Positions 1 to 64,000 of a stretch of 64,000 nucleotides of DNA are shown piece by piece. The stretch's first letter is position 1, and every line of letters starts with the position of its first letter. A program made the position numbers and the translations under genes. The DNA is taken from assembly GCA_002434245.1 (NCBI GenBank), contig DJJR01000026.1, positions 62,001 to 126,000 on the forward strand, read 5' to 3'. The notes beneath the pieces were generated by a model that was not told where the DNA came from, ran no database searches, and worked only from the letters and a program-made list of their open reading frames with translations. Origin of the DNA: Pelosinus fermentans. GTDB taxonomy: Bacteria > Bacillota > Negativicutes > DSM-13327.

Positions 1-1137
1 TCAGGTGTGGCAAAAAGAGCGTTAGCAATGGAAATGAACGTTGTAGCTTATGACCCTTTTATTAACGCAGAGCAGGCAGCAGCTATGGGGATTCAACTGC
101 TGGAACTGGATGAAATATTCCCGTTGGCTGATTTCATTACGTTGCATTTGCCTTTTACCTCTGAAACGAAATATCTGTTAAACAAAGAGCGTTTTGCTAA
201 AATGAAGCCCAGTGTACGGATTATAAACTGTGCACGAGGCGGAGTCATTCATGAAGGGGATTTGGCAGAGGCTGTTGAACAAGGTATTGTAGCAGGTGCA
301 GCAATTGATGTATTCGAAAAAGAACCTGTCAATCCTGAAAATCCGCTATTAAAGCTGGATCAGGTAATCGTGACGCCTCATTTAGGAGCTTCTACAGCAG
401 AAGCGCAAGTTGGTGTGGCGGTGGATGTGGCAAAAGGTATTATTGCAGCGCTGAAGGGAGAACCTATCGCTACGGCAGTAAATATGGCACCGATTCAGTC
501 CCATGTGCTGGAGGTCATTCGTCCGTATTTTAACTTGGCAGAAAAAATGGGTTGTTTGGCCATTAATTTGGCTGAAGGACGTATAACAGCAGTTGATGTA
601 GAATATAATGGGGAAATTAGTGAAGTCGATACAAAAATGCTGACCACAGCCATGATTAAAGGTTTGCTGAATTCCATTTTGACAGAGCATATTAACTATG
701 TGAATGCTCCAGGGGTTGCAAAATCCCGCGGTATTAAAATACGGGAAGTAAAAAGTAAGGAAACGGCTAACTTTGCCAATTTGATTACTGTGCGAGTGTA
801 TACGGATAAGAAGACCCATGTTGTAGCCGGAACTTTGTTTGGACATGAAGAAGGTCGTATCGTAATGATTGATGGATACCGGGTGGATGTTGAGCCTCAG
901 GGCTGGCTGATTGTGGGACTTCACTTGGATCGTCCGGGAATGATCGGCTATGTGGGTACCATTTTAGGTACTGATGGGATTAATATTAACAGTATGCAGG
1001 TTGGCCGTACAGAGGTTACGGGAACCAATATTATGGTGATGAGTGTAGATTCTGATGTACCAGCAGCGACTATGCTTAAAATAAAAGCTGTGGATGGAAT
1101 CTTGGGAGCAAAAATGATTAACTTTTGTGTAATTTAG
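1..1137 (+). CDS. serA: D-3-phosphoglycerate dehydrogenase, 5' end outside window
   Basis: Oxidises 3-phosphoglycerate with NAD+ in the first committed step of serine synthesis; cytoplasmic. The frame is open from base 1, so the N-terminal substrate domain and the dinucleotide GxGxxG loop lie upstream. Visible are the second half of the NAD domain with NCARGG (about visible residue 76, the catalytic Arg region), DVFEKEP (catalytic Glu region) and TPHLGAST (catalytic His), then an intervening domain and a C-terminal ACT domain beginning near GWLIVGLHLDRPG (visible residue 301), the usual site for serine feedback. About 378 residues are visible, against roughly 525-530 for the long SerA type. 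It is followed at 11 bp by the DUF1015 gene and then serC, so one operon is likely. The identity is secure; only the start is missing. Confidence 0.96.
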   Translation, partial: SGVAKRALAMEMNVVAYDPFINAEQAAAMGIQLLELDEIFPLADFITLHLPFTSETKYLLNKERFAKMKPSVRIINCARGGVIHEGDLAEAVEQGIVAGAAIDVFEKEPVNPENPLLKLDQVIVTPHLGASTAEAQVGVAVDVAKGIIAALKGEPIATAVNMAPIQSHVLEVIRPYFNLAEKMGCLAINLAEGRITAVDVEYNGEISEVDTKMLTTAMIKGLLNSILTEHINYVNAPGVAKSRGIKIREVKSKETANFANLITVRVYTDKKTHVVAGTLFGHEEGRIVMIDGYRVDVEPQGWLIVGLHLDRPGMIGYVGTILGTDGININSMQVGRTEVTGTNIMVMSVDSDVPAATMLKIKAVDGILGAKMINFCVI

Positions 1138-1148
1138 GAGGAAAAAGT

Positions 1149-2402
1149 ATGGCTAGTGTAAAACCTTTCCGCGGTCTTAGACCGGCACCCGAATTGGCAG
1201 ATAAAGTTGTTTCTCTGCCCTATGATGTAATGGACTCTGCTGAAGCAAGAGCCATTACATCCAAAAATGAATTGAGTTTTTTGCGCGTTACCAAATCGGA
1301 AGTGGACCTTGCCCCTGATGTGAATCCCTATTCAGAAGAGGTATATCAAAAAGCCAATGAAAATCTTCAAGATTTTATAAAAAAAGGAATTTTAGTCCAG
1401 GATGAGAAACCTTGCTTTTATATTTATAAGCAGCAGATGGGAAGTCATACCCAGGTGGGATTAGTGGCAACGGTATCTGTTGTTGAATATAACAATAATA
1501 TTATTAAGAAGCATGAATTGACCAGACCGGATAAAGAACAGGATCGAGTCAATAATATTACAGCTACAGGGGCGCAGACGGGAGCTGTATTTATAACCTA
1601 TAAAGCAAATGATCATATGAATGCTGTTATAGCCCAGGGAATGACAAAACAGCCAGTATATGATTTTGTTACCGAAGATGGAAACAGCCACACGCTGTAC
1701 ATTGTGGATGACGCTGTTAAAATTGAGGCAATTGAACAGGCTTTTGCCCGTATTGAGTCCTTATATATTGCTGATGGGCATCATCGTTCTGCTGCTGCTG
1801 CCAGGGTTTATGAAACCTGCAAGGCAAATAATCCTGATCATACTGGTGAAGAAGCATATACCAGGTTTCTAGCAGTCATTATCCCTAATACAATGACGAA
1901 GATTATGGATTATAATCGAGTTATAAAAGATTTAAATGGATTAACAGAAGAGACTTTTCTCGAAAAAATCCAAGAAAAATTTACTATTGAACCCTGCACT
2001 CGTATCTCATGTAAAGCGGAATATCCCCATTATTTTGGTATGTATCTGAATAAAGCATGGTATAAATTAGTGGCGAAACCGGGCAGTTATGATGAAGCAG
2101 ATCCTGTAGGAAAGCTGGACGTTAGTATCCTCCAGAGCAATCTGTTAGAGCCTGTCTTGGGTATTGGCAATCTTCGTACGGATAAACGCATTGATTTCGT
2201 CGGAGGCATTCGCGGCATGGGAGAATTAGAGCGTTTAGTAGATAGCGGTGAATATGTTGTTGCTTTCTCCATGTTCCCGACATCGACTAAGGATTTAATG
2301 GCAATTGCTGATGCTGGCCAAATTATGCCGCCTAAGTCAACTTGGTTTGAGCCAAAACTTAGAGATGCGATCGCAGTACATTTGATAAATGGAGGAAACT
2401 AA
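1149..2402 (+). CDS. DUF1015 family protein in the serine operon
   Basis: 417 residues. I chose the ATG at 1149 because TTAGGAGGA lies just upstream; an in-frame earlier start at 1125 would overlap serA and has no ribosome site. The sequence begins ASVKPFRGLRP and contains the ADGHHR signature near residue 206-211, both typical of the DUF1015 family (COG4198). No biochemical role is established for the family that I can name; in many Firmicutes it sits beside serA/serC, as here, which suggests a function tied to serine or phosphoserine metabolism. That is inference from context only. It stops 3 bp before the serC start, so translation is probably coupled. Confidence 0.9.
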   Translation: MASVKPFRGLRPAPELADKVVSLPYDVMDSAEARAITSKNELSFLRVTKSEVDLAPDVNPYSEEVYQKANENLQDFIKKGILVQDEKPCFYIYKQQMGSHTQVGLVATVSVVEYNNNIIKKHELTRPDKEQDRVNNITATGAQTGAVFITYKANDHMNAVIAQGMTKQPVYDFVTEDGNSHTLYIVDDAVKIEAIEQAFARIESLYIADGHHRSAAAARVYETCKANNPDHTGEEAYTRFLAVIIPNTMTKIMDYNRVIKDLNGLTEETFLEKIQEKFTIEPCTRISCKAEYPHYFGMYLNKAWYKLVAKPGSYDEADPVGKLDVSILQSNLLEPVLGIGNLRTDKRIDFVGGIRGMGELERLVDSGEYVVAFSMFPTSTKDLMAIADAGQIMPPKSTWFEPKLRDAIAVHLINGGN

Positions 2403-2405
2403 AAG

Positions 2406-3494
2406 ATGGCACAGCGTGTTTTTAATTTTAATGCAGGTCCGGCAGTACTGCCTTTAGAGGTGCTGGAAGAAGTACAAGGTGAATTACTCAATTATCACGA
2501 AACGGGCATGTCCATTTTAGAAATGAGCCATCGTTCGAAAGCATATGAAGGGATTAACCGTCAAGCCGAGGATAATCTAAAAGATTTGCTGGGTTTAGGT
2601 GATAACTATAGAGTACTATTTTTGCAAGGAGGGGCAAGTACTCAATTTGCGATGATACCAATGAATTTCCTGCCCCCGGGCAGGACAGCAGACTATATAT
2701 TGACAGGTTCTTGGTCAGAGAAGGCTTATAAAGAAGCTAAATTATTTGGAAATACCCATGTAGCTGCAACAACTGCTGAGGGCAACTACAAGCGTATTCC
2801 TAATTTGGACGAAATTCAGCTAAGCGACAATCCTGCCTATGTACATATCACTTCAAATAATACAATTTTTGGTACCCAATGGAAAACTCTGCCTTCTTTT
2901 GGTGAAGTACCATTGTTTGCCGATATGTCATCGGATATTTTGTATAAGCCCTTTGATGCAGAAAAATTTTCTTTAATTTATGCCGGAGCACAAAAGAACT
3001 TAGGTCCATCCGGTGTTACCGTTGTTATTGCCCGCAAAGAGCTATTAGAGAATAATCCGAAAGATATTCCTACGATGCTGCGATACGAAACCCATGCTAA
3101 GAATGATTCCCTTTATAATACGCCACCGGCTTTTTCTGTGTATGTACTAAATTTAGTGCTGCAGTGGATTAAGAAGCAGGGCGGATTAGTGGGAATGCAA
3201 AAGCGCAATGAAGAAAAAGCTGCTTTGATTTATCATACGATTGACAACAGCAATGGTTTTTATATAGGGCATGCGCAAAAGGACAGTCGTTCTTTAATGA
3301 ATATTACCTTCCGATTGCCGAGTGAAGAGATGGAGAAGACCTTTGCCAGTGAAGCTGAGAAGGCTGGTCTTGTCGGTCTTAAAGGGCATCGTTCTGTAGG
3401 CGGCTTACGGGCTTCCACGTATAATGCCATGACGGTAGAAGGCTGCCGGGGACTACAACAATTTATGCTGCATTTTCAGCAGAAAAACGGGTAA
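2406..3494 (+). CDS. serC: Phosphoserine aminotransferase
   Basis: PLP enzyme that transaminates 3-phosphohydroxypyruvate with glutamate to give phosphoserine; also able in some bacteria to act in pyridoxine synthesis. 362 residues, the normal length. It starts FNFNAGPAVLP, has the HRSKAYEGI segment near residue 43, and the PLP lysine is in AGAQKN at about residue 197, matching the Lys198 region of E. coli SerC. The C-terminal GLKGHRSVGGLRAS is the phosphate-binding end. The ribosome site GGAGG precedes the ATG. It is the last gene of the serA-DUF1015-serC operon and is followed by an intrinsic terminator. No serB phosphatase is seen nearby. Confidence 0.97.
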   Translation: MAQRVFNFNAGPAVLPLEVLEEVQGELLNYHETGMSILEMSHRSKAYEGINRQAEDNLKDLLGLGDNYRVLFLQGGASTQFAMIPMNFLPPGRTADYILTGSWSEKAYKEAKLFGNTHVAATTAEGNYKRIPNLDEIQLSDNPAYVHITSNNTIFGTQWKTLPSFGEVPLFADMSSDILYKPFDAEKFSLIYAGAQKNLGPSGVTVVIARKELLENNPKDIPTMLRYETHAKNDSLYNTPPAFSVYVLNLVLQWIKKQGGLVGMQKRNEEKAALIYHTIDNSNGFYIGHAQKDSRSLMNITFRLPSEEMEKTFASEAEKAGLVGLKGHRSVGGLRASTYNAMTVEGCRGLQQFMLHFQQKNG

Positions 3495-3513
3495 ACTACA
3501 GGAGAAAAGTCAG

Positions 3514-3552
3514 AAAGCGGGAGTACAGGTTGACTGTATCCCGCTTTTCATC
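3514..3552 (+). terminator. Intrinsic terminator after serC
   Basis: An inverted repeat of about 15 bp (AAAGCGGGAGTACAG paired with CTGTATCCCGCTTT, small mismatch) ends in a TTTT run. It closes the serine operon. The following stretch to 3704 holds no gene that I can support. Confidence 0.75.
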
Positions 3553-3704
3553 TTATTCTTTATACTGTGACGCGCAATTCCATTTCTACTGTCAATCTGC
3601 GAAAGTGGAATCTCATTGAAGTTTTTCTAGGAGAGGGGCAGGATTATTTCCAGGAGACCGTGAAGTAATAATGATAAAGATTATTAAATAATAGATAAGA
3701 TTTA

Positions 3705-4016
3705 TTATAATTTACTTTGCTGCAAGTCTAAGGAGGGGTGATCTTGTTTAGATGAATCAGGCAGAGGGGTAATTTGGAGGGGAATACCTCCTGCAGTCGG
3801 TGCCAGGGTATTAAAAACCAAGGTGTAGATTAAGCCGAACAAGCCTGAAGCTAAACCTGCTAACAGCGTGATAAAAGCTCCTCCAAGGAAGCCGAGAGAA
3901 CTTCGGTCCATAATGAAAAAGAGCAAACCGACAATACTTCCCGTACAAATACCACCAGCAAACATTAGATAAAAAACAGGTCTATAGCCAAGGCGAATCA
4001 GTTTATAATTAAACAT
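3705..4016 (-). CDS. Small two-to-three-helix membrane protein, function unknown
   Basis: 103 residues from the ATG at 4016 (an alternative TTG start at 4073 would give 122). Neither start has a strong ribosome site; the ATG has a weak GAAAGG about 11 bases upstream, and the TTG lies inside a long inverted repeat, so I prefer the ATG. The protein has hydrophobic stretches PVFYLMFAGGICTGSIVGLL and FLGGAFITLLAGLASGLFGL, the latter glycine-rich, then a polar tail ending DLQQSKL. No family is recognised. It is convergent with serC and divergent from the flavoprotein at 4204. Confidence 0.55.
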   Translation of the reverse strand: MFNYKLIRLGYRPVFYLMFAGGICTGSIVGLLFFIMDRSSLGFLGGAFITLLAGLASGLFGLIYTLVFNTLAPTAGGIPLQITPLPDSSKQDHPSLDLQQSKL

Positions 4017-4068
4017 ACGATCAACTGCCTTTCGATCCGAGTTTTTCAGTATGGAATATAAGTAGGAC

Positions 4069-4141
4069 GGCAAAGAATGAGCATAACTAACGCTTCGCCG
4101 TTTTACTTAACCTACGCTTATAGTTATGCTCATCCTTTGCC
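4069..4141. repeat. 21-bp inverted repeat spanning a divergent promoter region
   Basis: The left arm (4069-4089, GGCAAAGAATGAGCATAACT A) and the right arm (4121-4141) are reverse complements with one mismatch, separated by 31 bp. There is no T-run immediately after either arm, so it is not an ordinary terminator. It lies between the minus-strand membrane protein and the plus-strand flavoprotein. It could be an operator, a bidirectional structural element or a remnant of a small mobile repeat. Confidence 0.6.
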
Positions 4142-4203
4142 TGTTTTACGGCTGGATATAGTTGTTTTTCGAAAATACACTATAAAATCTAGGAGGAATA
4201 AAA

Positions 4204-5070
4204 ATGTCTAATGAAATATTTGATATTGGGATTATTGGAGGGGGACCAGCGGGTTTATCGGCTGCTTTAACAGGGCGGATTCGCAATAAGAGTGTTGCTT
4301 TATTTGAGCATATGGATTTTAGCCTAAAATTGCAGAAAGCTCACATAGTGGATAATTATTTAGGAGTACCACAGGTTACAGGCCAAGGGATGATGCAGCA
4401 ATTTTTGGCTCATTGTACTGCCCACAATCCCAGCATTATAAAGGAAAAGGTTGTGAATGTTTTTCCAGGGGACAATTTTTTCACCTTACTGACACCTGGG
4501 GCAACGTATCAGGCGCGTACGGTGATTATTGCTACGGGTGTAGTAGCTACTACTTTGTTTCGTGGGGAAAAGGAATTTCTAGGTAAAGGTGTAAGTTACT
4601 GCGCTACTTGCGATGGGATGATGTATAAAGGGAAAGATGTGGCTGTTATTTCCTACACCAGTGAAGGTGAGCATGAAGCGGAGTATTTAAGTGAATTATG
4701 CCGCAGTGTATATTATCTGCCTCAGTATAAAGATATGGCTGAATTGCGTTCTGGTATCAAAGTCATCCATGAGAAACCCCAGACAATTTTAGGTGATGTA
4801 GTAGTAGAAAAATTGCAGATGGCTAAAGAGGAGCTAAATGTTCACGGAGTATTTATTATTCGCCTGTCTGATCCAGTAGAAAATGTACTTCCCGGTCTTG
4901 CTCTTGACGGTGAAGTGATCAAGGTAAATCGAGACATGTCTACAAGCATTCCAGGGGTATTCGCGGCAGGTGATTGTACAGGAAAACCTTGGCAGATAGC
5001 CAAAGCTACAGGGGAAGGCTTAGTAGCGGTATTAAGTGCCATTACTTATTTAGGGAAAAAAGATAAATAA
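4204..5070 (+). CDS. Thioredoxin-reductase-like flavoprotein, NADPH motif degenerate
   Basis: 288 residues with an N-terminal FAD Rossmann motif (GIIGGGPAGLSAA, residues 9-21), the redox-active CATC dithiol (YCATCDGMMY, near residue 136) and the C-terminal FAD contact GVFAAGDCTGKPW. This is the thioredoxin reductase (TrxB) fold and length is slightly short (TrxB is about 310). Directly after the CATC the NADPH-binding region reads VAVISYTSEGEHEAEYLS, where TrxB has GGGNTA, and no HRRxxxR element follows. Absence of both motifs is the feature reported for ferredoxin-dependent flavin thioredoxin reductases of clostridia, so the electron donor here may not be NADPH; that is inference. Ribosome site AGGAGG precedes the ATG. 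Its 3' end overlaps the convergent YkvI gene by 25 bp. Confidence 0.85.
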   Translation: MSNEIFDIGIIGGGPAGLSAALTGRIRNKSVALFEHMDFSLKLQKAHIVDNYLGVPQVTGQGMMQQFLAHCTAHNPSIIKEKVVNVFPGDNFFTLLTPGATYQARTVIIATGVVATTLFRGEKEFLGKGVSYCATCDGMMYKGKDVAVISYTSEGEHEAEYLSELCRSVYYLPQYKDMAELRSGIKVIHEKPQTILGDVVVEKLQMAKEELNVHGVFIIRLSDPVENVLPGLALDGEVIKVNRDMSTSIPGVFAAGDCTGKPWQIAKATGEGLVAVLSAITYLGKKDK

Positions 5071-6098
5071 AGCAGTCTTAAGGTAAACCATAGTGTGACG
5101 TATCCAAATAAAGTGAAGACAATGGAAACCAGAGAAGTAAAGCCAACATAGCTGAAAAGTACACTGAATGTTATGATGATGAGTAACGCGGCAGTCTTGG
5201 ATAAACTTGTGACTGCCGTTAATTTTGTAGTGCATCCATATAGACATGCTAAACCAGTGGTATACATGGCAGCCGCAAAGGTAAAGATATAAGCCGCATG
5301 ATGAAAGATATGCTGTGATCCTGCAATATGCAGCATGGGAATTTCATATTCTGGAGATAAAGGATAGTGAATCATAACCACCAGGATGATTAAACCTGCT
5401 AATAATAATAGCAGCAAGCTGCCGATTATGCTTCCGATGATGCGGATAGAAGGCTCAGGAGTACGTGCGCCTAGAGGCACTAATAGAGTAGCACTCATGA
5501 CTAAGTTGTAAGAAAGATAGAGCAAGCTGGAGAGCAGCCAATGAGAAGTTGATATGTTGATGGCAGCCGAGGAAATATGCAGCATTGTAAAATTCCAGTC
5601 ATGATAAGACAGCGAGTACATAGCGACAAAGCTTGTAATGGCTGCCAGCAGCGGCGTAATTATAAGGTTTGCCGTGGCGATACCGTTAATACCCCAGAGT
5701 GTTGTGAGTAATAGGCTCAAGGCCATAATGCCGATACCCAAACTGTAAGGCAGGTGCAGCGTATCTCGAAATAAAGTGCCATTGCCTGCCAGCATAACGG
5801 TTAGAACACCAAAGAGGGACAAGGTAATGATACAATCTAATACAGTACCAATTCTTTTCCCGCATGCATAGTATAATAATTGATGGTAACTGGTAGCTTT
5901 AATGGTATGACTGATCTTTAGAATCGTAATACCGAGCCAGGCAAATAAAATGGTTGTGAACAATAGACCAACTAATCCCATGCTGCCGTAGACGACGAAA
6001 AACTGGGTAAGTTCTTGTCCGGAAGCAAACCCTGCTCCCATAATGGTTCCTGCATAGATAGCGGCGATTTTGGCTATCTTAAGTACATGATAGGACAT
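5046..6098 (-). CDS. YkvI-type integral membrane transporter-like protein
   Basis: 350 residues with about ten predicted transmembrane helices. The opening helix reads IYAGTIMGAGFASGQELTQF, the signature of the YkvI family of the amino acid/polyamine (APC-like) superfamily; the substrate is not known. The ATG at 6098 follows AAGGAGTGATGCA, a good ribosome site on the minus strand. It runs convergently into the thioredoxin-reductase-like gene with a 25-bp 3' overlap, so there is no terminator between them. Family membership is from memory of the N-terminal signature; function cannot be taken further. Confidence 0.8.
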   Translation of the reverse strand: MSYHVLKIAKIAAIYAGTIMGAGFASGQELTQFFVVYGSMGLVGLLFTTILFAWLGITILKISHTIKATSYHQLLYYACGKRIGTVLDCIITLSLFGVLTVMLAGNGTLFRDTLHLPYSLGIGIMALSLLLTTLWGINGIATANLIITPLLAAITSFVAMYSLSYHDWNFTMLHISSAAINISTSHWLLSSLLYLSYNLVMSATLLVPLGARTPEPSIRIIGSIIGSLLLLLLAGLIILVVMIHYPLSPEYEIPMLHIAGSQHIFHHAAYIFTFAAAMYTTGLACLYGCTTKLTAVTSLSKTAALLIIITFSVLFSYVGFTSLVSIVFTLFGYVTLWFTLRLLYLSFFPK

Positions 6099-6267
6099 TG
6101 CATCACTCCTTAGAACTTGGCAGTTCTCTTATTTTTTCTATGTAAAAACTTGGGATATTATGCAGGATATATTAAAAAAAGATTGAATTTTTCAGTAGAG
6201 AGTATGTGGAGTATTAATTAGGAAGAAAAGAGCTGGATAAAATGCACTAAGAGGAGTTTGCTGCCAG

Positions 6268-7266
6268 ATGAGAAAAGATATAGCGTATCGGATCACCCAA
6301 GCTGTTCATGAGGGCCTATTTCATGGCGTACTTGTGATTGATAGTGAGTTTAGGTCAGTTTTTCTCAATCAGGCATTATGCGATATGTGGAAAGTAAAGC
6401 AACAGGACGTCTTACATCATTCTGTAGTGGACCTTTTCTGTAATGGCAATGTGAAGAAATTCGGCGGTGCTTATCAGGGCCCTTTAATTGAAACGATGGT
6501 TACTGGGCGAGAAATAAGTGGCTCTGAAGTATATATTAATATGCCTGGACAACAGGAAGGTAAATGGTTTTTGGTCAATACGTTTATCTTGCGGGATGAA
6601 AGTGGGCAGCCAGAATATGCTTTAGGGAATTATATTGTAATTGATAAGTTCAAAGTGTTTGAAAATAAGCTGAATGCTGTGAATATGAATATTATTAAAG
6701 CATTTTGCAAAGCCATTGGAGTGAGAGATATCTATACGATGCAGCATAGTGAAAATGTTGCTGCATTGCTTGTCGGCTTAACTGAATACATGAGGTTATC
6801 TGATAGTGAGGTAACGATGGCGTATTTAGCAGGAATTGTACATGATGTAGGTAAAATCGGTATTTCGGAAGAGATTTTAAATAAGCCAGGTCGTTTGACA
6901 GAGGTAGAGTATGAAATTGTTAAACGCCATCCTTCCAAAGGGGCGGATATTTTGCAAGAGGTAGATGAATTTGCTACGCTGGCTCATATTGTCCGCCATC
7001 ATCATGAGCGATATGATGGAAAAGGTTATCCTAATGGATTGCAGGAGGAAGCAATTCCCCGGATTAGTCGTATGCTGACAATTTGCGATGCTTACGATGC
7101 TATGACCAGTGTACGGTGTTATTGTAGTCCTCACAGTGTTGAAGAAGCCTTAGATGAAATAAAAAAATGTGCTGGTGGACAGTTTGATCCGAAACTCAGC
7201 AGCATTTTTATTGATTTTATTCGAGAGTGTAATTCTGGGGGTGGTATGAGACCTGCTTTACAATAA
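6268..7266 (+). CDS. PAS and HD-GYP domain protein, probable c-di-GMP phosphodiesterase
   Basis: 332 residues, no membrane segment. Residues about 10-120 form a PAS-like sensor (GVLVIDSEFRSVFLNQALCDMW). The rest is an HD-GYP hydrolase with HDVGKIGI (near residue 193) and HHERYDGKGYPNG (near 246), the complete metal and GYP motifs, so hydrolysis of c-di-GMP to pGpG/GMP is expected. It stands alone, with its own ribosome site (AAGAGGAG) and no partner regulator beside it. A second HD-GYP protein lies at 28.5 kb. The signal sensed by the PAS domain is unknown. Confidence 0.9.
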   Translation: MRKDIAYRITQAVHEGLFHGVLVIDSEFRSVFLNQALCDMWKVKQQDVLHHSVVDLFCNGNVKKFGGAYQGPLIETMVTGREISGSEVYINMPGQQEGKWFLVNTFILRDESGQPEYALGNYIVIDKFKVFENKLNAVNMNIIKAFCKAIGVRDIYTMQHSENVAALLVGLTEYMRLSDSEVTMAYLAGIVHDVGKIGISEEILNKPGRLTEVEYEIVKRHPSKGADILQEVDEFATLAHIVRHHHERYDGKGYPNGLQEEAIPRISRMLTICDAYDAMTSVRCYCSPHSVEEALDEIKKCAGGQFDPKLSSIFIDFIRECNSGGGMRPALQ

Positions 7267-7284
7267 ATAGTGAATATTGTAGAA

Positions 7285-7396
7285 TATAATGGTATACGCT
7301 ATTTATGTATAAGAACAGATTTTTTCGGTGTGTATCGCATAGCAGTGTTGATGCGGAAAGATACTCTCGTTTCTGGATAGCAGGCGGGAGTTTTTT
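7285..7396 (+). promoter_or_regulatory. Probable serS promoter and leader with intrinsic hairpin
   Basis: A TATAAT -10 box is at 7285-7290; a convincing -35 is not visible. Downstream, 7332-7364 can fold (GTATC/GATAC and GCAT/ATGC) and 7363-7396 has ACTCTCG paired with CGGGAGT followed by six T, a terminator-like hairpin placed about 75 bp before serS. It could end transcripts of the HD-GYP gene or attenuate serS. The diagnostic T-box sequence (GGUGGNACCGCG type) is absent, so I do not call a T-box. Confidence 0.45.
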
Positions 7397-7471
7397 ATTA
7401 TTATCTCCGTGTTCTCTAGTGTTAAGAGAATGCGTTACTATTTTTACTAGGAGTAAGAGGAGGGATTTAGC

Positions 7472-8746
7472 ATGCTTGATGTTAAATTTGTTAGGGATCA
7501 TACAGAAGAAGTTCAGCAAGCCTTGGTAAAGCGTGGAATGAATCTTAGCTTAGATGAATTTTTAGCCTTGGAGAAAGAACGCCGGGAGTTATTAGGGCAG
7601 GTAGAAACGCTAAAAAATACGCGTAATACTGTTTCTCTTGAGATCAGCCGCTTAAAAAAAGCAAAAGAAAATGCGGATAATTTAGTATCCCAAATGCGCC
7701 TGGTCGGTGACCAAATTTCCGAACTGGATGGTAAGGTAAAAGAGGTTGAAGGAAAATTGCAGGCCATTATTATGGATATCCCCAATATACCACATCAATC
7801 AGTTCCTGTCGGACGTGACGAAAAAGATAATGTAGAAGTACGCAAATGGGGAACTTTGCCTACATTTGCGCAGCCACCACTTCCTCACTGGGAAATTGGC
7901 GAAAAGCTTACTATTCTTGATTTTGAACGAGGCGGCAAGGTGACAGGCGCACGTTTTACTTTTTATCGCGGTCTTGGTGCAAGGCTGGAACGATCGCTCA
8001 TTAGTTTTATGCTGGATGTGCATACGAGCGAACATGGTTATACTGAATTTTTCCCTCCTTTCATTGCGAATAAAGAGAGTATGACAGGTACGGGGCAATT
8101 GCCTAAATTTAGTGAGGATATGTTTAAGTTAGAGGGGCTGGATTATTATCTGATCCCAACGGCTGAAGTGCCAATAACCAATTACCATCGTAGCGAAATT
8201 TTGAATGCTAATGATTTGCCTTTATATTATACTGCTTATAGTGCTTGTTTCCGCGCAGAGGCAGGGGCTGCTGGTCGCGATACTCGTGGATTGATTCGTC
8301 AGCATCAGTTTAATAAGGTAGAGATGGTGAAGTTCTGTTTACCTGAGAATTCCTATGAAGAGCTGGAGAAATTAACACATAATGCAGAACGTATTTTAGA
8401 GCTATTAGGTCTGCCCTACCGTACGGTGGCTTTATGCAGCGGTGATATGGGATTCTCTTCTGCTAAGACTTATGATATTGAAGTATGGCTGCCTAGTTTC
8501 AATGCCTACCGAGAGATTTCATCTTGTTCCAATTTTGAGGATTTTCAAGGCCGCCGTGCGGATATTAAATTCCGTCGGGAAGCAAAGGCTAAACCAGAGT
8601 TTGTACATACTCTCAATGGATCAGGCTTGGCAATCGGTCGTACCGTAGCTGCGATTTTAGAGAACTACCAGCAAGCTGATGGCTCCGTTATTGTACCAGA
8701 AGTATTAAGGAAATATATGGGCGTTGATGTTATTGCTGCTAAGTAA
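7472..8746 (+). CDS. serS: Seryl-tRNA synthetase
   Basis: Charges tRNA-Ser (and tRNA-Sec) with serine; class II synthetase, cytoplasmic homodimer. 424 residues, normal length. Residues 1-105 form the long antiparallel coiled-coil arm that grips the tRNA long variable loop ([19 protein letters not shown] onward). The catalytic core carries TAEVPITN, motif 2 ([20 protein letters not shown]) and motif 3 near the end ([15 protein letters not shown]). AGAGGAGGGA precedes the ATG at 7472. Stands alone after an upstream hairpin; a palindromic repeat follows. Confidence 0.98.
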
Positions 8747-8852
8747 ATCATACTAGGCAGCATAAAGCTTCTTGTAGATAATCGTATTTTCCATTCTATC
8801 TTGTAGAGGGATAAGAAGCGCAAACCTATTATAGTAGCGATAAAAAGCAACC

Positions 8853-8940
8853 AACCGCGAAGATGCGAAGAATAAAAGAGACACGAAGAGAGCCATAAAT
8901 GTTCCTTCGTGTCCTTTGTGTTCTTCGCATCTTCGCGGTT
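8853..8940. repeat. Palindromic intergenic repeat, type A (copy 1)
   Basis: The left arm AACCGCGAAGATGCGAAGAA is mirrored perfectly by TTCTTCGCATCTTCGCGGTT at 8921-8940, and inner parts (ACACGAAG / CTTCGTGT) also pair. T-rich sequence follows the hairpin on both strands. It sits between convergent serS and the minus-strand gene at 8978. The rest of 8747-8977 holds nothing else I can support. Confidence 0.9.
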
Positions 8941-8977
8941 CAAAAGGTTTTTATTATATATTTTTTTAAAAAAAGAT

Positions 8978-9553
8978 TTAAATTCGTACTTCGAAGTTGC
9001 CTTTTATTTTCGATGATGATTTGTTCTTTGCCTGTACAATTTTCTGAGGAGAAGGAGAAGGAGAAGCGGTTGCTGAGGAATTGATTAAATTCAGAAGATC
9101 CTGTTGACTGTCTGCAGAATAATTAAGAATGGTTCGCTGCTTTTGCTGCATGCTCTTCCATAAGCGAAAGCAGACAAGAGAAATGGCAATGAATAATACA
9201 AGCGAAAAGAAGAAGCCGAAACCAAAAGGAGAAGGTTTATTCTTAGCTGTGGATACAGTGGGGGCGGAGGTGGTTTGGGATGAAGTTTCCTGATACGTTC
9301 CTAAAAAAGGTTGTCCAGGGACAGGAGTGTTATCGGCAGAGGAGGGAGAGGCTGCCTTCTTTGTAGCTGCAGGAGGAGGACTAGTCGTTTTGCTTTCCGC
9401 TGGTGTCTTTACAGTTGCTGATTTGCCGGTGTTAATCGAATTGGATGCGGGTGGTGATGAAGGTACATCGGCAGCACTATTATCAGAAGATTTAGGATTC
9501 ACAGTGGGAGGCGTAGGAGGCGTTGGTCTCGTTGGCGGGGTTGGAGTTTGCAT
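8978..9553 (-). CDS. Pro/Ser/Thr-rich single-pass membrane protein, function unknown
   Basis: 191 residues. The first 100 or so are low complexity, starting MQTPTPPTRPTPPTPPT and continuing rich in S, A, T, P and K; then one transmembrane helix (FGFFFSLVLFIAISLVCF, around residues 112-130); then about 60 residues that include a run of K, S and P. There is no N-terminal signal peptide, so topology cannot be fixed from sequence. AAAGGAG is well placed before the ATG. No family is recognised. It could be a linker-like or surface-associated protein; low-complexity composition makes homology claims unsafe. Confidence 0.65.
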   Translation of the reverse strand: MQTPTPPTRPTPPTPPTVNPKSSDNSAADVPSSPPASNSINTGKSATVKTPAESKTTSPPPAATKKAASPSSADNTPVPGQPFLGTYQETSSQTTSAPTVSTAKNKPSPFGFGFFFSLVLFIAISLVCFRLWKSMQQKQRTILNYSADSQQDLLNLINSSATASPSPSPQKIVQAKNKSSSKIKGNFEVRI

Positions 9554-9899
9554 AGCAAAGAAGCTCCTTTCTCATTCATATCTTTCTCTATTGTATCAAA
9601 TATCACCGAAGCTTGTACATCATTAAAGTGCATTGCCGATTAGGAAAATTCCTTGGTTCAATGTGTTCTATGCAGTTTAAAGAACGCGCTCAGAGTAATT
9701 TAGCTATTTTGATCAATCTGCTTTTTATAATTTTCGCTTCTTCGCCTTTCAAAAGGTTTTTATTTTTAGCCCCACAATCATAGGTTTTATTATAGGAATT
9801 ATGTGGTATCTTGTCGAAGTATAAGACTAATCCTTTAGAATCGAGCTGCAGTGCTCCTATATAGAAATACAGAGAGTTAAAGAGCGGAGGTAAAGTGTT
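9554..9899. other. 346-bp divergent intergenic region with a decayed type A half repeat
   Basis: Between the minus-strand Pro-rich gene and the plus-strand EAL gene. At 9733-9761 TTCGCTTCTTCGCCTTTC followed by AAAAGGTTTTTA matches, with changes, the right arm and flank of the type A palindrome; no left arm is found. No clear promoter or other element was recognised in the rest. Confidence 0.5.
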
Positions 9900-12275
9900 T
9901 TGAAAGTAGAGTCGGGCACGTCTATTGCTCAAGAGATTGTTGCTTTAATTTATAATATAAGTGGGTACCCTGTTATGATTTTGGATCAAACGGGGGTACT
10001 TCTTGCTGAGTCTGCTGCTTTGGGATTTGGAGAAAAGTGCAGGCTTTCTGGTGATGAGCATACTAGAAGTTTACAGATGAACACATCTTGTGATTATATA
10101 GAAGAATCTATTTTTTTGGAGGATACCAGAAGGGGTAAAATTGTGATTTGCAGTACTACTGATACTGCAAAAATATTGATTGTGCTGGCGACGGAATTGG
10201 CTGTTCTTTTATGGCGGAAAAATAAGGCTTATCAAAAGTTGAATCATCAAATGGGAGAATATGAGGAATTATTTAATTTGATCCCTGTACAAATTTGGTA
10301 TAAAGATACAAATAATAAAATTATTCGTGTAAATAAGCAGGTGGAAAAAGATATCGGTATTCCCATTCAAGAGTTTGTGGGCAAATCTGCACAGGACTTA
10401 TTTCCGGCCTATTCGGCAAAGTATTATGAGGATGATTTGGCAGTTATACGTTCGGCTGAAGCTAAACTAGGAATTTTGGAACAAATCAATCATGCTAATG
10501 GTGAGAATCGCTGGATCTATACAAGCAAGATCCCAACTAAAAATTGTGATGGCATTGTAACAGGACTTGTTGCCTTGGTAGTTGACATTACAGAAAGTAA
10601 GATGATTGAAAAACAAATGCCGATCTGGGCTAAGATATTTGAAAGCAGCGGTGAGGCGATTTCAGTTACGGATAAAGAGAATCGCTTTGTTGCCGTAAAT
10701 CGCGCCTTTTCTTTAGCTACAGGCTACTCCTCTGATGAAGTCATTGGAAAAGAGCCGAGCCTTTTGAAGTCTGGCTGCCATGATAAGATCTTTTATCAAA
10801 ATATGTGGGCGGCAATTATTCAAACAGGTTCTTGGGAAGGAGAGATCTGGGAGAAGCGAAAAGATGGTGTAATTTATTTAAAATGGCTGCGCATTGATCA
10901 GATTAAAGATGAAGAAGGCAATTTGATTAATTATTTGGCACGATTTACCGATATGAGTGAAAAAAAGGCCGCCGAAGAGCGGATTCATTATTTGGCAAGG
11001 CATGATGCGTTAACGGGGCTAGCCAATCGGGAAGTCTTAGGTAAACAATTAGCAAAAGACATAGAAAGGGCTCGTCATAGCGGCAGCGGCGTAGGAGTTA
11101 TTTCGCTTAATTTGGATCGGTTTAAAAATATTAATGATTCTTTAGGGCATAAAGTGGGGGATGAAGTCTTAAAGGAGCTTGCTGATCGGCTGGAGACCTG
11201 CTCTAAGAGAACAAGTCTAACAGCGCGTTTCGGCGGCGATACCTTTAACTTTATTGTACCAAAGATTTCTCAGAAGGAAGAGATTATAAAAGTAATTCAT
11301 GAAGTCATGAGTGCTTTGGAAAGACCTCTCTTGCATGGTGGATTGGAGTTAATCATTACTGCAAGTATTGGCGTCAGTGTATATCCCGATGATGGAGATA
11401 CGGCAGAAGTGCTGATTCGCAATGCTGATACAGCCATGCATAAGGTGAAGGATAACGGACGTAATTTTTATGAGTTCTTTGAAGCCAATATGAATGAATA
11501 TGCATCGGAACGTCTTATGCTTGAAAATAATTTACGGCGTGCATTGGCAAGAGAAGAATTTGTTTTATTTTATCAACCTCAGGTGGACAGTAAAACAGAA
11601 GCCCTCATTGGAGTGGAGGCTTTGATCCGTTGGATGCGCCCTGATTCTGAAATCATACCGCCGGGAGATTTTATTCCAATTTTAGAAGAGACAGGCCTTA
11701 TTATTCCCATTGGGCAGTGGGTTTTGGCAGAGGCATGTCGGCAGCATAAGGAGTGGATTCAAAAGGGCTTACCGCCAATTCCTATCTCCGTGAACATTTC
11801 TGCCATTCAATTTCAGGAAAAGGAATTCTTGCCGATGCTTTCTGACATTATAAAAGAAAGTGGTATTGAACCAGGATATCTAGATTTGGAGCTAACAGAG
11901 AGCGTTGTCATGCGACAGCCGGAATTTGTTATCAAGCAGCTGGAGTTTATTAAAGAGATGGGAATCAATTTATCTTTAGATGATTTTGGAACCGGGTTTT
12001 CCAGTCTGAGTTATTTGCGCTATTTCCCTCTGGACCGATTGAAAATTGACCAATCTTTTGTACGTGGTTTGTCGACGGATTCGGTGAATGAAGCGATCAT
12101 TGAGGCGGTAGTGGCTTTAGGAAAGAGTCTAAAGATAAAAACCATAGCAGAGGGCGTTGAAACGAAACAAGAATTGGACTTTCTGCGAAAGCTTGAATGC
12201 GATGAGATACAGGGATATTATTTTTCGAAACCCTTACCCAGTGATGATTTTATAAAATGGTTTACCAATCGGTAA
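9900..12275 (+). CDS. Diacid-recognition/PAS/PAS/GGDTF/EAL protein, probable c-di-GMP phosphodiesterase
   Basis: 791 residues from a TTG start at 9900 with GCGGAGG upstream. The N-terminus (IAQEIVALIYNISGYPVMIL) resembles the sugar-diacid recognition domain of CdaR-type regulators. Two PAS domains follow (about 120-235 and 245-355), then a GGDEF domain whose signature reads RFGGDTF, with Glu replaced by Thr, so cyclase activity is doubtful. The C-terminal EAL domain is complete: VEALIRWM, NISAIQF, LELTES, DDFGTGFSS, KIDQSFV and EGVET. The likely job is c-di-GMP breakdown, with the GGDTF domain as a GTP-sensing or structural module; this is inference. It stands alone and is followed by a type B repeat. 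Confidence 0.9.
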   Translation: MKVESGTSIAQEIVALIYNISGYPVMILDQTGVLLAESAALGFGEKCRLSGDEHTRSLQMNTSCDYIEESIFLEDTRRGKIVICSTTDTAKILIVLATELAVLLWRKNKAYQKLNHQMGEYEELFNLIPVQIWYKDTNNKIIRVNKQVEKDIGIPIQEFVGKSAQDLFPAYSAKYYEDDLAVIRSAEAKLGILEQINHANGENRWIYTSKIPTKNCDGIVTGLVALVVDITESKMIEKQMPIWAKIFESSGEAISVTDKENRFVAVNRAFSLATGYSSDEVIGKEPSLLKSGCHDKIFYQNMWAAIIQTGSWEGEIWEKRKDGVIYLKWLRIDQIKDEEGNLINYLARFTDMSEKKAAEERIHYLARHDALTGLANREVLGKQLAKDIERARHSGSGVGVISLNLDRFKNINDSLGHKVGDEVLKELADRLETCSKRTSLTARFGGDTFNFIVPKISQKEEIIKVIHEVMSALERPLLHGGLELIITASIGVSVYPDDGDTAEVLIRNADTAMHKVKDNGRNFYEFFEANMNEYASERLMLENNLRRALAREEFVLFYQPQVDSKTEALIGVEALIRWMRPDSEIIPPGDFIPILEETGLIIPIGQWVLAEACRQHKEWIQKGLPPIPISVNISAIQFQEKEFLPMLSDIIKESGIEPGYLDLELTESVVMRQPEFVIKQLEFIKEMGINLSLDDFGTGFSSLSYLRYFPLDRLKIDQSFVRGLSTDSVNEAIIEAVVALGKSLKIKTIAEGVETKQELDFLRKLECDEIQGYYFSKPLPSDDFIKWFTNR

Positions 12276-12343
12276 AGAAAAGTCTTCAAAAGAGAAGACG
12301 TCTCGGAGAGGATGAAAGCATAAGTTTTAGAGGGAAAAATATT

Positions 12344-12436
12344 GAACACAGAGTGCGCAGAGTATGCAGAGGACACAGAGGGGGATTCTCTCTATCCTTT
12401 CTATTTTTTCTCTGTGTTCTCTGTGCCTCTGCGGTT
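12344..12436. repeat. Palindromic intergenic repeat, type B (copy 2)
   Basis: The left arm has GAACACAGAGTGCGCAGAG and GGACACAGAG; the right arm has CTCTGTGTTCTCTGTGCC and TCTGCGGTT. The arms pair imperfectly around a pyrimidine-rich centre. The arrangement is that of the type A repeat but with GCAGAG in place of GCGAAGA. It lies between the convergent EAL gene and tRNA-Gln. Confidence 0.8.
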
Positions 12437-12465
12437 AAAAACGTCTATGTTTTTTCTTTTCAAAA

Positions 12466-12493
12466 TAATAAAAACCCTGCAATGAATGCAGGG
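12466..12493 (-). terminator. Terminator of tRNA-Gln
   Basis: On the minus strand CCCTGCA pairs with TGCAGGG around a 5-base loop and is followed by a TTTTT run. It lies 38 bp past the CCA end of the tRNA. Confidence 0.8.
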
Positions 12494-12530
12494 TGAATTT
12501 ACATAATAATGTATTGCTTTTGAAATTACA

Positions 12531-12606
12531 TGGCTAGGGCGGCAGGACTCGAACCTGCGGATGCGGGAATCAGAATCCCGTGCCTTACCAGCTTGGCGAC
12601 GCCCCA
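12531..12606 (-). tRNA. tRNA-Gln (anticodon CTG)
   Basis: On the minus strand the acceptor stem TGGGGCG pairs with CGCCCTA (one G-T pair), the anticodon stem is CGGGA/TCCCG with loop TTCTGAT giving anticodon CTG (codon CAG), and the T arm holds GGTTCGAGTCC. The discriminator is G and CCA is encoded. The gene stands alone with its own terminator. Confidence 0.95.
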
Positions 12607-12745
12607 ATGAAATTTCCTATATGCATTATATACTATTTTCTTCAGAATAGCAAATCGTTTTACCCTAGCAGACTGTTCTTTTTTATAATTATGTAGTGTA
12701 GCTGTTGATATCTTAGCAATGTTCTTTCTTCTTGGCAGAAAATCA

Positions 12746-12775
12746 TTGCGGTAATTAGAAAGAATCGTGTAAAAT
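12746..12775 (+). promoter_or_regulatory. Candidate sigma-A promoter for topB
   Basis: TTGCGG (12746-12751) and TAAAAT (12770-12775) are 18 bp apart, about 80 bp before the topB start. Moderate match only. Confidence 0.4.
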
Positions 12776-12855
12776 AAAGGTTCAGGACAGTATAATCTGG
12801 AGCAAGATCAAATTAACTTAATCATAGATTTAAAATAGATGACAGGGAGAGTCGC

Positions 12856-14835
12856 ATGAAATTATTTATTGCAGAGAAACCGAGTATGGCAGCAGAACTT
12901 GCAAAATGCCTGCCTGGCCCTCTCGTTCGCAAAGATGGATATATTGAAACCGGCGGCGGGGTGGTGACTTGGGTATTTGGTCACATTCTTCGTCAAGCGG
13001 AACCGGGAGAATATGATGAAAAATATAAAAAATGGCGGGCTGCAGATTTACCCATTATTCCTGCGGAGTGGAAGCTGTTAGTAGCTGATTCCTGCATGAA
13101 GCAGTTTAATATTATTAAGACTCTCATTGGTAAAGCCGCAGAAATTATTCATGCAGGTGATCCCGACCGTGAGGGTCAATTGCTGGTGGATGAAGTATTA
13201 GGATATACTCATAATGAAAAACCAGTTATGCGTATTCTTGTAAATGCACTGGATGAAAAAAGTATAAAAAAAGCACTTGCAAATTTGCGCAGTAATCAAG
13301 ATTTCTTTAATTTAAATCAATCGGCTTTAGCTCGTTCACGGGCTGATTGGCTTGTTGGAATGAACCTGTCTCGTGCGTTTACATTAGCCGCCCAAAGCGC
13401 TGGTCACGAGATTACATTACCCATCGGTCGGGTTAAGACTCCTACTCTTGCGTTGGTAGTGAGACGGGAGCGGGAAATAAAAAACTTTAAAGCAGCAGAT
13501 TACTTTCTAATTAAAGCAGACATAAAACATGAGAATGGACCATTTAAAGCATCGTGGAAAGCAAAAGACGAACAGCCAGGCAGGGATTCAGAAGGACGTT
13601 TAGTTGATCCTGTTATTGCACAAGCATTGATTGAGAAACTGGAAAAAGCAAAAGAAGACGTTTCTATCGTATCTTGTGATACCAATGAAAAAAAAGAACC
13701 CCAGCGCCTCCCCTTTTCGTTGTCGGCCCTACAGGTTCTGGCAGGAAAAAAGTACGGATATGATCCTCAGGCTGTTTTGACTGGAGTTCAGAATTTATAT
13801 GAAAAGAAACTTACCTCCTATCCCCGTTCGGATTGTGATTTTTTGCCAGAGTCTCAAAAAGCAGATGCCACTGTCATCCTGGCTAATTTACGCAATAGTC
13901 ATCAGGAAGAGCTGGCAGTCTGGTCAGGGAAGGCTGATCTAAAAATTAAGAGCCGTGCCTGGAATGATAAAAAGATTACGGCCCATCATGCGATCATTCC
14001 TACGGAAGTACCCTGTAAAATGAACACATTGCCAGAAATCGAAAGAAATTTATACTTCTTAATTGCTCAGGCTTATGTAGCGCAGTTTTATCCTGTTCAC
14101 GTGTATAATCAGACTCGCGCAGAGCTTAAATATGCAGGTGAAGATTTTGTTGCTAATGGCAGAGTCATCGTGACAATGGGCTGGAAAGAACTGTATGGCG
14201 GTGAAGTCAAAGAAGAAGAGGATGAAGATAGTAAGACTCTGCCTACTATGCAAAAAGGTGATAAGGCTGATTTTATCAGTGCTTCGTTAGAAAAAAAGAC
14301 AACAAAGCCACCAGTACGTTTTACTTCTAGTACGTTGCTGCAGGCTATGAAGGAAATACATAAATATGTTAAGAATCCTGAATTGAAAAAACATCTCAAA
14401 GATGTTTCTGGAATAGGCACAGAGGCCACTCGGGCTTCTATTATCAAAGAACTCACAGTACGGTGTTTTTTAGAAGAAAAGAAAAAATACCTGTATCCTA
14501 CGGAATCGGCTTATCTCCTCATTGATGCATTGCCGGAAGAATTAACCTATCCTGATTCAACAGCCATATGGGAGATTATCTTTAATCGTATGGTAGAGGG
14601 AAAAGCTGAGCTCAATAGCTTTATTGGTCAGCAGACAGAATTTATTACGAGCTTATGTTTAAAGGCCAAAGAAGTTCAGATTGAAAATAAAGATGCAAAT
14701 GTAGTGAAGTGTCCGAAATGTAAGCAGGGGGTATTAAAACTGCGCAATGGCAAGAATGGGGCCTTTTGGGGATGCTCCCGTTTCCCGGAGTGCCGGGGTA
14801 CTTGTAATGACAAAGATGGACAGCCTCAGCTATAA
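12856..14835 (+). CDS. topB: DNA topoisomerase III
   Basis: Type IA topoisomerase that decatenates DNA through a 5'-phosphotyrosine link. 659 residues. The Toprim domain begins MKLFIAEKPSMAAELAK and carries AGDPDREGQLL (metal-binding DxD near residue 99). The catalytic tyrosine is in TSYPRSD at about residue 322. The C-terminus has a four-cysteine zinc finger (CPKCKQG ... WGCSRFPECRGTC). Length and order match the TopB subfamily rather than TopA. Ribosome site CAGGGAGAG precedes the ATG. It stands alone; TopB proteins of this kind can be chromosomal or on plasmids, and nothing mobile is seen here. Confidence 0.95.
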   Translation: MKLFIAEKPSMAAELAKCLPGPLVRKDGYIETGGGVVTWVFGHILRQAEPGEYDEKYKKWRAADLPIIPAEWKLLVADSCMKQFNIIKTLIGKAAEIIHAGDPDREGQLLVDEVLGYTHNEKPVMRILVNALDEKSIKKALANLRSNQDFFNLNQSALARSRADWLVGMNLSRAFTLAAQSAGHEITLPIGRVKTPTLALVVRREREIKNFKAADYFLIKADIKHENGPFKASWKAKDEQPGRDSEGRLVDPVIAQALIEKLEKAKEDVSIVSCDTNEKKEPQRLPFSLSALQVLAGKKYGYDPQAVLTGVQNLYEKKLTSYPRSDCDFLPESQKADATVILANLRNSHQEELAVWSGKADLKIKSRAWNDKKITAHHAIIPTEVPCKMNTLPEIERNLYFLIAQAYVAQFYPVHVYNQTRAELKYAGEDFVANGRVIVTMGWKELYGGEVKEEEDEDSKTLPTMQKGDKADFISASLEKKTTKPPVRFTSSTLLQAMKEIHKYVKNPELKKHLKDVSGIGTEATRASIIKELTVRCFLEEKKKYLYPTESAYLLIDALPEELTYPDSTAIWEIIFNRMVEGKAELNSFIGQQTEFITSLCLKAKEVQIENKDANVVKCPKCKQGVLKLRNGKNGAFWGCSRFPECRGTCNDKDGQPQL

Positions 14836-14946
14836 AAAGACTCGATTCGAGAATATAATAGTCGAATACAAACGATTTTCAAAGAATACTACCATTTTTG
14901 ATCCTTTTATGGTATTATTTTCTTATTGGCATAAGGAGGTAAACAG

Positions 14947-15396
14947 ATGAAGTGGTTTCAGAAAAAGGCTGTTGTACTGATGATATCCTTCTTGGGTTTA
15001 GGGATAGGGCTGTCTGTTGTTCAGGCTGCACCTATACAAAATAGTGACCTCATAAAGGTAACCGTAAATATAACCATTGAGAATCCGGATTATTTCTGGA
15101 AGTACCCTTTTTTAGGAAACGAAATTGATGGCATTCGAATTTCTGGCATGGGACAAAGTTTTTTTATACAGCCAGCTTCAAGCGGTGAAAGAGTTGAATT
15201 TGATGTACCTAAAAACTACCGATTAAAGATTGCTCTTGAATTGCAAAATAATAATGAGACTGTAAAAGAAACTCGTTACTCTACAAAACGAGGCGTTGAT
15301 GACAAGAAAAATACGCTGGAAATCCTTTTAAAAGCACCAGAACCTCAATCGATTATTCTTACTACAGCAGATTTCGAAGAAATACGAGGTAAGTAA
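14947..15396 (+). CDS. Small exported protein, function unknown
   Basis: 149 residues with a clear signal peptide (MKWFQKK then a hydrophobic stretch ending VVQAAP, cleavage near residue 28). The mature part is mainly alternating polar and hydrophobic residues (VTVNITIENPDYFWKYP), suggesting a beta-rich periplasmic or outer-surface protein. No family is recognised. AAGGAGGTAAACAG precedes the ATG. It lies 98 bp before the LuxR-type regulator but no functional link can be shown. Confidence 0.75.
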   Translation: MKWFQKKAVVLMISFLGLGIGLSVVQAAPIQNSDLIKVTVNITIENPDYFWKYPFLGNEIDGIRISGMGQSFFIQPASSGERVEFDVPKNYRLKIALELQNNNETVKETRYSTKRGVDDKKNTLEILLKAPEPQSIILTTADFEEIRGK

Positions 15397-15494
15397 CAAG
15401 GGTTAAGAAGCAATGATTTGATTCATAGATTTCCAAAAATCTTTTTTACTATATAGCGGGATTCGTACATCTAGTTATATAGGGAGGTTCACGT

Positions 15495-16103
15495 ATGAGA
15501 AAAGAAAGAGTACTATTGGTTGATGATGATGGTATAGCTCTATTAGTGCACAGTAAAATGCTGGAACAGCATGCTGAAATTGTTACTGCGGCAAATGCAA
15601 ATGAAGCTTTGGAAATTATAAAAAAGGATAAGGCATTTGCTGTCATTATATCAGATCAATATATGCCGGATATGAATGGGGCCGAACTGCTGCAAATTGT
15701 AGGTGTCATGGTACCGAATATGGTTCGGATCATGATTACTGGTTTTGCAGATTTAGACGTTGCCATGCAAGCGGTGAACTTAGGAAATGTATTTCGTTTC
15801 CTGGTTAAGCCTTGCTGCCAGGAAGACTTAGTGCTGGCCCTTGCTGCTGGACTTGATAAATATCGACAATCTGTAGGCGAAATATCTCAAGAGGCTGCAT
15901 TAACAGAACCATTAACAGAAAGAGAAAGAGAGGTTCTGCGTTTATTAGGTATTGGTTTTACCAGTGGAGAAATTGCCTTAGCTATGGGAATTACCATTGG
16001 TACTGTTAAAACTCATGTGCATCACATTTTTGGCAAATTAGCAGTAAATAATCGGATTAAGGCAGTGGCGAAAGCAAAAAATATGGGACTTATATCCAGG
16101 TAA
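15495..16103 (+). CDS. Response regulator with LuxR-type DNA-binding domain
   Basis: 202 residues. The receiver (residues 1-120) has the acidic pair VDDDG, phospho-Asp54 in ISDQYMPDMNG, Thr in MITGF and Lys in FLVKP. The C-terminus (140-202) is a LuxR/GerE helix-turn-helix: LTEREREVLRLL and TVKTHVHHIFGKL. TATAGGGAGG precedes the ATG. It is followed by a terminator and then, 180 bp on, by the hybrid kinase at 16281, its plausible but unproven partner. The target genes are unknown. Confidence 0.92.
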   Translation: MRKERVLLVDDDGIALLVHSKMLEQHAEIVTAANANEALEIIKKDKAFAVIISDQYMPDMNGAELLQIVGVMVPNMVRIMITGFADLDVAMQAVNLGNVFRFLVKPCCQEDLVLALAAGLDKYRQSVGEISQEAALTEPLTEREREVLRLLGIGFTSGEIALAMGITIGTVKTHVHHIFGKLAVNNRIKAVAKAKNMGLISR

Positions 16104-16110
16104 CATAAGG

Positions 16111-16141
16111 GGAATATCTAAGAAAGATATTCCTATTTTAT
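16111..16141 (+). terminator. Terminator after the LuxR-type regulator
   Basis: GGAATATCT pairs with AGATATTCC around a 5-base loop, followed by TATTTTATTT. It separates this gene from the hybrid kinase. Confidence 0.65.
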
Positions 16142-16280
16142 TTCGCCTTCCTATAATTTTGTGAAAGATGAAATAATATCTTTAAGTTATTGCAAAACTA
16201 TATCTTTTGGCAGATGTGGTTTAGAGGTAAATCATCTATATTATGAATAAGTAGTAATCGTATTTGAGAAGGTGATTTTC

Positions 16281-18848
16281 ATGGAACATATAAATGTGTC
16301 ATTAATACTACTGCTAATTATAGTGGGCATGTCATATGCGATGTCCTTTTATTCTTGGCGATATCGCTTTATATATGGATTATGGCTTTTTTGGAGTGTA
16401 GCTTTTATTGGTATCACATTACAAATTGTCGCGTTCTTATTGTATGAAGGTTTAGATATTGCAATGATAAGTGCTGGTATCGCCCTTTTATGTATTCTAG
16501 TTAGTCTTATTGCGTTTAAGTTCTTTGAGATTGTTCCAGCGGCAAAAAGCTTAGCTGTTGAGAATATGGAGGATGGTATTCTCGTACTTGATACAAAGGA
16601 CCGAATATTGGACATGAATGCCCAGTTGGAGAAAATCTTAGGCATTAAGAAAGTCAATGTTGTAGGGGCCGTTGTGGAAAGAATTGCAGCAACGTGGCTA
16701 GTGGAAGCGATACAAGGCGAAAAGTTTCAAAAATACACGACGATGCTTCAGCAAGGCGAAAGCTATTATGAAGTCAACTCTACGCCTTTGCAGCATCGGG
16801 GAAAAAATTTTGGCAGAGTGATTGTGCTCTGTGATGTTACCAGCCGTATGCTGGCGGAACAACGCTTTCAGCAATTATTGCAGTCAGAAGAAAAATTACT
16901 GCAAACGGAAGCCTTAGCTCATATGATGTTTAACCACCATCAAGCCATGATGATGATTATTGAGAGTAAGACGGGTCATATATTAGAAGCCAATGCAGCA
17001 GCAGAAAATTTCTATGAATCACCCTTAATTGGCTGTCTGATACAAGAATTTATTGAATACCCCTCTGATGAACATGGAGAAAAGAACAGCAGTCAATACG
17101 CAAATGTCGGAGAGTATCAGTTTATGGCAAGGCATGCCTTAGCTTCAGGAGAAGTAAAAGATTTATCTGTGAATCTTACAACGAAAGTGATCGGTGAGAT
17201 GGTATTATCTTTTTTAATTTTAGAAGATTTTACCGAAAAAATGCAGTTGGAAAAAGCGCTGCGGGAAGCAAAAGAGAAAGCTGAAAAAGCAAATCAGGCA
17301 AAGGATGATTTTTTAGCAATTATTAGCCATGAGCTTCGCACACCGATGAATGGTATTTTAGGAATGGCGAAACTGGTGCTAGGGACAAAATTGCAGCCCG
17401 ATCAGCGGGAGTGCTTAGAATTGGTACAGGTTTCAGGAGAAAAACTGCTGGTTTTATTAAATGACTTACTTGATTTTTCAAAAGTTCGGGATGGAAAACT
17501 GGAATTAGAAAATATTTGTTTTTCTCTGCGGGATGTAATGAGTGAATTTCATCGTATCTTAAGAATGAAGGCAAAGAAAAAGGGATTACAGTGTGTGATT
17601 CATATTGCTCAGGATGTACCCGATGGATTGTATGGTGATCCTCGGCGCCTGCAGCAAATTGTAATGAATTTAGCAGATAATGCGGTAAAGTTTACGAAGA
17701 CCGGCTTAGTTTCGATTGCAGTGAATGTTAAGCAGCATCTTGATAATCAGGTGAATTTATTATTTGTTGTACGGGATACGGGAATCGGGATTCCCCCAGA
17801 AAAAATTAATATTATTTTCCATAAATTTACCCAGGTTGACTCTTCCACCACGAGAAAATATGGTGGCACGGGCTTAGGACTTAGTATTGTGAAGCACTTG
17901 GTTGAAATCATGGGTGGCAGAGTATGGGTTGAAAGCAGCATAGACAAAGGCAGTTCTTTTTATTTTACCGTTGCCTTTGAGGTTTGCCAAATGACTTTGG
18001 GCAATCATACATTAGAGCAGCTTAAACAGCCCGAAAGCAGCAAGGAATTGCAACGTATTGAGAAGCTGCAGGTTTTATTAGTCGAGGATGAATTTATCAA
18101 TCAAAAGGTAGCTGTTAAAATGCTGACCAATCAAGGTCACAATGTTACATTAGCCTCCAATGGACAGCAGGCGATAGAATTTTTTAACAAAGAACAATTT
18201 GATATTATTTTTATGGACATACAAATGCCTGAAATGGATGGGGTACAAACGACGGCTGCCATTCGTGATCTAGAAGAACAATGGGCGGATGAGCGGCATA
18301 TTCCGATTGTGGCTATGACAGCTTATGCGATGAAGGGGGACCGTGAACGTTTGATGTCTTGCGGGATGGATGAATATATTAGTAAACCTCTGGATGCTGA
18401 GGTATTAAATAATGTAGTCAGAAAACTATTTTATGGGCGGTATGCAAAGTCTAAGGGGCAGGGGGAAATGGACAAAGAGCCGAGTCAAGTGGCAGCTAAT
18501 CCCTACTTGGATCAGCTTTTGAGCATTTGTCAGGGTGATGTGGATACAGTGAAAGCTGTTATTAGCTGCTTTTTGGACAATGGTACGCAATATATGCGAC
18601 ATATAGAGCAGGCTGTAAGCGAAAAAGATGCCAACCACTTGAAGCTCAGTGCTCATCGCTTAAAAGGTGCAGCAACATATTTCGGAAATCAGACAGTTGT
18701 GGAATACGCAGCTCACCTGGAGCAGATGGGAGATGCAGGTCAGCTAATTGATATTGAGCAGGTCTTTGCCAAGTTGCAAGCAGCTGTTAAAGAATTAGAA
18801 GATGGCCTGCAGCAGGCATGGCGAGAATTACCCAATAGGAAAGAATAA
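16281..18848 (+). CDS. Hybrid sensor histidine kinase (TM-PAS-PAS-HisKA-HATPase-REC-Hpt)
   Basis: 855 residues from the ATG at 16281 (a GTG at 16272 overlaps the GAGAAGG ribosome site, so is less likely). Three N-terminal transmembrane helices (residues 3-80) lead to a PAS domain (about 90-190) and a second PAS-like region (about 215-320). The H-box ISHELRTPMNG has His350; the ATPase domain has N (NLADNAVKF), G1 (DTGIGIP) and G2 (GTGLGLS). The receiver has Asp646 in MDIQMPEMDG; the Hpt domain has His792 in SAHRLKGAA. This is a full four-step phosphorelay chain in one polypeptide, able to pass phosphate to a separate regulator, perhaps the LuxR-type protein just upstream. Confidence 0.94.
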   Translation: MEHINVSLILLLIIVGMSYAMSFYSWRYRFIYGLWLFWSVAFIGITLQIVAFLLYEGLDIAMISAGIALLCILVSLIAFKFFEIVPAAKSLAVENMEDGILVLDTKDRILDMNAQLEKILGIKKVNVVGAVVERIAATWLVEAIQGEKFQKYTTMLQQGESYYEVNSTPLQHRGKNFGRVIVLCDVTSRMLAEQRFQQLLQSEEKLLQTEALAHMMFNHHQAMMMIIESKTGHILEANAAAENFYESPLIGCLIQEFIEYPSDEHGEKNSSQYANVGEYQFMARHALASGEVKDLSVNLTTKVIGEMVLSFLILEDFTEKMQLEKALREAKEKAEKANQAKDDFLAIISHELRTPMNGILGMAKLVLGTKLQPDQRECLELVQVSGEKLLVLLNDLLDFSKVRDGKLELENICFSLRDVMSEFHRILRMKAKKKGLQCVIHIAQDVPDGLYGDPRRLQQIVMNLADNAVKFTKTGLVSIAVNVKQHLDNQVNLLFVVRDTGIGIPPEKINIIFHKFTQVDSSTTRKYGGTGLGLSIVKHLVEIMGGRVWVESSIDKGSSFYFTVAFEVCQMTLGNHTLEQLKQPESSKELQRIEKLQVLLVEDEFINQKVAVKMLTNQGHNVTLASNGQQAIEFFNKEQFDIIFMDIQMPEMDGVQTTAAIRDLEEQWADERHIPIVAMTAYAMKGDRERLMSCGMDEYISKPLDAEVLNNVVRKLFYGRYAKSKGQGEMDKEPSQVAANPYLDQLLSICQGDVDTVKAVISCFLDNGTQYMRHIEQAVSEKDANHLKLSAHRLKGAATYFGNQTVVEYAAHLEQMGDAGQLIDIEQVFAKLQAAVKELEDGLQQAWRELPNRKE

Positions 18849-18850
18849 AA

Positions 18851-18879
18851 AAATACACGGCAGGAGCCGTGTATTTTTT
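18851..18879. terminator. Bidirectional terminator between convergent genes
   Basis: AAATACACGGC and GCCGTGTATTT form a perfect 11-bp stem with loop AGGA, followed by T on the plus strand and preceded by A7, so it can end the kinase transcript and the minus-strand small gene. Confidence 0.85.
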
Positions 18880-18887
18880 CATTGCTT

Positions 18888-19142
18888 TTAGTGATGTACG
18901 GAATCATTTGAAAAAACTTTAAGAATTTCAAAGTTAAGTCTTTGTGTTTCTAATATAGCAGTAATTTTGGCATCCATTCGATATAAGGTGTTGACAATAT
19001 CATCTTGCTGATCCTCTGATAATAAATCAATGTTTGCGTGCAACTTTTGCAATTCCCCTGAAGTTAATTCTTCTAAGCTGTCAAGACGTTTAGTAATATT
19101 CTCCATCGAAACTAATATTTTGTTTAGTATTTCTTCGTTCAT
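18888..19142 (-). CDS. Small coiled-coil protein, function unknown
   Basis: 84 residues, acidic, with heptad-like leucine/isoleucine spacing over most of its length (ILNKILVSMENITKRLDSLE onward) that suggests a coiled coil or helical bundle. No signal peptide, membrane segment or known motif. CAGGGGAATTAT precedes the ATG on the minus strand, so it looks translated. It shares a bidirectional terminator with the hybrid kinase. It lies downstream of the P-II genes but 88 bp away, and no link is evident. Confidence 0.65.
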   Translation of the reverse strand: MNEEILNKILVSMENITKRLDSLEELTSGELQKLHANIDLLSEDQQDDIVNTLYRMDAKITAILETQRLNFEILKVFSNDSVHH

Positions 19143-19230
19143 ATAATTCCCCTGTCTTTATCAATGATATAAATATATGTAATTTTTGGTTGACTTATTA
19201 TACATTTTCCACTGCTGCTGCGTCAAGGCG

Positions 19231-19599
19231 TTATGGGATATCTTTAGGAGCAAGGATAGCGCCAGGCCCTTCTTCTCCTGTACGAATTCGCACTGCGTTT
19301 TCAATAGGATAAATAAAAATCTTACCGTCGCCGATTTTCCCCGTAGAGCAGACTTTCTTTGCAGCTGCCACTACTTTTTCTACGGGAACTTCACATACAA
19401 CAATTTCTATTTTGATTCCGGCTAAAAGATTGATGTTATATTCTCTACCACGGTATATTTCAGTATGACCTTTTTGCAGTCCGCAGCCAAAGACTTGACT
19501 TACAGTCATACCTGTAACTCCGATTGCATTTAATGCTTCTTTCAATTCCTCCAGCTTGCCAGGACGGGTGATAATATCGATTTTGGTCATGATCGACAT
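19231..19599 (-). CDS. P-II family nitrogen regulator (second copy)
   Basis: 122 residues of the GlnB/GlnK family: trimeric sensors of ATP/ADP and 2-oxoglutarate. Visible are the T-loop with RGREYN (Tyr54, at the position of the uridylylated Tyr51 of enterics), the B-loop TGKIGDGKIF and the C-loop RIRTGEEG. AAAGGCGG lies 7 bases before the ATG. It is 81 percent or so alike by eye to the P-II gene upstream but ends in a different tail (GPGAILAPKDIP). A type A palindrome separates the two, so it may be transcribed by read-through or independently. Partner could be AmtB or a nitrogen enzyme. Confidence 0.95.
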   Translation of the reverse strand: MSIMTKIDIITRPGKLEELKEALNAIGVTGMTVSQVFGCGLQKGHTEIYRGREYNINLLAGIKIEIVVCEVPVEKVVAAAKKVCSTGKIGDGKIFIYPIENAVRIRTGEEGPGAILAPKDIP

Positions 19600-19791
19600 G
19601 GTGGCTACCGCCTTTCATCATAATGTAAGAAGCAACGAAGTGAAGATGCTATATATACTGATAATTAGCTATTTGCGGTTAGATTCCTCCTGACCATTGA
19701 TAATAAAGTGAGGAAAAATTCAATTATAATGCATAAAATGAGGGATATTCAGGCAAGACTCTAATAGATAAAATGTGTAAAAAAATATTTT

Positions 19792-19879
19792 GAAACGCGA
19801 AGATGCGAAGAACATGAAGAGCTTATCGTAACCAGATTATTTCTTCGTGTCTTTTAGATTCTTCGCGATCTTCGCGTTT
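19792..19879. repeat. Palindromic intergenic repeat, type A (copy 3)
   Basis: Left arm GAAACGCGAAGATGCGAAGA, right arm TTCGCGATCTTCGCGTTT with inner TCTTCGTGTCTTTTAG. T-rich flanks occur on both strands. It sits between the two minus-strand P-II genes, the only copy found inside a likely transcription unit; the remainder of 19600-19979 shows no gene. Confidence 0.85.
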
Positions 19880-19979
19880 AATTGCTTTTACTTTAGTATA
19901 GCAAGAAAGAACCTGACAGTCGAAACTGTCAGGTTCAAAAGGAGGATTATCGAAAAGAGGAATGTTATTAATCAATGTA

Positions 19980-20351
19980 TTAGGAGTTATCTTCTTGGCG
20001 ATCCATAATGGCAATGTCGCCTTCTTCGCCAGTGCGAATTCTAACGGCATTTTCAATAGGATAAACAAATATTTTACCATCGCCGATTTTACCGGTGCGA
20101 CATACTTTTTTGACAGTTTCAATTACGGTTGTGACAGGAACTTCGCATACTACGATTTCCACTTTTATGCCGGCTAAAAGATTAATATTATATTCTTTGC
20201 CACGGTATACTTCAGTATGACCTTTTTGCAAGCCGCAGCCAAATACCTGGCTTACTGTCATGCCTGTTACACCAATGTCAGCTAAGGCTTCTTTTAATTC
20301 TTCTAATTTACCAGGGCGAGTCACTACATCAATTTTGGTTATTTTTCGCAT
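19980..20351 (-). CDS. glnK: P-II family nitrogen regulator beside amtB
   Basis: 123 residues. Same family as the gene at 19231, with T-loop RGKEYN (Tyr54), TGKIGDGKIF and RIRTGEEG, and tail DIAIMDRQEDNS. It begins 22 bp after the amtB stop with GAAAGGTGG as ribosome site, the conserved amtB-glnK pairing in which the P-II trimer plugs the channel when ammonium is plentiful. Whether Tyr54 is modified in this lineage is not known from sequence. Expression should follow the amtB leader. Confidence 0.95.
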   Translation of the reverse strand: MRKITKIDVVTRPGKLEELKEALADIGVTGMTVSQVFGCGLQKGHTEVYRGKEYNINLLAGIKVEIVVCEVPVTTVIETVKKVCRTGKIGDGKIFVYPIENAVRIRTGEEGDIAIMDRQEDNS

Positions 20352-20373
20352 GAAGGATTACCACCTTTCTGAT

Positions 20374-21804
20374 TTAGTGAGATTTAGTATGTGAGGCTTG
20401 TAAAATTGAACTATTGACTGGCTCTGATTGAGGGGCAGCATGAGAAAAGGCTAGAGGAGAGCCAGCAGTCACATCTTGGTAAGTATAACCGCGTTCACCG
20501 TGTTCCGCAATATCCAGACCAATGTCTTCATGGCTTTCATCAGAACGTACTTGCATGAATATGCTGATGACTTTTAATATCACAAAGGTCATAACAGCTG
20601 CAAAAACCCAGGTAACTGCAACTCCGAATAATTGAGTCCAAACAAGACCAGGATTGCCAAAAAATAATCCATCAGCACCAGCTGGATTTACGGCTGTAGA
20701 AGCGAATAGACCAGTGGCAATTGCGCCCCAAGTACCTCCAATTCCGTGAACGCCAAAGGCATCAAGAGCATCATCATAACCAAGTTTTGTTTTTAGAATA
20801 CTAACAGCAAAGAAACAAATTGCACCGCCAGCTAAACCGATCACAATAGCAGGTATTACACTAACAAAACCGGCAGCAGGAGTGATGGCCACAAGACCGG
20901 CCACACAACCGCTTGCTGCGCCTAGTATAGTGGGTTTGCCATGATAGAGCCATTCGGTTAAAACCCAAGCGAGTGTAGCAGCGGCTGCAGCTACGTGAGT
21001 AACAACAAAAGCGCTGACTGCTAAGCCACTTGCAGACAATGCACTTCCGGCATTAAATCCGAACCAGCCGAACCAGAGAAGAGAAGCACCGATAAGGGTC
21101 ATAGGCAAATGGTGAGGCAGCATAATTTCCGTACCGTATCCCTTGCGTTTGCCTATAAACAAAGCAACTACTAAACCCGAAATACCAGAGGAAATATGAA
21201 CAACCGTTCCGCCGGCGAAATCCAAGATGCCCATTTCCCGCATCCAGCCACCGACGCCCCATACCCAGTGTGCAAGAGGGTCATACACAACGGTAGCCCA
21301 AATGACAATAAATACAGCGAAAGCAGAAAATCTCATACGCTCAGCAAAAGATCCTGTAATTAAAGCAGCAGTAATAATAGCGAACATACATTGAAAAACC
21401 ATAAAAAGCAGATGAGGTATCGTTGCAGCATAGTCAGGATTTGGCAATTGACCAACATCGTTTAAGCCGAACCAGGCTAAGCTGCCAATGATATGATTGA
21501 TATCAGGCCCAAAAGCGAGGGAATAGCCCCATAGTACCCATTGTACAGTAATAAGTCCGATGATAAAAAAACTTTGCATAAGAGTGCTCAGTACGTTTTT
21601 AGTTCTAACCATACCACCATAAAATAAGGCTAAGCCAGGTGTCATAAGCATTACTAGTGCAGCACTTAGCAGAATGAAAGTAGTATCACCTGTGTCGATG
21701 GCAGCAACCTCGGCGGCGGCTTCTGCGCCATCTGCAAAGGCTGTTCCGAGACTAAGCAGCATCATAAGGACAGAAGTGCTCATAATAGTCAGTAGCTTTT
21801 TCAT
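20374..21804 (-). CDS. amtB: Ammonium transporter AmtB
   Basis: 476 residues from the ATG at 21804, which has GGGAGG seven bases upstream; the longer frame to 21864 enters the leader hairpins and is rejected. A signal peptide (MKKLLTIMSTSVLMM..., ending near AFADGA) precedes eleven transmembrane helices. Family marks include FYGGMVR, the twin-His pore residues in VVHISSG and FGVHGIGGTWG, and the DPLAHWVWG segment. The cytoplasmic tail is about 60 residues. It is first in the amtB-glnK pair and is preceded by a strong promoter and a structured leader RNA (see those entries). Confidence 0.97.
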   Translation of the reverse strand: MKKLLTIMSTSVLMMLLSLGTAFADGAEAAAEVAAIDTGDTTFILLSAALVMLMTPGLALFYGGMVRTKNVLSTLMQSFFIIGLITVQWVLWGYSLAFGPDINHIIGSLAWFGLNDVGQLPNPDYAATIPHLLFMVFQCMFAIITAALITGSFAERMRFSAFAVFIVIWATVVYDPLAHWVWGVGGWMREMGILDFAGGTVVHISSGISGLVVALFIGKRKGYGTEIMLPHHLPMTLIGASLLWFGWFGFNAGSALSASGLAVSAFVVTHVAAAAATLAWVLTEWLYHGKPTILGAASGCVAGLVAITPAAGFVSVIPAIVIGLAGGAICFFAVSILKTKLGYDDALDAFGVHGIGGTWGAIATGLFASTAVNPAGADGLFFGNPGLVWTQLFGVAVTWVFAAVMTFVILKVISIFMQVRSDESHEDIGLDIAEHGERGYTYQDVTAGSPLAFSHAAPQSEPVNSSILQASHTKSH

Positions 21805-21865
21805 GTTAAAACCTCCCATGATTAAATTGGATCGTAAGATATAGTATTTTATACTTTTAGGCAAA

Positions 21866-21962
21866 CAAAAAGGCGCCTAAAGGTGGTAAGACCTTTAGGA
21901 CGCCATTGTCCCTAATAGACAGTAAAGGCCTCCGCGAGTATTTTGCGAAGGCATCATTGCCT
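21866..21962 (-). promoter_or_regulatory. ANTAR-type dual hairpin overlapping a terminator, amtB leader
   Basis: Read on the minus strand. Hairpin P1 (21962-21949) is AGGC, six-base loop AATGAT, GCCT. Hairpin P2 (21915-21895) is built on GGAC, loop AATGGC, GTCC. Both loops have A at position 1 and G at position 4, the pattern recognised by ANTAR antiterminators. A terminator (21904-21872, GGCG...CCTAAAGGT with ACCTTTAGGCGCC) followed by TTTTT shares the 3' strand of P2, so P2 and the terminator are mutually exclusive. A third hairpin (21952-21928, GCCTTCGC with GCGGAGGC) competes with P1. Seen directly; the ANTAR reading rests on published features of EutV/NasR-type targets. Confidence 0.82.
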
Positions 21963-21986
21963 ATTTCGTATAAAATTTATAAATGA

Positions 21987-22015
21987 ATTATATCAATGTT
22001 TTATAGCCATGTCAA
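21987..22015 (-). promoter_or_regulatory. Strong sigma-A promoter of amtB
   Basis: On the minus strand TTGACA (22015-22010), 17 bp, TATAAT (21992-21987): both boxes are consensus. Transcription should start near 21980, giving a leader of about 175 nt that contains the dual hairpin. Confidence 0.85.
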
Positions 22016-22233
22016 TAAAGAAACGCAAAATAAAAATCCGAACAAAAAACGTATATTGCTATATAAAATTCGATAAAAATAGGTTATAATAGTTTCTGGA
22101 TTTGTAAAAGAGTAAAATACAAGTCTATTTTTACTGTTATATTATAATGGAAGCTTAATCATAAAGATTCTATTTCGTCAAGCTTGGCGCCAGCGTTTTT
22201 TTACGTAAATTATGGATGAGAAGGAGCAAGGTA

Positions 22234-23625
22234 ATGCAAAGCAAATATGATGTAGTGATTATTGGCGGAGGTCCGTCAGCAATTTTTGCCGCCTATGAAC
22301 TAGTGTCCAGCAATCCGGATATTTCTTTAGCTATGATTGAAGAAGGCCATGATATTTATCATAGAACATGTCCCATAGCAGAAAAGAAAGTGAAACATTG
22401 CATAAACTGTAAACCATGCAGTATTATGCGTGGCTTTGGCGGGGCAGGAGCCTTCTCTGATGGTAAGTATAATTTTACCAGTGAATTTGGAGGCTGGCTA
22501 AATGAGTATCTTACAGATGCGCAAGTGGAAGAGTTAATTGATTATGTAGATTCGATTAATATAAAATATGGAGCGCCTAAAGAATTCTTCACGACTAAGA
22601 ACAGCAGTATTCGCAAGAGTGCAATTGCTCATGATTTGCATTTGCTGCAAGCAAAGGTTCGCCATTTAGGTACGGAAAATAATTTACATATTTTAAAGTG
22701 TCTTTACGAATTTTTAAAAGAAAAAATTACGATCATGTTTAATAAGCACGTAGAAGATTTCCAAAAGCAAGAAGAAGGTTTTATTGTAAAAATAAAAAAT
22801 AGTCAGGAAGAGATTTGCTGTGACTATTTAATTGCAGCTCCTGGCCGTGCCGGCTCAGAATGGTTTTCTGAAAAATGCCTAAAGATGGGACTGAAGATTT
22901 CCAGTAATCAAGTGGATGTTGGTGTGCGTGTGGAAATTCCCGCAGAAGTGTTTCAGCATATTACAGATGAAGTATACGAAGCGAAGTTAGTGTATCGCAC
23001 AAAGCAGTATGGTGATTTGGTCCGTACATTTTGCATGAATCCCAAAGGATACGTGGTTGCAGAAAATACAGATGGTATTATTACAGTGAATGGGCACAGC
23101 TATCGTGATGAAAAACTTCATAGTAAAAATACGAACTTTGCTTTATTAGTCAGTAATCGCTTCACAGAGCCTTTTAACGAACCTCAGCAATATGGCAAGC
23201 GAATTGCTTCTTTTTCCAATATGCTGGGTGGCGGAGTGCTAGTTCAACGTTTTGGTGATTTGATAAAAGGGCGCAGAACCAATGAACATCGATTAGACCA
23301 AAGCTTTACCAAGCCAACTCTTGCTGCGACCCCAGGAGATTTGAGTTTGGTTTTGCCAAAACGTCATCTGGATAATTTAATTGAAATGATTTATGCCTTG
23401 GATAAAATTGCACCTGGGATGGCAAATGATGATACCCTGCTATATGGTGTAGAAGTAAAGTTTTATAGCTCCCGCTTAAAGCTGACAGAGCAGCTAGAGA
23501 CTGAGATTCCGAATATGTTTGGTATTGGAGATGGAGCAGGTATCACCCGCGGTCTATCTCAGGCCAGTGCCAGCGGCATACATGTTGCTAGAGTGATTCA
23601 CCAGAGAATGCAAAAAGATATGTAA
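22234..23625 (+). CDS. FAD-dependent dehydrogenase, COG2509 type
   Basis: 463 residues from the ATG at 22234 with GAAGGAG upstream (a start at 22216 would put the ribosome site inside the gene). An FAD Rossmann motif (VVIIGGGPSAIFAA, residues 6-19) is followed by a cysteine pair in CINCKPC and by GFGGAGAFSDGKYNF, then a C-terminal FAD contact FGIGDGAGITRGL. These mark the uncharacterised FAD-dependent dehydrogenases (COG2509), for which no substrate is established. It stands alone after the divergent amtB leader. The CxxC near residue 60 might serve redox chemistry; that is speculation. Confidence 0.85.
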   Translation: MQSKYDVVIIGGGPSAIFAAYELVSSNPDISLAMIEEGHDIYHRTCPIAEKKVKHCINCKPCSIMRGFGGAGAFSDGKYNFTSEFGGWLNEYLTDAQVEELIDYVDSINIKYGAPKEFFTTKNSSIRKSAIAHDLHLLQAKVRHLGTENNLHILKCLYEFLKEKITIMFNKHVEDFQKQEEGFIVKIKNSQEEICCDYLIAAPGRAGSEWFSEKCLKMGLKISSNQVDVGVRVEIPAEVFQHITDEVYEAKLVYRTKQYGDLVRTFCMNPKGYVVAENTDGIITVNGHSYRDEKLHSKNTNFALLVSNRFTEPFNEPQQYGKRIASFSNMLGGGVLVQRFGDLIKGRRTNEHRLDQSFTKPTLAATPGDLSLVLPKRHLDNLIEMIYALDKIAPGMANDDTLLYGVEVKFYSSRLKLTEQLETEIPNMFGIGDGAGITRGLSQASASGIHVARVIHQRMQKDM

Positions 23626-23642
23626 TAATATAAAAAAACAAT

Positions 23643-23736
23643 GAACCGCGAAGGCGCGAAGAAATGTAAGGACACGAAGGAATAATATGATATTTATTCT
23701 TCCTGTTCTTTAGTATTCTTCGCATCTTCGCGGTTC
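23643..23736. repeat. Palindromic intergenic repeat, type A (copy 4)
   Basis: Left arm GAACCGCGAAGGCGCGAAGA and inner GGACACGAAGGA; right arm TTCTTCGCATCTTCGCGG then TTC. Long A- and T-runs flank it. Between same-strand genes at 22234 and 24035. Confidence 0.85.
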
Positions 23737-23909
23737 AAAATGTTTTATGCTTTAAAAAACGCATAAATAGAAAGCACTTTCCTTCCCGTTATGGATTTGA
23801 TTCACAAGCTGAACCCCAGCCTTGCAAGGTTACGTGAAAAAATAGACAGAATTCATTGAAAAAAGCTATAAGCTAGATAGCCTTTTGTTATAGTGAAAGA
23901 GGGAGAAAA

Positions 23910-24056
23910 ATGATGATTGGTGAAGATTTAAGCAGTAAAAATAGATTACATCGCCTGTCAGCGGGAGTGAATGTTATTTATGAATATGTTATTGTTATAG
24001 AGAAGAGAGAGGAAGAGACGGAGGAACATAAAAAATGCAAAATGAAACAGCGTTAA
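23910..24056 (+). CDS. Possible 48-residue small protein upstream of ndh
   Basis: An open frame with GAGGGAGAAAA directly before ATGATG. It encodes MMIGEDLSSKNRLHRLSAGV followed by NVIYEYVIVIE and a charged tail (EKREEETEEHKKCKMKQR). It overlaps the NDH-2 start by 22 bp in another frame, so it could be a coupled leader peptide, but it may be chance. No homologue is recognised. If real it would place ndh under translational coupling. Confidence 0.3.
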   Translation: MMIGEDLSSKNRLHRLSAGVNVIYEYVIVIEKREEETEEHKKCKMKQR

Positions 24057-25297
24057 AACCACCTCATATTGTAATCATTGGGGCTGGTTTTGGCGGAATT
24101 CGTACAGCTCGTGCATTAGCGAAGCATGAAGTGAAAATTACCCTTATTGATAAGTATAATTATCATTTATTTCAACCGTTACTATATCAAGTAGCAACAG
24201 CCGGATTATCTGTAGATGATATTGCGTATCCTGTTCGTGCTATATTTAGAGATCAGAAAAATGTAGACTTTCGTTTAGCAGAAGTATCGGATGTGGATTT
24301 TGATAATAAAGTCGTTACCATGAATACTGGCGAAATTGATTATGACTATCTGGTCATCGCAGCTGGTGGTTCGACAAATTATTTTGGTATGGAGTCTATG
24401 GAGAAAAACGGGTTCGGCATGAAAACCTTAGATGAATCCGTTATGATTCGTAATCATGTACTGCGCATGTTTGAATTGGCAGCTCATGAGAAAGACGCCG
24501 ATAAGCGTCGAGCATTATTAACTTTTGTGATTGTAGGCGGTGGTCCTACTGGTGTGGAATCGGCGGGTGCTTTATCAGAATTGATTTACCATGTTATGGT
24601 GAAGGAATACCATACCCTAAATTTTAAAGAAGTACGCATTATGTTAGTCGAGGCTTCGGACAAATTATTTGCAACCATGCCAAAAGAGTTGCGTGATGCT
24701 ACTGTAGAAACGTTAATCCGCAAACATGTAGAAGTACGTTTGTGTGTTCAGGTTACAGACTATAATGGGGAAAAAATGAGTCTAAAGGGCGGCGAAGTGA
24801 TTCCAACCTATACTGTAGTTTGGGCAGCAGGAGTAAAAGCCAATTCCTTGATCGATACATTAAAGGTTGAGCAGGCCAGTATGAGGCGGGCGATTGTAAA
24901 TGAATTTTTGCAGCTCCCTAACCGTCCCGAAGTATTTGTGATTGGTGATTCGGCTCAATTTATGCAAGGGGAAAGGCCTTTGCCGATGGTTGCACCTGTA
25001 GCAATACAGCAGGCTGAAGTCACGGCAAAGAATATACGCAGCTTAATACGGGGCAAGGAACTTAAAAAATTCACATACAAAGATGTAGGAAACATGGCAA
25101 CCATCGGACGTAATGCAGCGGTTGTGCACATGGGAAGCTTTAAAACTCATGGATTTATCGCCTGGGCTATCTGGTCCTTCGTGCATATTTTACGATTGAT
25201 TGATTTCCGTAATCGTGCTGTTGTATTTGTAAAATGGATGTGGGACTATCTTGTATATGAACGAGTCGTGCGTATTATTACTAGGCAGAGACAATAA
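24035..25297 (+). CDS. ndh: Type II NADH dehydrogenase
   Basis: Non-proton-pumping NADH:quinone oxidoreductase, peripheral on the inner membrane. 420 residues. FAD motif VIIGAGFGGIRTARAL (about residues 13-28), family signature NYHLFQPLLYQVATAGL (near 45), NADH motif VIVGGGPTGVESAGAL (near 167), second FAD contact VFVIGDSAQF, and a C-terminal amphipathic region (FIAWAIWSFVHIL) for membrane attachment. GACGGAGGA precedes the ATG. It stands alone. In an anaerobe the enzyme may link NADH to menaquinone or to oxygen defence; that cannot be settled here. Confidence 0.95.
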   Translation: MQNETALKPPHIVIIGAGFGGIRTARALAKHEVKITLIDKYNYHLFQPLLYQVATAGLSVDDIAYPVRAIFRDQKNVDFRLAEVSDVDFDNKVVTMNTGEIDYDYLVIAAGGSTNYFGMESMEKNGFGMKTLDESVMIRNHVLRMFELAAHEKDADKRRALLTFVIVGGGPTGVESAGALSELIYHVMVKEYHTLNFKEVRIMLVEASDKLFATMPKELRDATVETLIRKHVEVRLCVQVTDYNGEKMSLKGGEVIPTYTVVWAAGVKANSLIDTLKVEQASMRRAIVNEFLQLPNRPEVFVIGDSAQFMQGERPLPMVAPVAIQQAEVTAKNIRSLIRGKELKKFTYKDVGNMATIGRNAAVVHMGSFKTHGFIAWAIWSFVHILRLIDFRNRAVVFVKWMWDYLVYERVVRIITRQRQ

Positions 25298-25334
25298 GAA
25301 AATCTAAGTTTCTTTAAAGAAAATAAAACATTTT

Positions 25335-25424
25335 GAAACGCGAAGACGCGAAGAGTAGGAAGGACACGAAGGGAATTATACAATATTCCTTAGCGTTCTT
25401 CACACCTTCGTGCCTTCGCGTTTC
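25335..25424. repeat. Palindromic intergenic repeat, type A (copy 5)
   Basis: Left arm GAAACGCGAAGACGCGAAGA with inner GGACACGAAGGG; right arm CCTTCGTGCCTTCGCGTTTC. The flanks are AACATTTT before and AATTGTTTTTTT after. The remainder of 25298-25627 has only a loose direct repeat, TTCCAATGAACC (25490 region) and TTCCATTGAACC (25531 region), of unknown meaning. Confidence 0.85.
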
Positions 25425-25627
25425 AATTGTTTTTTTCTTTTTTAATTTCATGCATAAATCACAGAGAATAAGAGGGCAAAATAGCTATTTCCAATGAACC
25501 CTGATTCCTTTCTGATTATCGACTAATTTATTCCATTGAACCATTTTTTGTTTCCCGTTAGTAGTACTTGAGGTATGGTATAAGTGGAATCTTAAAGAGT
25601 ATTCAAAAAATAAGGAGGAGGTTTATT

Positions 25628-27430
25628 GTGAACGGTATTTATCTTGTTATTATTGCCGCGCTTTGGTTAACTCTTGCGTATCGTATTTATGGTTCCTTTA
25701 TAGCTGCTAAAGTGCTTACGCTGAATTCAGAACGGGTTACTCCTGCGGTAAGTATGGACGATGGGCGGGATTACGTTCCCACAAACAAATGGGTTACCTT
25801 TGGTCATCATTTTGCAGCCATAGCTGGTGCTGGCCCGTTGGTAGGTCCGGTTATTGCAGCTCAGTTTGGTTATCTCCCAGGAACGCTGTGGTTATTAATT
25901 GGTGCTGTTTTTGCTGGGGCTGTCCATGATATGGTAATCCTATTTGCCTCAGTTCGCCACAATGGTTTATCTGTGGCACAGATCGCAAAGAAGGAAGTCA
26001 GTAATATATCTGGTTTTTGCACTTCGATTGCGGTATTATTTTTGCTGGTCATTACCTTGGCTGGTATGGCTGTGGTAGTAGCAAATGCTTTGTACAATAG
26101 TCCTTGGGGTACGTTCACGGTTGCTGCCACTATTCCGATTGCTATTTTTATTGGTATTTACCTGCGCTGGCTGCGCCCTGGGAAAATCCAGGAAGCTTCT
26201 ATCATTGGTGTGCTGTTGGTTTTGGCTGCTGTTTTTGTCGGTCCATGGATTCAGCATTCTTTCTTGGCACCATATTTTACATTTGATGTAAAGCAATTAT
26301 CAATTATGTTAGCTTTTTACGGTTTTTTTGCCGCTGCATTGCCAGTGTGGCTGCTGCTGGCACCACGGGATTACTTGAGTACTTATATGAAAATTGGTAC
26401 CATTGCTGCATTGACTATCGGCATTATTGTAGTTAGACCTGAAATCCAAATGCCTGCATTCAGTCAATTTGTGAATGGGGGCGGACCCGTTATTGGAGGT
26501 CCAGCCTGGCCGTTTGTCTTCATTACCATTGCCTGTGGTGCATTATCTGGGTTTCACTCCTTAATCAGTACAGGTACGACACCTAAAATGATCATGAATG
26601 AAAAAGAGATTCTTCCTATCGGCTACGGTGCTATGTTAGTCGAAAGTTTTGTTGCCTTAATGGCATTGATTGCTGCTACCAGTTTGAATCCGGCTGATTA
26701 TTTTGCCATCAACTCTACTCCGGCGGCATTTGCCAAATTAGGATTAGTCGTAGACCAATTACCCCATCTGTCTGAAATGGTTGGCGAAAATATTACCGGA
26801 CGTCCCGGCGGTGCCGTTTCATTGGCTGTCGGTATGGCTCATATTTTTTCCAAAATACCGGGAATGGAATCACTCATGTCCTTTTGGTACCATTTTTGTA
26901 TCATGTTTGAAGCCTTATTCATTTTGACATTAATTGATGCTGGTACTCGTGTTGGCCGTTATCTATTGCAAGAAATGGGTGGCGTAATCTATAAGCCACT
27001 CAAAGATACTCACTGGTGGCCTGGTATCGTCTTTACTAGTGCTTTAATTTGTTTTGCTTGGGGTTATCTGGTACTTCAGGGGAATATTTCTACAATTTGG
27101 CCTTTATTTGGTGTTTCAAATCAGCTGTTAGGCACCTTGACGTTAGCAATCGGTACTACCATGCTCTTCCGTATGGGACGGGGACGCTATGCCTGGATTA
27201 CCATTATACCCATGATGTTTTTAGCAACCGTTACATTTACCGCTGATTACATGAATATTTTCAATACCTATTTACCAGCAAAAAATTACCTGCTGGCTGG
27301 TGTCAGCGGTGTCATGTTTATACTGGTAGTCGTTGTTCTCATTGACTCTATCATTCGCTGGGTGCATCTGTCACGAACGGTTCCACCTGATTACAGCGAA
27401 GCACCTGCACCCAAATCCATAATCAATTAA
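25628..27430 (+). CDS. cstA: Carbon starvation protein CstA, pyruvate/peptide transporter family
   Basis: 600 residues from the GTG at 25628, which has AAGGAGGAGG ideally spaced; the longer frame to 25568 lacks any site. About sixteen transmembrane helices. Family marks are the N-terminal YRIYGSFIAAKVL, ITPAVSMDDGRDYVPTNKW-like segment (residues about 35-55), and GHHFAAIAGAGPLVGPVIAA. Enteric members (CstA, YjiY/BtsT) import peptides or pyruvate. This is the 600-residue form. A terminator follows. No LytTR-type regulator is beside it. Confidence 0.95.
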   Translation: MNGIYLVIIAALWLTLAYRIYGSFIAAKVLTLNSERVTPAVSMDDGRDYVPTNKWVTFGHHFAAIAGAGPLVGPVIAAQFGYLPGTLWLLIGAVFAGAVHDMVILFASVRHNGLSVAQIAKKEVSNISGFCTSIAVLFLLVITLAGMAVVVANALYNSPWGTFTVAATIPIAIFIGIYLRWLRPGKIQEASIIGVLLVLAAVFVGPWIQHSFLAPYFTFDVKQLSIMLAFYGFFAAALPVWLLLAPRDYLSTYMKIGTIAALTIGIIVVRPEIQMPAFSQFVNGGGPVIGGPAWPFVFITIACGALSGFHSLISTGTTPKMIMNEKEILPIGYGAMLVESFVALMALIAATSLNPADYFAINSTPAAFAKLGLVVDQLPHLSEMVGENITGRPGGAVSLAVGMAHIFSKIPGMESLMSFWYHFCIMFEALFILTLIDAGTRVGRYLLQEMGGVIYKPLKDTHWWPGIVFTSALICFAWGYLVLQGNISTIWPLFGVSNQLLGTLTLAIGTTMLFRMGRGRYAWITIIPMMFLATVTFTADYMNIFNTYLPAKNYLLAGVSGVMFILVVVVLIDSIIRWVHLSRTVPPDYSEAPAPKSIIN

Positions 27431-27447
27431 AGAGAATATAAAAAGGT

Positions 27448-27483
27448 AAATAAGCTCCGCTGGTTCGGGGCTTATTTTTTTTG
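27448..27483 (+). terminator. Terminator after cstA
   Basis: AAATAAGC pairs with GCTTATTT around a GC-rich loop (CCGCTGGTTCGGG can extend the stem) and runs into eight T. Confidence 0.8.
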
Positions 27484-27514
27484 CTAGAATTTATAAAGTT
27501 ATATAAAAAAACAG

Positions 27515-27598
27515 CGAACCGCGAAGGGCGCGAAGAATGCAAAGAACACGAAGGAATTTTATGGATATATTCTTCAAATCTTCGTATCTTCGCGGTTC
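27515..27598. repeat. Palindromic intergenic repeat, type A (copy 6)
   Basis: Left arm GAACCGCGAAGGGCGCGAAG with inner GAACACGAAGGAA; right arm TTCAAATCTTCGTATCTTCG then CGGTTC. A-run before and after. A type B half copy follows within 25 bp. Confidence 0.85.
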
Positions 27599-27621
27599 AA
27601 AAAAAAATTTCCATCGTTATC

Positions 27622-27653
27622 TTTTCTCTGTGCGCTCTGCGCCTCTGCGGTTC
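27622..27653 (+). repeat. Type B half repeat
   Basis: TTTTCTCTGTGCGCTCTGCG followed by CCTCTGCGGTTC is the right arm of the type B palindrome; no left arm is present. It lies directly after a full type A copy, so both types can sit side by side. Together they fill 27431-27750. Confidence 0.75.
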
Positions 27654-27750
27654 CTTTTCTGTTTTGGCTTTTCGCATATTGCATAGCCGATGTGATTTAT
27701 ATATAATAAGTTGGATAAAGGATGGTCGGTTCTAAGGGGGAATAGGCAAA

Positions 27751-28428
27751 ATGATGGATATGCCGGTTGTTATTTCAGATCATGTAATGGATAGCGTGAA
27801 GGGATGGAGCATCGAAAAGTCGATACCGAATTTTTCCCGTGTTATTGGGGTGTTAAAAGAAACTTGGGATTTACAGACATTTAAAAATTTGGAACGAGGG
27901 AAAGTAGCGGTTCCTGATGATGTGATGAATGAGTACTTAGCTTCAACGATAGAAGATAGTGAAGAAATAAAAGAGTTATCCATCACGTCCTTAGAGGATC
28001 ATAAGCTGAAAATTACTGCTTTAACAAAAAAAGCCGGGCGTATGGTTTTTATCTGCCATGTAAAGCAGTTTGAACATAATAAAGATAGTTCTGTTATGAA
28101 ATTAAAAATCGTAGATAAAAAATTGCCTGATAAACCGGTTGTTTCATGGATTTTTTCTAAAGTCAGTTTGGCTATGGTTACAAAATTTGTAGGTCATGTT
28201 GACCCTGGTTATGGCTTTGGAGTTAAAATCGTGGGGAATGAGGTAACCATTGATTTCCATCAGGCGTTATATAACTCTAATATAGGCACGATTGATGTAT
28301 TAGGGTATAAACCGTTGGATGCCGTGATCATTAAAGAGGCTGTACCGGAAAAGGGATTTGTCAACTTCACAACGGCTGTGGATTTACCGGATGAAATTAA
28401 AGACAGGATTAAGAATGTACTGCCCTAA
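27751..28428 (+). CDS. Protein of unknown function
   Basis: 225 residues, no signal peptide or membrane helix. AAGGGGGAATAG precedes the ATG; a second ATG two codons on is possible. The central part (KLKITALTKKAGRMVFICHV and MKLKIVDKKLPDKPVVSWIF) alternates like a beta-rich lipid- or ligand-binding domain, with TKFVGHVDPGYGFGVKIVGN resembling an amphipathic barrel strand pair, but I do not recognise a family. It stands alone, ending in a shared terminator with the convergent HD-GYP gene. Confidence 0.75.
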   Translation: MMDMPVVISDHVMDSVKGWSIEKSIPNFSRVIGVLKETWDLQTFKNLERGKVAVPDDVMNEYLASTIEDSEEIKELSITSLEDHKLKITALTKKAGRMVFICHVKQFEHNKDSSVMKLKIVDKKLPDKPVVSWIFSKVSLAMVTKFVGHVDPGYGFGVKIVGNEVTIDFHQALYNSNIGTIDVLGYKPLDAVIIKEAVPEKGFVNFTTAVDLPDEIKDRIKNVLP

Positions 28429-28462
28429 GAAGGGTATAGATAAAGGGAAAAACCAAAAAGAT

Positions 28463-28514
28463 CCTAATAATAAAAGCAGGCTTTGTAGAAACAAAGCCTG
28501 TTTTTATTATTAGG
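28463..28514. terminator. 24-bp-stem bidirectional terminator
   Basis: The arms 28463-28486 and 28491-28514 pair over 24 bp with one mismatch around loop AGAA, with A/T-runs inside the stem on both strands. It lies between convergent genes and covers the stop codon of the minus-strand HD-GYP gene. Confidence 0.88.
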
Positions 28515-29568
28515 ATAAAGGATAATCAGGAGTGCACATTCGATTGATACTGCGGGTTTTATCGGCAGATAGATCAATCAGCTTTTGATCGAGAGTTTTA
28601 ACAATTGGATCATTTGAGTTAGGCGAAAAGAAAATAATCGTTGCTTCTTGTCCATCGCTTAAGATGACATTACTATTTAATAAAGAATCACGAACCTGTT
28701 TCGTAAACATTTGACAGATGGTAGGGTCAAGTTTGCCAAACATATCCTTTGTTAATACATTAAGAGCATTAAAAGGATTGCAATAGTCTTCTATATAGGA
28801 ATGGTAATGAAATATATCGGCAATGGTAATAATTTTAGCATAAGGATGAATTCTTGGACCAGAAATACCCATGGGGAAACCGGTACCGTCCAAATATTCA
28901 TGATGCTGTAAAACGCTTAAAGTTACTTCGTCAGAAATGCCTTTAACATTCTTAATCAGCTGGGCGCCATTTATAACATGCGTTTTTTCCGAAGTGGAAC
29001 TGTTTTCATGACTAATAACCATTTTTCCAATGTCATGGAGCAATCCGGCTAAAGTGAGTGCTTTAAGCTCTGTTTCATTATAATGGAGCTGTCTGCCGAT
29101 TAATCCACAGATATAGGCTACCATGGCAGTGTGGCGTGCGATCTTGCTGGCTAGTTGATAATCGCTAATCAGCAGGTAGTCCATAAGTGCAGGTCCTGTT
29201 GTCAGTATCGAAGAATAGATAGCAAACGAAGTGCTCTTAAGGGCTAGAACAGGAACCTTATTTTGATTGCGCACAAATTCAAAAGAACTGTCTGTAGAGG
29301 TTAAGACTGAATCATATTCCTGAAAGAACTGCTTACATTCAGCAGATATATCAAATGAAGAGGATGGAGACGGCAATATAGCTTGGCTTTCCACTGGCTC
29401 GTGGTCATCCTCCCCATTTATATAAACATAATTGACACCCCACATGCTAAGGAGTGAGATGGCTCGCTGACTTAAAACTCCCCCTGCATTTAACAGCGTT
29501 TTTCCAGCGGGAGTGATGACAGCATCACTGAGTACCAAACCTGGGCTTAGATTTTTTACGGCGACCAT
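28510..29568 (-). CDS. HD-GYP domain protein, probable c-di-GMP phosphodiesterase
   Basis: 352 residues from the ATG at 29568. A TTG at 29589 would start only one base after the AAAAGGAG site, and the ATG is about 21 bases from it, so the start is uncertain. An N-terminal domain (LSPGLVLSDAVITPAGKTLL) of the kind often fused to HD-GYP precedes the hydrolase with LLHDIGKMVISHE and QHHEYLDGTGFPMG. The GYP triad reads GFP, a conservative change. The last 70 residues carry a domain with a ligand-like strand pattern (LSDGQEATIIFFSP). Activity on c-di-GMP is expected but unproven. Confidence 0.85.
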   Translation of the reverse strand: MVAVKNLSPGLVLSDAVITPAGKTLLNAGGVLSQRAISLLSMWGVNYVYINGEDDHEPVESQAILPSPSSSFDISAECKQFFQEYDSVLTSTDSSFEFVRNQNKVPVLALKSTSFAIYSSILTTGPALMDYLLISDYQLASKIARHTAMVAYICGLIGRQLHYNETELKALTLAGLLHDIGKMVISHENSSTSEKTHVINGAQLIKNVKGISDEVTLSVLQHHEYLDGTGFPMGISGPRIHPYAKIITIADIFHYHSYIEDYCNPFNALNVLTKDMFGKLDPTICQMFTKQVRDSLLNSNVILSDGQEATIIFFSPNSNDPIVKTLDQKLIDLSADKTRSINRMCTPDYPLS

Positions 29569-29730
29569 TTTAGTAGCGATAAGAACCAACTCCTTTTTAA
29601 AAGACTATATAAGTAAGATCGAATCATATGCAAAAAAAAATAAGTACTATATAGTAAGATTATACATGTTATAGTGAATATCTCAAAGATATTTTCGAGA
29701 AAATACTGAATAGTAAAAATACGCTTTTTT

Positions 29731-29759
29731 TTGCATAATGCAAGAGGGCGAGTTATAAT
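29731..29759 (+). promoter_or_regulatory. Sigma-A promoter for the DUF218 gene
   Basis: TTGCAT (29731-29736), 17 bp, TATAAT (29754-29759), about 50 bp before the gene. Two A-tracts lie upstream. Confidence 0.7.
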
Positions 29760-29809
29760 GAGGCTAAACGAGTCTAGAATGTCATTTACCGAGCATGGAG
29801 GAGAAAATA

Positions 29810-30562
29810 TTGGTATATTTTATTAAGTTTATATATAGCACCTTTTTGTTCCCTCCGGGAATTATTTTAGTAGGCCTATTTTTTTTATGTTTGTATGCAT
29901 TCCAAAAACATCGTCAATTGGCAAAAATAATAGGGATATTTACAGTACTGTTTTATTTATGTACGATTTCCTTGGTAAGTGATCGATTAATAGGATATTT
30001 GGAAAAGGAGTATCCAGTTCCCGGTTCAGTAGAAGGAGATGTTATTGTCATGCTGGGAGGAGGATCAACCCTTGATACACCCAATGTCAATGGATTAGGT
30101 CATTTGTCAGGCTTCGCTGCCAATCGTCTTTTAACTTCGGCTCAATTGTACCAAAAGCTGCATATTCCTATTATCTTATCAGGCGGAAAGGTCTTAGAGA
30201 CTACGGGGTGTGAGGCTGAGATCAGCAAGCTTATTTTGCTTGGGTTAGGAGTTCCAGAAGAGAAAATTATTATTGAAGATAAAAGTTTAAATACTACGGA
30301 AAATGCGATGTATACGAAAGTATTACTGGAAAAGCATGGATTTAAGCAGCCTGTTTTAGTGACCTCGGCTTTTCATATGAAACGGTCTGTATTGCAATTT
30401 GAGAAATCGCAGGTAACTGTTCTGCCTTATCCAACGGATTATCAAAGTAATATAAAAAATCAATTTGAGTTACATCAATTATGGCCTTCGGCAGGTGCTC
30501 TGCTGAATATAAGTTTGGCATTGAAAGAATACGTAGGTATTTTAGCAGTTGATTGGTATTAG
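29810..30562 (+). CDS. YdcF/DUF218 family membrane-anchored protein
   Basis: 250 residues from a TTG at 29810, seven bases after GGAGGAG; an ATG at 29795 overlaps that site and is less likely. Two N-terminal transmembrane helices (FIKFIYSTFLFPPGIILVGL and a second to about residue 60) are followed by the DUF218 domain: DVIVMLGGGS, IILSGGK, SLNTTENA and LVTSAFHMKRS. Family members of this ElyC/SanA/YdcF type act in envelope or cell-wall-related processes, with no firm reaction. It stands alone. Confidence 0.85.
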   Translation: MVYFIKFIYSTFLFPPGIILVGLFFLCLYAFQKHRQLAKIIGIFTVLFYLCTISLVSDRLIGYLEKEYPVPGSVEGDVIVMLGGGSTLDTPNVNGLGHLSGFAANRLLTSAQLYQKLHIPIILSGGKVLETTGCEAEISKLILLGLGVPEEKIIIEDKSLNTTENAMYTKVLLEKHGFKQPVLVTSAFHMKRSVLQFEKSQVTVLPYPTDYQSNIKNQFELHQLWPSAGALLNISLALKEYVGILAVDWY

Positions 30563-30597
30563 TACCTTATCAGCCCTAAATCAGTGGATACTGACAG

Positions 30598-30679
30598 TCT
30601 ATTCTCCGCACCCTTCGTTGTCGTCGGTCGGCATACTCCCGGTATGCTTCCCTCCTTCGCCTTGTGCTGCGAAAAATAG
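30598..30679. repeat. 82-bp imperfect palindrome of a different type
   Basis: The ends CTATTCTCCGCACCCTTCG and CTTGTGCTGCGAAAAATAG are near reverse complements, and the centre has GGCATAC/GGTATGC around TCCC. It does not share sequence with the type A and B repeats. It lies in the intergenic space between DUF218 and nirJ1 genes, which otherwise shows only a weak promoter. Confidence 0.6.
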
Positions 30680-30738
30680 CCTTGCCATTATCCTACCGTT
30701 AGTACAAAAAAAGGATATAATTTAAAAAGGACTAAGTA

Positions 30739-30768
30739 TAGACATCTCCTATATAAGACTGTTACAAT
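30739..30768 (+). promoter_or_regulatory. Weak candidate promoter for the radical SAM gene
   Basis: TAGACA (30739-30744), 18 bp, TACAAT (30763-30768), about 75 bp before the start. Only a partial match. Confidence 0.35.
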
Positions 30769-30844
30769 ATGCTAAGAACGTATACGTTGGCAGATTGTTT
30801 TCGCGATGCTGCTAATGAAAAATATTGAGAAAAGAGTGAAAAAT

Positions 30845-32014
30845 ATGATTGGTGTAAGCAAATTGCTTTGCGATACGGAAAATTTCGGGGATTCATTGCG
30901 TTATGCTCCCGGTGTCCATGGACAGCGTCATGGTGCTGCCCAAGGTATGGGGCCGGTACTTTCTTGGAATATTACCCGAACCTGTAATTTGAGATGTGTA
31001 CATTGCTACTCTGATTCCGATGGGAAAAAATATGATGGTGAGCTGACAACGAAAGAGGCTAAAAAATTTATTGATGACTGTGCTGCCTTTAAGGTCCCTG
31101 TTTTGTTGCTGTCAGGAGGAGAACCACTCATTCGTCCTGATGTTTTTGAATTGGTGGAACACGCCAAGAAATATGGCATACGTTCTACTTTTTCTACCAA
31201 TGGCACATTGATTGACAAACAATTAGCAAAAGATATTAAGGCACTAAATGTAGGTTATGTGGGTATTAGCCTTGATGGTCTGGGTGAAGCCAATGATAAA
31301 TTTCGTGGTAAGCAAGGGGCCTTTGAAAAAGCCCTGGAAGGCATCCGCAACTGTCTGGATGTGGGACAACGCGTTGGTTTGCGTTTTACCATTAACCGCT
31401 ATAATTTTCATGATTTAGAAAATATCTTTCGCCTGATAAAAGAGGAAAGAATTCCGCGGGTCTGTTTTTATCATTTGGTGTATTCAGGAAGAGCTTCTCA
31501 GATGATGGAGCATGATGTTACTCATGAGGAGTCCCGTCAGGCTATGGATCTTATTATGGCTAAGGCGCAAGAACTTGATAAAACCTGTGAAATACTTACT
31601 GTTGATAACCATGCGGATATTGTATATTTATATTTGCAGGCTCTTAAGAAGGATCCTGTGCGGGCCGAGAAGGTATGGAATCTGATGATGCGCAATGGCG
31701 GCAATCGTTCAGGCATCGCTTTTGGCAATGTAGATCCTTTAGGAAATGTTCATTCGGATCAATTTACCCAGAATTATACCTTTGGAAATGTTCGTGATCG
31801 AGCAATTGGCGACATCTGGACAGATGAGTCCAATCCCATTCTTGCAGGCTTAAAGGATCGCAAAGCATTATTAAAGGGCCGCTGTGGTATCTGTAAATGG
31901 CTAAATGTCTGTAATGGCAATTTCCGTGCCCGGGCAGAAGCTGCCACCGGTGATTTCTGGGAATCAGATCCAGCCTGTTATTTGACAGACGAAGAGATCG
32001 GTATCGTAAAATAG
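30845..32014 (+). CDS. nirJ1: NirJ1-like radical SAM/SPASM protein
   Basis: 389 residues from the ATG at 30845 (earlier in-frame ATGs lack a ribosome site). The radical SAM cluster CxxxCxxC is Cys47-Cys51-Cys54 in RTCNLRCVHCYS, followed by LLLSGGEPL. A C-terminal SPASM region holds CGICKWLNVCNG and a last cysteine in DPACYL, for an auxiliary iron-sulfur cluster. The N-terminus MIGVSKLLCDTENFGDSLRY is what I recall for NirJ1, linked to heme d1 or the alternative siroheme-to-heme route. No nirJ2, nirDL/ahb or hem genes are adjacent, so the exact product is unclear. A terminator follows. Confidence 0.8.
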   Translation: MIGVSKLLCDTENFGDSLRYAPGVHGQRHGAAQGMGPVLSWNITRTCNLRCVHCYSDSDGKKYDGELTTKEAKKFIDDCAAFKVPVLLLSGGEPLIRPDVFELVEHAKKYGIRSTFSTNGTLIDKQLAKDIKALNVGYVGISLDGLGEANDKFRGKQGAFEKALEGIRNCLDVGQRVGLRFTINRYNFHDLENIFRLIKEERIPRVCFYHLVYSGRASQMMEHDVTHEESRQAMDLIMAKAQELDKTCEILTVDNHADIVYLYLQALKKDPVRAEKVWNLMMRNGGNRSGIAFGNVDPLGNVHSDQFTQNYTFGNVRDRAIGDIWTDESNPILAGLKDRKALLKGRCGICKWLNVCNGNFRARAEAATGDFWESDPACYLTDEEIGIVK

Positions 32015-32045
32015 CGAGACATCGCTCTATAAATTTGGATTTTTC

Positions 32046-32073
32046 GCTGTCACTATAAAGTGGCAGCTTTTTA
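32046..32073 (+). terminator. Terminator after the radical SAM gene
   Basis: GCTGTCACT pairs with AGTGGCAGC around ATAA, then TTTTTAT. It separates this gene from the iron locus. Confidence 0.8.
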
Positions 32074-32102
32074 TATGGTGAGACCAAATGAGGGGAGCTT
32101 AG

Positions 32103-32143
32103 TTGACAAACTGATAAAAACCGCTATAATGAGAATTGTTATC
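32103..32143 (+). promoter_or_regulatory. Promoter with overlapping Fur box, AraC regulator
   Basis: TTGACA (32103-32108), 16 bp, TATAAT (32125-32130). The 19 bases from 32125 (TATAATGAGAATTGTTATC) match the Fur consensus GATAATGATAATCATTATC at 15 positions and cover the -10 box, so iron-loaded Fur should block transcription. Confidence 0.78.
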
Positions 32144-32194
32144 AATTATTATGAGCTTTCTCGGCATCGAAGAGTCTGAAATGGAGGTGATAAT

Positions 32195-33154
32195 TTGCTT
32201 AATGAACATTTGGTGGGACTGGAAGTTGGCCGTTTATTGAATCAGCCGTCATTAGAGACCAAATACGTTCTTCCTGCAGAAACTGGCAGTGGTTATTGCC
32301 GACAGATTAGACCTGATAAGACGTTGCAGGTCGTTCAGTGTGAAGCTTATTTTCATCAACCTCTTCAGATTCCACTGACTCTGCAGCGTCAAGTCTTTCA
32401 GATTTCTTTTTGTTTTGAAGGTCCGCTTACTTGGCAGACTACAGGCGGCGCTAGTGAATCAGTACTTAATCATAACGAGAGCTATTTGTGTTATGGTGAA
32501 AATATGAGTGGCATCAATTATTATGCAAGGGAAACTCAATATAGTGGGATTGTAATCAATATGCAGTATGACCGTTTTCATTCCATTCTTAAAGCTCTTA
32601 AGCCTGACTGGAGGATTTATCAGTATGGAGAGCCTGTATCGGCAGTCAGAAGAATGCCTGTTACTGCAACAGTTAGAAGACTGCTAGGGGATATTATTGG
32701 CAGCTCTTGTGATGATTCACTCAAAAGACTGTATCTTGAGGCGAAAGTCCTTGAGCTTATTGCAGTCTATATGAATGAAATGGTGGAGGAAAAACAAGTT
32801 GGATGTGGTGCTGTCCAAATTTCAGCACGGGACATAGAGGGGCTTCGTGAGATTAAAAGGATTTTAGATCAGAGTATCGATGCTGCACCGACGATTAAGA
32901 CGCTGGCGAGGATGACTTGTTTGAATGAGTTTAAAATAAAAACGGGCTTTAAACAGATGTTTGGTATGCCGGTTCATGCCTATGTGGTGGATAAAAGAAT
33001 GGAGGCGGCTCGTGATTTATTGGAGGGAAAAAAAATAAAAGTGGGTGAGGTTGCCAGTTTGGTTGGTTATACGAATACTAGCCATTTCATTGCCGCATTC
33101 CGCAAAAGATTTGATATGACTCCTGGTGAATACTGCAATAGTGATAAACGATAA
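32195..33154 (+). CDS. AraC-family transcriptional regulator, PchR-like
   Basis: 319 residues from a TTG start with ATGGAGGTGA upstream. The N-terminal 200 residues are a ligand domain; the C-terminus (about 215-319) is the double helix-turn-helix: IKTLARMTCLNEFKIKTGFK and VGEVASLVGYTNTSHFIAAF then RKRFDMTPGEYC. Proteins of this shape next to TonB receptors (PchR, YbtA) bind a siderophore and activate its uptake genes. The Fur box over its promoter and the TonB receptor directly downstream fit that role; the ligand is unknown. Terminator follows. Confidence 0.9.
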   Translation: MLNEHLVGLEVGRLLNQPSLETKYVLPAETGSGYCRQIRPDKTLQVVQCEAYFHQPLQIPLTLQRQVFQISFCFEGPLTWQTTGGASESVLNHNESYLCYGENMSGINYYARETQYSGIVINMQYDRFHSILKALKPDWRIYQYGEPVSAVRRMPVTATVRRLLGDIIGSSCDDSLKRLYLEAKVLELIAVYMNEMVEEKQVGCGAVQISARDIEGLREIKRILDQSIDAAPTIKTLARMTCLNEFKIKTGFKQMFGMPVHAYVVDKRMEAARDLLEGKKIKVGEVASLVGYTNTSHFIAAFRKRFDMTPGEYCNSDKR

Positions 33155-33177
33155 AATAAATAAAGATATAATGATAC

Positions 33178-33227
33178 AAGATCTCATCTGCTTGCTTATT
33201 ATGATAAGCGGCAGATGGGATCTTTTT
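33178..33227 (+). terminator. Terminator after the AraC regulator
   Basis: A long stem (AAGATCTCATCTGC with GCAGATGGGATCTT, continued inward by GCTTAT/ATAAGC) ends in TTTTTT. Confidence 0.85.
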
Positions 33228-33323
33228 TAGCATCGAAAAATACAATCGCTGGAGTGTAGTCAAAAATACCTTTTTGAGTATGATAAAATATCGTTTCGGG
33301 TAACATTATTTTGCTAATTTATC

Positions 33324-33342
33324 TATAATGAGAATCGATCGC
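33324..33342 (+). promoter_or_regulatory. Fur-box-like site before the TonB receptor
   Basis: TATAATGAGAATCGATCGC matches the Fur consensus at about 13 of 19 positions and contains a TATAAT -10 sequence. The first half is the same as in the AraC promoter. No good -35 box, as expected of an activator-dependent promoter. Confidence 0.6.
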
Positions 33343-33417
33343 AGCTTAAATGTTGTTTGGGTAGAAAAAATGCCTCATGAATAACGGTGATAATCTATAG
33401 CAAAAGGAGGGCAAACA

Positions 33418-35358
33418 GTGGGGAGAACAACGAAAAATTTGCTGGCAAAAAAGATGATAGGTTCACTGATAAGCAGTACGTTGCTGCTTGCTATTCCAGG
33501 TGGAGTAATGGCTGAAGAAGCTGGAGAGACTTATGACCTGGAAGAAGTGGTGGTGACTGCTAGCCGTATGCCGACAAAACGAGTTGAGACAGCGGCCAAC
33601 GTAACGGTGGTGAGTCGGAGAGAAATTGAGGAGAAAAGCCTGACGACAATTGCTGAGGCATTAATCCAGGCTGGCGTCAAAGTCGAATCAGAGGGTGGCA
33701 GCGCCGTGGATAGTGCCAAAATTATGCTCAATGGCAGTGAGCAGGTTGTCGTACTGGTCGATGGACGCAGGGTCAATTGGGAACAACAGGTTGTTAGTGG
33801 ACGGGCTGGCTATAGTCTGGATATGCTGCCTAATTTAGACAGTGTAGAGAAAATTGAAGTAGTGCGGGGGGCAGCTTCATCTCTTTACGGCAGTTCCGCC
33901 GTTGGCGGTGTAGTCAATATTATTACCCGTAAAGGCACAGAGAGAAATACGACCGCAGCAACGGAATTTGGCAGTTGGGGGTCGCGTCGGTATCGGCTGC
34001 AGACTGGAAATAAGATCGGTGATACTGGCTATCTGGTGACTGCTGAACGATGGAAGCAGGGCAATTATGAATATAAAGACCCACAAAATGGAAAAGTCGT
34101 AACAATGCCTAACAGTGATTTCGAACGGGAGACGGCTTCTGTACGGCTTGACAAGGATTTGGGAGAGGGCAAGATCCTGACCTTTTATTTCGATCATTTA
34201 AATGAAGATGCCGGCTATCCAGTCGCTAAACCGGATAATCCAATGTACAGTCCGAATGCTTCCCGTCATATTGTGTCCAATAACGTGTCGCTGGCCTATC
34301 GCTGGCAGCAGGGTGATAAAGTGACTAACAATTTTCAAGTTTACCGCAATCATTATAGTGCTCTTTGGCATCGTTACCGTTATAATTCTGGCAGCAGCAG
34401 TTATGAAAATCAGGCTGACGGTATTGAGTGGAACCAAAGCCGGAGGCTGAATGAGCAGCATACCTTGCTCAGTGGAGTAGATTGGCGAAATGTGAGTGTT
34501 GGTGTAGCACAAATGGGAACTGCCGATTCAAAGATGCGTAATCTGGGAGTGTTCCTGGAAGATCGGTGGACGCTGAATCCGGCATGGACATTGAGCAGCG
34601 GTCTGCGTTGGGATGATCACAGCATTTACGGCAGTGAATCAACTGCTCGGTTTAGTGTCAATCGAAAAGTAAATGACAAGACCAATATGTATCTCTCTTG
34701 GGGCCAAGTTTATCGTGGACCTGATGCGGACGATCTGTTCATGCCCGATATGGGGTATTACAAAGGGAATCCTAACTTGAAACCGGAGAAAGGTCATACA
34801 ACCATGCTAGGGATGAATAGCAAACTGTCCTCGGGGACAACGATCCAAACCAGCTTATTCAGCACTTATCTAAAGGATGCAATCGACTGGGATCGAAGTG
34901 AAACACCGTGGAAGCCAACGAATGTTGCTAAGCAAAAGAAACGAGGGTTAGATATTGAAGTCATTCATCCGTTAACTCCGGCCTGGGACTTAACAGCAGG
35001 GTATTCTTACCTGCAAGTTAAGGAGGATAATAAGAATGGAAAGGGCTATCAATTGTCCAGCAATAATAGCCAGCCTAATGCATATCGGCTGGGTGTCCGT
35101 TACCATCAAGATGCGTGGAATGTCAGCGTTTTGGGGCGGGGAGCTACTGGACGCAGTCTGACAAGCTTCACCTCCGAGCAGTACTGGGTACTTGATGTGG
35201 CAGCCAGTTATCAAATCCGGCCAGATATGAAGCTATACGCCAAAGTGAATAATCTGACCAATCGAGCCTATGAAACCAATTATGTTTCAGGCTGGGGAAT
35301 TGGGGCTTTTCCAATGGCAGCAAGACAAATAATGGTAGGATTGGAAGGTCGTTTGTAA
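33418..35358 (+). CDS. TonB-dependent outer-membrane receptor
   Basis: 646 residues from a GTG with AAAGGAGGG upstream. A signal peptide (cleavage near GGVMAEE, about residue 32) is followed by the TonB box EEVVVTASRM, a plug domain with VLVDGRRVNW and VVRGAASSLYGSSAVGGVVN, and a 22-strand barrel ending in an aromatic-poor but typical terminal strand (QIMVGLEGRL). This places the gene product in an outer membrane, which among Firmicutes points to Negativicutes. Size is that of CirA/BtuB-class receptors. With the AraC regulator, Fur boxes and downstream transporter genes, a ferric siderophore is the likely substrate, unproven. Confidence 0.94.
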   Translation: MGRTTKNLLAKKMIGSLISSTLLLAIPGGVMAEEAGETYDLEEVVVTASRMPTKRVETAANVTVVSRREIEEKSLTTIAEALIQAGVKVESEGGSAVDSAKIMLNGSEQVVVLVDGRRVNWEQQVVSGRAGYSLDMLPNLDSVEKIEVVRGAASSLYGSSAVGGVVNIITRKGTERNTTAATEFGSWGSRRYRLQTGNKIGDTGYLVTAERWKQGNYEYKDPQNGKVVTMPNSDFERETASVRLDKDLGEGKILTFYFDHLNEDAGYPVAKPDNPMYSPNASRHIVSNNVSLAYRWQQGDKVTNNFQVYRNHYSALWHRYRYNSGSSSYENQADGIEWNQSRRLNEQHTLLSGVDWRNVSVGVAQMGTADSKMRNLGVFLEDRWTLNPAWTLSSGLRWDDHSIYGSESTARFSVNRKVNDKTNMYLSWGQVYRGPDADDLFMPDMGYYKGNPNLKPEKGHTTMLGMNSKLSSGTTIQTSLFSTYLKDAIDWDRSETPWKPTNVAKQKKRGLDIEVIHPLTPAWDLTAGYSYLQVKEDNKNGKGYQLSSNNSQPNAYRLGVRYHQDAWNVSVLGRGATGRSLTSFTSEQYWVLDVAASYQIRPDMKLYAKVNNLTNRAYETNYVSGWGIGAFPMAARQIMVGLEGRL

Positions 35359-35366
35359 TAAATGAA

Positions 35367-35396
35367 GAAAGGGTTATCGCCAGCGATAACCCTTTC
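35367..35396 (+). promoter_or_regulatory. Perfect 14-bp hairpin between receptor and EcfT genes
   Basis: GAAAGGGTTATCGC and GCGATAACCCTTTC are separated by CA. No T-run follows, so it is not a full intrinsic terminator; it may protect the upstream mRNA 3' end or lower expression of the transporter genes relative to the receptor. EcfT starts 30 bp later with no room for a normal promoter. Confidence 0.65.
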
Positions 35397-35425
35397 ACGT
35401 TAGGGATCAGGAAAGGGGAACAATC

Positions 35426-36178
35426 ATGAACTCGCGCATAACGTTTAAAGCAGCGGCACCTGACCCTAGGGTATTGCTGCTAGTATCTTCAGTAACTTGT
35501 ACGCTATGCTTTGTGCTGAATCATCGATTCAGTCTCATGGTGGTATTTATTCTTATGGCGGTCAGTATGGTTTTATTAAAAATGACTAAGCCAGCCCTTC
35601 GGTTCATTTTGGCATATGGTGTGTTGGTCAGCTTGGAACAGTTGACGTTACTGATTGGGGTTAAAGAAATTCAAGTAGCAGCAGCAGTAGTAGTAGTGTT
35701 TTTATGGCGATTTTTACCCGTTATGATGGCAGGGTTGATGGTTGTGACGAGAATCAGGATTAATGAATTAATTATTGCCCTGGAACATATGCATGTACCC
35801 AATCAAATAAATATTCCACTTACTATTGCTTTTCGATATTTGCCAACTGTTTATCAGGAACTGGGGTGTATCCGGGATAATTTAAAGCTGAGAAACTTGC
35901 CGGTAACTCCTTGGCAAATCTTATGTCAGCCGATAACGGCTGTTGAGCAGTTGCTAGTACCATTATTAATGCGCAGTGTTCATCTGGCGGATGAATTGGC
36001 GGCCACAGCTTTATGCAAGGGTCTTACTGCATATAATAAGCGGACTTCGGCTTCAGATGTACATTTTAGAAGGCGTGACTGGGCATTGTGTACAGTATGT
36101 ATATTAGTTGCTGCAATATTGCTTGCAGGTGAGGAATCCCTTAAGCAAAATCGCAATTGGGGGTGGTATTTTGGTTAA
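35426..36178 (+). CDS. Energy-coupling factor transmembrane protein (EcfT-like)
   Basis: 250 residues with five or so transmembrane helices at 20-115 and near the C-terminus. The cytoplasmic coupling region holds LPTVYQELGCIRDNLKLRNL and ELAATALCKGLTAY, where most EcfT proteins have two ARG/RG motifs; here these read KLRN and CKG, so they are divergent. The family couples two ATPase domains to a substrate-binding S protein. The double ATPase and an S component lie 3.5 kb downstream. AAAGGGGAA precedes the ATG. Its stop overlaps the next gene start by 8 bp. Confidence 0.82.
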   Translation: MNSRITFKAAAPDPRVLLLVSSVTCTLCFVLNHRFSLMVVFILMAVSMVLLKMTKPALRFILAYGVLVSLEQLTLLIGVKEIQVAAAVVVVFLWRFLPVMMAGLMVVTRIRINELIIALEHMHVPNQINIPLTIAFRYLPTVYQELGCIRDNLKLRNLPVTPWQILCQPITAVEQLLVPLLMRSVHLADELAATALCKGLTAYNKRTSASDVHFRRRDWALCTVCILVAAILLAGEESLKQNRNWGWYFG

Positions 36179-37985
36179 GTATGAATCGGGGGCTGGCAGG
36201 CTGTTGGAGATTGCCGCTGAAAAATCAGCATTGCTCATTTGGGCAGGAATATTTTCAATTTGCAGCGCTATTTTTCTACAGGTACCCTATCTGGCGGTAT
36301 ATTTCATTTTAGCCGAATTGCTGCGTAACATGGCTCAGCCTGAAATGGCTGACAAAATTGTAATGTTGCATTGGGGCATGATTGCCATGCTAAGTTTAAT
36401 CGGTGGGATTATAGCCATGTATCTGGGGGGGTTATGTTCACACATTGCTGCCTTTCATATCTTATATAAACTGCGGCTTCGCCTGACTGAGCATATCGGC
36501 AGGTTATCTTTAGGATATTTAACACAAACTTCCATCGGGATTGTACGAAAGACACTAGAACAAAATGTAGAAAAAATTGAGAAGTTTATCGCTCATCAAC
36601 TGCCGGATATCATTAGTGTTATGGGAGCGATGCTGGTTATGCTGGCCGCCATGTTTTATTTACATCCCTGGCTAACAGTGGTATGTCTGATACCTCTGTT
36701 TTTGTGCCTTGCGCTTCAATTGGGCATGATGCTCAATCAGCAGGCGAAGCAGCGCGTAAGGGCCTATTATGATGCACTTGAGCAGATTAATGCTTCAACA
36801 GTGCAATATATCCGGGGCATGGCCGCCGTAAAAGTATTTGGGCAGACCGTACATTCCTTTCGGCAGCTTTATCACGATATTATCCGTTATCGGGATTTGT
36901 CTGTCAGATATTCCGATCAGTTTCAAAATGGCTTTAGTATGTTTAAGGTGGTGCTTGGTTCGATCCTGACTTTCGTTTTACCTGGCGGTATTTATCTTTT
37001 AAGCCGTGACCCTGGTAATATAGATTTGGTCTTGGTTTTATTGTTTTTTCTTATTATGGCTCCTGGTCTGGCAGTGCCTATTTACAAACTGATGCATTTT
37101 GCCGGTGCATTTCGTGATATTACGGAAGGAGTTGCACGGATTGATAGTATTCTGCAAGAAAAGCCCCTGCCCCAAGTGGAAATTTCCAGCCTGCCACAAT
37201 CTTTTGATGTTGAATTTGATGAGGTAACTTTTTCGTATAATGGTTATGGGGCAGAAGGTAGTCTGCCAGTGCTTAACAATGTAAGTTTCAAGGCACTGCC
37301 CGGTCGTATTACTGCATTGGTGGGACCTTCCGGCTCAGGAAAGTCGACCGCAGCCAATCTAATTCCGCGTTTTTGGGATGTTGATCGGGGGGCAGTCAAG
37401 ATCGGCGGCATAGATATTCGTAATATTCAAAGCAAAGACCTGATGAATACGGTGTCCTTCGTTTTTCAGGATACATTTTTATTTTATGATACTTTATATG
37501 CTAATATTGCCGCAGGTCGGCCAAGTGCTACTAGGGAGGAAGTCTATGCGGCAGCTCGTGCAGCCCAATGTCATGGGTTTATTGAGAGGTTGCCCCAAGG
37601 TTATGATACTGTGATTGGTGAGGGAGGTACGTATTTATCAGGTGGGGAGGAACAGCGTGTGGCTGTTGCTAGGGCCATTTTGAAAAATGCACCAATTTTG
37701 GTGTTAGATGAAGCTACTGCCTTTGCAGATGCTGAAAATGAATACAAGCTACAATTAGCACTGAAAGCATTAATGTGTGATAAAACAGTGATTGTCATTG
37801 CTCACCGCCTTGCATCCATCAAAGAAGCCGATAACATCTTGGTTTTTCAGAGAGGTACAATTGTCGAAGAAGGAACTCATCTAGAATTGATTGAGGGCAA
37901 TGGCTTATATACTGCTATGTGGACTGCTTACACGAATACTGATGCATGGAAGTTGGGAACTGTGGCGGGGAAGGGTAACAGATGA
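36171..37985 (+). CDS. ABC transporter, fused membrane and ATPase domains (YbtP/IrtA-like)
   Basis: 604 residues from the TTG at 36171 (GGGGGTGG upstream), overlapping the EcfT stop; a longer frame to 36108 lies inside EcfT. Six transmembrane helices (residues about 20-310) are followed by an ATPase domain with GPSGSGKST, YLSGGEEQR and ILVLDEATAFADAENE. The FADAENE sequence after Walker B is what I recall for the siderophore importers YbtP/YbtQ and IrtA/IrtB, which have exporter-like folds but bring ferric siderophores in. It pairs with the next gene, a heterodimer by context. ATGA overlap (4 bp) with that gene. Confidence 0.88.
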   Translation: MVKYESGAGRLLEIAAEKSALLIWAGIFSICSAIFLQVPYLAVYFILAELLRNMAQPEMADKIVMLHWGMIAMLSLIGGIIAMYLGGLCSHIAAFHILYKLRLRLTEHIGRLSLGYLTQTSIGIVRKTLEQNVEKIEKFIAHQLPDIISVMGAMLVMLAAMFYLHPWLTVVCLIPLFLCLALQLGMMLNQQAKQRVRAYYDALEQINASTVQYIRGMAAVKVFGQTVHSFRQLYHDIIRYRDLSVRYSDQFQNGFSMFKVVLGSILTFVLPGGIYLLSRDPGNIDLVLVLLFFLIMAPGLAVPIYKLMHFAGAFRDITEGVARIDSILQEKPLPQVEISSLPQSFDVEFDEVTFSYNGYGAEGSLPVLNNVSFKALPGRITALVGPSGSGKSTAANLIPRFWDVDRGAVKIGGIDIRNIQSKDLMNTVSFVFQDTFLFYDTLYANIAAGRPSATREEVYAAARAAQCHGFIERLPQGYDTVIGEGGTYLSGGEEQRVAVARAILKNAPILVLDEATAFADAENEYKLQLALKALMCDKTVIVIAHRLASIKEADNILVFQRGTIVEEGTHLELIEGNGLYTAMWTAYTNTDAWKLGTVAGKGNR

Positions 37986-39715
37986 AGCTATATAATATTA
38001 CGATTGGAGAACCAAAAAAAATTTTTAAGCCTGCTCTGTATGGGGTTTTGTCTAATATCATTAATGTTTTGCCATTTGCATTGGCGATTGAGGCAGTTCG
38101 TCTCATTTTTAGTTCTTTTGCCCAACCAGGAATAACCCTGGATCTAGCCCGGCTATGGCTGGTTTGTGGAAGTATGGTGCTGACCATATTTGTTATGTTC
38201 GGTGGTGAAGTGCTGGCTTATCGGGCAGCATACCGGGGCGCCTACCTACTGGCGGCCACTGGGCGGGTGAAGCTGGCTGAGCACTTGCGGAAATTGCCAT
38301 TGGGAGCGATAATCAGTCGAGATTCGGGAGGTCTTAGTAACATGATGATGGGTGATTTTGCTCTTATAGAGCATTCATTATCTCATTTGGTACCACAATT
38401 GATTGGTGCCTTAGTCCTGCCATTGCTGGCTTTTTTGTTACTGTTATTCTTGGATTGGAGGATGGCAGTGACGATGTTTGCAGCATTGCCTGTTGTCATT
38501 TTACTTACAATGCTTACTGCCAAACTGCAATTGCGGCTAGGAGGTGGTCATATGAAGGCTAAGATTAGTGCTATTAACCGACTACAGGAATATTTAAATG
38601 GTATTCGGGTAATTAAAGCACATAATTTGACTGGAGAACGTTTTATCAAATTAGAAGAAGCCTTCCGGAATCTAATGACAGCCAGTATAAAGTTTGAAAG
38701 TTTAGTCGTGCCTGCTGTTATGGCTGCAATTGTTTGTATACGGGCTGGTCTGCCGCTAATGGTATTTATCGGAGTTCATTTGCTGCTCGGAGGTGAGTTG
38801 TCGATTGTTGCCTTTGTAACATTTTTGCTTATTGGTACCAGGATCTTTGATCCTCTGACTACTGTGCTGATTAATTTTGCGGAACTGAGCTACAATGAGC
38901 AAGCTGGCCGCAGAATAGTTGAGTTATATACAGAACCAATCATGAGGGGGCTGGAGGTGCCGCCAAACAAATATGATATTACACTGGAACAGGTTACCTT
39001 TCAATATGGAGATTCTTTTGTACTCGCAAATGTTTCGCTGCAGATCCCGGAAGGATCATTAACAGCCTTTGTTGGCCCTTCTGGTGGAGGAAAAAGCACA
39101 GTCTTCAAGCTTATAGCTCGCTTTTATGATCCACAGCAAGGTCGTGTTCTGCTCGGAGGTAAAGACATCAAAACAATTGAGCCTGAATTATTGTTGGAAA
39201 AGATTTCAGTTGTATTCCAGGATGTCTATTTATTTCAAGATACAATCGGCAATAATATCAGAATGGGCCGCCAGTCGGCCACTCAGCAGGAAGTTGAAGA
39301 AGCGGCGCAGCGGGCTTGCTGCCATACTTTTATCATGCAGTTGCCACAAGGCTATAACACTCCGGTAGGTGAAGGGGGGTGTACGTTATCTGGTGGTGAA
39401 AAACAACGAATTTCCATAGCGCGTGCTATATTGAAAGATGCGCCAGTAGTCTTGCTGGATGAAGCGACAGCTGCACTGGATCCTGAAAATGAGCAGGACA
39501 TACAAAAGGCGATCAACGAACTGATTCATGGCAGAACGGTTATTGTTATTGCTCATAAGTTAAAAACGGTATCTACTGCCGATCAGATAGTGGTTTTGGC
39601 GGACGGCCAGGTAGTAGAACAAGGGCAGCACAGAGAACTGCTGGCAGGGAAAGGCCTCTACTCCCAGCTTTGGGATTTGCAGCAAACAATGCAGGGGTGG
39701 CGAATATCATCCTAG
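37982..39715 (+). CDS. ABC transporter, fused membrane and ATPase domains (YbtQ/IrtB-like)
   Basis: 577 residues. Six transmembrane helices in the first 300 residues, then an ATPase with FVGPSGGGKST, CTLSGGEKQR and VVLLDEATAALDPENE, all motifs intact. The 4-bp overlap with the preceding half transporter argues for a 1:1 heterodimer. Together they would carry the siderophore, or the iron it brings, across the inner membrane. No periplasmic binding protein is encoded in the locus. The EcfA double ATPase follows at 18 bp. Confidence 0.88.
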   Translation: MKLYNITIGEPKKIFKPALYGVLSNIINVLPFALAIEAVRLIFSSFAQPGITLDLARLWLVCGSMVLTIFVMFGGEVLAYRAAYRGAYLLAATGRVKLAEHLRKLPLGAIISRDSGGLSNMMMGDFALIEHSLSHLVPQLIGALVLPLLAFLLLLFLDWRMAVTMFAALPVVILLTMLTAKLQLRLGGGHMKAKISAINRLQEYLNGIRVIKAHNLTGERFIKLEEAFRNLMTASIKFESLVVPAVMAAIVCIRAGLPLMVFIGVHLLLGGELSIVAFVTFLLIGTRIFDPLTTVLINFAELSYNEQAGRRIVELYTEPIMRGLEVPPNKYDITLEQVTFQYGDSFVLANVSLQIPEGSLTAFVGPSGGGKSTVFKLIARFYDPQQGRVLLGGKDIKTIEPELLLEKISVVFQDVYLFQDTIGNNIRMGRQSATQQEVEEAAQRACCHTFIMQLPQGYNTPVGEGGCTLSGGEKQRISIARAILKDAPVVLLDEATAALDPENEQDIQKAINELIHGRTVIVIAHKLKTVSTADQIVVLADGQVVEQGQHRELLAGKGLYSQLWDLQQTMQGWRISS

Positions 39716-39733
39716 GGGAATTGAGGTACATGT

Positions 39734-41212
39734 ATGTGTAAAATTCAAATTAGTTTCAATGACGTATCGTTCCAATATATGAATGCCGCTGAGTCTGCTT
39801 TAGTTAAATTTAATTTACAAGTAAAAGAGGGAGAGACGGTTTTGTTAACAGGACAAAGTGGTTGCGGCAAAACTACCGTAATTCGCGGTATTAATGGGCT
39901 GATTCCTCACTTTTTCGCTGGTCGATTACAGGGCACGATTCGAGTTGCTGAGATGGACGTTGAAAGTACGCCAATCCAGCAGTTGGCCCGGAAAGTTGGC
40001 TCGGTGTTTCAAGACCCACGATCCCAGTTCTTCACATTGGACGTTATGACGGAACTTGCCTTTCCTGGTGAAAATTTTGGCTTAAGCGGAGCAGTGATTC
40101 GTGATAATATGATGACTGTTATCAATGATTTGGAGCTGTATGACATTGTAGATCGCCGACTTTGCAACTTGTCCAACGGTGAAAAACAGAAAGTTGCCAT
40201 TGCTTCTGTTTATACAGTTGCTTCGGCAATTTTCGTGCTGGATGAGCCTTCATCCAATCTGGATGGCAAGGGGATAGCTAAGTTACAGAAGGTGCTGGCA
40301 CAGCTCAAAAGCAAAGGATATACGATTATTATTTCCGAGCACCGATTTCATTATCTGGCTGGATTAGCGGATCGAGTTGTTTGCATGGCAGAGGGTAAAG
40401 TGCATAGTGAATGGCTGAGCAATGCTTTTTTCAGTAAATCCAGCTGCTGGTTTGAACAAATGGGGTTAAGAATGGCTAGTCCCCAGGAACTGTCTCCTTC
40501 GCCTGTAAGCAGGAGCAAAGCTGACGGTAAGCCGGTTGTAATGGCTAGAGATATTTGTTTTAGCTACAATCCTTCGCGGCAGATTTTAACCGATATTTCC
40601 CTGACGGCTTGTGCTGGTGAGATCATTGGTATTGTAGGACAAAATGGTGTTGGTAAAAGCTCGTTGGTAAAAGTTCTGCTAGGGTTAAAGAAGCAGACGA
40701 AAGGTACTGTCTATTTAAATAATCGCCGATGCACAGTGGCCCAGCGACTGACACAGTCCTTTTATTGTTTGCAGGAGGCGGACTATCAGTTGTTTGCCGC
40801 CAGTGTGGATGAGGAAATGTTGCTAGGGTTATATCTGGGTGATAGGGTTAGGCAGAAGGCTGCAAATTTACTATGTTTTTTTGGATTGGATAAGTATCGG
40901 GACTGCCATCCGGCTACTCTTTCAGGTGGGCAAAAACAACGACTGACCATTGCTTTGTCTTGTATGAGGAATACAGGTCCACTGTATTTTGATGAACCTA
41001 CCAGTGGTCTAGATGGCGGTAATATGCGTCTGGTCAGTAGTTTGATCCGAAATTTGGCCGATGAAGGTCGTTGTGTTTTTGTTATTTCTCATGATTATGA
41101 ATTTATGCTGCAGACTGTTAACAAAGTTATACATCTTACGGGCAGAGGGCAGACTGAGGTATTTGACCTCAATGAGCAAACCGCAGACAAACTGTGGTCA
41201 ATCCTGGAATGA
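39734..41212 (+). CDS. ECF-type double ATPase (EcfA1-EcfA2 fused)
   Basis: 492 residues with two complete ABC domains and no membrane segment. The first (residues 1-225) has LLTGQSGCGKTT, signature LSNGEKQK (Gly to Asn at the second G of LSGGE) and VLDEPSSNLD; the second (about 265-490) has GIVGQNGVGKSS, LSGGQKQR and YFDEPTSGLD. In ECF transporters two such domains drive one EcfT and one S component, here fused in one chain. AATTGAGG precedes the ATG, 18 bp after the previous stop. The S-protein gene follows 12 bp after its stop. Confidence 0.88.
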   Translation: MCKIQISFNDVSFQYMNAAESALVKFNLQVKEGETVLLTGQSGCGKTTVIRGINGLIPHFFAGRLQGTIRVAEMDVESTPIQQLARKVGSVFQDPRSQFFTLDVMTELAFPGENFGLSGAVIRDNMMTVINDLELYDIVDRRLCNLSNGEKQKVAIASVYTVASAIFVLDEPSSNLDGKGIAKLQKVLAQLKSKGYTIIISEHRFHYLAGLADRVVCMAEGKVHSEWLSNAFFSKSSCWFEQMGLRMASPQELSPSPVSRSKADGKPVVMARDICFSYNPSRQILTDISLTACAGEIIGIVGQNGVGKSSLVKVLLGLKKQTKGTVYLNNRRCTVAQRLTQSFYCLQEADYQLFAASVDEEMLLGLYLGDRVRQKAANLLCFFGLDKYRDCHPATLSGGQKQRLTIALSCMRNTGPLYFDEPTSGLDGGNMRLVSSLIRNLADEGRCVFVISHDYEFMLQTVNKVIHLTGRGQTEVFDLNEQTADKLWSILE

Positions 41213-41224
41213 GGAGTGTATTGT

Positions 41225-41839
41225 ATGGTAAATGAAAGTGGTAACAGCAAGGTTGTTAAAGAATTGATCACTATTGGGATTTTCAATGCAATTGCCATTG
41301 CGGTTTTTTTTGCCGTAGGATTAAGCTTGAGCTTTATAACGACCTTAATACCAGTGGTTGCAGTGATCATGCCAGCCATTTTAGCATTGCCGGGAGGAAT
41401 TATTTATCTTTTAATGATAACGAAGGCCCCAACTAAAGGCGTTTTTATTATTAGCGGTATATTACTAGGGGTGTTCATGGTGGCTGTCGGCAATATGGTG
41501 TTTTTTCTAATTTCTATGACAGTGGCAGGATTTGCAGCCGAGGCTGTATTTACGGTAATCGGTCGTAAAAAATTTTGGGCAGCGGCCACTGGTTTTGCTG
41601 TGTTGATGATTGGCTTTGTGGCTGGTGGTTATTTTCCGATGATCTTTATGCGCAAAGCATATTTGGATTTTCAACTAGCTCGTGGTCTTGATTCAGCTTA
41701 TCTGGAAGCGATGATAGCAATACTGAATCCAGGGGTATTTGCCGGAATTATAATTATTACGGCGACCGCCGCCTATTTGGGCAGTTTATGGGGACGTAAG
41801 GTGCTTCATAAACATTTTGCCAAAGCCGGAATTTTATAA
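41225..41839 (+). CDS. MptD/Trep_Strep family ECF substrate-binding membrane protein
   Basis: 204 residues from the ATG at 41225 with GAGGAG nine bases upstream; a GTG at 41216 overlaps that site. Six hydrophobic helices (ITIGIFNAIAIAVFFAVGLS, TLIPVVAVIMPAILALPGGI, and others). It matches my memory of the Trep_Strep/MptD S-component family, whose ligands are not firmly known. It is the last gene of the receptor-ECF-ABC locus, with a terminator-like hairpin after it. The S protein would supply specificity to EcfT/EcfA. Confidence 0.8.
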   Translation: MVNESGNSKVVKELITIGIFNAIAIAVFFAVGLSLSFITTLIPVVAVIMPAILALPGGIIYLLMITKAPTKGVFIISGILLGVFMVAVGNMVFFLISMTVAGFAAEAVFTVIGRKKFWAAATGFAVLMIGFVAGGYFPMIFMRKAYLDFQLARGLDSAYLEAMIAILNPGVFAGIIIITATAAYLGSLWGRKVLHKHFAKAGIL

Positions 41840-41849
41840 AAAGCCGCTT

Positions 41850-41884
41850 AAATATCCCGCCTGATTTCAGGCGGGATATTTATA
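41850..41884 (+). terminator. Hairpin ending the iron-uptake locus
   Basis: AATATCCCGCCTGA pairs perfectly with TCAGGCGGGATATT around TT, followed by TATAT rather than a pure T-run. Confidence 0.7.
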
Positions 41885-42006
41885 TGTAGTGGCATCTGAG
41901 CATGTAAGACATAGAGTATTTTGATATATACTTTGAACTGACAGGAATATTAAAATGTATTATAGAAATTTTCTACGAAGACTAATTTCTTTAAGGAGAG
42001 CTGAAT

Positions 42007-42831
42007 ATGATATCCTTACTTACTCAAAGAGATAAAACCAGTGTAATAGAATTTTTAAAGCAAGATAGTATAGCAGGTGCTTTTATCATAGGAAATGTGC
42101 TGGAATTTGGCTTGGATAATCGTAAAGATCAGAGAAGATGCGGCGATTATTACGGATATTTTTCAAAGGGTCAATTAGCCGGGATATTGCCTTTTTATAA
42201 CATGGGCAGTTGTATTCCTTTATTTCATGAGGAGGAAGTGATTGAGCCTTTTGCTCAGATTATGGTGCACCGCCCTCTAGAGATGTTAATCGGCATGAAG
42301 AAGTTTGTTCAGCCTTTGTATGAGATCATTTCCGGAGAGAAAAACACGTTAACGTATCAGGAGAGCAGTTATTTTGTAAATAAGAGCTTAACGCCTTTTT
42401 CGTTAGGAGACAGCAGTTTTGCCGAAGCAAATGAGCTTGATCATCATCGTGTAGCAGCTTTTGTAAAGGATGCCTACTGGCACGGTTTTCATCAACAATA
42501 CAGCCTGGAAGAAGTCGAAGCGTTTGTGGAGCAGCGTGCCATTGAGGAAGAACTATTATTTCTTATGGCAGAAGGTAAAATGGTTGCCCAGGCGTATATC
42601 CAAGCGGCTACGGATGAAATTAATCAGATTGGCGGTGTGTATACCGTAGAAGAAGAACGGGGGAAAGGGTATTGCAAAGCCATTGTATCTAAACTATGTC
42701 AAAATATTATCAAGCGTGGAAAGACGCCGACGCTAATCGTACGTAAAAATAATTTTTCCGCAGTACGAGCTTACACCTCTTTAGGATTTACGTACTTTGA
42801 TGATTATCTTCTGATCAAATTTCAAGTATAG
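42007..42831 (+). CDS. GNAT-family N-acetyltransferase
   Basis: 274 residues. The C-terminal half has the acetyl-CoA site VYTVEEERGKGYCKAIVSKL and the final NFSAVRAYTSLGFTYFDDY of GNAT enzymes. The first 130 residues are a divergent, possibly degenerate, second GNAT-like domain. The acceptor substrate cannot be told from sequence. AAGGAGAG precedes the ATG. It stands alone between the iron locus and the chemotaxis receptor. Confidence 0.85.
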   Translation: MISLLTQRDKTSVIEFLKQDSIAGAFIIGNVLEFGLDNRKDQRRCGDYYGYFSKGQLAGILPFYNMGSCIPLFHEEEVIEPFAQIMVHRPLEMLIGMKKFVQPLYEIISGEKNTLTYQESSYFVNKSLTPFSLGDSSFAEANELDHHRVAAFVKDAYWHGFHQQYSLEEVEAFVEQRAIEEELLFLMAEGKMVAQAYIQAATDEINQIGGVYTVEEERGKGYCKAIVSKLCQNIIKRGKTPTLIVRKNNFSAVRAYTSLGFTYFDDYLLIKFQV

Positions 42832-42968
42832 CTGGCATGATGTAAGGTGCTGTTTACGGAATTAGAATAAAAAAAGTATATTTCAGATTGAATCTTAAAA
42901 ATGAATGAGTTAATATAAGAACATTACGTCATTCATGCAAGTAAGAATCTTAATAAGAGGAGAATTCT

Positions 42969-44642
42969 GTGAAGATCAAAACAAAATTAATTATAGGATA
43001 TACTGTTTTATCATGTTTAGTTATTGCTGTAACCATATCTTCCATTTACGGATTTAAAAATTTACAAACTGCCTATGAGACAATTACCAACCATTCAGAC
43101 GTTACGGTGATTCATTTGCGGGAGATACAATTTTATTTTACCGGACAAGCCAATGATGAACGCGGATTCTTGCTAACTGGCAGTCAGGAATTTCGCAAGG
43201 AAATCGGCGAAAAATCCGACAATATAAAAAAACGTGTCCTATTGCTTCAAGGACTGATTATGACAAAGGAACAACAAGAGCTATTGAGTAAGATTGATGC
43301 CGCACACACTCGTTTTACGCAAAGCAATTATTCTGTAATGGATCTTTATTCAGCTGGACATATAGAAGAAGCGAAGCAAATGTCATTTGGAGATGGTCGA
43401 AAAACTCGCAAAGATCTGGAGACCGCTTTTAATCAGTTGGTAACATTTACGTTGGAAAAGGCTGCTGATCAAAAACAGCAGGCTCAGGAGCTGGCGAAGA
43501 ACATTATGATTGGCATACTAATCGCTTCAGCTATTGCAATTAGTATCGGTATTCTATTAGGTCTCTACATGGCACGTACCATAACGAAACCGATCATTCA
43601 AATGACGGATCATATGGTAAGAGGTGATTTGAATTTTGCTGCGAATGTTACGTCTGCAGATGAAGTTGGTCATTTAATTCGGGCCTTTGACAAAATGATA
43701 ACAACTTTGCGTTCTATGGTTATGGGTGTACAAGCGAATGCAGAACAAGTTGCTGCTTCGGCGGAAGAATTGACAGCTAGTGCCGAAGAATCTGCCCATG
43801 CAGTCAATCAGGTTGCCACCTCTATTACAGAGGTGGCCCAGGGATCGGATGAGCAAGTCACGATTGTGAATGAAAACATAGCGGGTATTGAGCAGTTAGC
43901 TGCCAGCATTGGGCAGGTTGCTGTTAAAACGAATCAGGTATCTTTCAATGCCCAGCAGGCTGCTATTTCTGCGAAATCAGGGAGCAATGCTATTGAGGCT
44001 GCTATGAATCAAATGCTGCAAGTGGAACAGTCTACGGTCAAATCGGCAGAAGTTATTGCTAAATTAGGAGGGCACTCTCAGGAAATTGGGCAGATTGTCG
44101 ATGCCATTGCCAGTATTGCGGGGCAAACCAATCTTCTTGCTCTCAATGCTGCTATTGAAGCCGCAAGGGCAGGGGAACATGGCAGAGGCTTTGCGGTTGT
44201 TGCCGAAGAAGTACGAAAACTGGCAGAACAGTCCCAGCATGCTACCAAAGAGATTGGGGATCTCATTCATGAAATTCAGGGAGATACTGATGAAGCAGTG
44301 CAGGCTATGCGGATTGGCTCGCAAGAAGTGCAAAAAGGCAATACAGTGGTCAATCTAGCAGGACGGTCTTTTAACGAAATTGCTGGTTCAGTGGATCAGG
44401 TTTCTTCCCAGATGCAGGACATTTCAGCATTCACCCAACAAATTGTTGAAAAGAGCCAGCGGATTGTTGCCTCCATCGGTAACATCGCTGCGATTAGCAA
44501 GGAAAATGCCAGTCGAACCCAAACTGCATCGGCAGCAACAGAGGAGCAATCCGCATCACTAGAAGAAATTGCTTCTTCCAGCCAAGTATTGGCAAAGTTG
44601 GCTGAAGAACTGCAACGTTCTATTTCTCACTTTAAAAATTAA
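42969..44642 (+). CDS. Methyl-accepting chemotaxis protein
   Basis: 557 residues from a GTG with GAGGAGAATT upstream. Two transmembrane helices (residues 8-28 and about 178-200) enclose a roughly 150-residue periplasmic helical sensor ([18 protein letters not shown] suggests a CHASE3/four-helix-bundle type). A HAMP domain ([13 protein letters not shown]) leads to the signalling rod with the hairpin tip [19 protein letters not shown] and [20 protein letters not shown]. The ligand is unknown. No che genes are in the window. A strong terminator follows. Confidence 0.95.
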
Positions 44643-44670
44643 TGCATCTGTCTTAAGATAAACAGCAAGG

Positions 44671-44715
44671 AGGTCCGTCTCAAATTTTCACTTTGAGACG
44701 GACCTCTTATTTTGT
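44671..44715 (+). terminator. Terminator after the chemotaxis receptor
   Basis: AGGTCCGTCTCAAA pairs perfectly with TTTGAGACGGACCT (14 bp), then CTTATTTT. Confidence 0.85.
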
Positions 44716-44825
44716 GGTATAAGAATGTATCTGTTTTATTTTTATGTTTGTTTCAGGGGAAAAATTGATGTACTATAGTTTTTATAGGATCAAAGTAAGA
44801 TAATTTATAATTAGGGGGAATCGTT

Positions 44826-45845
44826 GTGGATATGAGAGAAGTAAGAGAAACTGCAAGGAAACAGATGATTGGTAAATGCCGGGTGTGTCCAGTTTGTAAT
44901 GGACGGGCTTGTGCGGGAGAAGTTCCCGGCATGGGGGGGACGGGGACAGGTGAAGCCTTTACTGAAAATGTACGGGCTCTTGCCAGGTTGAAGTTGAACA
45001 TGCGGGTCATACATGATGCCTTGCATCCTGACACAACAGTTGAAATGTTTGGTCAGCAGCTCAAAACTCCTATCATGGGAGCACCGATTACCGGTGCGGT
45101 GATTAATGCAGGGGAGGCATTGACAGAACTCAATATGGTTTCAGCTCTTGTAGAAGGCAGTCATTTGGCGGGAAGTATCGGATGGATTGGTGATCCGGCT
45201 AATCCTAGTATGTATGAGGATGGCTTAGCATCCATTCGCAGGGCCGGTCAAGGCATTGCTATCATAAAACCTCGCGTGGATAATCAGGAAATTATTGCGC
45301 TTTTTAAATTGGCTGAAAAAGCTGGTGCCATCGCATTGGGAACAGATCTTGACGGAGCAGGTCTAATTACCATGGCTTTAAAGGGGCAGCCGGTTGGTCC
45401 GAAAACTGCAGAACAGCTTAAAGAGTTGATACAATCTACTGCCCTGCCCTTTATTATCAAAGGAATTATGACGGTGGATGAGGCTGTTACATGTGTAGAA
45501 GTAGGAGCAAAGGCGATTGTCATCTCGAATCATGGAGGCAGGGTACTGGATCATACTCCTGGTGTGGCAGATGTACTGCCGGAAATTTCCAGGGCAGTAA
45601 GGGGGAAAATCACGATATTAGCTGATGGCGGGGTACGTTCTGGAGCCGATGTATTAAAATTACTGGCATTAGGGGCAGACGGAGTGTTAGTTGGCCGGCC
45701 ACTCATTATAGGGGCTTATGGCGGCGATGCAGAAGGTGTAAAAACCATTATTGATAAATATACCAGTGAATTAAAGGCTGCTATGATCTTAACAGGCTGT
45801 AAGAGCGTTAAAGAGATCCCTCCAGAGGTTTTATGGAATAAATAA
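44826..45845 (+). CDS. FMN alpha-hydroxy-acid oxidase/dehydrogenase relative with N-terminal four-cysteine motif
   Basis: 339 residues from a GTG with TAGGGGGAATC upstream. The TIM barrel carries KGIMTVDEA, the catalytic-His loop ISNHGGRVLDH and the FMN phosphate sites LADGGVRSGADVLK and ALGADGVLVGRP, all typical of the LldD/glycolate-oxidase family. Before the barrel is CRVCPVCNGRAC (Cys18, 21, 24 and 29) and the loop PGMGGTGTGEAF. I recall this cysteine group from a clostridial subfamily of unknown substrate. It could bind iron-sulfur or zinc. No electron-transfer partner is adjacent. Substrate unknown. Confidence 0.82.
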   Translation: MDMREVRETARKQMIGKCRVCPVCNGRACAGEVPGMGGTGTGEAFTENVRALARLKLNMRVIHDALHPDTTVEMFGQQLKTPIMGAPITGAVINAGEALTELNMVSALVEGSHLAGSIGWIGDPANPSMYEDGLASIRRAGQGIAIIKPRVDNQEIIALFKLAEKAGAIALGTDLDGAGLITMALKGQPVGPKTAEQLKELIQSTALPFIIKGIMTVDEAVTCVEVGAKAIVISNHGGRVLDHTPGVADVLPEISRAVRGKITILADGGVRSGADVLKLLALGADGVLVGRPLIIGAYGGDAEGVKTIIDKYTSELKAAMILTGCKSVKEIPPEVLWNK

Positions 45846-45937
45846 TGGTTAATAGAGATAAATGTATTGGACGATAAGATTATGATATAAATTTCATAAA
45901 TCGTAGAAAATGCCAATATATAAGAGCATGTTGTTGT

Positions 45938-45962
45938 ACCGCCCGTAAGGGCGGTTATTTTT
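45938..45962 (+). terminator. Terminator before the kdp operon
   Basis: ACCGCCC pairs with GGGCGGT around GTAA, then TATTTTT. Confidence 0.75.
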
Positions 45963-45970
45963 CTGATATT

Positions 45971-46036
45971 TTTACATTATCTTTACATCCTTGCAGTCTT
46001 TCTTGACACCTTCTTTATAGGAAATGGGGTTACAAT
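45971..46036 (+). promoter_or_regulatory. kdp control region with phased direct repeat
   Basis: TTTACAT occurs at 45971-45977 and again at 45982-45988, 11 bp apart, the spacing for an OmpR-family dimer such as KdpE. Downstream are TTGACA (46003) and TACAAT (46031-46036), too far apart (22 bp) for a normal promoter, which fits activator dependence. No ydaO-type c-di-AMP riboswitch was seen. Confidence 0.5.
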
Positions 46037-46073
46037 GATCCTGTAAGAGGATTTTGATAGGAGGCTGGTAGTT

Positions 46074-46160
46074 GTGATCGATTTATGGATAGCAGGCTTA
46101 ATATCCCTAGGTCTATTTATGTATCTTATATATGCATTATTAAAACCGGAGGAGTTTTAG
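46074..46160 (+). CDS. kdpF: KdpF, small subunit of the potassium-transporting ATPase
   Basis: 28 residues from a GTG with TAGGAGGC upstream: a single hydrophobic helix (LWIAGLISLGLFMYLIYALL) ending KPEEF. KdpF stabilises the KdpABC complex in the inner membrane. It stops 2 bp before the kdpA start, whose ribosome site lies in the kdpF 3' end (CGGAGGAG). The size, the helix and the position before kdpA all match; it is easily missed by gene callers. Confidence 0.92.
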   Translation: MIDLWIAGLISLGLFMYLIYALLKPEEF

Positions 46161-46162
46161 AT

Positions 46163-47866
46163 ATGATTACAGATGTATTACTATTTATTATATTCTTTGT
46201 ATTGCTGCTTCTCATGGCTTGGCCTTTAGGGAAGTATATGGCAAAAGTCTATAGCGGTGAGAGAACAATGCTTGATACCATCTTTTTGCCAATCGAAAGG
46301 ACCTTATATCGTTTAACTGGAATTGATGCTGCCCAAGAGATGGATTGGCGGCAGTATGCTGGCGGACTCCTTATTTTCAACATAGTAGGGTTGGCTGCTG
46401 TGATGGTTATACAGGAATTACAGCCTATATTACCATGGAATCCAGAAGGAATGGCTTCAGTGCCTTGGGATTTAGCTTTTAATACAGCAGCTAGCTTTAT
46501 GACAAATACCAACTGGCAGGCTTATAGCGGCGAAACGACAATGAGTTATTTCACGCAGATGACAGCACTGACCGTACAAAATTTTTTTTCTGCAGCAACG
46601 GGTATGGCTGCTGCAGTTGCCCTAGTACGAGGTTTGGTTCGCAAGAATACAAAACATATCGGTAATTTCTGGTCTGATATGGTACGAAGTATCATCTGGA
46701 TTTTGCTGCCCTTATCCATTGTAGTCAGCATGGTGTTTGTGCAGCAGGGGGTAATACAAAATCTTTCACCTTATATGACAGTAGATACATTAGAAGGGGG
46801 GCGGCAGACAATTGCTATGGGGCCTGCAGCTTCCCAGGAAGCAATTAAATTATTAGGGACCAATGGCGGTGGATATTTCAATGCGAATTCGGCTCATCCT
46901 TTTGAGAACCCGACTCCCTTCACGAATTTAGTTCAGGCATTGAGCATTTTTCTTATTCCTTCAGCAATGGTATTTATGTTTGGGAATATGGTCAAGGATC
47001 GGCGTCAGGGATATGCAATAATGGCAGCGATGCTCTTACTATTTTCTGTAAGTCTTGGCGGTCTCTACGCGAGTGAACTCTATGGCAATCCGATAGCGGA
47101 GCATATGGGAGTGAGTGAGCCAGCGAATATGGAAGGGAAAGACATGCGCTTTGGCATAAATGGCTCCGCCTTATTTGCCGCTGTGACAACTGCAGCCTCT
47201 TGCGGGGCAGTAAATACTATGCACGACAGCCTTACACCTTTAGGCGGTATGATAACGATGCTGCAGATGATGTTAGGGGAAGTCGTAATCGGTGGTGTTG
47301 GTGCAGGTCTTTATGGCATGATGATGTTTGTTCTGCTGACCGTCTTTGTAGTAGGATTGATGGTTGGTCGTTCACCTGAGTATTTAGGTAAAAAAATTGA
47401 AGCAAAGGAAATGAAGATGGCGATTATCGCTATTTTGATCCCTGCAGTAACAGTGTTATTTGGCAGCGCTGTTTCTGTGACTGCCGATGCAGGTCTTGCT
47501 GGTATTAACAATGTTGGACCTCATGGTTTAAGTGAAATATTGTATGCCTTTGCCTCTGGGGCAGGTAATAACGGCAGTGCTTTTGCAGGGCTCAGTGCAA
47601 ATACCTTATATTACAATCTGATGACTGCAGCAGCGATGTTGATAGGACGATTTGGTGTGATTATACCCGTCTTGGTCATTGCTGGCAGCTTGGCAAAAAA
47701 AAGAGTATCATCTCCCGGACCTGGGACTTTTCCAACAACAGGACCATTGTTTGTTTTATTGTTAGCTGGAATTGTGGTCATGGTAGGAGCATTGACCTTT
47801 TTGCCAGCATTATCTTTAGGACCTATTATTGAACATTTATTAATGCTGCAAGGTGTGACTTTTTAA
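46163..47866 (+). CDS. kdpA: KdpA, potassium channel-like subunit
   Basis: 567 residues from the ATG at 46163, with CCGGAGGAG upstream; a longer frame to 46085 overlaps kdpF. Ten transmembrane helices, related to the K+ channel/Trk fold. Selectivity-filter regions include [20 protein letters not shown] and [17 protein letters not shown]; other filter loops are SFMTNTNWQ and [14 protein letters not shown]. It binds K+ and passes it through KdpB. Length (E. coli 557) is normal. Second gene of kdpFABCDE. Confidence 0.97.
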
Positions 47867-47882
47867 CAAGGAGGAAAAAGCT

Positions 47883-49916
47883 ATGAGTACAAATTCAAAT
47901 GGTTTTAATAAAGAAATTCTGATAAAGGCCTGCCGTGAAGCTTTATATAAGTTGAATCCCAAAGTGCAGGTGCGAAATCCAGTCATGTTTATTGTATTGA
48001 TTGTCTCTTTGTTGACAACTGGGTTTGTATTGCGTGATTTATTTCAGGGAAGTGCGGGGAAAACATCTTTTGTCTTACAAATAACAGTATGGCTTTGGTT
48101 TACTGTATTGTTTGCCAATTTTGCCGAGGCGATAGCGGAAGGTCGGGGGAAAGCTCAGGCTCAGGCGTTAAGACGGACTCGTACACAAACACAGGCAAAA
48201 AAAATAATCCATGACAAACCTCAGGTGGTTGAGGCCGCCAGCTTAAGAAAAGGCGATATCGTATTGGTGGAGCCTGGTGATCTGATTCCCAGTGATGGAG
48301 AGGTTATTGAAGGAATGGCGACAGTGGATGAAAGTGCGGTAACTGGTGAATCAGCTCCTGTCATTCGTGAGTCGGGGGGCGATAAATCTTCCGTTACAGG
48401 TGGTACTCGGGTATTATCAGACTGGATTAAGGTACAAGTGACTGCAAATCCAGGAGAGACCTTTTTGGATCGTATGATTTCCCTGGTTGAAGGGGCAAAA
48501 CGCCAGAAAACCCCCAATGAAATTGCATTAACGATTTTATTGGTTGGCTTAACCATTGTATTCTTAGCAGCCGTGGTGACATTATATCCGTATGTCTGTT
48601 ACTCAGGAGTCAGCATTTCCATTACGGTTCTAGCCGCTTTACTGGTATGTTTGATTCCAACGACAATCGGCGGTTTATTAAGTGCCATTGGTATCGCAGG
48701 TATGGATCGGCTATTGAAACGTAATGTGCTGTCTATGTCTGGAAGAGCGGTAGAAGCGGCTGGAGATGTGGATGTATTAATGCTGGATAAAACAGGTACG
48801 ATTACCTTGGGTAACCGTATGGCCACTGATTTTATTCCCGCTGCAGGCGTTTCTATGGAGGATTTAGCTGATGCAGCACAGATGGCATCTTTAGCGGATG
48901 AAACACCGGAAGGTCGCAGTATTGTAGTATTAGCCAAGCAGAAATATAATTTACGGGAACGAGATTTAACGAAGTTAGAAGCGGAGTTTATTCCTTTTAG
49001 CGCTCACACGCGTATGAGCGGGGTAAATCTAAAAGATAAGGTAATACGCAAAGGTTCTGTGGATGCGATTCAAAAATATGTCAGAGAAAAGGGCAGTGAA
49101 TTGCCTGAAAATGTTAAGCTTTCCTGTGAAAGTATTGCTAAAAGCGGTGGCACACCTTTGGTCGTAGCGGAAGATTCTAAGGTGCTTGGAGCGGTTCACC
49201 TAAAAGACGTCATTAAAGGCGGCATTAAAGAGCGATTTAAAGAGCTTAGGCAAATGGGTATTAAGACCGTTATGATTACAGGGGATAATCCATTAACGGC
49301 TGCTGCTATTGCTGCAGAGGCTGGGGTAGATGATTTTATGGCAGAGGCTACTCCGGAAGGGAAGTTGGCTCTGATTCGAGAGTACCAGGAGAAAGGGATG
49401 TTAGTAGCCATGACTGGTGATGGTACCAATGATGCCCCGGCCTTGGCCCAAGCTGATGTAGGAGTTGCGATGAATAGCGGCACACAGGCAGCCAAAGAAG
49501 CTGGCAACATGGTAGATCTTGATAGTAACCCCACAAAGCTGATTGAAATCGTAGAAATTGGTAAACAACTATTGATGACTAGAGGGTCCTTGACGACATT
49601 TAGTATTGCGAATGATGTTGCTAAATATTTTGCCATCATTCCAGCACTGTTTTCCGCGGCCTATCCAGCATTTGAAGTGTTTAATATTATGGGATTATCC
49701 ACTCCGGAAAGTGCGATCTTGAGTGCTGTAATCTTTAATGCTTTGATTATTATCGCTTTGGTGCCTTTAGCGCTGAGAGGCGTAGCGTATCGACCCTTAG
49801 GTGCACATGTAATCCTGCAGCGGAACCTAATTATTTATGGCATTGGTGGTTTGGCAGCACCTTTTCTGGGTATCAAGTTAATTGATATATTGCTGGTTGC
49901 TTTGCATTTAGTATAA
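47883..49916 (+). CDS. kdpB: KdpB, P-type ATPase subunit
   Basis: 677 residues. Phosphorylation motif MLDKTGT with Asp302; actuator motif VTGESAP; nucleotide and hinge motifs MTGDNPLTA and [14 protein letters not shown]. Seven transmembrane helices. It hydrolyses ATP to power high-affinity K+ uptake with KdpA. ACAAGGAGG precedes the ATG, 14 bp after kdpA. Nothing abnormal. Confidence 0.97.
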
Positions 49917-49952
49917 CAATGATCGAGTCAAATGCACGAAAGGAAGTTGAAT

Positions 49953-50537
49953 ATGATGTGGAAACAAATAATAAGCGTTTTGCGCTTACTAATCCTATTG
50001 ACGGTTATTACTGGTATCGTATATCCTTTGGCTGTGACAGGAGCAGCACAGACGCTTTTTTCTGAGCAAGCCAATGGTTCATTGGTTTATATACATGACA
50101 AACCAGCTGGCTCCAGCTTGCTGGGACAGAATTTTACAACAGCAGTGTATTTTCATGGTCGTCCATCTTCAGCAGGTGCAGAGGGATATGATGCCGCTGG
50201 ATCAGCAGGATCAAACCTGGGACCGACAAGTAAAAAGTTAGAGGATGCACTAAAGAGTAATATTGAGAAAATTCGCAATGAAGACCAGATTGCTGAAAGT
50301 TTTCCAATACCCTCTGATTTTGTCATGGCATCCGCTAGTGGTCTTGATCCTGATATATCACCAGAATCAGCCTATTTGCAGATCCAGCGCATTGCCAGTG
50401 AGCGAGGAATAGGGGAAAACGAGATAAGAGAGCTAATAACCAGCCATATACAGAGTAGACAATTTGGTTTCTTAGGTACAGATCGGATAAACGTGCTGGC
50501 GCTTAATATGGCACTGGATCGTTTGGCAGGTAAATAA
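49953..50537 (+). CDS. kdpC: KdpC, accessory subunit of the potassium ATPase
   Basis: 194 residues from the ATG at 49953 (GAAAGGAAG upstream; an ATG at 49932 has no site). One N-terminal transmembrane helix (LLILLTVITGIVYPLAVTG) and a periplasmic domain with GRPSSAGAEGYDAAGSAGSN and SASGLDPDISPESAYLQ, the family signatures. It contacts KdpA and stimulates turnover. It is the last transporter gene, 36 bp after kdpB and 39 bp before kdpD. Confidence 0.96.
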   Translation: MMWKQIISVLRLLILLTVITGIVYPLAVTGAAQTLFSEQANGSLVYIHDKPAGSSLLGQNFTTAVYFHGRPSSAGAEGYDAAGSAGSNLGPTSKKLEDALKSNIEKIRNEDQIAESFPIPSDFVMASASGLDPDISPESAYLQIQRIASERGIGENEIRELITSHIQSRQFGFLGTDRINVLALNMALDRLAGK

Positions 50538-50576
50538 TAAAAAAATCAATTCATTTACTATAATGGAGGCAATGAT

Positions 50577-53264
50577 ATGCCTGAGGAAAGCAAAGAAAAA
50601 AAACGTCCGGATCCCGATGTGCTGCTGGCAAAGTTAAATAAAGCAACCAGAGGCAATTTGACAGTGTTTCTAGGTGCCGCTGCGGGTGTTGGTAAAACGT
50701 ACACCATGCTTAAGACTGCTCATGAGATGCTGGCTTCTGGTGTGGATGTTGTGATTGGCTGGATAGAAACCCATAAACGTCAAGAGACAGAAAAAATGGC
50801 AGAGGGTTTACCTCGTTTGCCAGCAAAGGAAATTGAGTATCGAGGCAGAAGATTACATGAAATGGATATTGATGGAATATTGGAGCGCAAACCGAGAGTT
50901 GTGCTAGTTGATGAATTGGCCCATACTAATGTGGCTGGTTCTCGCCATGTCCGAAGATTTCAGGATGTTGAAGAAATATTAAATGCCGGTATTGATGTAG
51001 CTACAACAATTAATATTCAACATCTTGAAAGCCTAAATGATATTGTAGCTCAGATTACAGGGGTAACAGTACGGGAAACGGTGCCTGATAGTATTGTGGA
51101 ACAGGCTGATCAAGTACAGTTGATTGATATTCCACCCAATGAACTCATTAAAAGGCTGAAAGAAGGAAAAATTTATATGCCGCGTCAGGCGAAATTGGCG
51201 CTAAATAAATTTTTCCGTCCAGGGAATATTAATGCCCTGCGGGAATTATCTCTTCGTTTTACAGCCTACCGGGTGGATCAGGAATTAAATGAATACATGC
51301 AGGAACATGATATTTCGGGGCCTTGGCCAGCAGGTGAACGGGTAATGGTTTGTGTGAGTGCCAGCCCTTTTTCAGCTCAATTGATTCGAGCCGCTAGAAG
51401 ACTGTCTCGTGGTTTGCAGGCAGAATTATTGGCTGTACATGTTGATACACCAAGACGGTCAGGTGCTAGTGAAAGAGAACGGGATCGAATTTTTCGTAAT
51501 ATGCGCTTAGCTGAAGAATTAGGAGCAAAGACCATCAGTATTGTGGGTAAAGATCTGACAGAGGAAATTCTAAGGATGACAAGGGAACATAATGTTACCC
51601 ATTTGGTGGTTGGCAAGCCATTACGAGGGCGTCTGTGGGAATGGTTACATGGCGGTGCGGTGGTTGATAAACTCATTCGCTATAGCGGGGGGATTAACAT
51701 TCATGTTATCCAGGGGAATACCGAGGTAAAGGATGAGTCTAAAGTTAAAACCATAGCTCCGGCAAAAGTAATTGATTGGTGGCATTATATAGCAGGGCTA
51801 TTGATGATTATCGTAATGACGGCGGGGAATTGGTGGGGGCGTCATTATCTTGAACCAGTGCATTTTATGCTGCTGTATTTGTTGCCGGTACTCTTATCTG
51901 CAGTATGGTGGGGGAAAGGTCCATCCTATGTCACGGCATTATGCAGTGTGCTTTTTTTTGATTTTTTCTTTATTTCGCCAGTTTTTACTTTTAGTATATC
52001 TGATCTTCCTTATATGTGGAGTCTACCTCTTTTTCTCTTAGTTTCCTTTATTATCGGAGGACAGACTGAGAAACTGCGTGTAGAAGCAACGTTAGCCAGG
52101 CAGCGAGAAAAAACAACGGGAGCGTTATACTCTTTTAGCCGTGAAATTGCAGCTGTTGTAGATATTGGTGTAATCGTGGGTATTTTGGCAGAGCAGGTGT
52201 GGCAGACTTTAGATAAGTCAGTAGCTGTATTTTTACCCCAGGATGGAAAATTAGTACTAGCTGCAGAGGCTGGACCTGGAAAAATCGGTGAGGATGCTGG
52301 CGAAAAAGCAGTCGCGGTATGGGCATTTGAGCATTGTGAAATTGCCGGACATTGTACAGATACATTGCCAGGGGCCAGGTATATGTATTTGCCCTTAACA
52401 ACAAGTCAAAATACGGTTGGTGTGTTAGGTATTGAAATTCACGAGGAAATACTTACTTCTCCTCAAAAGCGATTAATGGAAGCTTGGGCAGGATTGGCAG
52501 CGATTGCCGTTGAAAGAGTAAAATTAGCGGAGCAAGCCAGGCAAGCAGCATTACTGGCTGAATCAGATCAGTTGCGTACTGCGTTATTTAATTCCATATC
52601 CCATGAATTGCGGACACCTTTGTCCTCTATTATTGGTGCTATATCTGGTTTAATAGATACAGAGGGTGTTTACTCTGCTAATGATAAAAAAGAATTGTTA
52701 GAAACGGTGAAAGAAGGAGCCGATCGCATGAACCGTTTGGTCATCAATCTTTTGGATACTGCCAGATTAGAAAGCGGTATGATGCAGCTTAAAAAAGAAT
52801 GGTGTGATATCGAAGACATTACTGGAACCGCTCTTAGACGAGTTGGGGAATGCATGAAGGAAAGGGCATTATTTGTGAATATAGCAGCGGATTTACCGAT
52901 GATAAAGGCTGATTATGTGCTTCTGGAACAGGTCATGGTGAATCTGCTGGATAATGCCTGTAAGTATTCTTTGCAAGGTAGTGAGATCGCCATTACTGCC
53001 ATTAAGGATAAAACTGCCATACAGGTATCAATAGCTGATCGAGGAGTCGGCATTCCAGCAGAAAATGTAATGCGGGTTTTTGATAAATTTTATCGGGTAG
53101 AGCAGCCTAAGAAGGTTAATGGAACAGGATTAGGTTTATCGATATGCAGGGGAATTATTGAAGCTCATAGTGGAACCATACAGGCTAAGAATCGGCCAGG
53201 AGGCGGTACGGTTATAACTTTTACTCTTCCATGGGAAGAGCAGCCGCCAATGTATATGGCATAG
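50577..53264 (+). CDS. kdpD: KdpD, potassium-responsive sensor histidine kinase
   Basis: 895 residues, full length. Domains: KdpD ATP-binding domain (GAAAGVGKTYTML near residue 34; LVDELAHTNVAGSRH), universal-stress-protein-like domain (VMVCVSASPFSAQLIRAARR), four transmembrane helices (about 400-500), a GAF domain, then HisKA (ISHELRTPLSSIIGA, His near residue 675) and HATPase (DNACKYS, DRGVGIP, GTGLGLSI). It senses low K+ or osmotic stress and phosphorylates KdpE. ATGGAGGCA precedes the ATG. Confidence 0.96.
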   Translation: MPEESKEKKRPDPDVLLAKLNKATRGNLTVFLGAAAGVGKTYTMLKTAHEMLASGVDVVIGWIETHKRQETEKMAEGLPRLPAKEIEYRGRRLHEMDIDGILERKPRVVLVDELAHTNVAGSRHVRRFQDVEEILNAGIDVATTINIQHLESLNDIVAQITGVTVRETVPDSIVEQADQVQLIDIPPNELIKRLKEGKIYMPRQAKLALNKFFRPGNINALRELSLRFTAYRVDQELNEYMQEHDISGPWPAGERVMVCVSASPFSAQLIRAARRLSRGLQAELLAVHVDTPRRSGASERERDRIFRNMRLAEELGAKTISIVGKDLTEEILRMTREHNVTHLVVGKPLRGRLWEWLHGGAVVDKLIRYSGGINIHVIQGNTEVKDESKVKTIAPAKVIDWWHYIAGLLMIIVMTAGNWWGRHYLEPVHFMLLYLLPVLLSAVWWGKGPSYVTALCSVLFFDFFFISPVFTFSISDLPYMWSLPLFLLVSFIIGGQTEKLRVEATLARQREKTTGALYSFSREIAAVVDIGVIVGILAEQVWQTLDKSVAVFLPQDGKLVLAAEAGPGKIGEDAGEKAVAVWAFEHCEIAGHCTDTLPGARYMYLPLTTSQNTVGVLGIEIHEEILTSPQKRLMEAWAGLAAIAVERVKLAEQARQAALLAESDQLRTALFNSISHELRTPLSSIIGAISGLIDTEGVYSANDKKELLETVKEGADRMNRLVINLLDTARLESGMMQLKKEWCDIEDITGTALRRVGECMKERALFVNIAADLPMIKADYVLLEQVMVNLLDNACKYSLQGSEIAITAIKDKTAIQVSIADRGVGIPAENVMRVFDKFYRVEQPKKVNGTGLGLSICRGIIEAHSGTIQAKNRPGGGTVITFTLPWEEQPPMYMA

Positions 53265-53300
53265 TATTTTCTTAGTTTGCATAAGGCAGGTGATAGAAGG

Positions 53301-53990
53301 ATGGAAAAAGGGATACGAGTTTTAGTGATTGATGATGAGCCTCCGATTAGGAGGCTGCTCAAAGTATCTCTATCTGCTTATGGCTATGAGATTGATGAAT
53401 GTCATAATGGAAAAGATGGGATCAATCGAACGGCTGTATTTAAACCTGATTTGATTCTCTTGGATTTAGGATTGCCAGATATGGATGGAAAAGCCGTGGT
53501 TGAGATCATTCGTGAATGGTCAAAGGTACCTATTATTATCCTAAGTGCCCGGGATCAGGAAAATGAAAAAATTGCCGCCCTGGATGCAGGGGCAGATGAT
53601 TATGTCACTAAACCTTTCGGTATGGGAGAGTTGCTTGCTCGCTTGCGTGTCGCTCTACGCCATGGGATAACGAATGAAGGTTCTTCCGTAATTATTTGTG
53701 GTGATTTAGCAATTGATTTGATAGCGCGTAGTGTAACTTGTGGTGGCAAAGAAATAAAACTGACACCTACAGAGTATGAAATATTAAAGGTTTTGGCTCA
53801 AAATATTGGCAGGGTACTGACACATAAACAATTATTAAAATCAGTTTGGGGTACAGCTTATCATGAGGATACTCATTATATTAGAGTATATATTGGGCAG
53901 CTCAGGCGTAAAGTAGAGCCCAATCCGTCTCAGCCTAAATACATTATCACAGAATCCGGTGTTGGCTATCGTTTAATGTCTGATAAATAA
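53301..53990 (+). CDS. kdpE: KdpE, OmpR-family response regulator
   Basis: 229 residues from the ATG at 53301 with AGGTGAT upstream; a TTG at 53277 would be too close to kdpD and lacks a site. Receiver with VIDDEPP, LILLDLGLPDMDG (phospho-Asp near 51) and VTKPFG; C-terminal winged helix with ELTPTEYEIL-like KLTPTEYEILKVLAQNIGRV. It activates the kdp genes; the 11-bp-phased TTTACAT repeat at 45971 is its plausible site. Last gene of the operon, followed by a terminator. Confidence 0.96.
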   Translation: MEKGIRVLVIDDEPPIRRLLKVSLSAYGYEIDECHNGKDGINRTAVFKPDLILLDLGLPDMDGKAVVEIIREWSKVPIIILSARDQENEKIAALDAGADDYVTKPFGMGELLARLRVALRHGITNEGSSVIICGDLAIDLIARSVTCGGKEIKLTPTEYEILKVLAQNIGRVLTHKQLLKSVWGTAYHEDTHYIRVYIGQLRRKVEPNPSQPKYIITESGVGYRLMSDK

Positions 53991-54016
53991 CTTCCACAAA
54001 AATGTGGAAGTTTTTT
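53989..54016 (+). terminator. Terminator of the kdp operon
   Basis: AACTTCCACA pairs with TGTGGAAGTT around AAAA, then TTTT; it overlaps the kdpE stop codon. Confidence 0.88.
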
Positions 54017-54207
54017 AATAGTCTAGAAAGTATAAGTTGTTTAAGAGAAGCAGAGGATAGTAAAATACACAAGAATATCAATACATGTCTGCGTAAGGAG
54101 CTTTGTATTTTTGTGTTCAACATAGCGATGCTTTAAAAGGGCGTAGCAGGTTTTTTGGTTCCTTTGAAGTGATGAATAAGTATTTTGTAAATTTATATAT
54201 TTTCTTA

Positions 54208-54235
54208 TTGCACTTTTGCTGCTGTATGGTACAAT
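54208..54235 (+). promoter_or_regulatory. Candidate sigma-A promoter for the decarboxylase
   Basis: TTGCAC (54208-54213), 16 bp, TACAAT (54230-54235), about 75 bp before the gene. The rest of 53991-54309 shows only the kdp terminator and no gene. Confidence 0.5.
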
Positions 54236-54309
54236 CATATAGTTACTTTTCTTGCAGCAACCAGCGAAGACAGGTTCCAACGAAATAACAAACAGGATGG
54301 GAGAGGGAT

Positions 54310-55461
54310 ATGAATAGTTATTTTAAATTATCAAAAGCAGCTGTTGAAAGTTTGGCACAACAATATGATACCCCATTGTTATTGGTGTCAACAGAACAAG
54401 TAGAACGTAATTATTCTTTTTTGGCGAGTTATTTACCGGGAGTGAAAATGCATTACGCGGTAAAAGCCAATCCTCATGAAGCAATTATCCGGAAATTGGC
54501 TGAACTGGGTTCGTATTTTGATGTAGCATCAGATGGAGAAATGCAATTTTTAACGGAGATGGGTATTCCAGCAGAACGTCTGGTATATGCCAATCCAGTA
54601 AAGACGGCAAGCGGACTTAAGGTAGCCAAGCATATCGGTGTATATAAATTTACCTTTGATAGTGAAAGTGAAATAAGTAAAATGGCCAAGGCAATACCTG
54701 GTGGGACAGTGCTGCTCCGGGTTAGAGTGGACAATCCTAATGCCTTGGTCGATCTAAATAAGAAATTTGGTGCTCATCCTGACGAAGTATTACCCCTTCT
54801 TACCTTGGCTCGTGAGCAAGGCCTTGATGTGGCTGGTCTATGTTTTCATGTGGGCAGTCAATCTTCCAGTGCTGATGCCTATGTAGAGTCGTTAGAAATA
54901 TTTCGGCGTTTGTATGATCAGGCTAAAGAAGCAGGTTTTGATTTGCGCATCCTAGACATTGGAGGCGGCTTCCCTATCCCAGTAATTGATGGTAATACGA
55001 TTGATATTGTTGCTATGCTGCAAACGATTAATAAAGCCATCACCCACTACTTTCCGGATACGGAAATTTGGGCTGAACCTGGGCGTTTTATCTGCGGAAC
55101 AGTAGCAAATCTAATTACTCGCGTAATTGGTACTCAAAAGCGCAATGGGAAACAATGGTATTTCCTGGATGATGGATTATATGGTACTTTTTCAGGAGTT
55201 ATTTTTGATCATTGGGATTTTGAATTAGAAACCTTTAAAAGTGGCGAGAAGGTACCTGCTACCTTTGCAGGACCAAGCTGTGATTCCTTGGACATTTTGT
55301 TCCAGGATAAATGGATTCCTAGCTTAGAAATGGATGATCTGATACTAGTGCCAACTTGCGGGGCTTATACCTCAGCGTCGGCTACTGAGTTTAATGGTTT
55401 TTCTAAAACCCGGATCCTAGTATGGGAAGAAGTAAAGGATAATCTAAAAATGAATATATGA
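54310..55461 (+). CDS. Fold type III PLP decarboxylase, lysine/ornithine type
   Basis: 383 residues. The PLP lysine is Lys52 in HYAVKANP; the glycine loop ILDIGGGFP and EPGRFICG bind phosphate; the catalytic Cys324 is in GPSCDSLD. This is the alanine-racemase-fold (eukaryotic ODC-like) family. Selenomonas ruminantium has a lysine/ornithine decarboxylase of this type that makes cadaverine, which is linked to peptidoglycan and anchors the outer membrane in Negativicutes. Lysine versus ornithine specificity, or diaminopimelate, cannot be read safely here. GGGAGAGGG precedes the ATG. It stands alone with a terminator. Confidence 0.88.
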   Translation: MNSYFKLSKAAVESLAQQYDTPLLLVSTEQVERNYSFLASYLPGVKMHYAVKANPHEAIIRKLAELGSYFDVASDGEMQFLTEMGIPAERLVYANPVKTASGLKVAKHIGVYKFTFDSESEISKMAKAIPGGTVLLRVRVDNPNALVDLNKKFGAHPDEVLPLLTLAREQGLDVAGLCFHVGSQSSSADAYVESLEIFRRLYDQAKEAGFDLRILDIGGGFPIPVIDGNTIDIVAMLQTINKAITHYFPDTEIWAEPGRFICGTVANLITRVIGTQKRNGKQWYFLDDGLYGTFSGVIFDHWDFELETFKSGEKVPATFAGPSCDSLDILFQDKWIPSLEMDDLILVPTCGAYTSASATEFNGFSKTRILVWEEVKDNLKMNI

Positions 55462-55464
55462 AAC

Positions 55465-55501
55465 AAAAAGGGCAGAAAACCATAGGTCTTCTGCTCTTTT
55501 T
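55465..55501 (+). terminator. Terminator after the decarboxylase
   Basis: AAAAAGGGCAGAA pairs with TTCTGCTCTTTTT (one G-T pair) around a 10-base loop. Confidence 0.8.
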
Positions 55502-55541
55502 GTTATTAATAAGTAAAAATGTATAGCGTTATTAAAGAGCA

Positions 55542-55577
55542 GCGAAGCCTTTGTATCTTCGCGTCTTCGCGGTTCAA
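55542..55577 (+). repeat. Type A half repeat
   Basis: TATCTTCGCGTCTTCGCGG followed by TTCAAAATGTTTTTT is the right arm and flank of the type A palindrome; only a short GCGAAG remains upstream, able to pair with CTTCGC. Between same-strand genes. Confidence 0.75.
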
Positions 55578-55710
55578 AATGTTTTTTCTTTTTATTTCAT
55601 TGCATAAAATTTGAGAAAAGAGGGAAAGATCCATTTTTTCTCAAATTTGACAAAGTATTATATTCTTAGTAAAATAATATAAATCTATACGTAAAAAAGG
55701 GAGGAATTAT

Positions 55711-56571
55711 ATGCCGGGAAAGAAAATATCAACGAAAGAGTATATCCGAAGGTATGTTTTCATGTTTATTGGTTCCATTTTAGCAGCGGTAGGGTTAGAG
55801 GTTTTTTTGGTTCCCAATCAGATTATTGATGGTGGAGTAATTGGTATCTCCATTATGGCAAGTCATTTAACTGGATGGCCGTTAGGGTTATTCATCTTCG
55901 TATTGAATTTTCCATTCATCTATTTAGGGTATATGCAGATTGGAAAAAACTTTGCGATATCAACCTTATTTGCCTTGACTTCTCTGTCGATCTGGGTAAG
56001 TGTTTTGCTGCCGATTCCAGGCTTTACAAATGATGTGTTTTTAGCAGCCATCTTTGGGGGAATTATCCTTGGAATTGGTGTAGGACTCATTATTCGCTAT
56101 GGCGGTTCTTTAGATGGCACTGAAATTGTTGCCATTATATTAGATAAACGTACAGGTTTTTCTGTAGGCGAAATTATTATGTTCTTCAATATATTCATTA
56201 TTGGAAGCGCAGGACTAGTATTTAGCTGGGATAAAGCTATGTATTCTTTAATTGCCTATTTTGTTGCTTATAAATTAATAGATATTACGATCGAGGGTTT
56301 GGATGAGTCAAAGGGTGTCATGATTGTTAGTGACCATCCTCATGAAATAGCCGAAGTGCTGATGGCGCGGCTGGGGCGTGGAGTCACTATTTTACATGGT
56401 CAGGGTGCCTACACGGGTGAGTCTAAGCAAGTGCTTTACTCTGTTATTACTCGTCTGGAGATTGCCAAACTGAAAACCATTATTCAAGAGATTGATGAAA
56501 ATGCTTTTGTAACGATTAATGAGGTTCATGATGTAATGGGTGGAAAAGTAAAAAAACGCGCAATACATTAG
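55711..56571 (+). CDS. YitT family membrane protein
   Basis: 286 residues. Five transmembrane helices in the first 190 residues (FMFIGSILAAVGLEVFLVPN, LTGWPLGLFIFVLNFPFIYL and others) make the DUF161 part, with GGSLDGTEIVAIIL; the C-terminal 80 residues are a DUF2179 domain (KGVMIVSDHPHEIAEVLM, GRGVTILHGQGAYTG). Function of the family is not established. AAGGGAGGA precedes the ATG. Confidence 0.9.
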   Translation: MPGKKISTKEYIRRYVFMFIGSILAAVGLEVFLVPNQIIDGGVIGISIMASHLTGWPLGLFIFVLNFPFIYLGYMQIGKNFAISTLFALTSLSIWVSVLLPIPGFTNDVFLAAIFGGIILGIGVGLIIRYGGSLDGTEIVAIILDKRTGFSVGEIIMFFNIFIIGSAGLVFSWDKAMYSLIAYFVAYKLIDITIEGLDESKGVMIVSDHPHEIAEVLMARLGRGVTILHGQGAYTGESKQVLYSVITRLEIAKLKTIIQEIDENAFVTINEVHDVMGGKVKKRAIH

Positions 56572-56583
56572 ACTATTTTATAC

Positions 56584-56610
56584 AAAACTTGGCGAAAGCC
56601 AAGTTTTTTT
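56584..56610 (+). terminator. Terminator after the YitT gene
   Basis: AAAACTTGGC pairs perfectly with GCCAAGTTTT around GAAA, then TTT. Confidence 0.88.
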
Positions 56611-56644
56611 GGTAGAATCAGAAGTTATAAGTTTTGAGAACGTT

Positions 56645-56732
56645 GAACGCAGAGGACACAGAGTCGCTTAAGAGCACAGAGGTTTTTAACCTTATCTATT
56701 TTTTCTCAATGTTCTCTGCGCCTCTGCGGTTC
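56645..56732. repeat. Palindromic intergenic repeat, type B (copy)
   Basis: Left arm GAACGCAGAGGACACAGAG plus GAGCACAGAGG; right arm TTCTCAATGTTCTCTGCGCC then TCTGCGGTTC. It lies after the YitT terminator, before the DegS-like gene. Confidence 0.8.
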
Positions 56733-56843
56733 GTTGCTTTAGCACAATTTGATTATTAGGCAATGATTTTTGCAGGTGAAAAAATCTGTATTGGCGAAGT
56801 AAATTAATCCATACTATTTTTAGGAATTGTTAAGGTGGGTTGT

Positions 56844-57974
56844 ATGAAAAATATTGATATTAGTGACCTTGATAGGATTGTCAAAACCACAATCGATGCA
56901 GTAGAGCAAGGAAAGACACAAATTTTTGATATTTATGAGGCGGCTCGTAATGAAGTTGAAAATATAAAAAAGGATGTAGAACGTACGAAGCAGGAGACCG
57001 TTGCTATCATCTTTACAGTGGATGATTTAGAAAAAAAGGAGCGGCGTTCCAGGATCAAGTTAATGGAAGTCAGCCGTAATTTCAGCATATATTCAGAAGA
57101 TGATATTAAAGCAGTATATGACGATGCGAGGAACTTACAAGTTGAATTAGCGGTAGCTCGCGCTCAGGAACAAAGCTTACGTCAGCAGCGTGATGAGTTA
57201 GAGCTTCGTTTACGCTCTTTAAAAAATACAGTGTCTAAGGCAGAAGGATTAACAACCCAGGTAGGTGCAGTTCTAGGGTATTTAGGCGACGAAATGGGCA
57301 ATGTAGTAGTAAAAATTGAATCCTTGCAGCAGAGTCAAGTGTTTGGTGCCAAAATTATCAAAGCCCAGGAAGAAGAACGCCGCAGAGTGTCACGGGAAAT
57401 TCATGATGGACCAGCTCAAGCTATGGCAAATATTGTGTTTCGGGCGGAAGTTTGTGAGCGATTGATTGATATCGATGTGCTGCGTGCAAAAAAAGAACTG
57501 GCAGATCTTCGTGCACAAGTACGTCTTTGCCTGAAAGAAACGAGAAAAATTATTTTTGATTTACGTCCAATGACATTAGATGATTTGGGCTTAGTACCTA
57601 CGGTGAAACGGTTTTTGGATACGGTAAAAGAGCGCAGCGGTATGATTTATGACATTAGGATATTAGGTGAAGAACGGCGTTTAGATTCTTATGTGGAAAT
57701 TGGTGTCTTTAGAATTTTTCAAGAAGCAATTACAAATATTGAGAAACATGCCCAGGCCCAGACGATATCCATTGCTATGGAATTTCGCAGGGATACATTC
57801 TTAGCTACCATTGCTGATGATGGTAAGGGTTTTAATACAGCAGATAATTTTGGTAACGAAAGTTTTGGTTTACTGGGGATGCGGGAGCGAATTCATCTGC
57901 TGAATGGTGAACTGACAATAAAGTCCGAAATTGGGGTAGGCACAAAAGTCATTATTAAAGTAGTATTTAAATAA
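56844..57974 (+). CDS. DegS-like sensor histidine kinase (HisKA_3), orphan
   Basis: 376 residues from the ATG at 56844 with TTAAGGTGGG upstream; a GTG at 56835 overlaps it. No transmembrane helix. The first 175 residues are a long coiled-coil sensor (RTKQETVAIIFTVDDLEKK, QEQSLRQQRDELELRLRSLK), as in DegS. The HisKA_3 box SREIHDGPAQAMAN has His187; the ATPase has EAITNIEKHA, ADDGKGF and GLLGMRERI. The DegS partner DegU is absent; the next gene encodes a REC-GGDEF protein, not a DNA-binding regulator. A terminator-like hairpin separates them. Confidence 0.92.
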   Translation: MKNIDISDLDRIVKTTIDAVEQGKTQIFDIYEAARNEVENIKKDVERTKQETVAIIFTVDDLEKKERRSRIKLMEVSRNFSIYSEDDIKAVYDDARNLQVELAVARAQEQSLRQQRDELELRLRSLKNTVSKAEGLTTQVGAVLGYLGDEMGNVVVKIESLQQSQVFGAKIIKAQEEERRRVSREIHDGPAQAMANIVFRAEVCERLIDIDVLRAKKELADLRAQVRLCLKETRKIIFDLRPMTLDDLGLVPTVKRFLDTVKERSGMIYDIRILGEERRLDSYVEIGVFRIFQEAITNIEKHAQAQTISIAMEFRRDTFLATIADDGKGFNTADNFGNESFGLLGMRERIHLLNGELTIKSEIGVGTKVIIKVVFK

Positions 57975-58041
57975 TAGAGGATATACCTGAATCTTCCGAG
58001 CAAAGAAATGGAATTTTCTTGGGTATATCTCTATTATTTTA
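57970..58041 (+). terminator. Long hairpin terminator after the DegS-like gene
   Basis: AATAATAGAGGATATACC pairs with GGGTATATCTCTATTATT over 18 bp (one wobble or bulge) around about 33 bases, followed by TTTT. Confidence 0.65.
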
Positions 58042-58270
58042 GCAATATAGAAGATTTGATGCTGAGGAAAAATGGGCATTTGGATTTTATTTTTCAAAGA
58101 ATTTTCAAAGAGATTAATTTATCCCTATTGTTGAAGGATTATAGTGGATTTATATAGAGATTTGTTATATTATAGCAATTAAAAGCTGTGTATACTGAGT
58201 TATTGCATGATAGGAGCGGGGAGTCAATAAATATCCGCAGAGGAGTATATTATCACAAGGGATGGATGCA

Positions 58271-60055
58271 ATGAATCAACAATTTAAAATTCTTATTGCC
58301 GAGGATAGCAAATTAGAACGCCGCATGCTGCGCAATAACCTTGCGTCTTGGGGCTATCAGGTTTATGAAGCCGTGAATGGCAAAGAGGCAATTGTGATGT
58401 TTGATGAGGTGAATCCTGACTTAGTCATTTTGGATGGTATCATGCCGGAAATGGATGGCTATGCTGTGTGTGAGTATTTACAGGAGCAGAAAAGAAGAAG
58501 TAAGACTCCGATTATCCTCATTACTGCCTACGACAATGAAGAGGCGGTGGAACGAGCCTTTGCAGCAGGTGCTGGTGAGTATTTAACTAAGCCTGTGTAT
58601 TGGAATGTTTTGAAATATCGCATTAAAAGAATTCTGCAAGCAAGGCAGGCGGAAATTGCCTTAGGCAAAAGTGAAGAAAAGCTGAAGGGCATTTTAAATA
58701 ATGCGGTAGTCGGTATTGGGATTCTTGATGAATATGGTAATTGCATTTATGGAAATCAGAGGTTGGTGGATATGCTCGGCTATTCTTTGGACGAATTACA
58801 TACAATTGGTTTAAAGCAGGTAACGCACCCTGAAGATTGGCCAAGAAGTGCAGAAGGACTGCGGAAAATGGTCAATAAAGAAAAGCTGGAATATCATGTG
58901 GAAAGACGTTGTATTCGTAAAGACCGGACTGTCTTTTGGGCCAGATTGTCTGCGGCGGTTGTATATGATGAAGATCATGAAGTCAATTCGATTCTTGGCA
59001 TCATGATTGATATTACAGATCGCAAGGCAATGGATGTGCAAATTAGTTTGCAAAATCAATATTTATTGGCTTTAAACGAAGTATCGCTGCAGTTGTTGAA
59101 TCGTTTAGATTTGGATGATGTATTGGCCATGATTGTGACCCATGCGGTAAGTTTATTTCCTAATGCCAGTGGCAGCCTGTTTCTTTTAAAAGAAAATAAT
59201 TCCCAAGTCGAACTGAAATTTGCTATCGGGCTTGATGAAAATAGCATCGGCACAGTTCAGAACAAAGACGAAGGAATTATTGGGGAAGTATTTCGCACGG
59301 GTGAGACCGTGATAGTGAATGATTATCAAAATTGGGCAAAGGGCATCAATAGTCATGGTATGGTACACTATGGAGTATTTATTGGAATGCCTTTGTTCTC
59401 TGACAAAAAAGTGGTTGGTGTCGTTTATATTTATTTTGATGATTCTGCCTGGGGATGTACCGAAGAACAAAAGTTCTTATTAGAGCGTTTTATTGGTCTG
59501 GCTTCTATTGCTTATGATAATGCGATTTTATATAAACGCGCTCAGGAAGAAATTGGCGAACGTAAGTTGGCAGAGGAAAAGCTCAGATATGTAAGTATGC
59601 ATGATTCCCTGACTGGTCTTTACAATCGTACCTATTTTGAAGAAGAATTTCAAAGAATTTCGAGTGGAGCATACCCATCTGTCGGGATTATTGTGTGTGA
59701 TGTTGATGAATTAAAAGTTGTCAATGACACATTAGGACATGCTTTTGGAGATGCATTGATTGTCGCTGCAGCAACGGCGCTAAAACAGGCTTGCCGCCCA
59801 GGCGATACGGTTGCTCGGATTGGGGGCGATGAATTCGTAGTCTTACTGCCTGGTGCGGACCAAAAAATTATGCAAGACGTATGTCATCAAATTAACGAAA
59901 AGGTACAGCGCTGCAGGAAGAACTTAAATGGCACCATTGTACGCTTATCCATAGGCTGGGCTCTGCATACTGGACCAGATGTAAATCGCAAAGAGCTGTT
60001 CAAAGAGGCTGATAAAAAGATGTACCAAGATAAAATGCTTCATAGAATCGGGTAA
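58271..60055 (+). CDS. REC-PAS-GAF-GGDEF protein, probable diguanylate cyclase
   Basis: 594 residues from the ATG at 58271; the ATG at 58262 is one base after AAGGG, too close. Receiver with AEDSK, phospho-Asp55 in LDGIMPEMDG, and TKPVYW; a PAS domain with PAC (about 145-260); a GAF domain (about 285-420); and a GGDEF domain with RIGGDEFVVLL, intact, so c-di-GMP synthesis is expected. An inhibitory RxxD site is not evident before it. It could be phosphorylated by the DegS-like kinase or by a distant one. Confidence 0.92.
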   Translation: MNQQFKILIAEDSKLERRMLRNNLASWGYQVYEAVNGKEAIVMFDEVNPDLVILDGIMPEMDGYAVCEYLQEQKRRSKTPIILITAYDNEEAVERAFAAGAGEYLTKPVYWNVLKYRIKRILQARQAEIALGKSEEKLKGILNNAVVGIGILDEYGNCIYGNQRLVDMLGYSLDELHTIGLKQVTHPEDWPRSAEGLRKMVNKEKLEYHVERRCIRKDRTVFWARLSAAVVYDEDHEVNSILGIMIDITDRKAMDVQISLQNQYLLALNEVSLQLLNRLDLDDVLAMIVTHAVSLFPNASGSLFLLKENNSQVELKFAIGLDENSIGTVQNKDEGIIGEVFRTGETVIVNDYQNWAKGINSHGMVHYGVFIGMPLFSDKKVVGVVYIYFDDSAWGCTEEQKFLLERFIGLASIAYDNAILYKRAQEEIGERKLAEEKLRYVSMHDSLTGLYNRTYFEEEFQRISSGAYPSVGIIVCDVDELKVVNDTLGHAFGDALIVAAATALKQACRPGDTVARIGGDEFVVLLPGADQKIMQDVCHQINEKVQRCRKNLNGTIVRLSIGWALHTGPDVNRKELFKEADKKMYQDKMLHRIG

Positions 60056-60098
60056 AACACATAGTAGTATTGGTATTATGATTCCCTTTAATTAGGGC

Positions 60099-60133
60099 AT
60101 AATAGGTAAAGAGCGGCAAGTTTTACCTATTAT
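60099..60133 (+). promoter_or_regulatory. 12-bp perfect inverted repeat upstream of the YaaO-like gene
   Basis: ATAATAGGTAAA and TTTACCTATTAT are exact reverse complements, 11 bp apart, ending 17 bp before the start codon and overlapping nothing but the AAGGAGG region nearby. It could be an operator or an RNA hairpin that affects ribosome access. No T-run follows. Confidence 0.55.
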
Positions 60134-60150
60134 AAAAGGAGGCGTTAGGG

Positions 60151-61620
60151 TTGCGTTTGAGGCAAGCAGACACCCCTTTACTGACTGCAATGCAGCATTA
60201 TGTAGAAGAGGAAGTTATTCCTTTTCATACTCCAGGGCATAAGCAAGGTAAAGGAATGCATCATACATTGGAAAGAATAATAGGTAGAGGTACCCTAGCC
60301 TTGGATTTGGCTTTAATGGAAGAACTAGATGATTTTCACGAACCCTATGGCTGCATAAAGGATGCTCAGGAGCTGGCTGCACAGCTTTATGGCGCGGATC
60401 ATAGTTTTTTTGTTATCAATGGTACAACGGGCGGAATTTATGCAATGATATTAGCTGTTGCCGGTCCTGGAGAAAAAATTATTGTGCCCCGTAATGCTCA
60501 CCGCTCTATTATTGGCGGGATTATCTTAAGTGGGGCGATTCCAATCTTCATGCAGCCGGAAGTTGATAATGACTTAGGGCTGGCTATGGGAGTTACGCCA
60601 GAAACGGTAGAGAATACAGTGCGCCAGCATCCAGATGCTAAAGGAGTACTCATTATTAACCCTAATTATTATGGGGTTGCTGTAGATTTAAAAAAGATTG
60701 TACATCTTGTTCATGAACATAACATGGTGGTGCTGGTAGATGAAGCTCATGGTCCTCACCTGCGTTTTAGCAATCGTCTGCCGATACAAGCTTTGGATGC
60801 CGGGGCTGATATTTGTGCCCAAAGTACTCATAAGATTATTGGTGCATTGACTCAATGCTCCTTAGTTCATTGCAGGGAGGGACGTATTCGTGTACCTCAT
60901 CTGAAAGCAATGCTGCAGTTGACTCAGTCTACCAGCCCTAATTATATTATGTTGGTATCCTTAGATGTAGCTCGTATGCAAATGGCTTTAGAAGGTACAA
61001 AACTCATTGAACGATCCATTGCCTTAGCCAATTGGACAAGGCAGGAAATTAATAAAATACCTGGTTTATACTGTTTTGGTTCGGAGAAAAAGGGGAATCC
61101 GGGAATATATGATTTAGATCCAACGAAGGTTACTGTTACGGTTAAGGGACTGGGATTAACAGGTCCTGAGGCAGAGCGGATTTTACGTCATCAGTATAAA
61201 ATACAAGTTGAGCTTTCGGATTTATATAATCTTCTTTTTTTAATTACCTTAGGGGATCGGGAAGAAGAAGTACATCTGTTAGTGGCAGCTCTTCGGGACA
61301 TGGCAGAAAAATATGCAAAGGCTTATGACTTTTCCTTATTAGAACGCTGCATTCATGCTCCATATCCAGTAGCGCCTCAAGGTATTTTATCTCCTCGTGA
61401 AGCTTTATTCGGCAACACCTGCATGGTACCTTTTGCTCATTCTGCGGGAATGATTTGTGCTGAAATTGTCACCTTCTATCCTCCCGGTATCCCTGTGGTA
61501 TGCCCAGGAGAGAGGATAACCCAGGAAATTATCGATTATTGTCAACTGCTTCAGCAAAGTGGTATGCATGTGTCTGGACCAGAAGACTATACATTAAAAA
61601 CAATTAAAGTGGTGGATTAA
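60151..61620 (+). CDS. Orn/Lys/Arg decarboxylase family protein (YaaO-like)
   Basis: 489 residues from a TTG with AAAGGAGGCG upstream. Fold type I PLP enzyme: FHTPGHKQGKGMH, VLVDEAHGPHL and Lys228 in QSTHKIIGAL, plus the C-terminal domain with GRISPREA-like ILSPREALFG and YPPGIPVVCPGE. In Bacillus yaaO precedes tmk, as here, and the gene is of uncertain substrate (arginine, lysine or ornithine decarboxylation is expected from the family). It abuts tmk with no gap, so translation is coupled. Confidence 0.88.
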   Translation: MRLRQADTPLLTAMQHYVEEEVIPFHTPGHKQGKGMHHTLERIIGRGTLALDLALMEELDDFHEPYGCIKDAQELAAQLYGADHSFFVINGTTGGIYAMILAVAGPGEKIIVPRNAHRSIIGGIILSGAIPIFMQPEVDNDLGLAMGVTPETVENTVRQHPDAKGVLIINPNYYGVAVDLKKIVHLVHEHNMVVLVDEAHGPHLRFSNRLPIQALDAGADICAQSTHKIIGALTQCSLVHCREGRIRVPHLKAMLQLTQSTSPNYIMLVSLDVARMQMALEGTKLIERSIALANWTRQEINKIPGLYCFGSEKKGNPGIYDLDPTKVTVTVKGLGLTGPEAERILRHQYKIQVELSDLYNLLFLITLGDREEEVHLLVAALRDMAEKYAKAYDFSLLERCIHAPYPVAPQGILSPREALFGNTCMVPFAHSAGMICAEIVTFYPPGIPVVCPGERITQEIIDYCQLLQQSGMHVSGPEDYTLKTIKVVD

Positions 61621-62304
61621 ATGAATGGTAAATTAATTATTATTGAAGCCGGAGATGGCAGCGGCAAAGCAACGCAGACCGAAAAACTATATCATCGTTT
61701 GAAAGAAGAAAAAAGAACAGTACGCAAAGTGAGCTTTCCGGACTATAAAAGTAGTTCTTCAGCACTCATAAAAATGTATCTCAATGGTGATTTCGGCAAT
61801 CGTCCCGATTCGGTAAACCCTTATGCTGCTTCCAGTTTCTATGCAGTAGACCGTTATGCATCCTACAAGCAGGATTGGGGCGATTTTTATAAACAGGGCG
61901 GTATTATCATTGCCGATCGTTATACTACGTCCAATATGGTGCATCAAGCTGTAAAAATTCATGTACAGGAAGAAAAGGATGCTTTTTTAGATTGGCTCTG
62001 GGACTTAGAATTTGTGAAATTCGGTTTACCGATTCCAGACGGTGTGATTTTTCTCGATATGCCGCCACTGTATAGCAAAATTCTTAGAGAAGAGCGTGCT
62101 AAACATAACGGAGAGCGAACTCCTGATATCCATGAACGAGATGAGCAGTATTTAGAGGACTGCTACAGTAACTACTGTGCCATCGCCGATAAGTATCATT
62201 GGCATAAGATTTCCTGCATTCATCATACACAATTAAAGACAGTGGACGAAATTCACGAAGACGTCTATCAATCGGTGCAAAATATACTGGCAAGGAACAA
62301 GTAA
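61621..62304 (+). CDS. tmk: Thymidylate kinase, clostridial type
   Basis: 227 residues. dTMP + ATP to dTDP. The P-loop reads EAGDGSGKATQT, in which the Ser/Thr normally following the Walker Lys is Ala; I recall the same sequence in clostridial members of this subfamily, so it looks like a family trait and not damage. ADRYTTSNMVHQ carries the DR(Y/H) signature and ERDEQYLEDC is downstream. It starts immediately after the YaaO-like stop. This 225-residue form differs in its middle from the usual 205-residue Tmk; thymidylate specificity is by homology. Confidence 0.85.
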   Translation: MNGKLIIIEAGDGSGKATQTEKLYHRLKEEKRTVRKVSFPDYKSSSSALIKMYLNGDFGNRPDSVNPYAASSFYAVDRYASYKQDWGDFYKQGGIIIADRYTTSNMVHQAVKIHVQEEKDAFLDWLWDLEFVKFGLPIPDGVIFLDMPPLYSKILREERAKHNGERTPDIHERDEQYLEDCYSNYCAIADKYHWHKISCIHHTQLKTVDEIHEDVYQSVQNILARNK

Positions 62305-62369
62305 AGTCTCAGCTTATTGAAAATATAAATTTTATAAACCACAAAGGCATAATGCCGCAAAGAATGATT

Positions 62370-62455
62370 GAAACGCAGAGATGCAGAGTGCGCTGAGGGG
62401 TATTCTCTAACCCTATTAATTATCTTTTCTCTGTGTTCTCTGCGCCTCTGCGGTG
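62370..62455. repeat. Palindromic intergenic repeat, type B (copy)
   Basis: Left arm GAAACGCAGAGATGCAGAG plus GCGCTGAGG; right arm TTTTCTCTGTGTTCTCTGCG then CCTCTGCGGTG. Just upstream, 62337-62362 (AAACCACAAAGGCATAATGC) resembles a third arm type. It fills most of 62305-62609, which has no gene. Confidence 0.75.
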
Positions 62456-62609
62456 CGGTGATGTTAAAGGATATGTAGTTTTTTATTATCTAATTATCTA
62501 AAAATTGCGTTTATTAATGAAAACAAGCAGGATTATCGATAATATATGTACAATGTAATATTATACGATACATTTAGATAATAATGGAATTTGCATGGGG
62601 GGAATGAGT

Positions 62610-63134
62610 ATGCTGATTGTTCTGCTTGGTCCGACTGGATCGGGAAAAAGCACAATTGAAAAGAAAATAGGACAGAGTGGAATACATAGGCTGAGGTCCC
62701 ACACTACTCGTCTGAGGAAACCCGGAGAGTCTGAAGATGCCTATTATTTCGTCAAAAAAGAAGAATTTAAAAAAGTGGATTTAGTAGAAAGTGTATTGTA
62801 TAAAAATAGCTTTTTTGGACTGAGTCGGGAAGAAGTACAAATTGCAGAAACCAAGGATTGTGTAGTTACTCTTGACTGGAATGGAGCTCAGCAAATTAAA
62901 CATCGCATTCCATTTGCAGTTACCATATTTATTGATTGTCCAATGTACCAGCTGGAAAAACGCTTGCCAATTGAGATAGATACTGAAAAACGCAAAAAGA
63001 TTATGGAACAGGTAGTGCTGGATTCAAAGTGTGCTGCTAACTGTGATTATATTGTGAGAAATTATGATGGGCAGTTGGATGAAGCTTGTGCTCAAATATT
63101 AGAAATTTGTCGTAAAAGTAAAAAAAGCGACTAA
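62610..63134 (+). CDS. Guanylate-kinase-like protein
   Basis: 174 residues from the ATG at 62610 with GGGGGGAATG upstream (ATGs at 62595 and 62604 lie in or beside that site). P-loop LLGPTGSGKSTIEKK and the GMP-site-like RSHTTRLRKPGESEDAYYFV and EFKKVDLVE are those of guanylate kinase, but the protein is about 30 residues short and the lid reads differently, so substrate specificity is uncertain. It stands alone. A paralogous role, not the housekeeping Gmk, is possible. Confidence 0.8.
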   Translation: MLIVLLGPTGSGKSTIEKKIGQSGIHRLRSHTTRLRKPGESEDAYYFVKKEEFKKVDLVESVLYKNSFFGLSREEVQIAETKDCVVTLDWNGAQQIKHRIPFAVTIFIDCPMYQLEKRLPIEIDTEKRKKIMEQVVLDSKCAANCDYIVRNYDGQLDEACAQILEICRKSKKSD

Positions 63135-63157
63135 TTCAGGTAACGGATGGTTACTAT

Positions 63158-63199
63158 AAAAGGTAGAAACTATTAAATTATATAGTTTCTACCTTTTTT
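63158..63199 (+). terminator. Terminator after the guanylate-kinase-like gene
   Basis: AAAGGTAGAAACTAT pairs perfectly with ATAGTTTCTACCTTT around 8 bases, then TTT. Confidence 0.88.
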
Positions 63200-63230
63200 A
63201 CGAAGAATAGAAAGTATGCTTTCTTATCTA

Positions 63231-63263
63231 TTCTTTCTCTGTACTCTCTGCATCTCTGCGGTT
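63231..63263 (+). repeat. Type B half repeat
   Basis: TTCTTTCTCTGTACTCTCTG followed by CATCTCTGCGGTT matches the right arm of the type B palindrome; no left arm. Between terminator and the MATE gene. Confidence 0.7.
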
Positions 63264-63362
63264 AGAAAAAGGTAGAAATTCTTAAAAATCGAGACCATTA
63301 TTTTATAATAGGGAAAGCTAGTGTTATAATAAAAAGGATGAATGACAGAAGCTGGAGGTACC

Positions 63363-64000
63363 ATGGATCGCTCACATTCTCTCGGGGAAGAAAAGATATC
63401 AACTCTATTGTGGAGATTTTCGCTGCCAGCAATTATCGGGATGGTAGTTAATGCTTTTTATAATGTTATCGATAGTATATTTGTAGGGCGTGGCGTAGGT
63501 GAAATTGGTCTTACTGCAGTTACGATAGCCTTTCCCATTATGATTGTATTAATGGGTTTTGGGATGTTGGTAGGAGTAGGGGCCGCTGCAGTTGTTTCTT
63601 TGAGAATGGGGGAGAAGCAGCAAGAGCAAGCGGAAAAAATATTAGGGAACGCCTTTACTCTTTCCATGATATTATCGGCAGCATTTACGGGATCGGTCTT
63701 GCTGTTTCTAGATCCGATCTTAATAATGTTAGGTGCAGAGCAGGACGTGCTGCCTTATGCCAGAGAGTTTACAAGAATTATTGTTCTTGGCAGTCCATTT
63801 ATGTATATTGGTTTTGGTTTGAATAATATAGTACGTGCTGAGGGCAATCCTCAAATGGCCATGTCCACTACACTCATCTCTGCAGGATTAAATATTGTGT
63901 TAAATCCTTTATTCATATTTACGTTCCATTTAGGAATTGGTGGCTCGGCCTTAGCAACTGTGATATCCCAAGGAGTATCAGCCATATGGGTATTAGTCTA
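63363..64000 (+). CDS. MATE family efflux transporter, 3' end outside window
   Basis: The ATG at 63363 follows TGGAGGTACC; the frame stays open to the window edge (212 codons). The N-terminus reads LGEEKISTLLWRFSLPAIIG, followed by helices containing FYNVIDSIFVGRGVG and the loop NNIVRAEGNPQMAM, both MATE hallmarks. About half of a usual 440-460-residue protein is visible. MATE pumps expel cationic compounds in exchange for Na+ or H+; the substrate here is unknown. Confidence 0.93.
   Translation, partial: MDRSHSLGEEKISTLLWRFSLPAIIGMVVNAFYNVIDSIFVGRGVGEIGLTAVTIAFPIMIVLMGFGMLVGVGAAAVVSLRMGEKQQEQAEKILGNAFTLSMILSAAFTGSVLLFLDPILIMLGAEQDVLPYAREFTRIIVLGSPFMYIGFGLNNIVRAEGNPQMAMSTTLISAGLNIVLNPLFIFTFHLGIGGSALATVISQGVSAIWVLV

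Follow-up and report, generated by a model that had tools for sequence, protein, structure and literature searches.

What are the palindromic repeats that lie between genes in a 64,000-nucleotide stretch of Pelosinus fermentans DNA (the window; GenBank GCA_002434245.1, contig DJJR01000026.1, positions 62,001 to 126,000), and why do they come in parallel sequence types? All eight full palindromes of the original prediction were located at their predicted positions, with the two expected arm types, A (GCGAAG) and B (GCAGAG), and half copies are also present (Table 1). An inner motif, GGACACGAAG or GGACACAGAG, had been described as part of the shared plan; it is exact in five of the eight copies, on one strand only, but not in those at 19792, 27515, and 62370. 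Nine RNA folds spanning all eight copies gave energies of −30.4 to −61.5 kcal/mol (z −3.8 to −11.7). With 200 shuffles per fold, no shuffle folded as well for seven of the folds, while two and one did for the others. At gathering level, Rfam returned only tRNA.

The claim that every copy lies between genes is largely borne out for the window sites. Judged by eye against the open reading frames, all 10 merged sites are 3′ of a gene end; with an automatic gene call, nine of 10 occupy gaps of at least 100 bp, and all eight tandem-gap sites are closer to the upstream stop than to the downstream start. For two other Pelosinus genomes, G002 and G004, the claim is unproven, because a predicted gene or short gap holds 15 of 85 and 14 of 77 sites, respectively, in longer stretches.

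Table 1. Palindromic elements in the window and their state at the same site in other genomes.
Element	Position	Strand	Remark
Full type A palindrome (GCGAAG units)	8853..8940	.	Type A also in G002; ordinary hairpin in G004
Full type B palindrome	12344..12436	.	Same site: type A in G002, type C in G004
Full type A palindrome	19792..19878	.	Has a P-II gene on either side; G004: C left arm and B right arm
Full type A palindrome	23643..23735	.	Stop codon 18 nt before
Full type A palindrome	25335..25424	.	A also in G002 and G004; other-kind hairpins in G001 and G003
Full type A palindrome	27515..27597	.	
Half type B element, right arm only	27614..27652	+	Adjoins type A copy
Half type A element, right arm	55548..55574	+	
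Full type B palindrome	56645..56731	.	Missing in G004: flanks ~95% identity, 34 + 15 bp of flank also gone
Remnant type C left arm	62337..62360	+	Immediately precedes type B element (62370..62455)
Full type B palindrome	62370..62455	.	G002 has type A here, G004 type B
Half type B element, right arm	63225..63263	+	Full type B in G004

Searching the genome and its relatives with the arm sequences found both types to be abundant. The 10 bases that end the arms, CTTCGCGGTT (A) and CTCTGCGGTT (B), occur 113 and 158 times in the genome to which the window belongs, versus 10 and two occurrences of the same letters read backward. Relatives contain a third type, C (ACAAAG). Arm ends number 110 (A), 91 (B), and 140 (C) in G002 and 34, 129, and 213 in G004; a looser scan for intact palindromes gave 24, 8, and 15 in G002 and 6, 26, and 16 in G004.

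The original prediction overlooked a partner gene. Four other Pelosinus genomes (G002, G004, G005, and G006) each encode one protein above the TIGR04256 cut-off, a GxxExxY protein, and in each the gene sits inside such a palindrome at one common locus; the G002 and G004 proteins score 137.4 and 149 bits (cut-off 35). Laboratory strains of P. fermentans have A-type GxxExxY proteins and, in JBW45, a B-type one. The arm type of the gene is expanded relative to the genus rather than being the majority type: by arm-end counts, C is the most common in both G002 and G004. The window's own assembly (83.5% complete) yielded no GxxExxY gene, and neither did G001 (100% complete), G003, or G007; the palindromes persist in all of these. 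The window's genome (G000) was also searched through the locus neighbor, a glycosyltransferase, of which it has no close orthologue (long matches at 36–38% identity), and other genes occupy the corresponding place on its contig C42. From the B copies in the window at sites that are A in G002 (12344 and 62370), a GxxExxY protein of this species would be predicted to have B arms and T at residue 15.

Judged from its sequence, the partner is a small PD-(D/E)XK-family protein resembling Cas4 and lambda exonuclease, for which nuclease activity is predicted. Sequence family (GxxExxY/PDDEXK_3; TIGR04256, PF13366; named after the motif), fold, and conserved candidate catalytic residues all agree on this membership. 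Across 25 sequences, E39, D74, E84, K86, Q98, and Y102 are invariant, residues that we take to include the ExK and QxxxY motifs. Both fold and invariant residues are like those of Cas4, lambda-exonuclease, and RecB-type nucleases, with modest structural scores, and no solved structure similar in sequence was found up to E 1. A first helix that reads repeat units is not known from such nucleases. The GxxExxY family is large: of 7,542 candidates, 7,492 reach E 1e-6 or better. PADLOC and PHROGs have no family for two GxxExxY proteins; with one query each, phage records gave no match and plasmid records eight in 72,556, and none of 54 stretches checked on viral contigs was confirmed.

The association between gene and arms extends well beyond Pelosinus. 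We examined the best 80 of 592 matched stretches, ranked by similarity to the query and spanning 15 named phyla. Flanking inverted repeats exceeded the 99th percentile of controls at 70 of these 80 loci, and 52 had unit-built arms on both sides, usually tandem [GA]CNNAG units following AACC. The unit was identical on both sides at 46 of the 52, compared with 9.1 by shuffling. Arms of this grammar were missing at 10 of the best 80 loci, and clear inverted repeats at 10.

The unit itself varies with the protein. Adding two Pelosinus proteins to the 80 loci, with G005 and G006 excluded, gave 81 stop-free sequences, and a unit could be assigned to 71. Among these, residue 15 tracks the fourth base of the unit (z 27) and residue 12 the third (z 16). 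The corresponding simple rules held for 82 and 86, respectively, of 87 further, unevenly sampled proteins, a set that includes one protein (P0159) from an existing locus (L105) and from which three with mixed extensions were set aside. G005 is an exception, combining I15 with B arms. Unit type also agrees with the protein tree, on which it changes 26 times, against a mean of 39.4 and a minimum of 34 in shuffles. On supported branches only two to three independent pairs are available, and nearly all pairings go in the same direction or show no difference, which is not significant. The suggestion that the arms co-evolve is strongly supported; the arm unit changes with residues 12 and 15 of GxxExxY.

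Comparing two Pelosinus genomes, one with an A-type and one with a B-type GxxExxY protein, we found 66 of 75 palindrome sites common to both, with disjoint arm types at 31 of the 66. In all 29 swapped pairs of single type, the A-type genome carries A, the B-type genome carries B, or both; from these two genomes, we infer the direction of the swaps. Alignments show that flanks are kept where elements are replaced, and that interiors and the bases immediately outside differ along with the arms; the interior comparison covered 22 of the 26 type A elements and 19 of the 22 of type B, chosen by length. Nested clusters point inside in 22 of 25 cases. In eight of the 22, a lone A or B arm accompanies a full C palindrome; nesting is therefore no proof that new types enter old ones. 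Sites do differ between strains. No clean target-site duplication was seen, and the sole near-empty window site (56645 in G004) is not clean. No palindrome was seen to move.

We propose that the window palindromes are copies, lacking a gene, of a palindromic element with a wide distribution; in each Pelosinus genome where the GxxExxY gene was found, one copy carries it in its loop. The first helix of the protein would read the unit, residue 15 recognizing the fourth base and residue 12 the third, and the protein would help arms of its own type to reach intergenic sites 3′ of genes. Spread would often target places already holding another palindrome, switching the type of an inherited site. Binding of the arm, cutting of hairpin or cruciform DNA, and copying through repair synthesis after the cut are the steps we infer. 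The gene in the loop, the matching arms, the two-residue correlation, and the common sites of swapped type can be read directly from the genomes compared. That arm sequence changes with two GxxExxY residues suggests a selfish element overwriting other versions of itself. Overall, we favor a REPIN-RAYT-like repeat whose unrelated cognate protein spreads its own arm type as the probable explanation. Counting against it are the genomes that keep palindromes although no GxxExxY gene was found in them, the prevalence of C arm ends in G002 and G004, the agreement of unit type with the protein tree, the I15 exception in G005, the loci lacking grammar arms or clear inverted repeats, the C palindromes with lone A or B arms, and the failure to see a clean target-site duplication or movement.

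Gene conversion alone could also retype sites: homeologous recombination would overwrite arms, and arm binding by the protein would be cellular (e.g., cruciform resolution) with no role in spread. The preserved flanks, the single plan to which all types are built, and the lack of a fixed type order in nesting are consistent with this account. However, interiors and adjacent outside bases change with the arms, and the swapped type agrees with the protein's arms in both genomes; we judge it rather unlikely. Less plausible still is that the palindromes are selected bidirectional terminators or mRNA 3′ stabilizers, their types spread by host use with GxxExxY as a passenger. Divergent gaps do hold few of the gap sites (3 of 70 in G002 and 3 of 63 in G004, versus expectations of 13.5% and 15.4%), tandem sites are closer to the 3′ end (39 of 58 and 38 of 54), the window copies have strong predicted hairpins, and relatives without the element have, by eye, other hairpins at some of those sites. 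Yet at two of six window sites (8501–28500) an ordinary terminator-like hairpin already follows the stop codon and precedes the element, so a bidirectional-terminator reading is not needed, and a passenger protein would not be expected to have two helix residues that vary with the arm unit. A secondary terminator role is possible.

The original prediction of non-autonomous REP/REPIN- or MITE-like elements was right as to kind, given dispersed homologous copies, strain-variable sites, and a partner protein, but these are not REPINs. Ordinary REPINs mobilized by RAYT-like Y1 transposases would suit the Y1_Tnp matches in all eight Pelosinus genomes searched. The palindromes do share the REPIN structure, an inverted pair of short repeats, extragenic and in many copies. 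However, at 10 RAYT-like loci examined out of 35 Y1_Tnp matches (G000–G007; 30,615 bases), the surrounding 2–3 kb contained none of the three arm types, and the consensus around the arms has no conserved GTAG/CGTC tag, a REP feature (PMC3733652). These two absences argue that the palindromes are something else, and we regard a REPIN origin as very improbable. When 13 Y1_Tnp loci were scanned for the ends of types A and B, a single B-like end turned up, ~1.1 kb from an IS200-like gene (L021). The arms adjoin GxxExxY, not a RAYT (Y1 transposase) gene.

The preferred reading, a repeat with a GxxExxY partner, nevertheless parallels REPIN-RAYT. That system (PMC3116915, PMC8049555) comprises dispersed extragenic palindromes in parallel types and a single-copy partner gene with matching repeats alongside, and new copies insert within or beside older ones; the Pelosinus palindromes are likewise dispersed and extragenic, with several types, a single-copy partner bearing the same repeats, and insertion at existing copies. 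In contrast to REPIN-RAYT, the partner belongs to the PD-(D/E)XK family rather than being a Y1 tyrosine transposase, the arms are built of 6-base units and lack the tag, the gene lies in the palindrome loop, and type changes at common sites. Small gene-free inverted-repeat copies alongside a gene-bearing copy recall MITEs, whereas no target-site duplication was seen and the partner is no DDE transposase. S23 (PF05635) was also considered as a partner and was absent from all 13 genomes searched (eight Pelosinus); elsewhere its flanks obey a different grammar. S23 four-helix-bundle genes between inverted arrays of ~7-base units may form a parallel system on the same principle.

In the open-access papers searched, nothing connected GxxExxY, PDDEXK_3, or PF13366 with palindromic arms or with a code of arm units, nothing related on Pelosinus palindromic repeats turned up, and the arm strings did not occur; broader searches led to papers on REP, REPIN, and MITE elements or to none. 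The chances seem about even that this is an undescribed form of bacterial DNA spread, in which a Cas4-like PD-(D/E)XK protein reads the tandem arm units through two helix residues and, by driving copies of its own type into places occupied by other palindromes, re-types genomes site by site. On this reading, thousands of uncharacterized GxxExxY proteins would gain a possible function, and CTCTGCGGTT-like repeats from environmental genomes an explanation. The rule for residues 12 and 15 makes a testable prediction about arm binding, and the type-swapped sites would be a record of repeat-versus-repeat competition inside one genome.

All eight intergenic palindromes placed by the original prediction were recovered in the window (G000:C4:62001–126000). 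Their source assembly (G000; 4.55 Mb, 82 contigs, 83.5% complete) carries many more type A and type B arm ends (see table) than its reversed-letter control, which gave 10 and 2, respectively. A third arm type, C (CTTTGTGGTT ends), is common among the relatives, with a remnant persisting in the window. Full copies are mostly 70–105 bp, and homology between non-orthologous copies extends to their interiors: 61.5% of 231 type A pairs from P. fermentans G002 (22 of 26 elements compared) and 49.1% of 171 type B pairs from P. fermentans JBW45 (G004; 19 of 22) exceed the 99th percentile of shuffles. Spread therefore involved entire elements, not arms alone. The window's own genome holds nested copies of the A(B)A form at loci L002 and L004. 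A different repeat (GTCATTGCGAG ... GAAGCAATC) lies within type A loops at L004 1480–1830 and in some stretches of G002, so distinct palindrome families nest mutually. In G002, G004, G005 and G006, many type C copies have a short palindrome (AATGCCGC ... GCGGCA) inserted into their left arm. Window 19231–21864 holds three consecutive genes, a P-II pair split by a type A palindrome and an ammonium transporter.

A candidate partner is the small PD-(D/E)XK-family protein GxxExxY. The search covered 13 genomes, the window's own among them: G002, G004, G005 and G006 each gave exactly one match, and G000, G001, G003, G007 and five more distant genomes gave none. All four genes share one locus, between cytidylyltransferase-like and glycosyltransferase-9 (heptosyltransferase) genes (Pfam, G002), and are enclosed by inverted arms of differing type (see table). 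Scanning genome contigs yielded 80 GxxExxY loci from 15 named phyla, with four loci unplaced. Measured against 800 in-locus control windows, flanking inverted repeats exceeded the 99th percentile at 70 of the 80 loci and the highest control at 14. The arms follow a grammar of AACC and then [GA]CNNAG units (279 matches versus 19 in reversed sequence), which occurs on both sides of the gene at 52 loci, on one side at 18 and on neither at 10. The commonest unit was identical in the left and right arms at 46 of the 52 (9.1 on average, and at most 19, in shuffles). Across 36 loci, units located elsewhere and enclosing no gene matched the gene's unit at a rate of 0.33 versus 0.10 when shuffled (maximum of 10,000, 0.27), and the commonest such unit was the gene's own at 15 of these loci.

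A covariation test of the 86 variable protein columns, for the 71 loci with a unit label (G002 protein numbering), links the arm unit to two residues. Base 4 covaries most strongly with residue 15 (z 27.3), followed by residue 12 (z 14.9), and base 3 with residue 12 (z 16.2), followed by residue 15 (z 8.7); the maximum elsewhere was 8.1 for base 4 and 4.6 for base 3, while base 1 peaked at 6.8, at residue 46. With labels shuffled within phyla, the two main values were 28.2 and 10.7. Asp12 and Ala15 accompany CA units at 17 of 19 loci, and Thr15 accompanies AG units at 18 of 22. Glu12 occurs at 19 of 27 AA and GA loci (with Ala15 at 15), and Asn12/Ser15 at 4 of 18 AA loci. Many GxxExxY proteins have their start upstream, inside the arm, and are extended by translated arm sequence (NRQDAK, NRRGAE and similar). 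At 56 loci, the upstream arm ends 9 nt or more (median 42) before the codon for residue 12, so residues 12 and 15 are not mere arm translation. These extensions labelled 87 further proteins, mainly cyanobacterial and B-type (one also a first-set locus; three mixed ones set aside), in which Thr15 occurs in 73 of 78 with G at base 4 and 0 of 9 otherwise, and Asp12 in 4 of 5 CA and 0 of 82 other proteins. Both residues fall in the predicted first helix (9–29). By eye, G002, G004 and G006 fit the residue-15 rule and G005 breaks it. The arm unit partly tracks the protein tree (26 changes versus 39.4 shuffled), and a paired test across the tree had too few supported branches.

GxxExxY and palindrome arms in Pelosinus genomes; palindrome counts cover 495 kb each of G002 and G004
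Genome	Arms enclosing GxxExxY	Residues 12, 15	Arm ends A/B/C	Strict intact palindromes A/B/C	Looser arm scan A/B/C
G000 (own)			113/158/54
G001			19/26/46
G002	A	E, A	110/91/140	26/7/0	24/8/15
G003			25/31/73
G004 (JBW45)	B	A, T	34/129/213	4/22/0	6/26/16
G005	B	A, I	4/42/113
G006 (Pelosinus sp. UFO1)	C	G, A	2/36/129

Two observations weigh against a partnership. Type C tops the counts in genomes with an A- or B-type gene too; what distinguishes the gene's type is therefore expansion relative to the genus, not a majority. Palindromes also remain in genomes with no detected GxxExxY, including G001 (100% complete).

Orthologous sites were compared between G002 and G004 only, whose flanks are mostly 90–97% identical. 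In the looser scan, 75 of 85 G002 sites had orthologous G004 flanks; 66 of these were occupied in G004 and 9 armless, an 88% co-occupancy against an estimated 35–40% by chance (170–179 gaps of at least 100 bp). Type sets at the 66 sites were identical at 23, overlapping at 12 and disjoint at 31. The 50 single-type pairs (G002,G004) comprised 13 A,B, 10 A,C, 6 C,B, 9 C,C, 8 B,B and 4 A,A, with no B,A, C,A or B,C. Thus, all 29 swaps have A in G002 (A-armed GxxExxY), B in G004 (B-armed GxxExxY), or both; we infer the older state at these sites. Median identity was 0.93 for armless intergenic blocks (below 0.7 in 4 of 40) and 0.43 for full elements (23 of 28). Of 32 mixed-type clusters in G002, G004 and the window, some orthologous and the counts therefore partly non-independent, 25 place a lone other-type arm beside a full palindrome. 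The orientation in 22 is as if the palindrome sits within the other type (right arm kept in 19, left in 3). In 8 of the 22, a full C palindrome accompanies a lone A or B arm, so type order is not deducible from nesting.

The elements are compatible with a role as transcription terminators: they fold strongly, favor gene 3′ ends and avoid divergent gaps, and by eye other hairpins replace them at some sites in relatives. However, an ordinary terminator-like hairpin already lies upstream of the element at two of six window sites, with more cases in alignments, and termination leaves the arm–protein matching unexplained. At orthologues of window 8853 and 27515, a GACTTGGC-AAGCCAAGTC hairpin recurs at gene 3′ ends in G004, G005 and G006 and may be a distinct repeat family with terminator-like features. 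Window 28461–28516 is a near-perfect 26-bp inverted repeat with a 4-nt loop; G001 has a shorter hairpin, and G002 and G004 have ~7.4 kb instead. REPIN–RAYT, a known short-palindrome system, works similarly, but two of its features that we tested were absent here, and no A, B or C arms lie near the RAYT-like Y1_Tnp genes at Pelosinus loci L025, L027, L028, L030, L031, L035 and L039–L042. In the open-access literature searched, no publication was found that mentions the arms, the code in their units or the arm–protein link. S23 (PF05635) four-helix-bundle genes, present in 31 of 33 GxxExxY-bearing genomes searched, may form a parallel system: 19 of 30 examined (L156–L185) have flanking inverted repeats above control level, many of ~7-base units (e.g., GTCAGGA, GTAGGCA) with a grammar unlike that of the GxxExxY arms.

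Covariation points to unit recognition by GxxExxY, and the protein's family suggests cutting and copying. In the proposed mechanism, GxxExxY would read its own arm unit via helix 1 and act on the palindrome in extruded or single-stranded form. The element would then be copied to a new site, often one already bearing a palindrome, and the resident palindrome would be lost.
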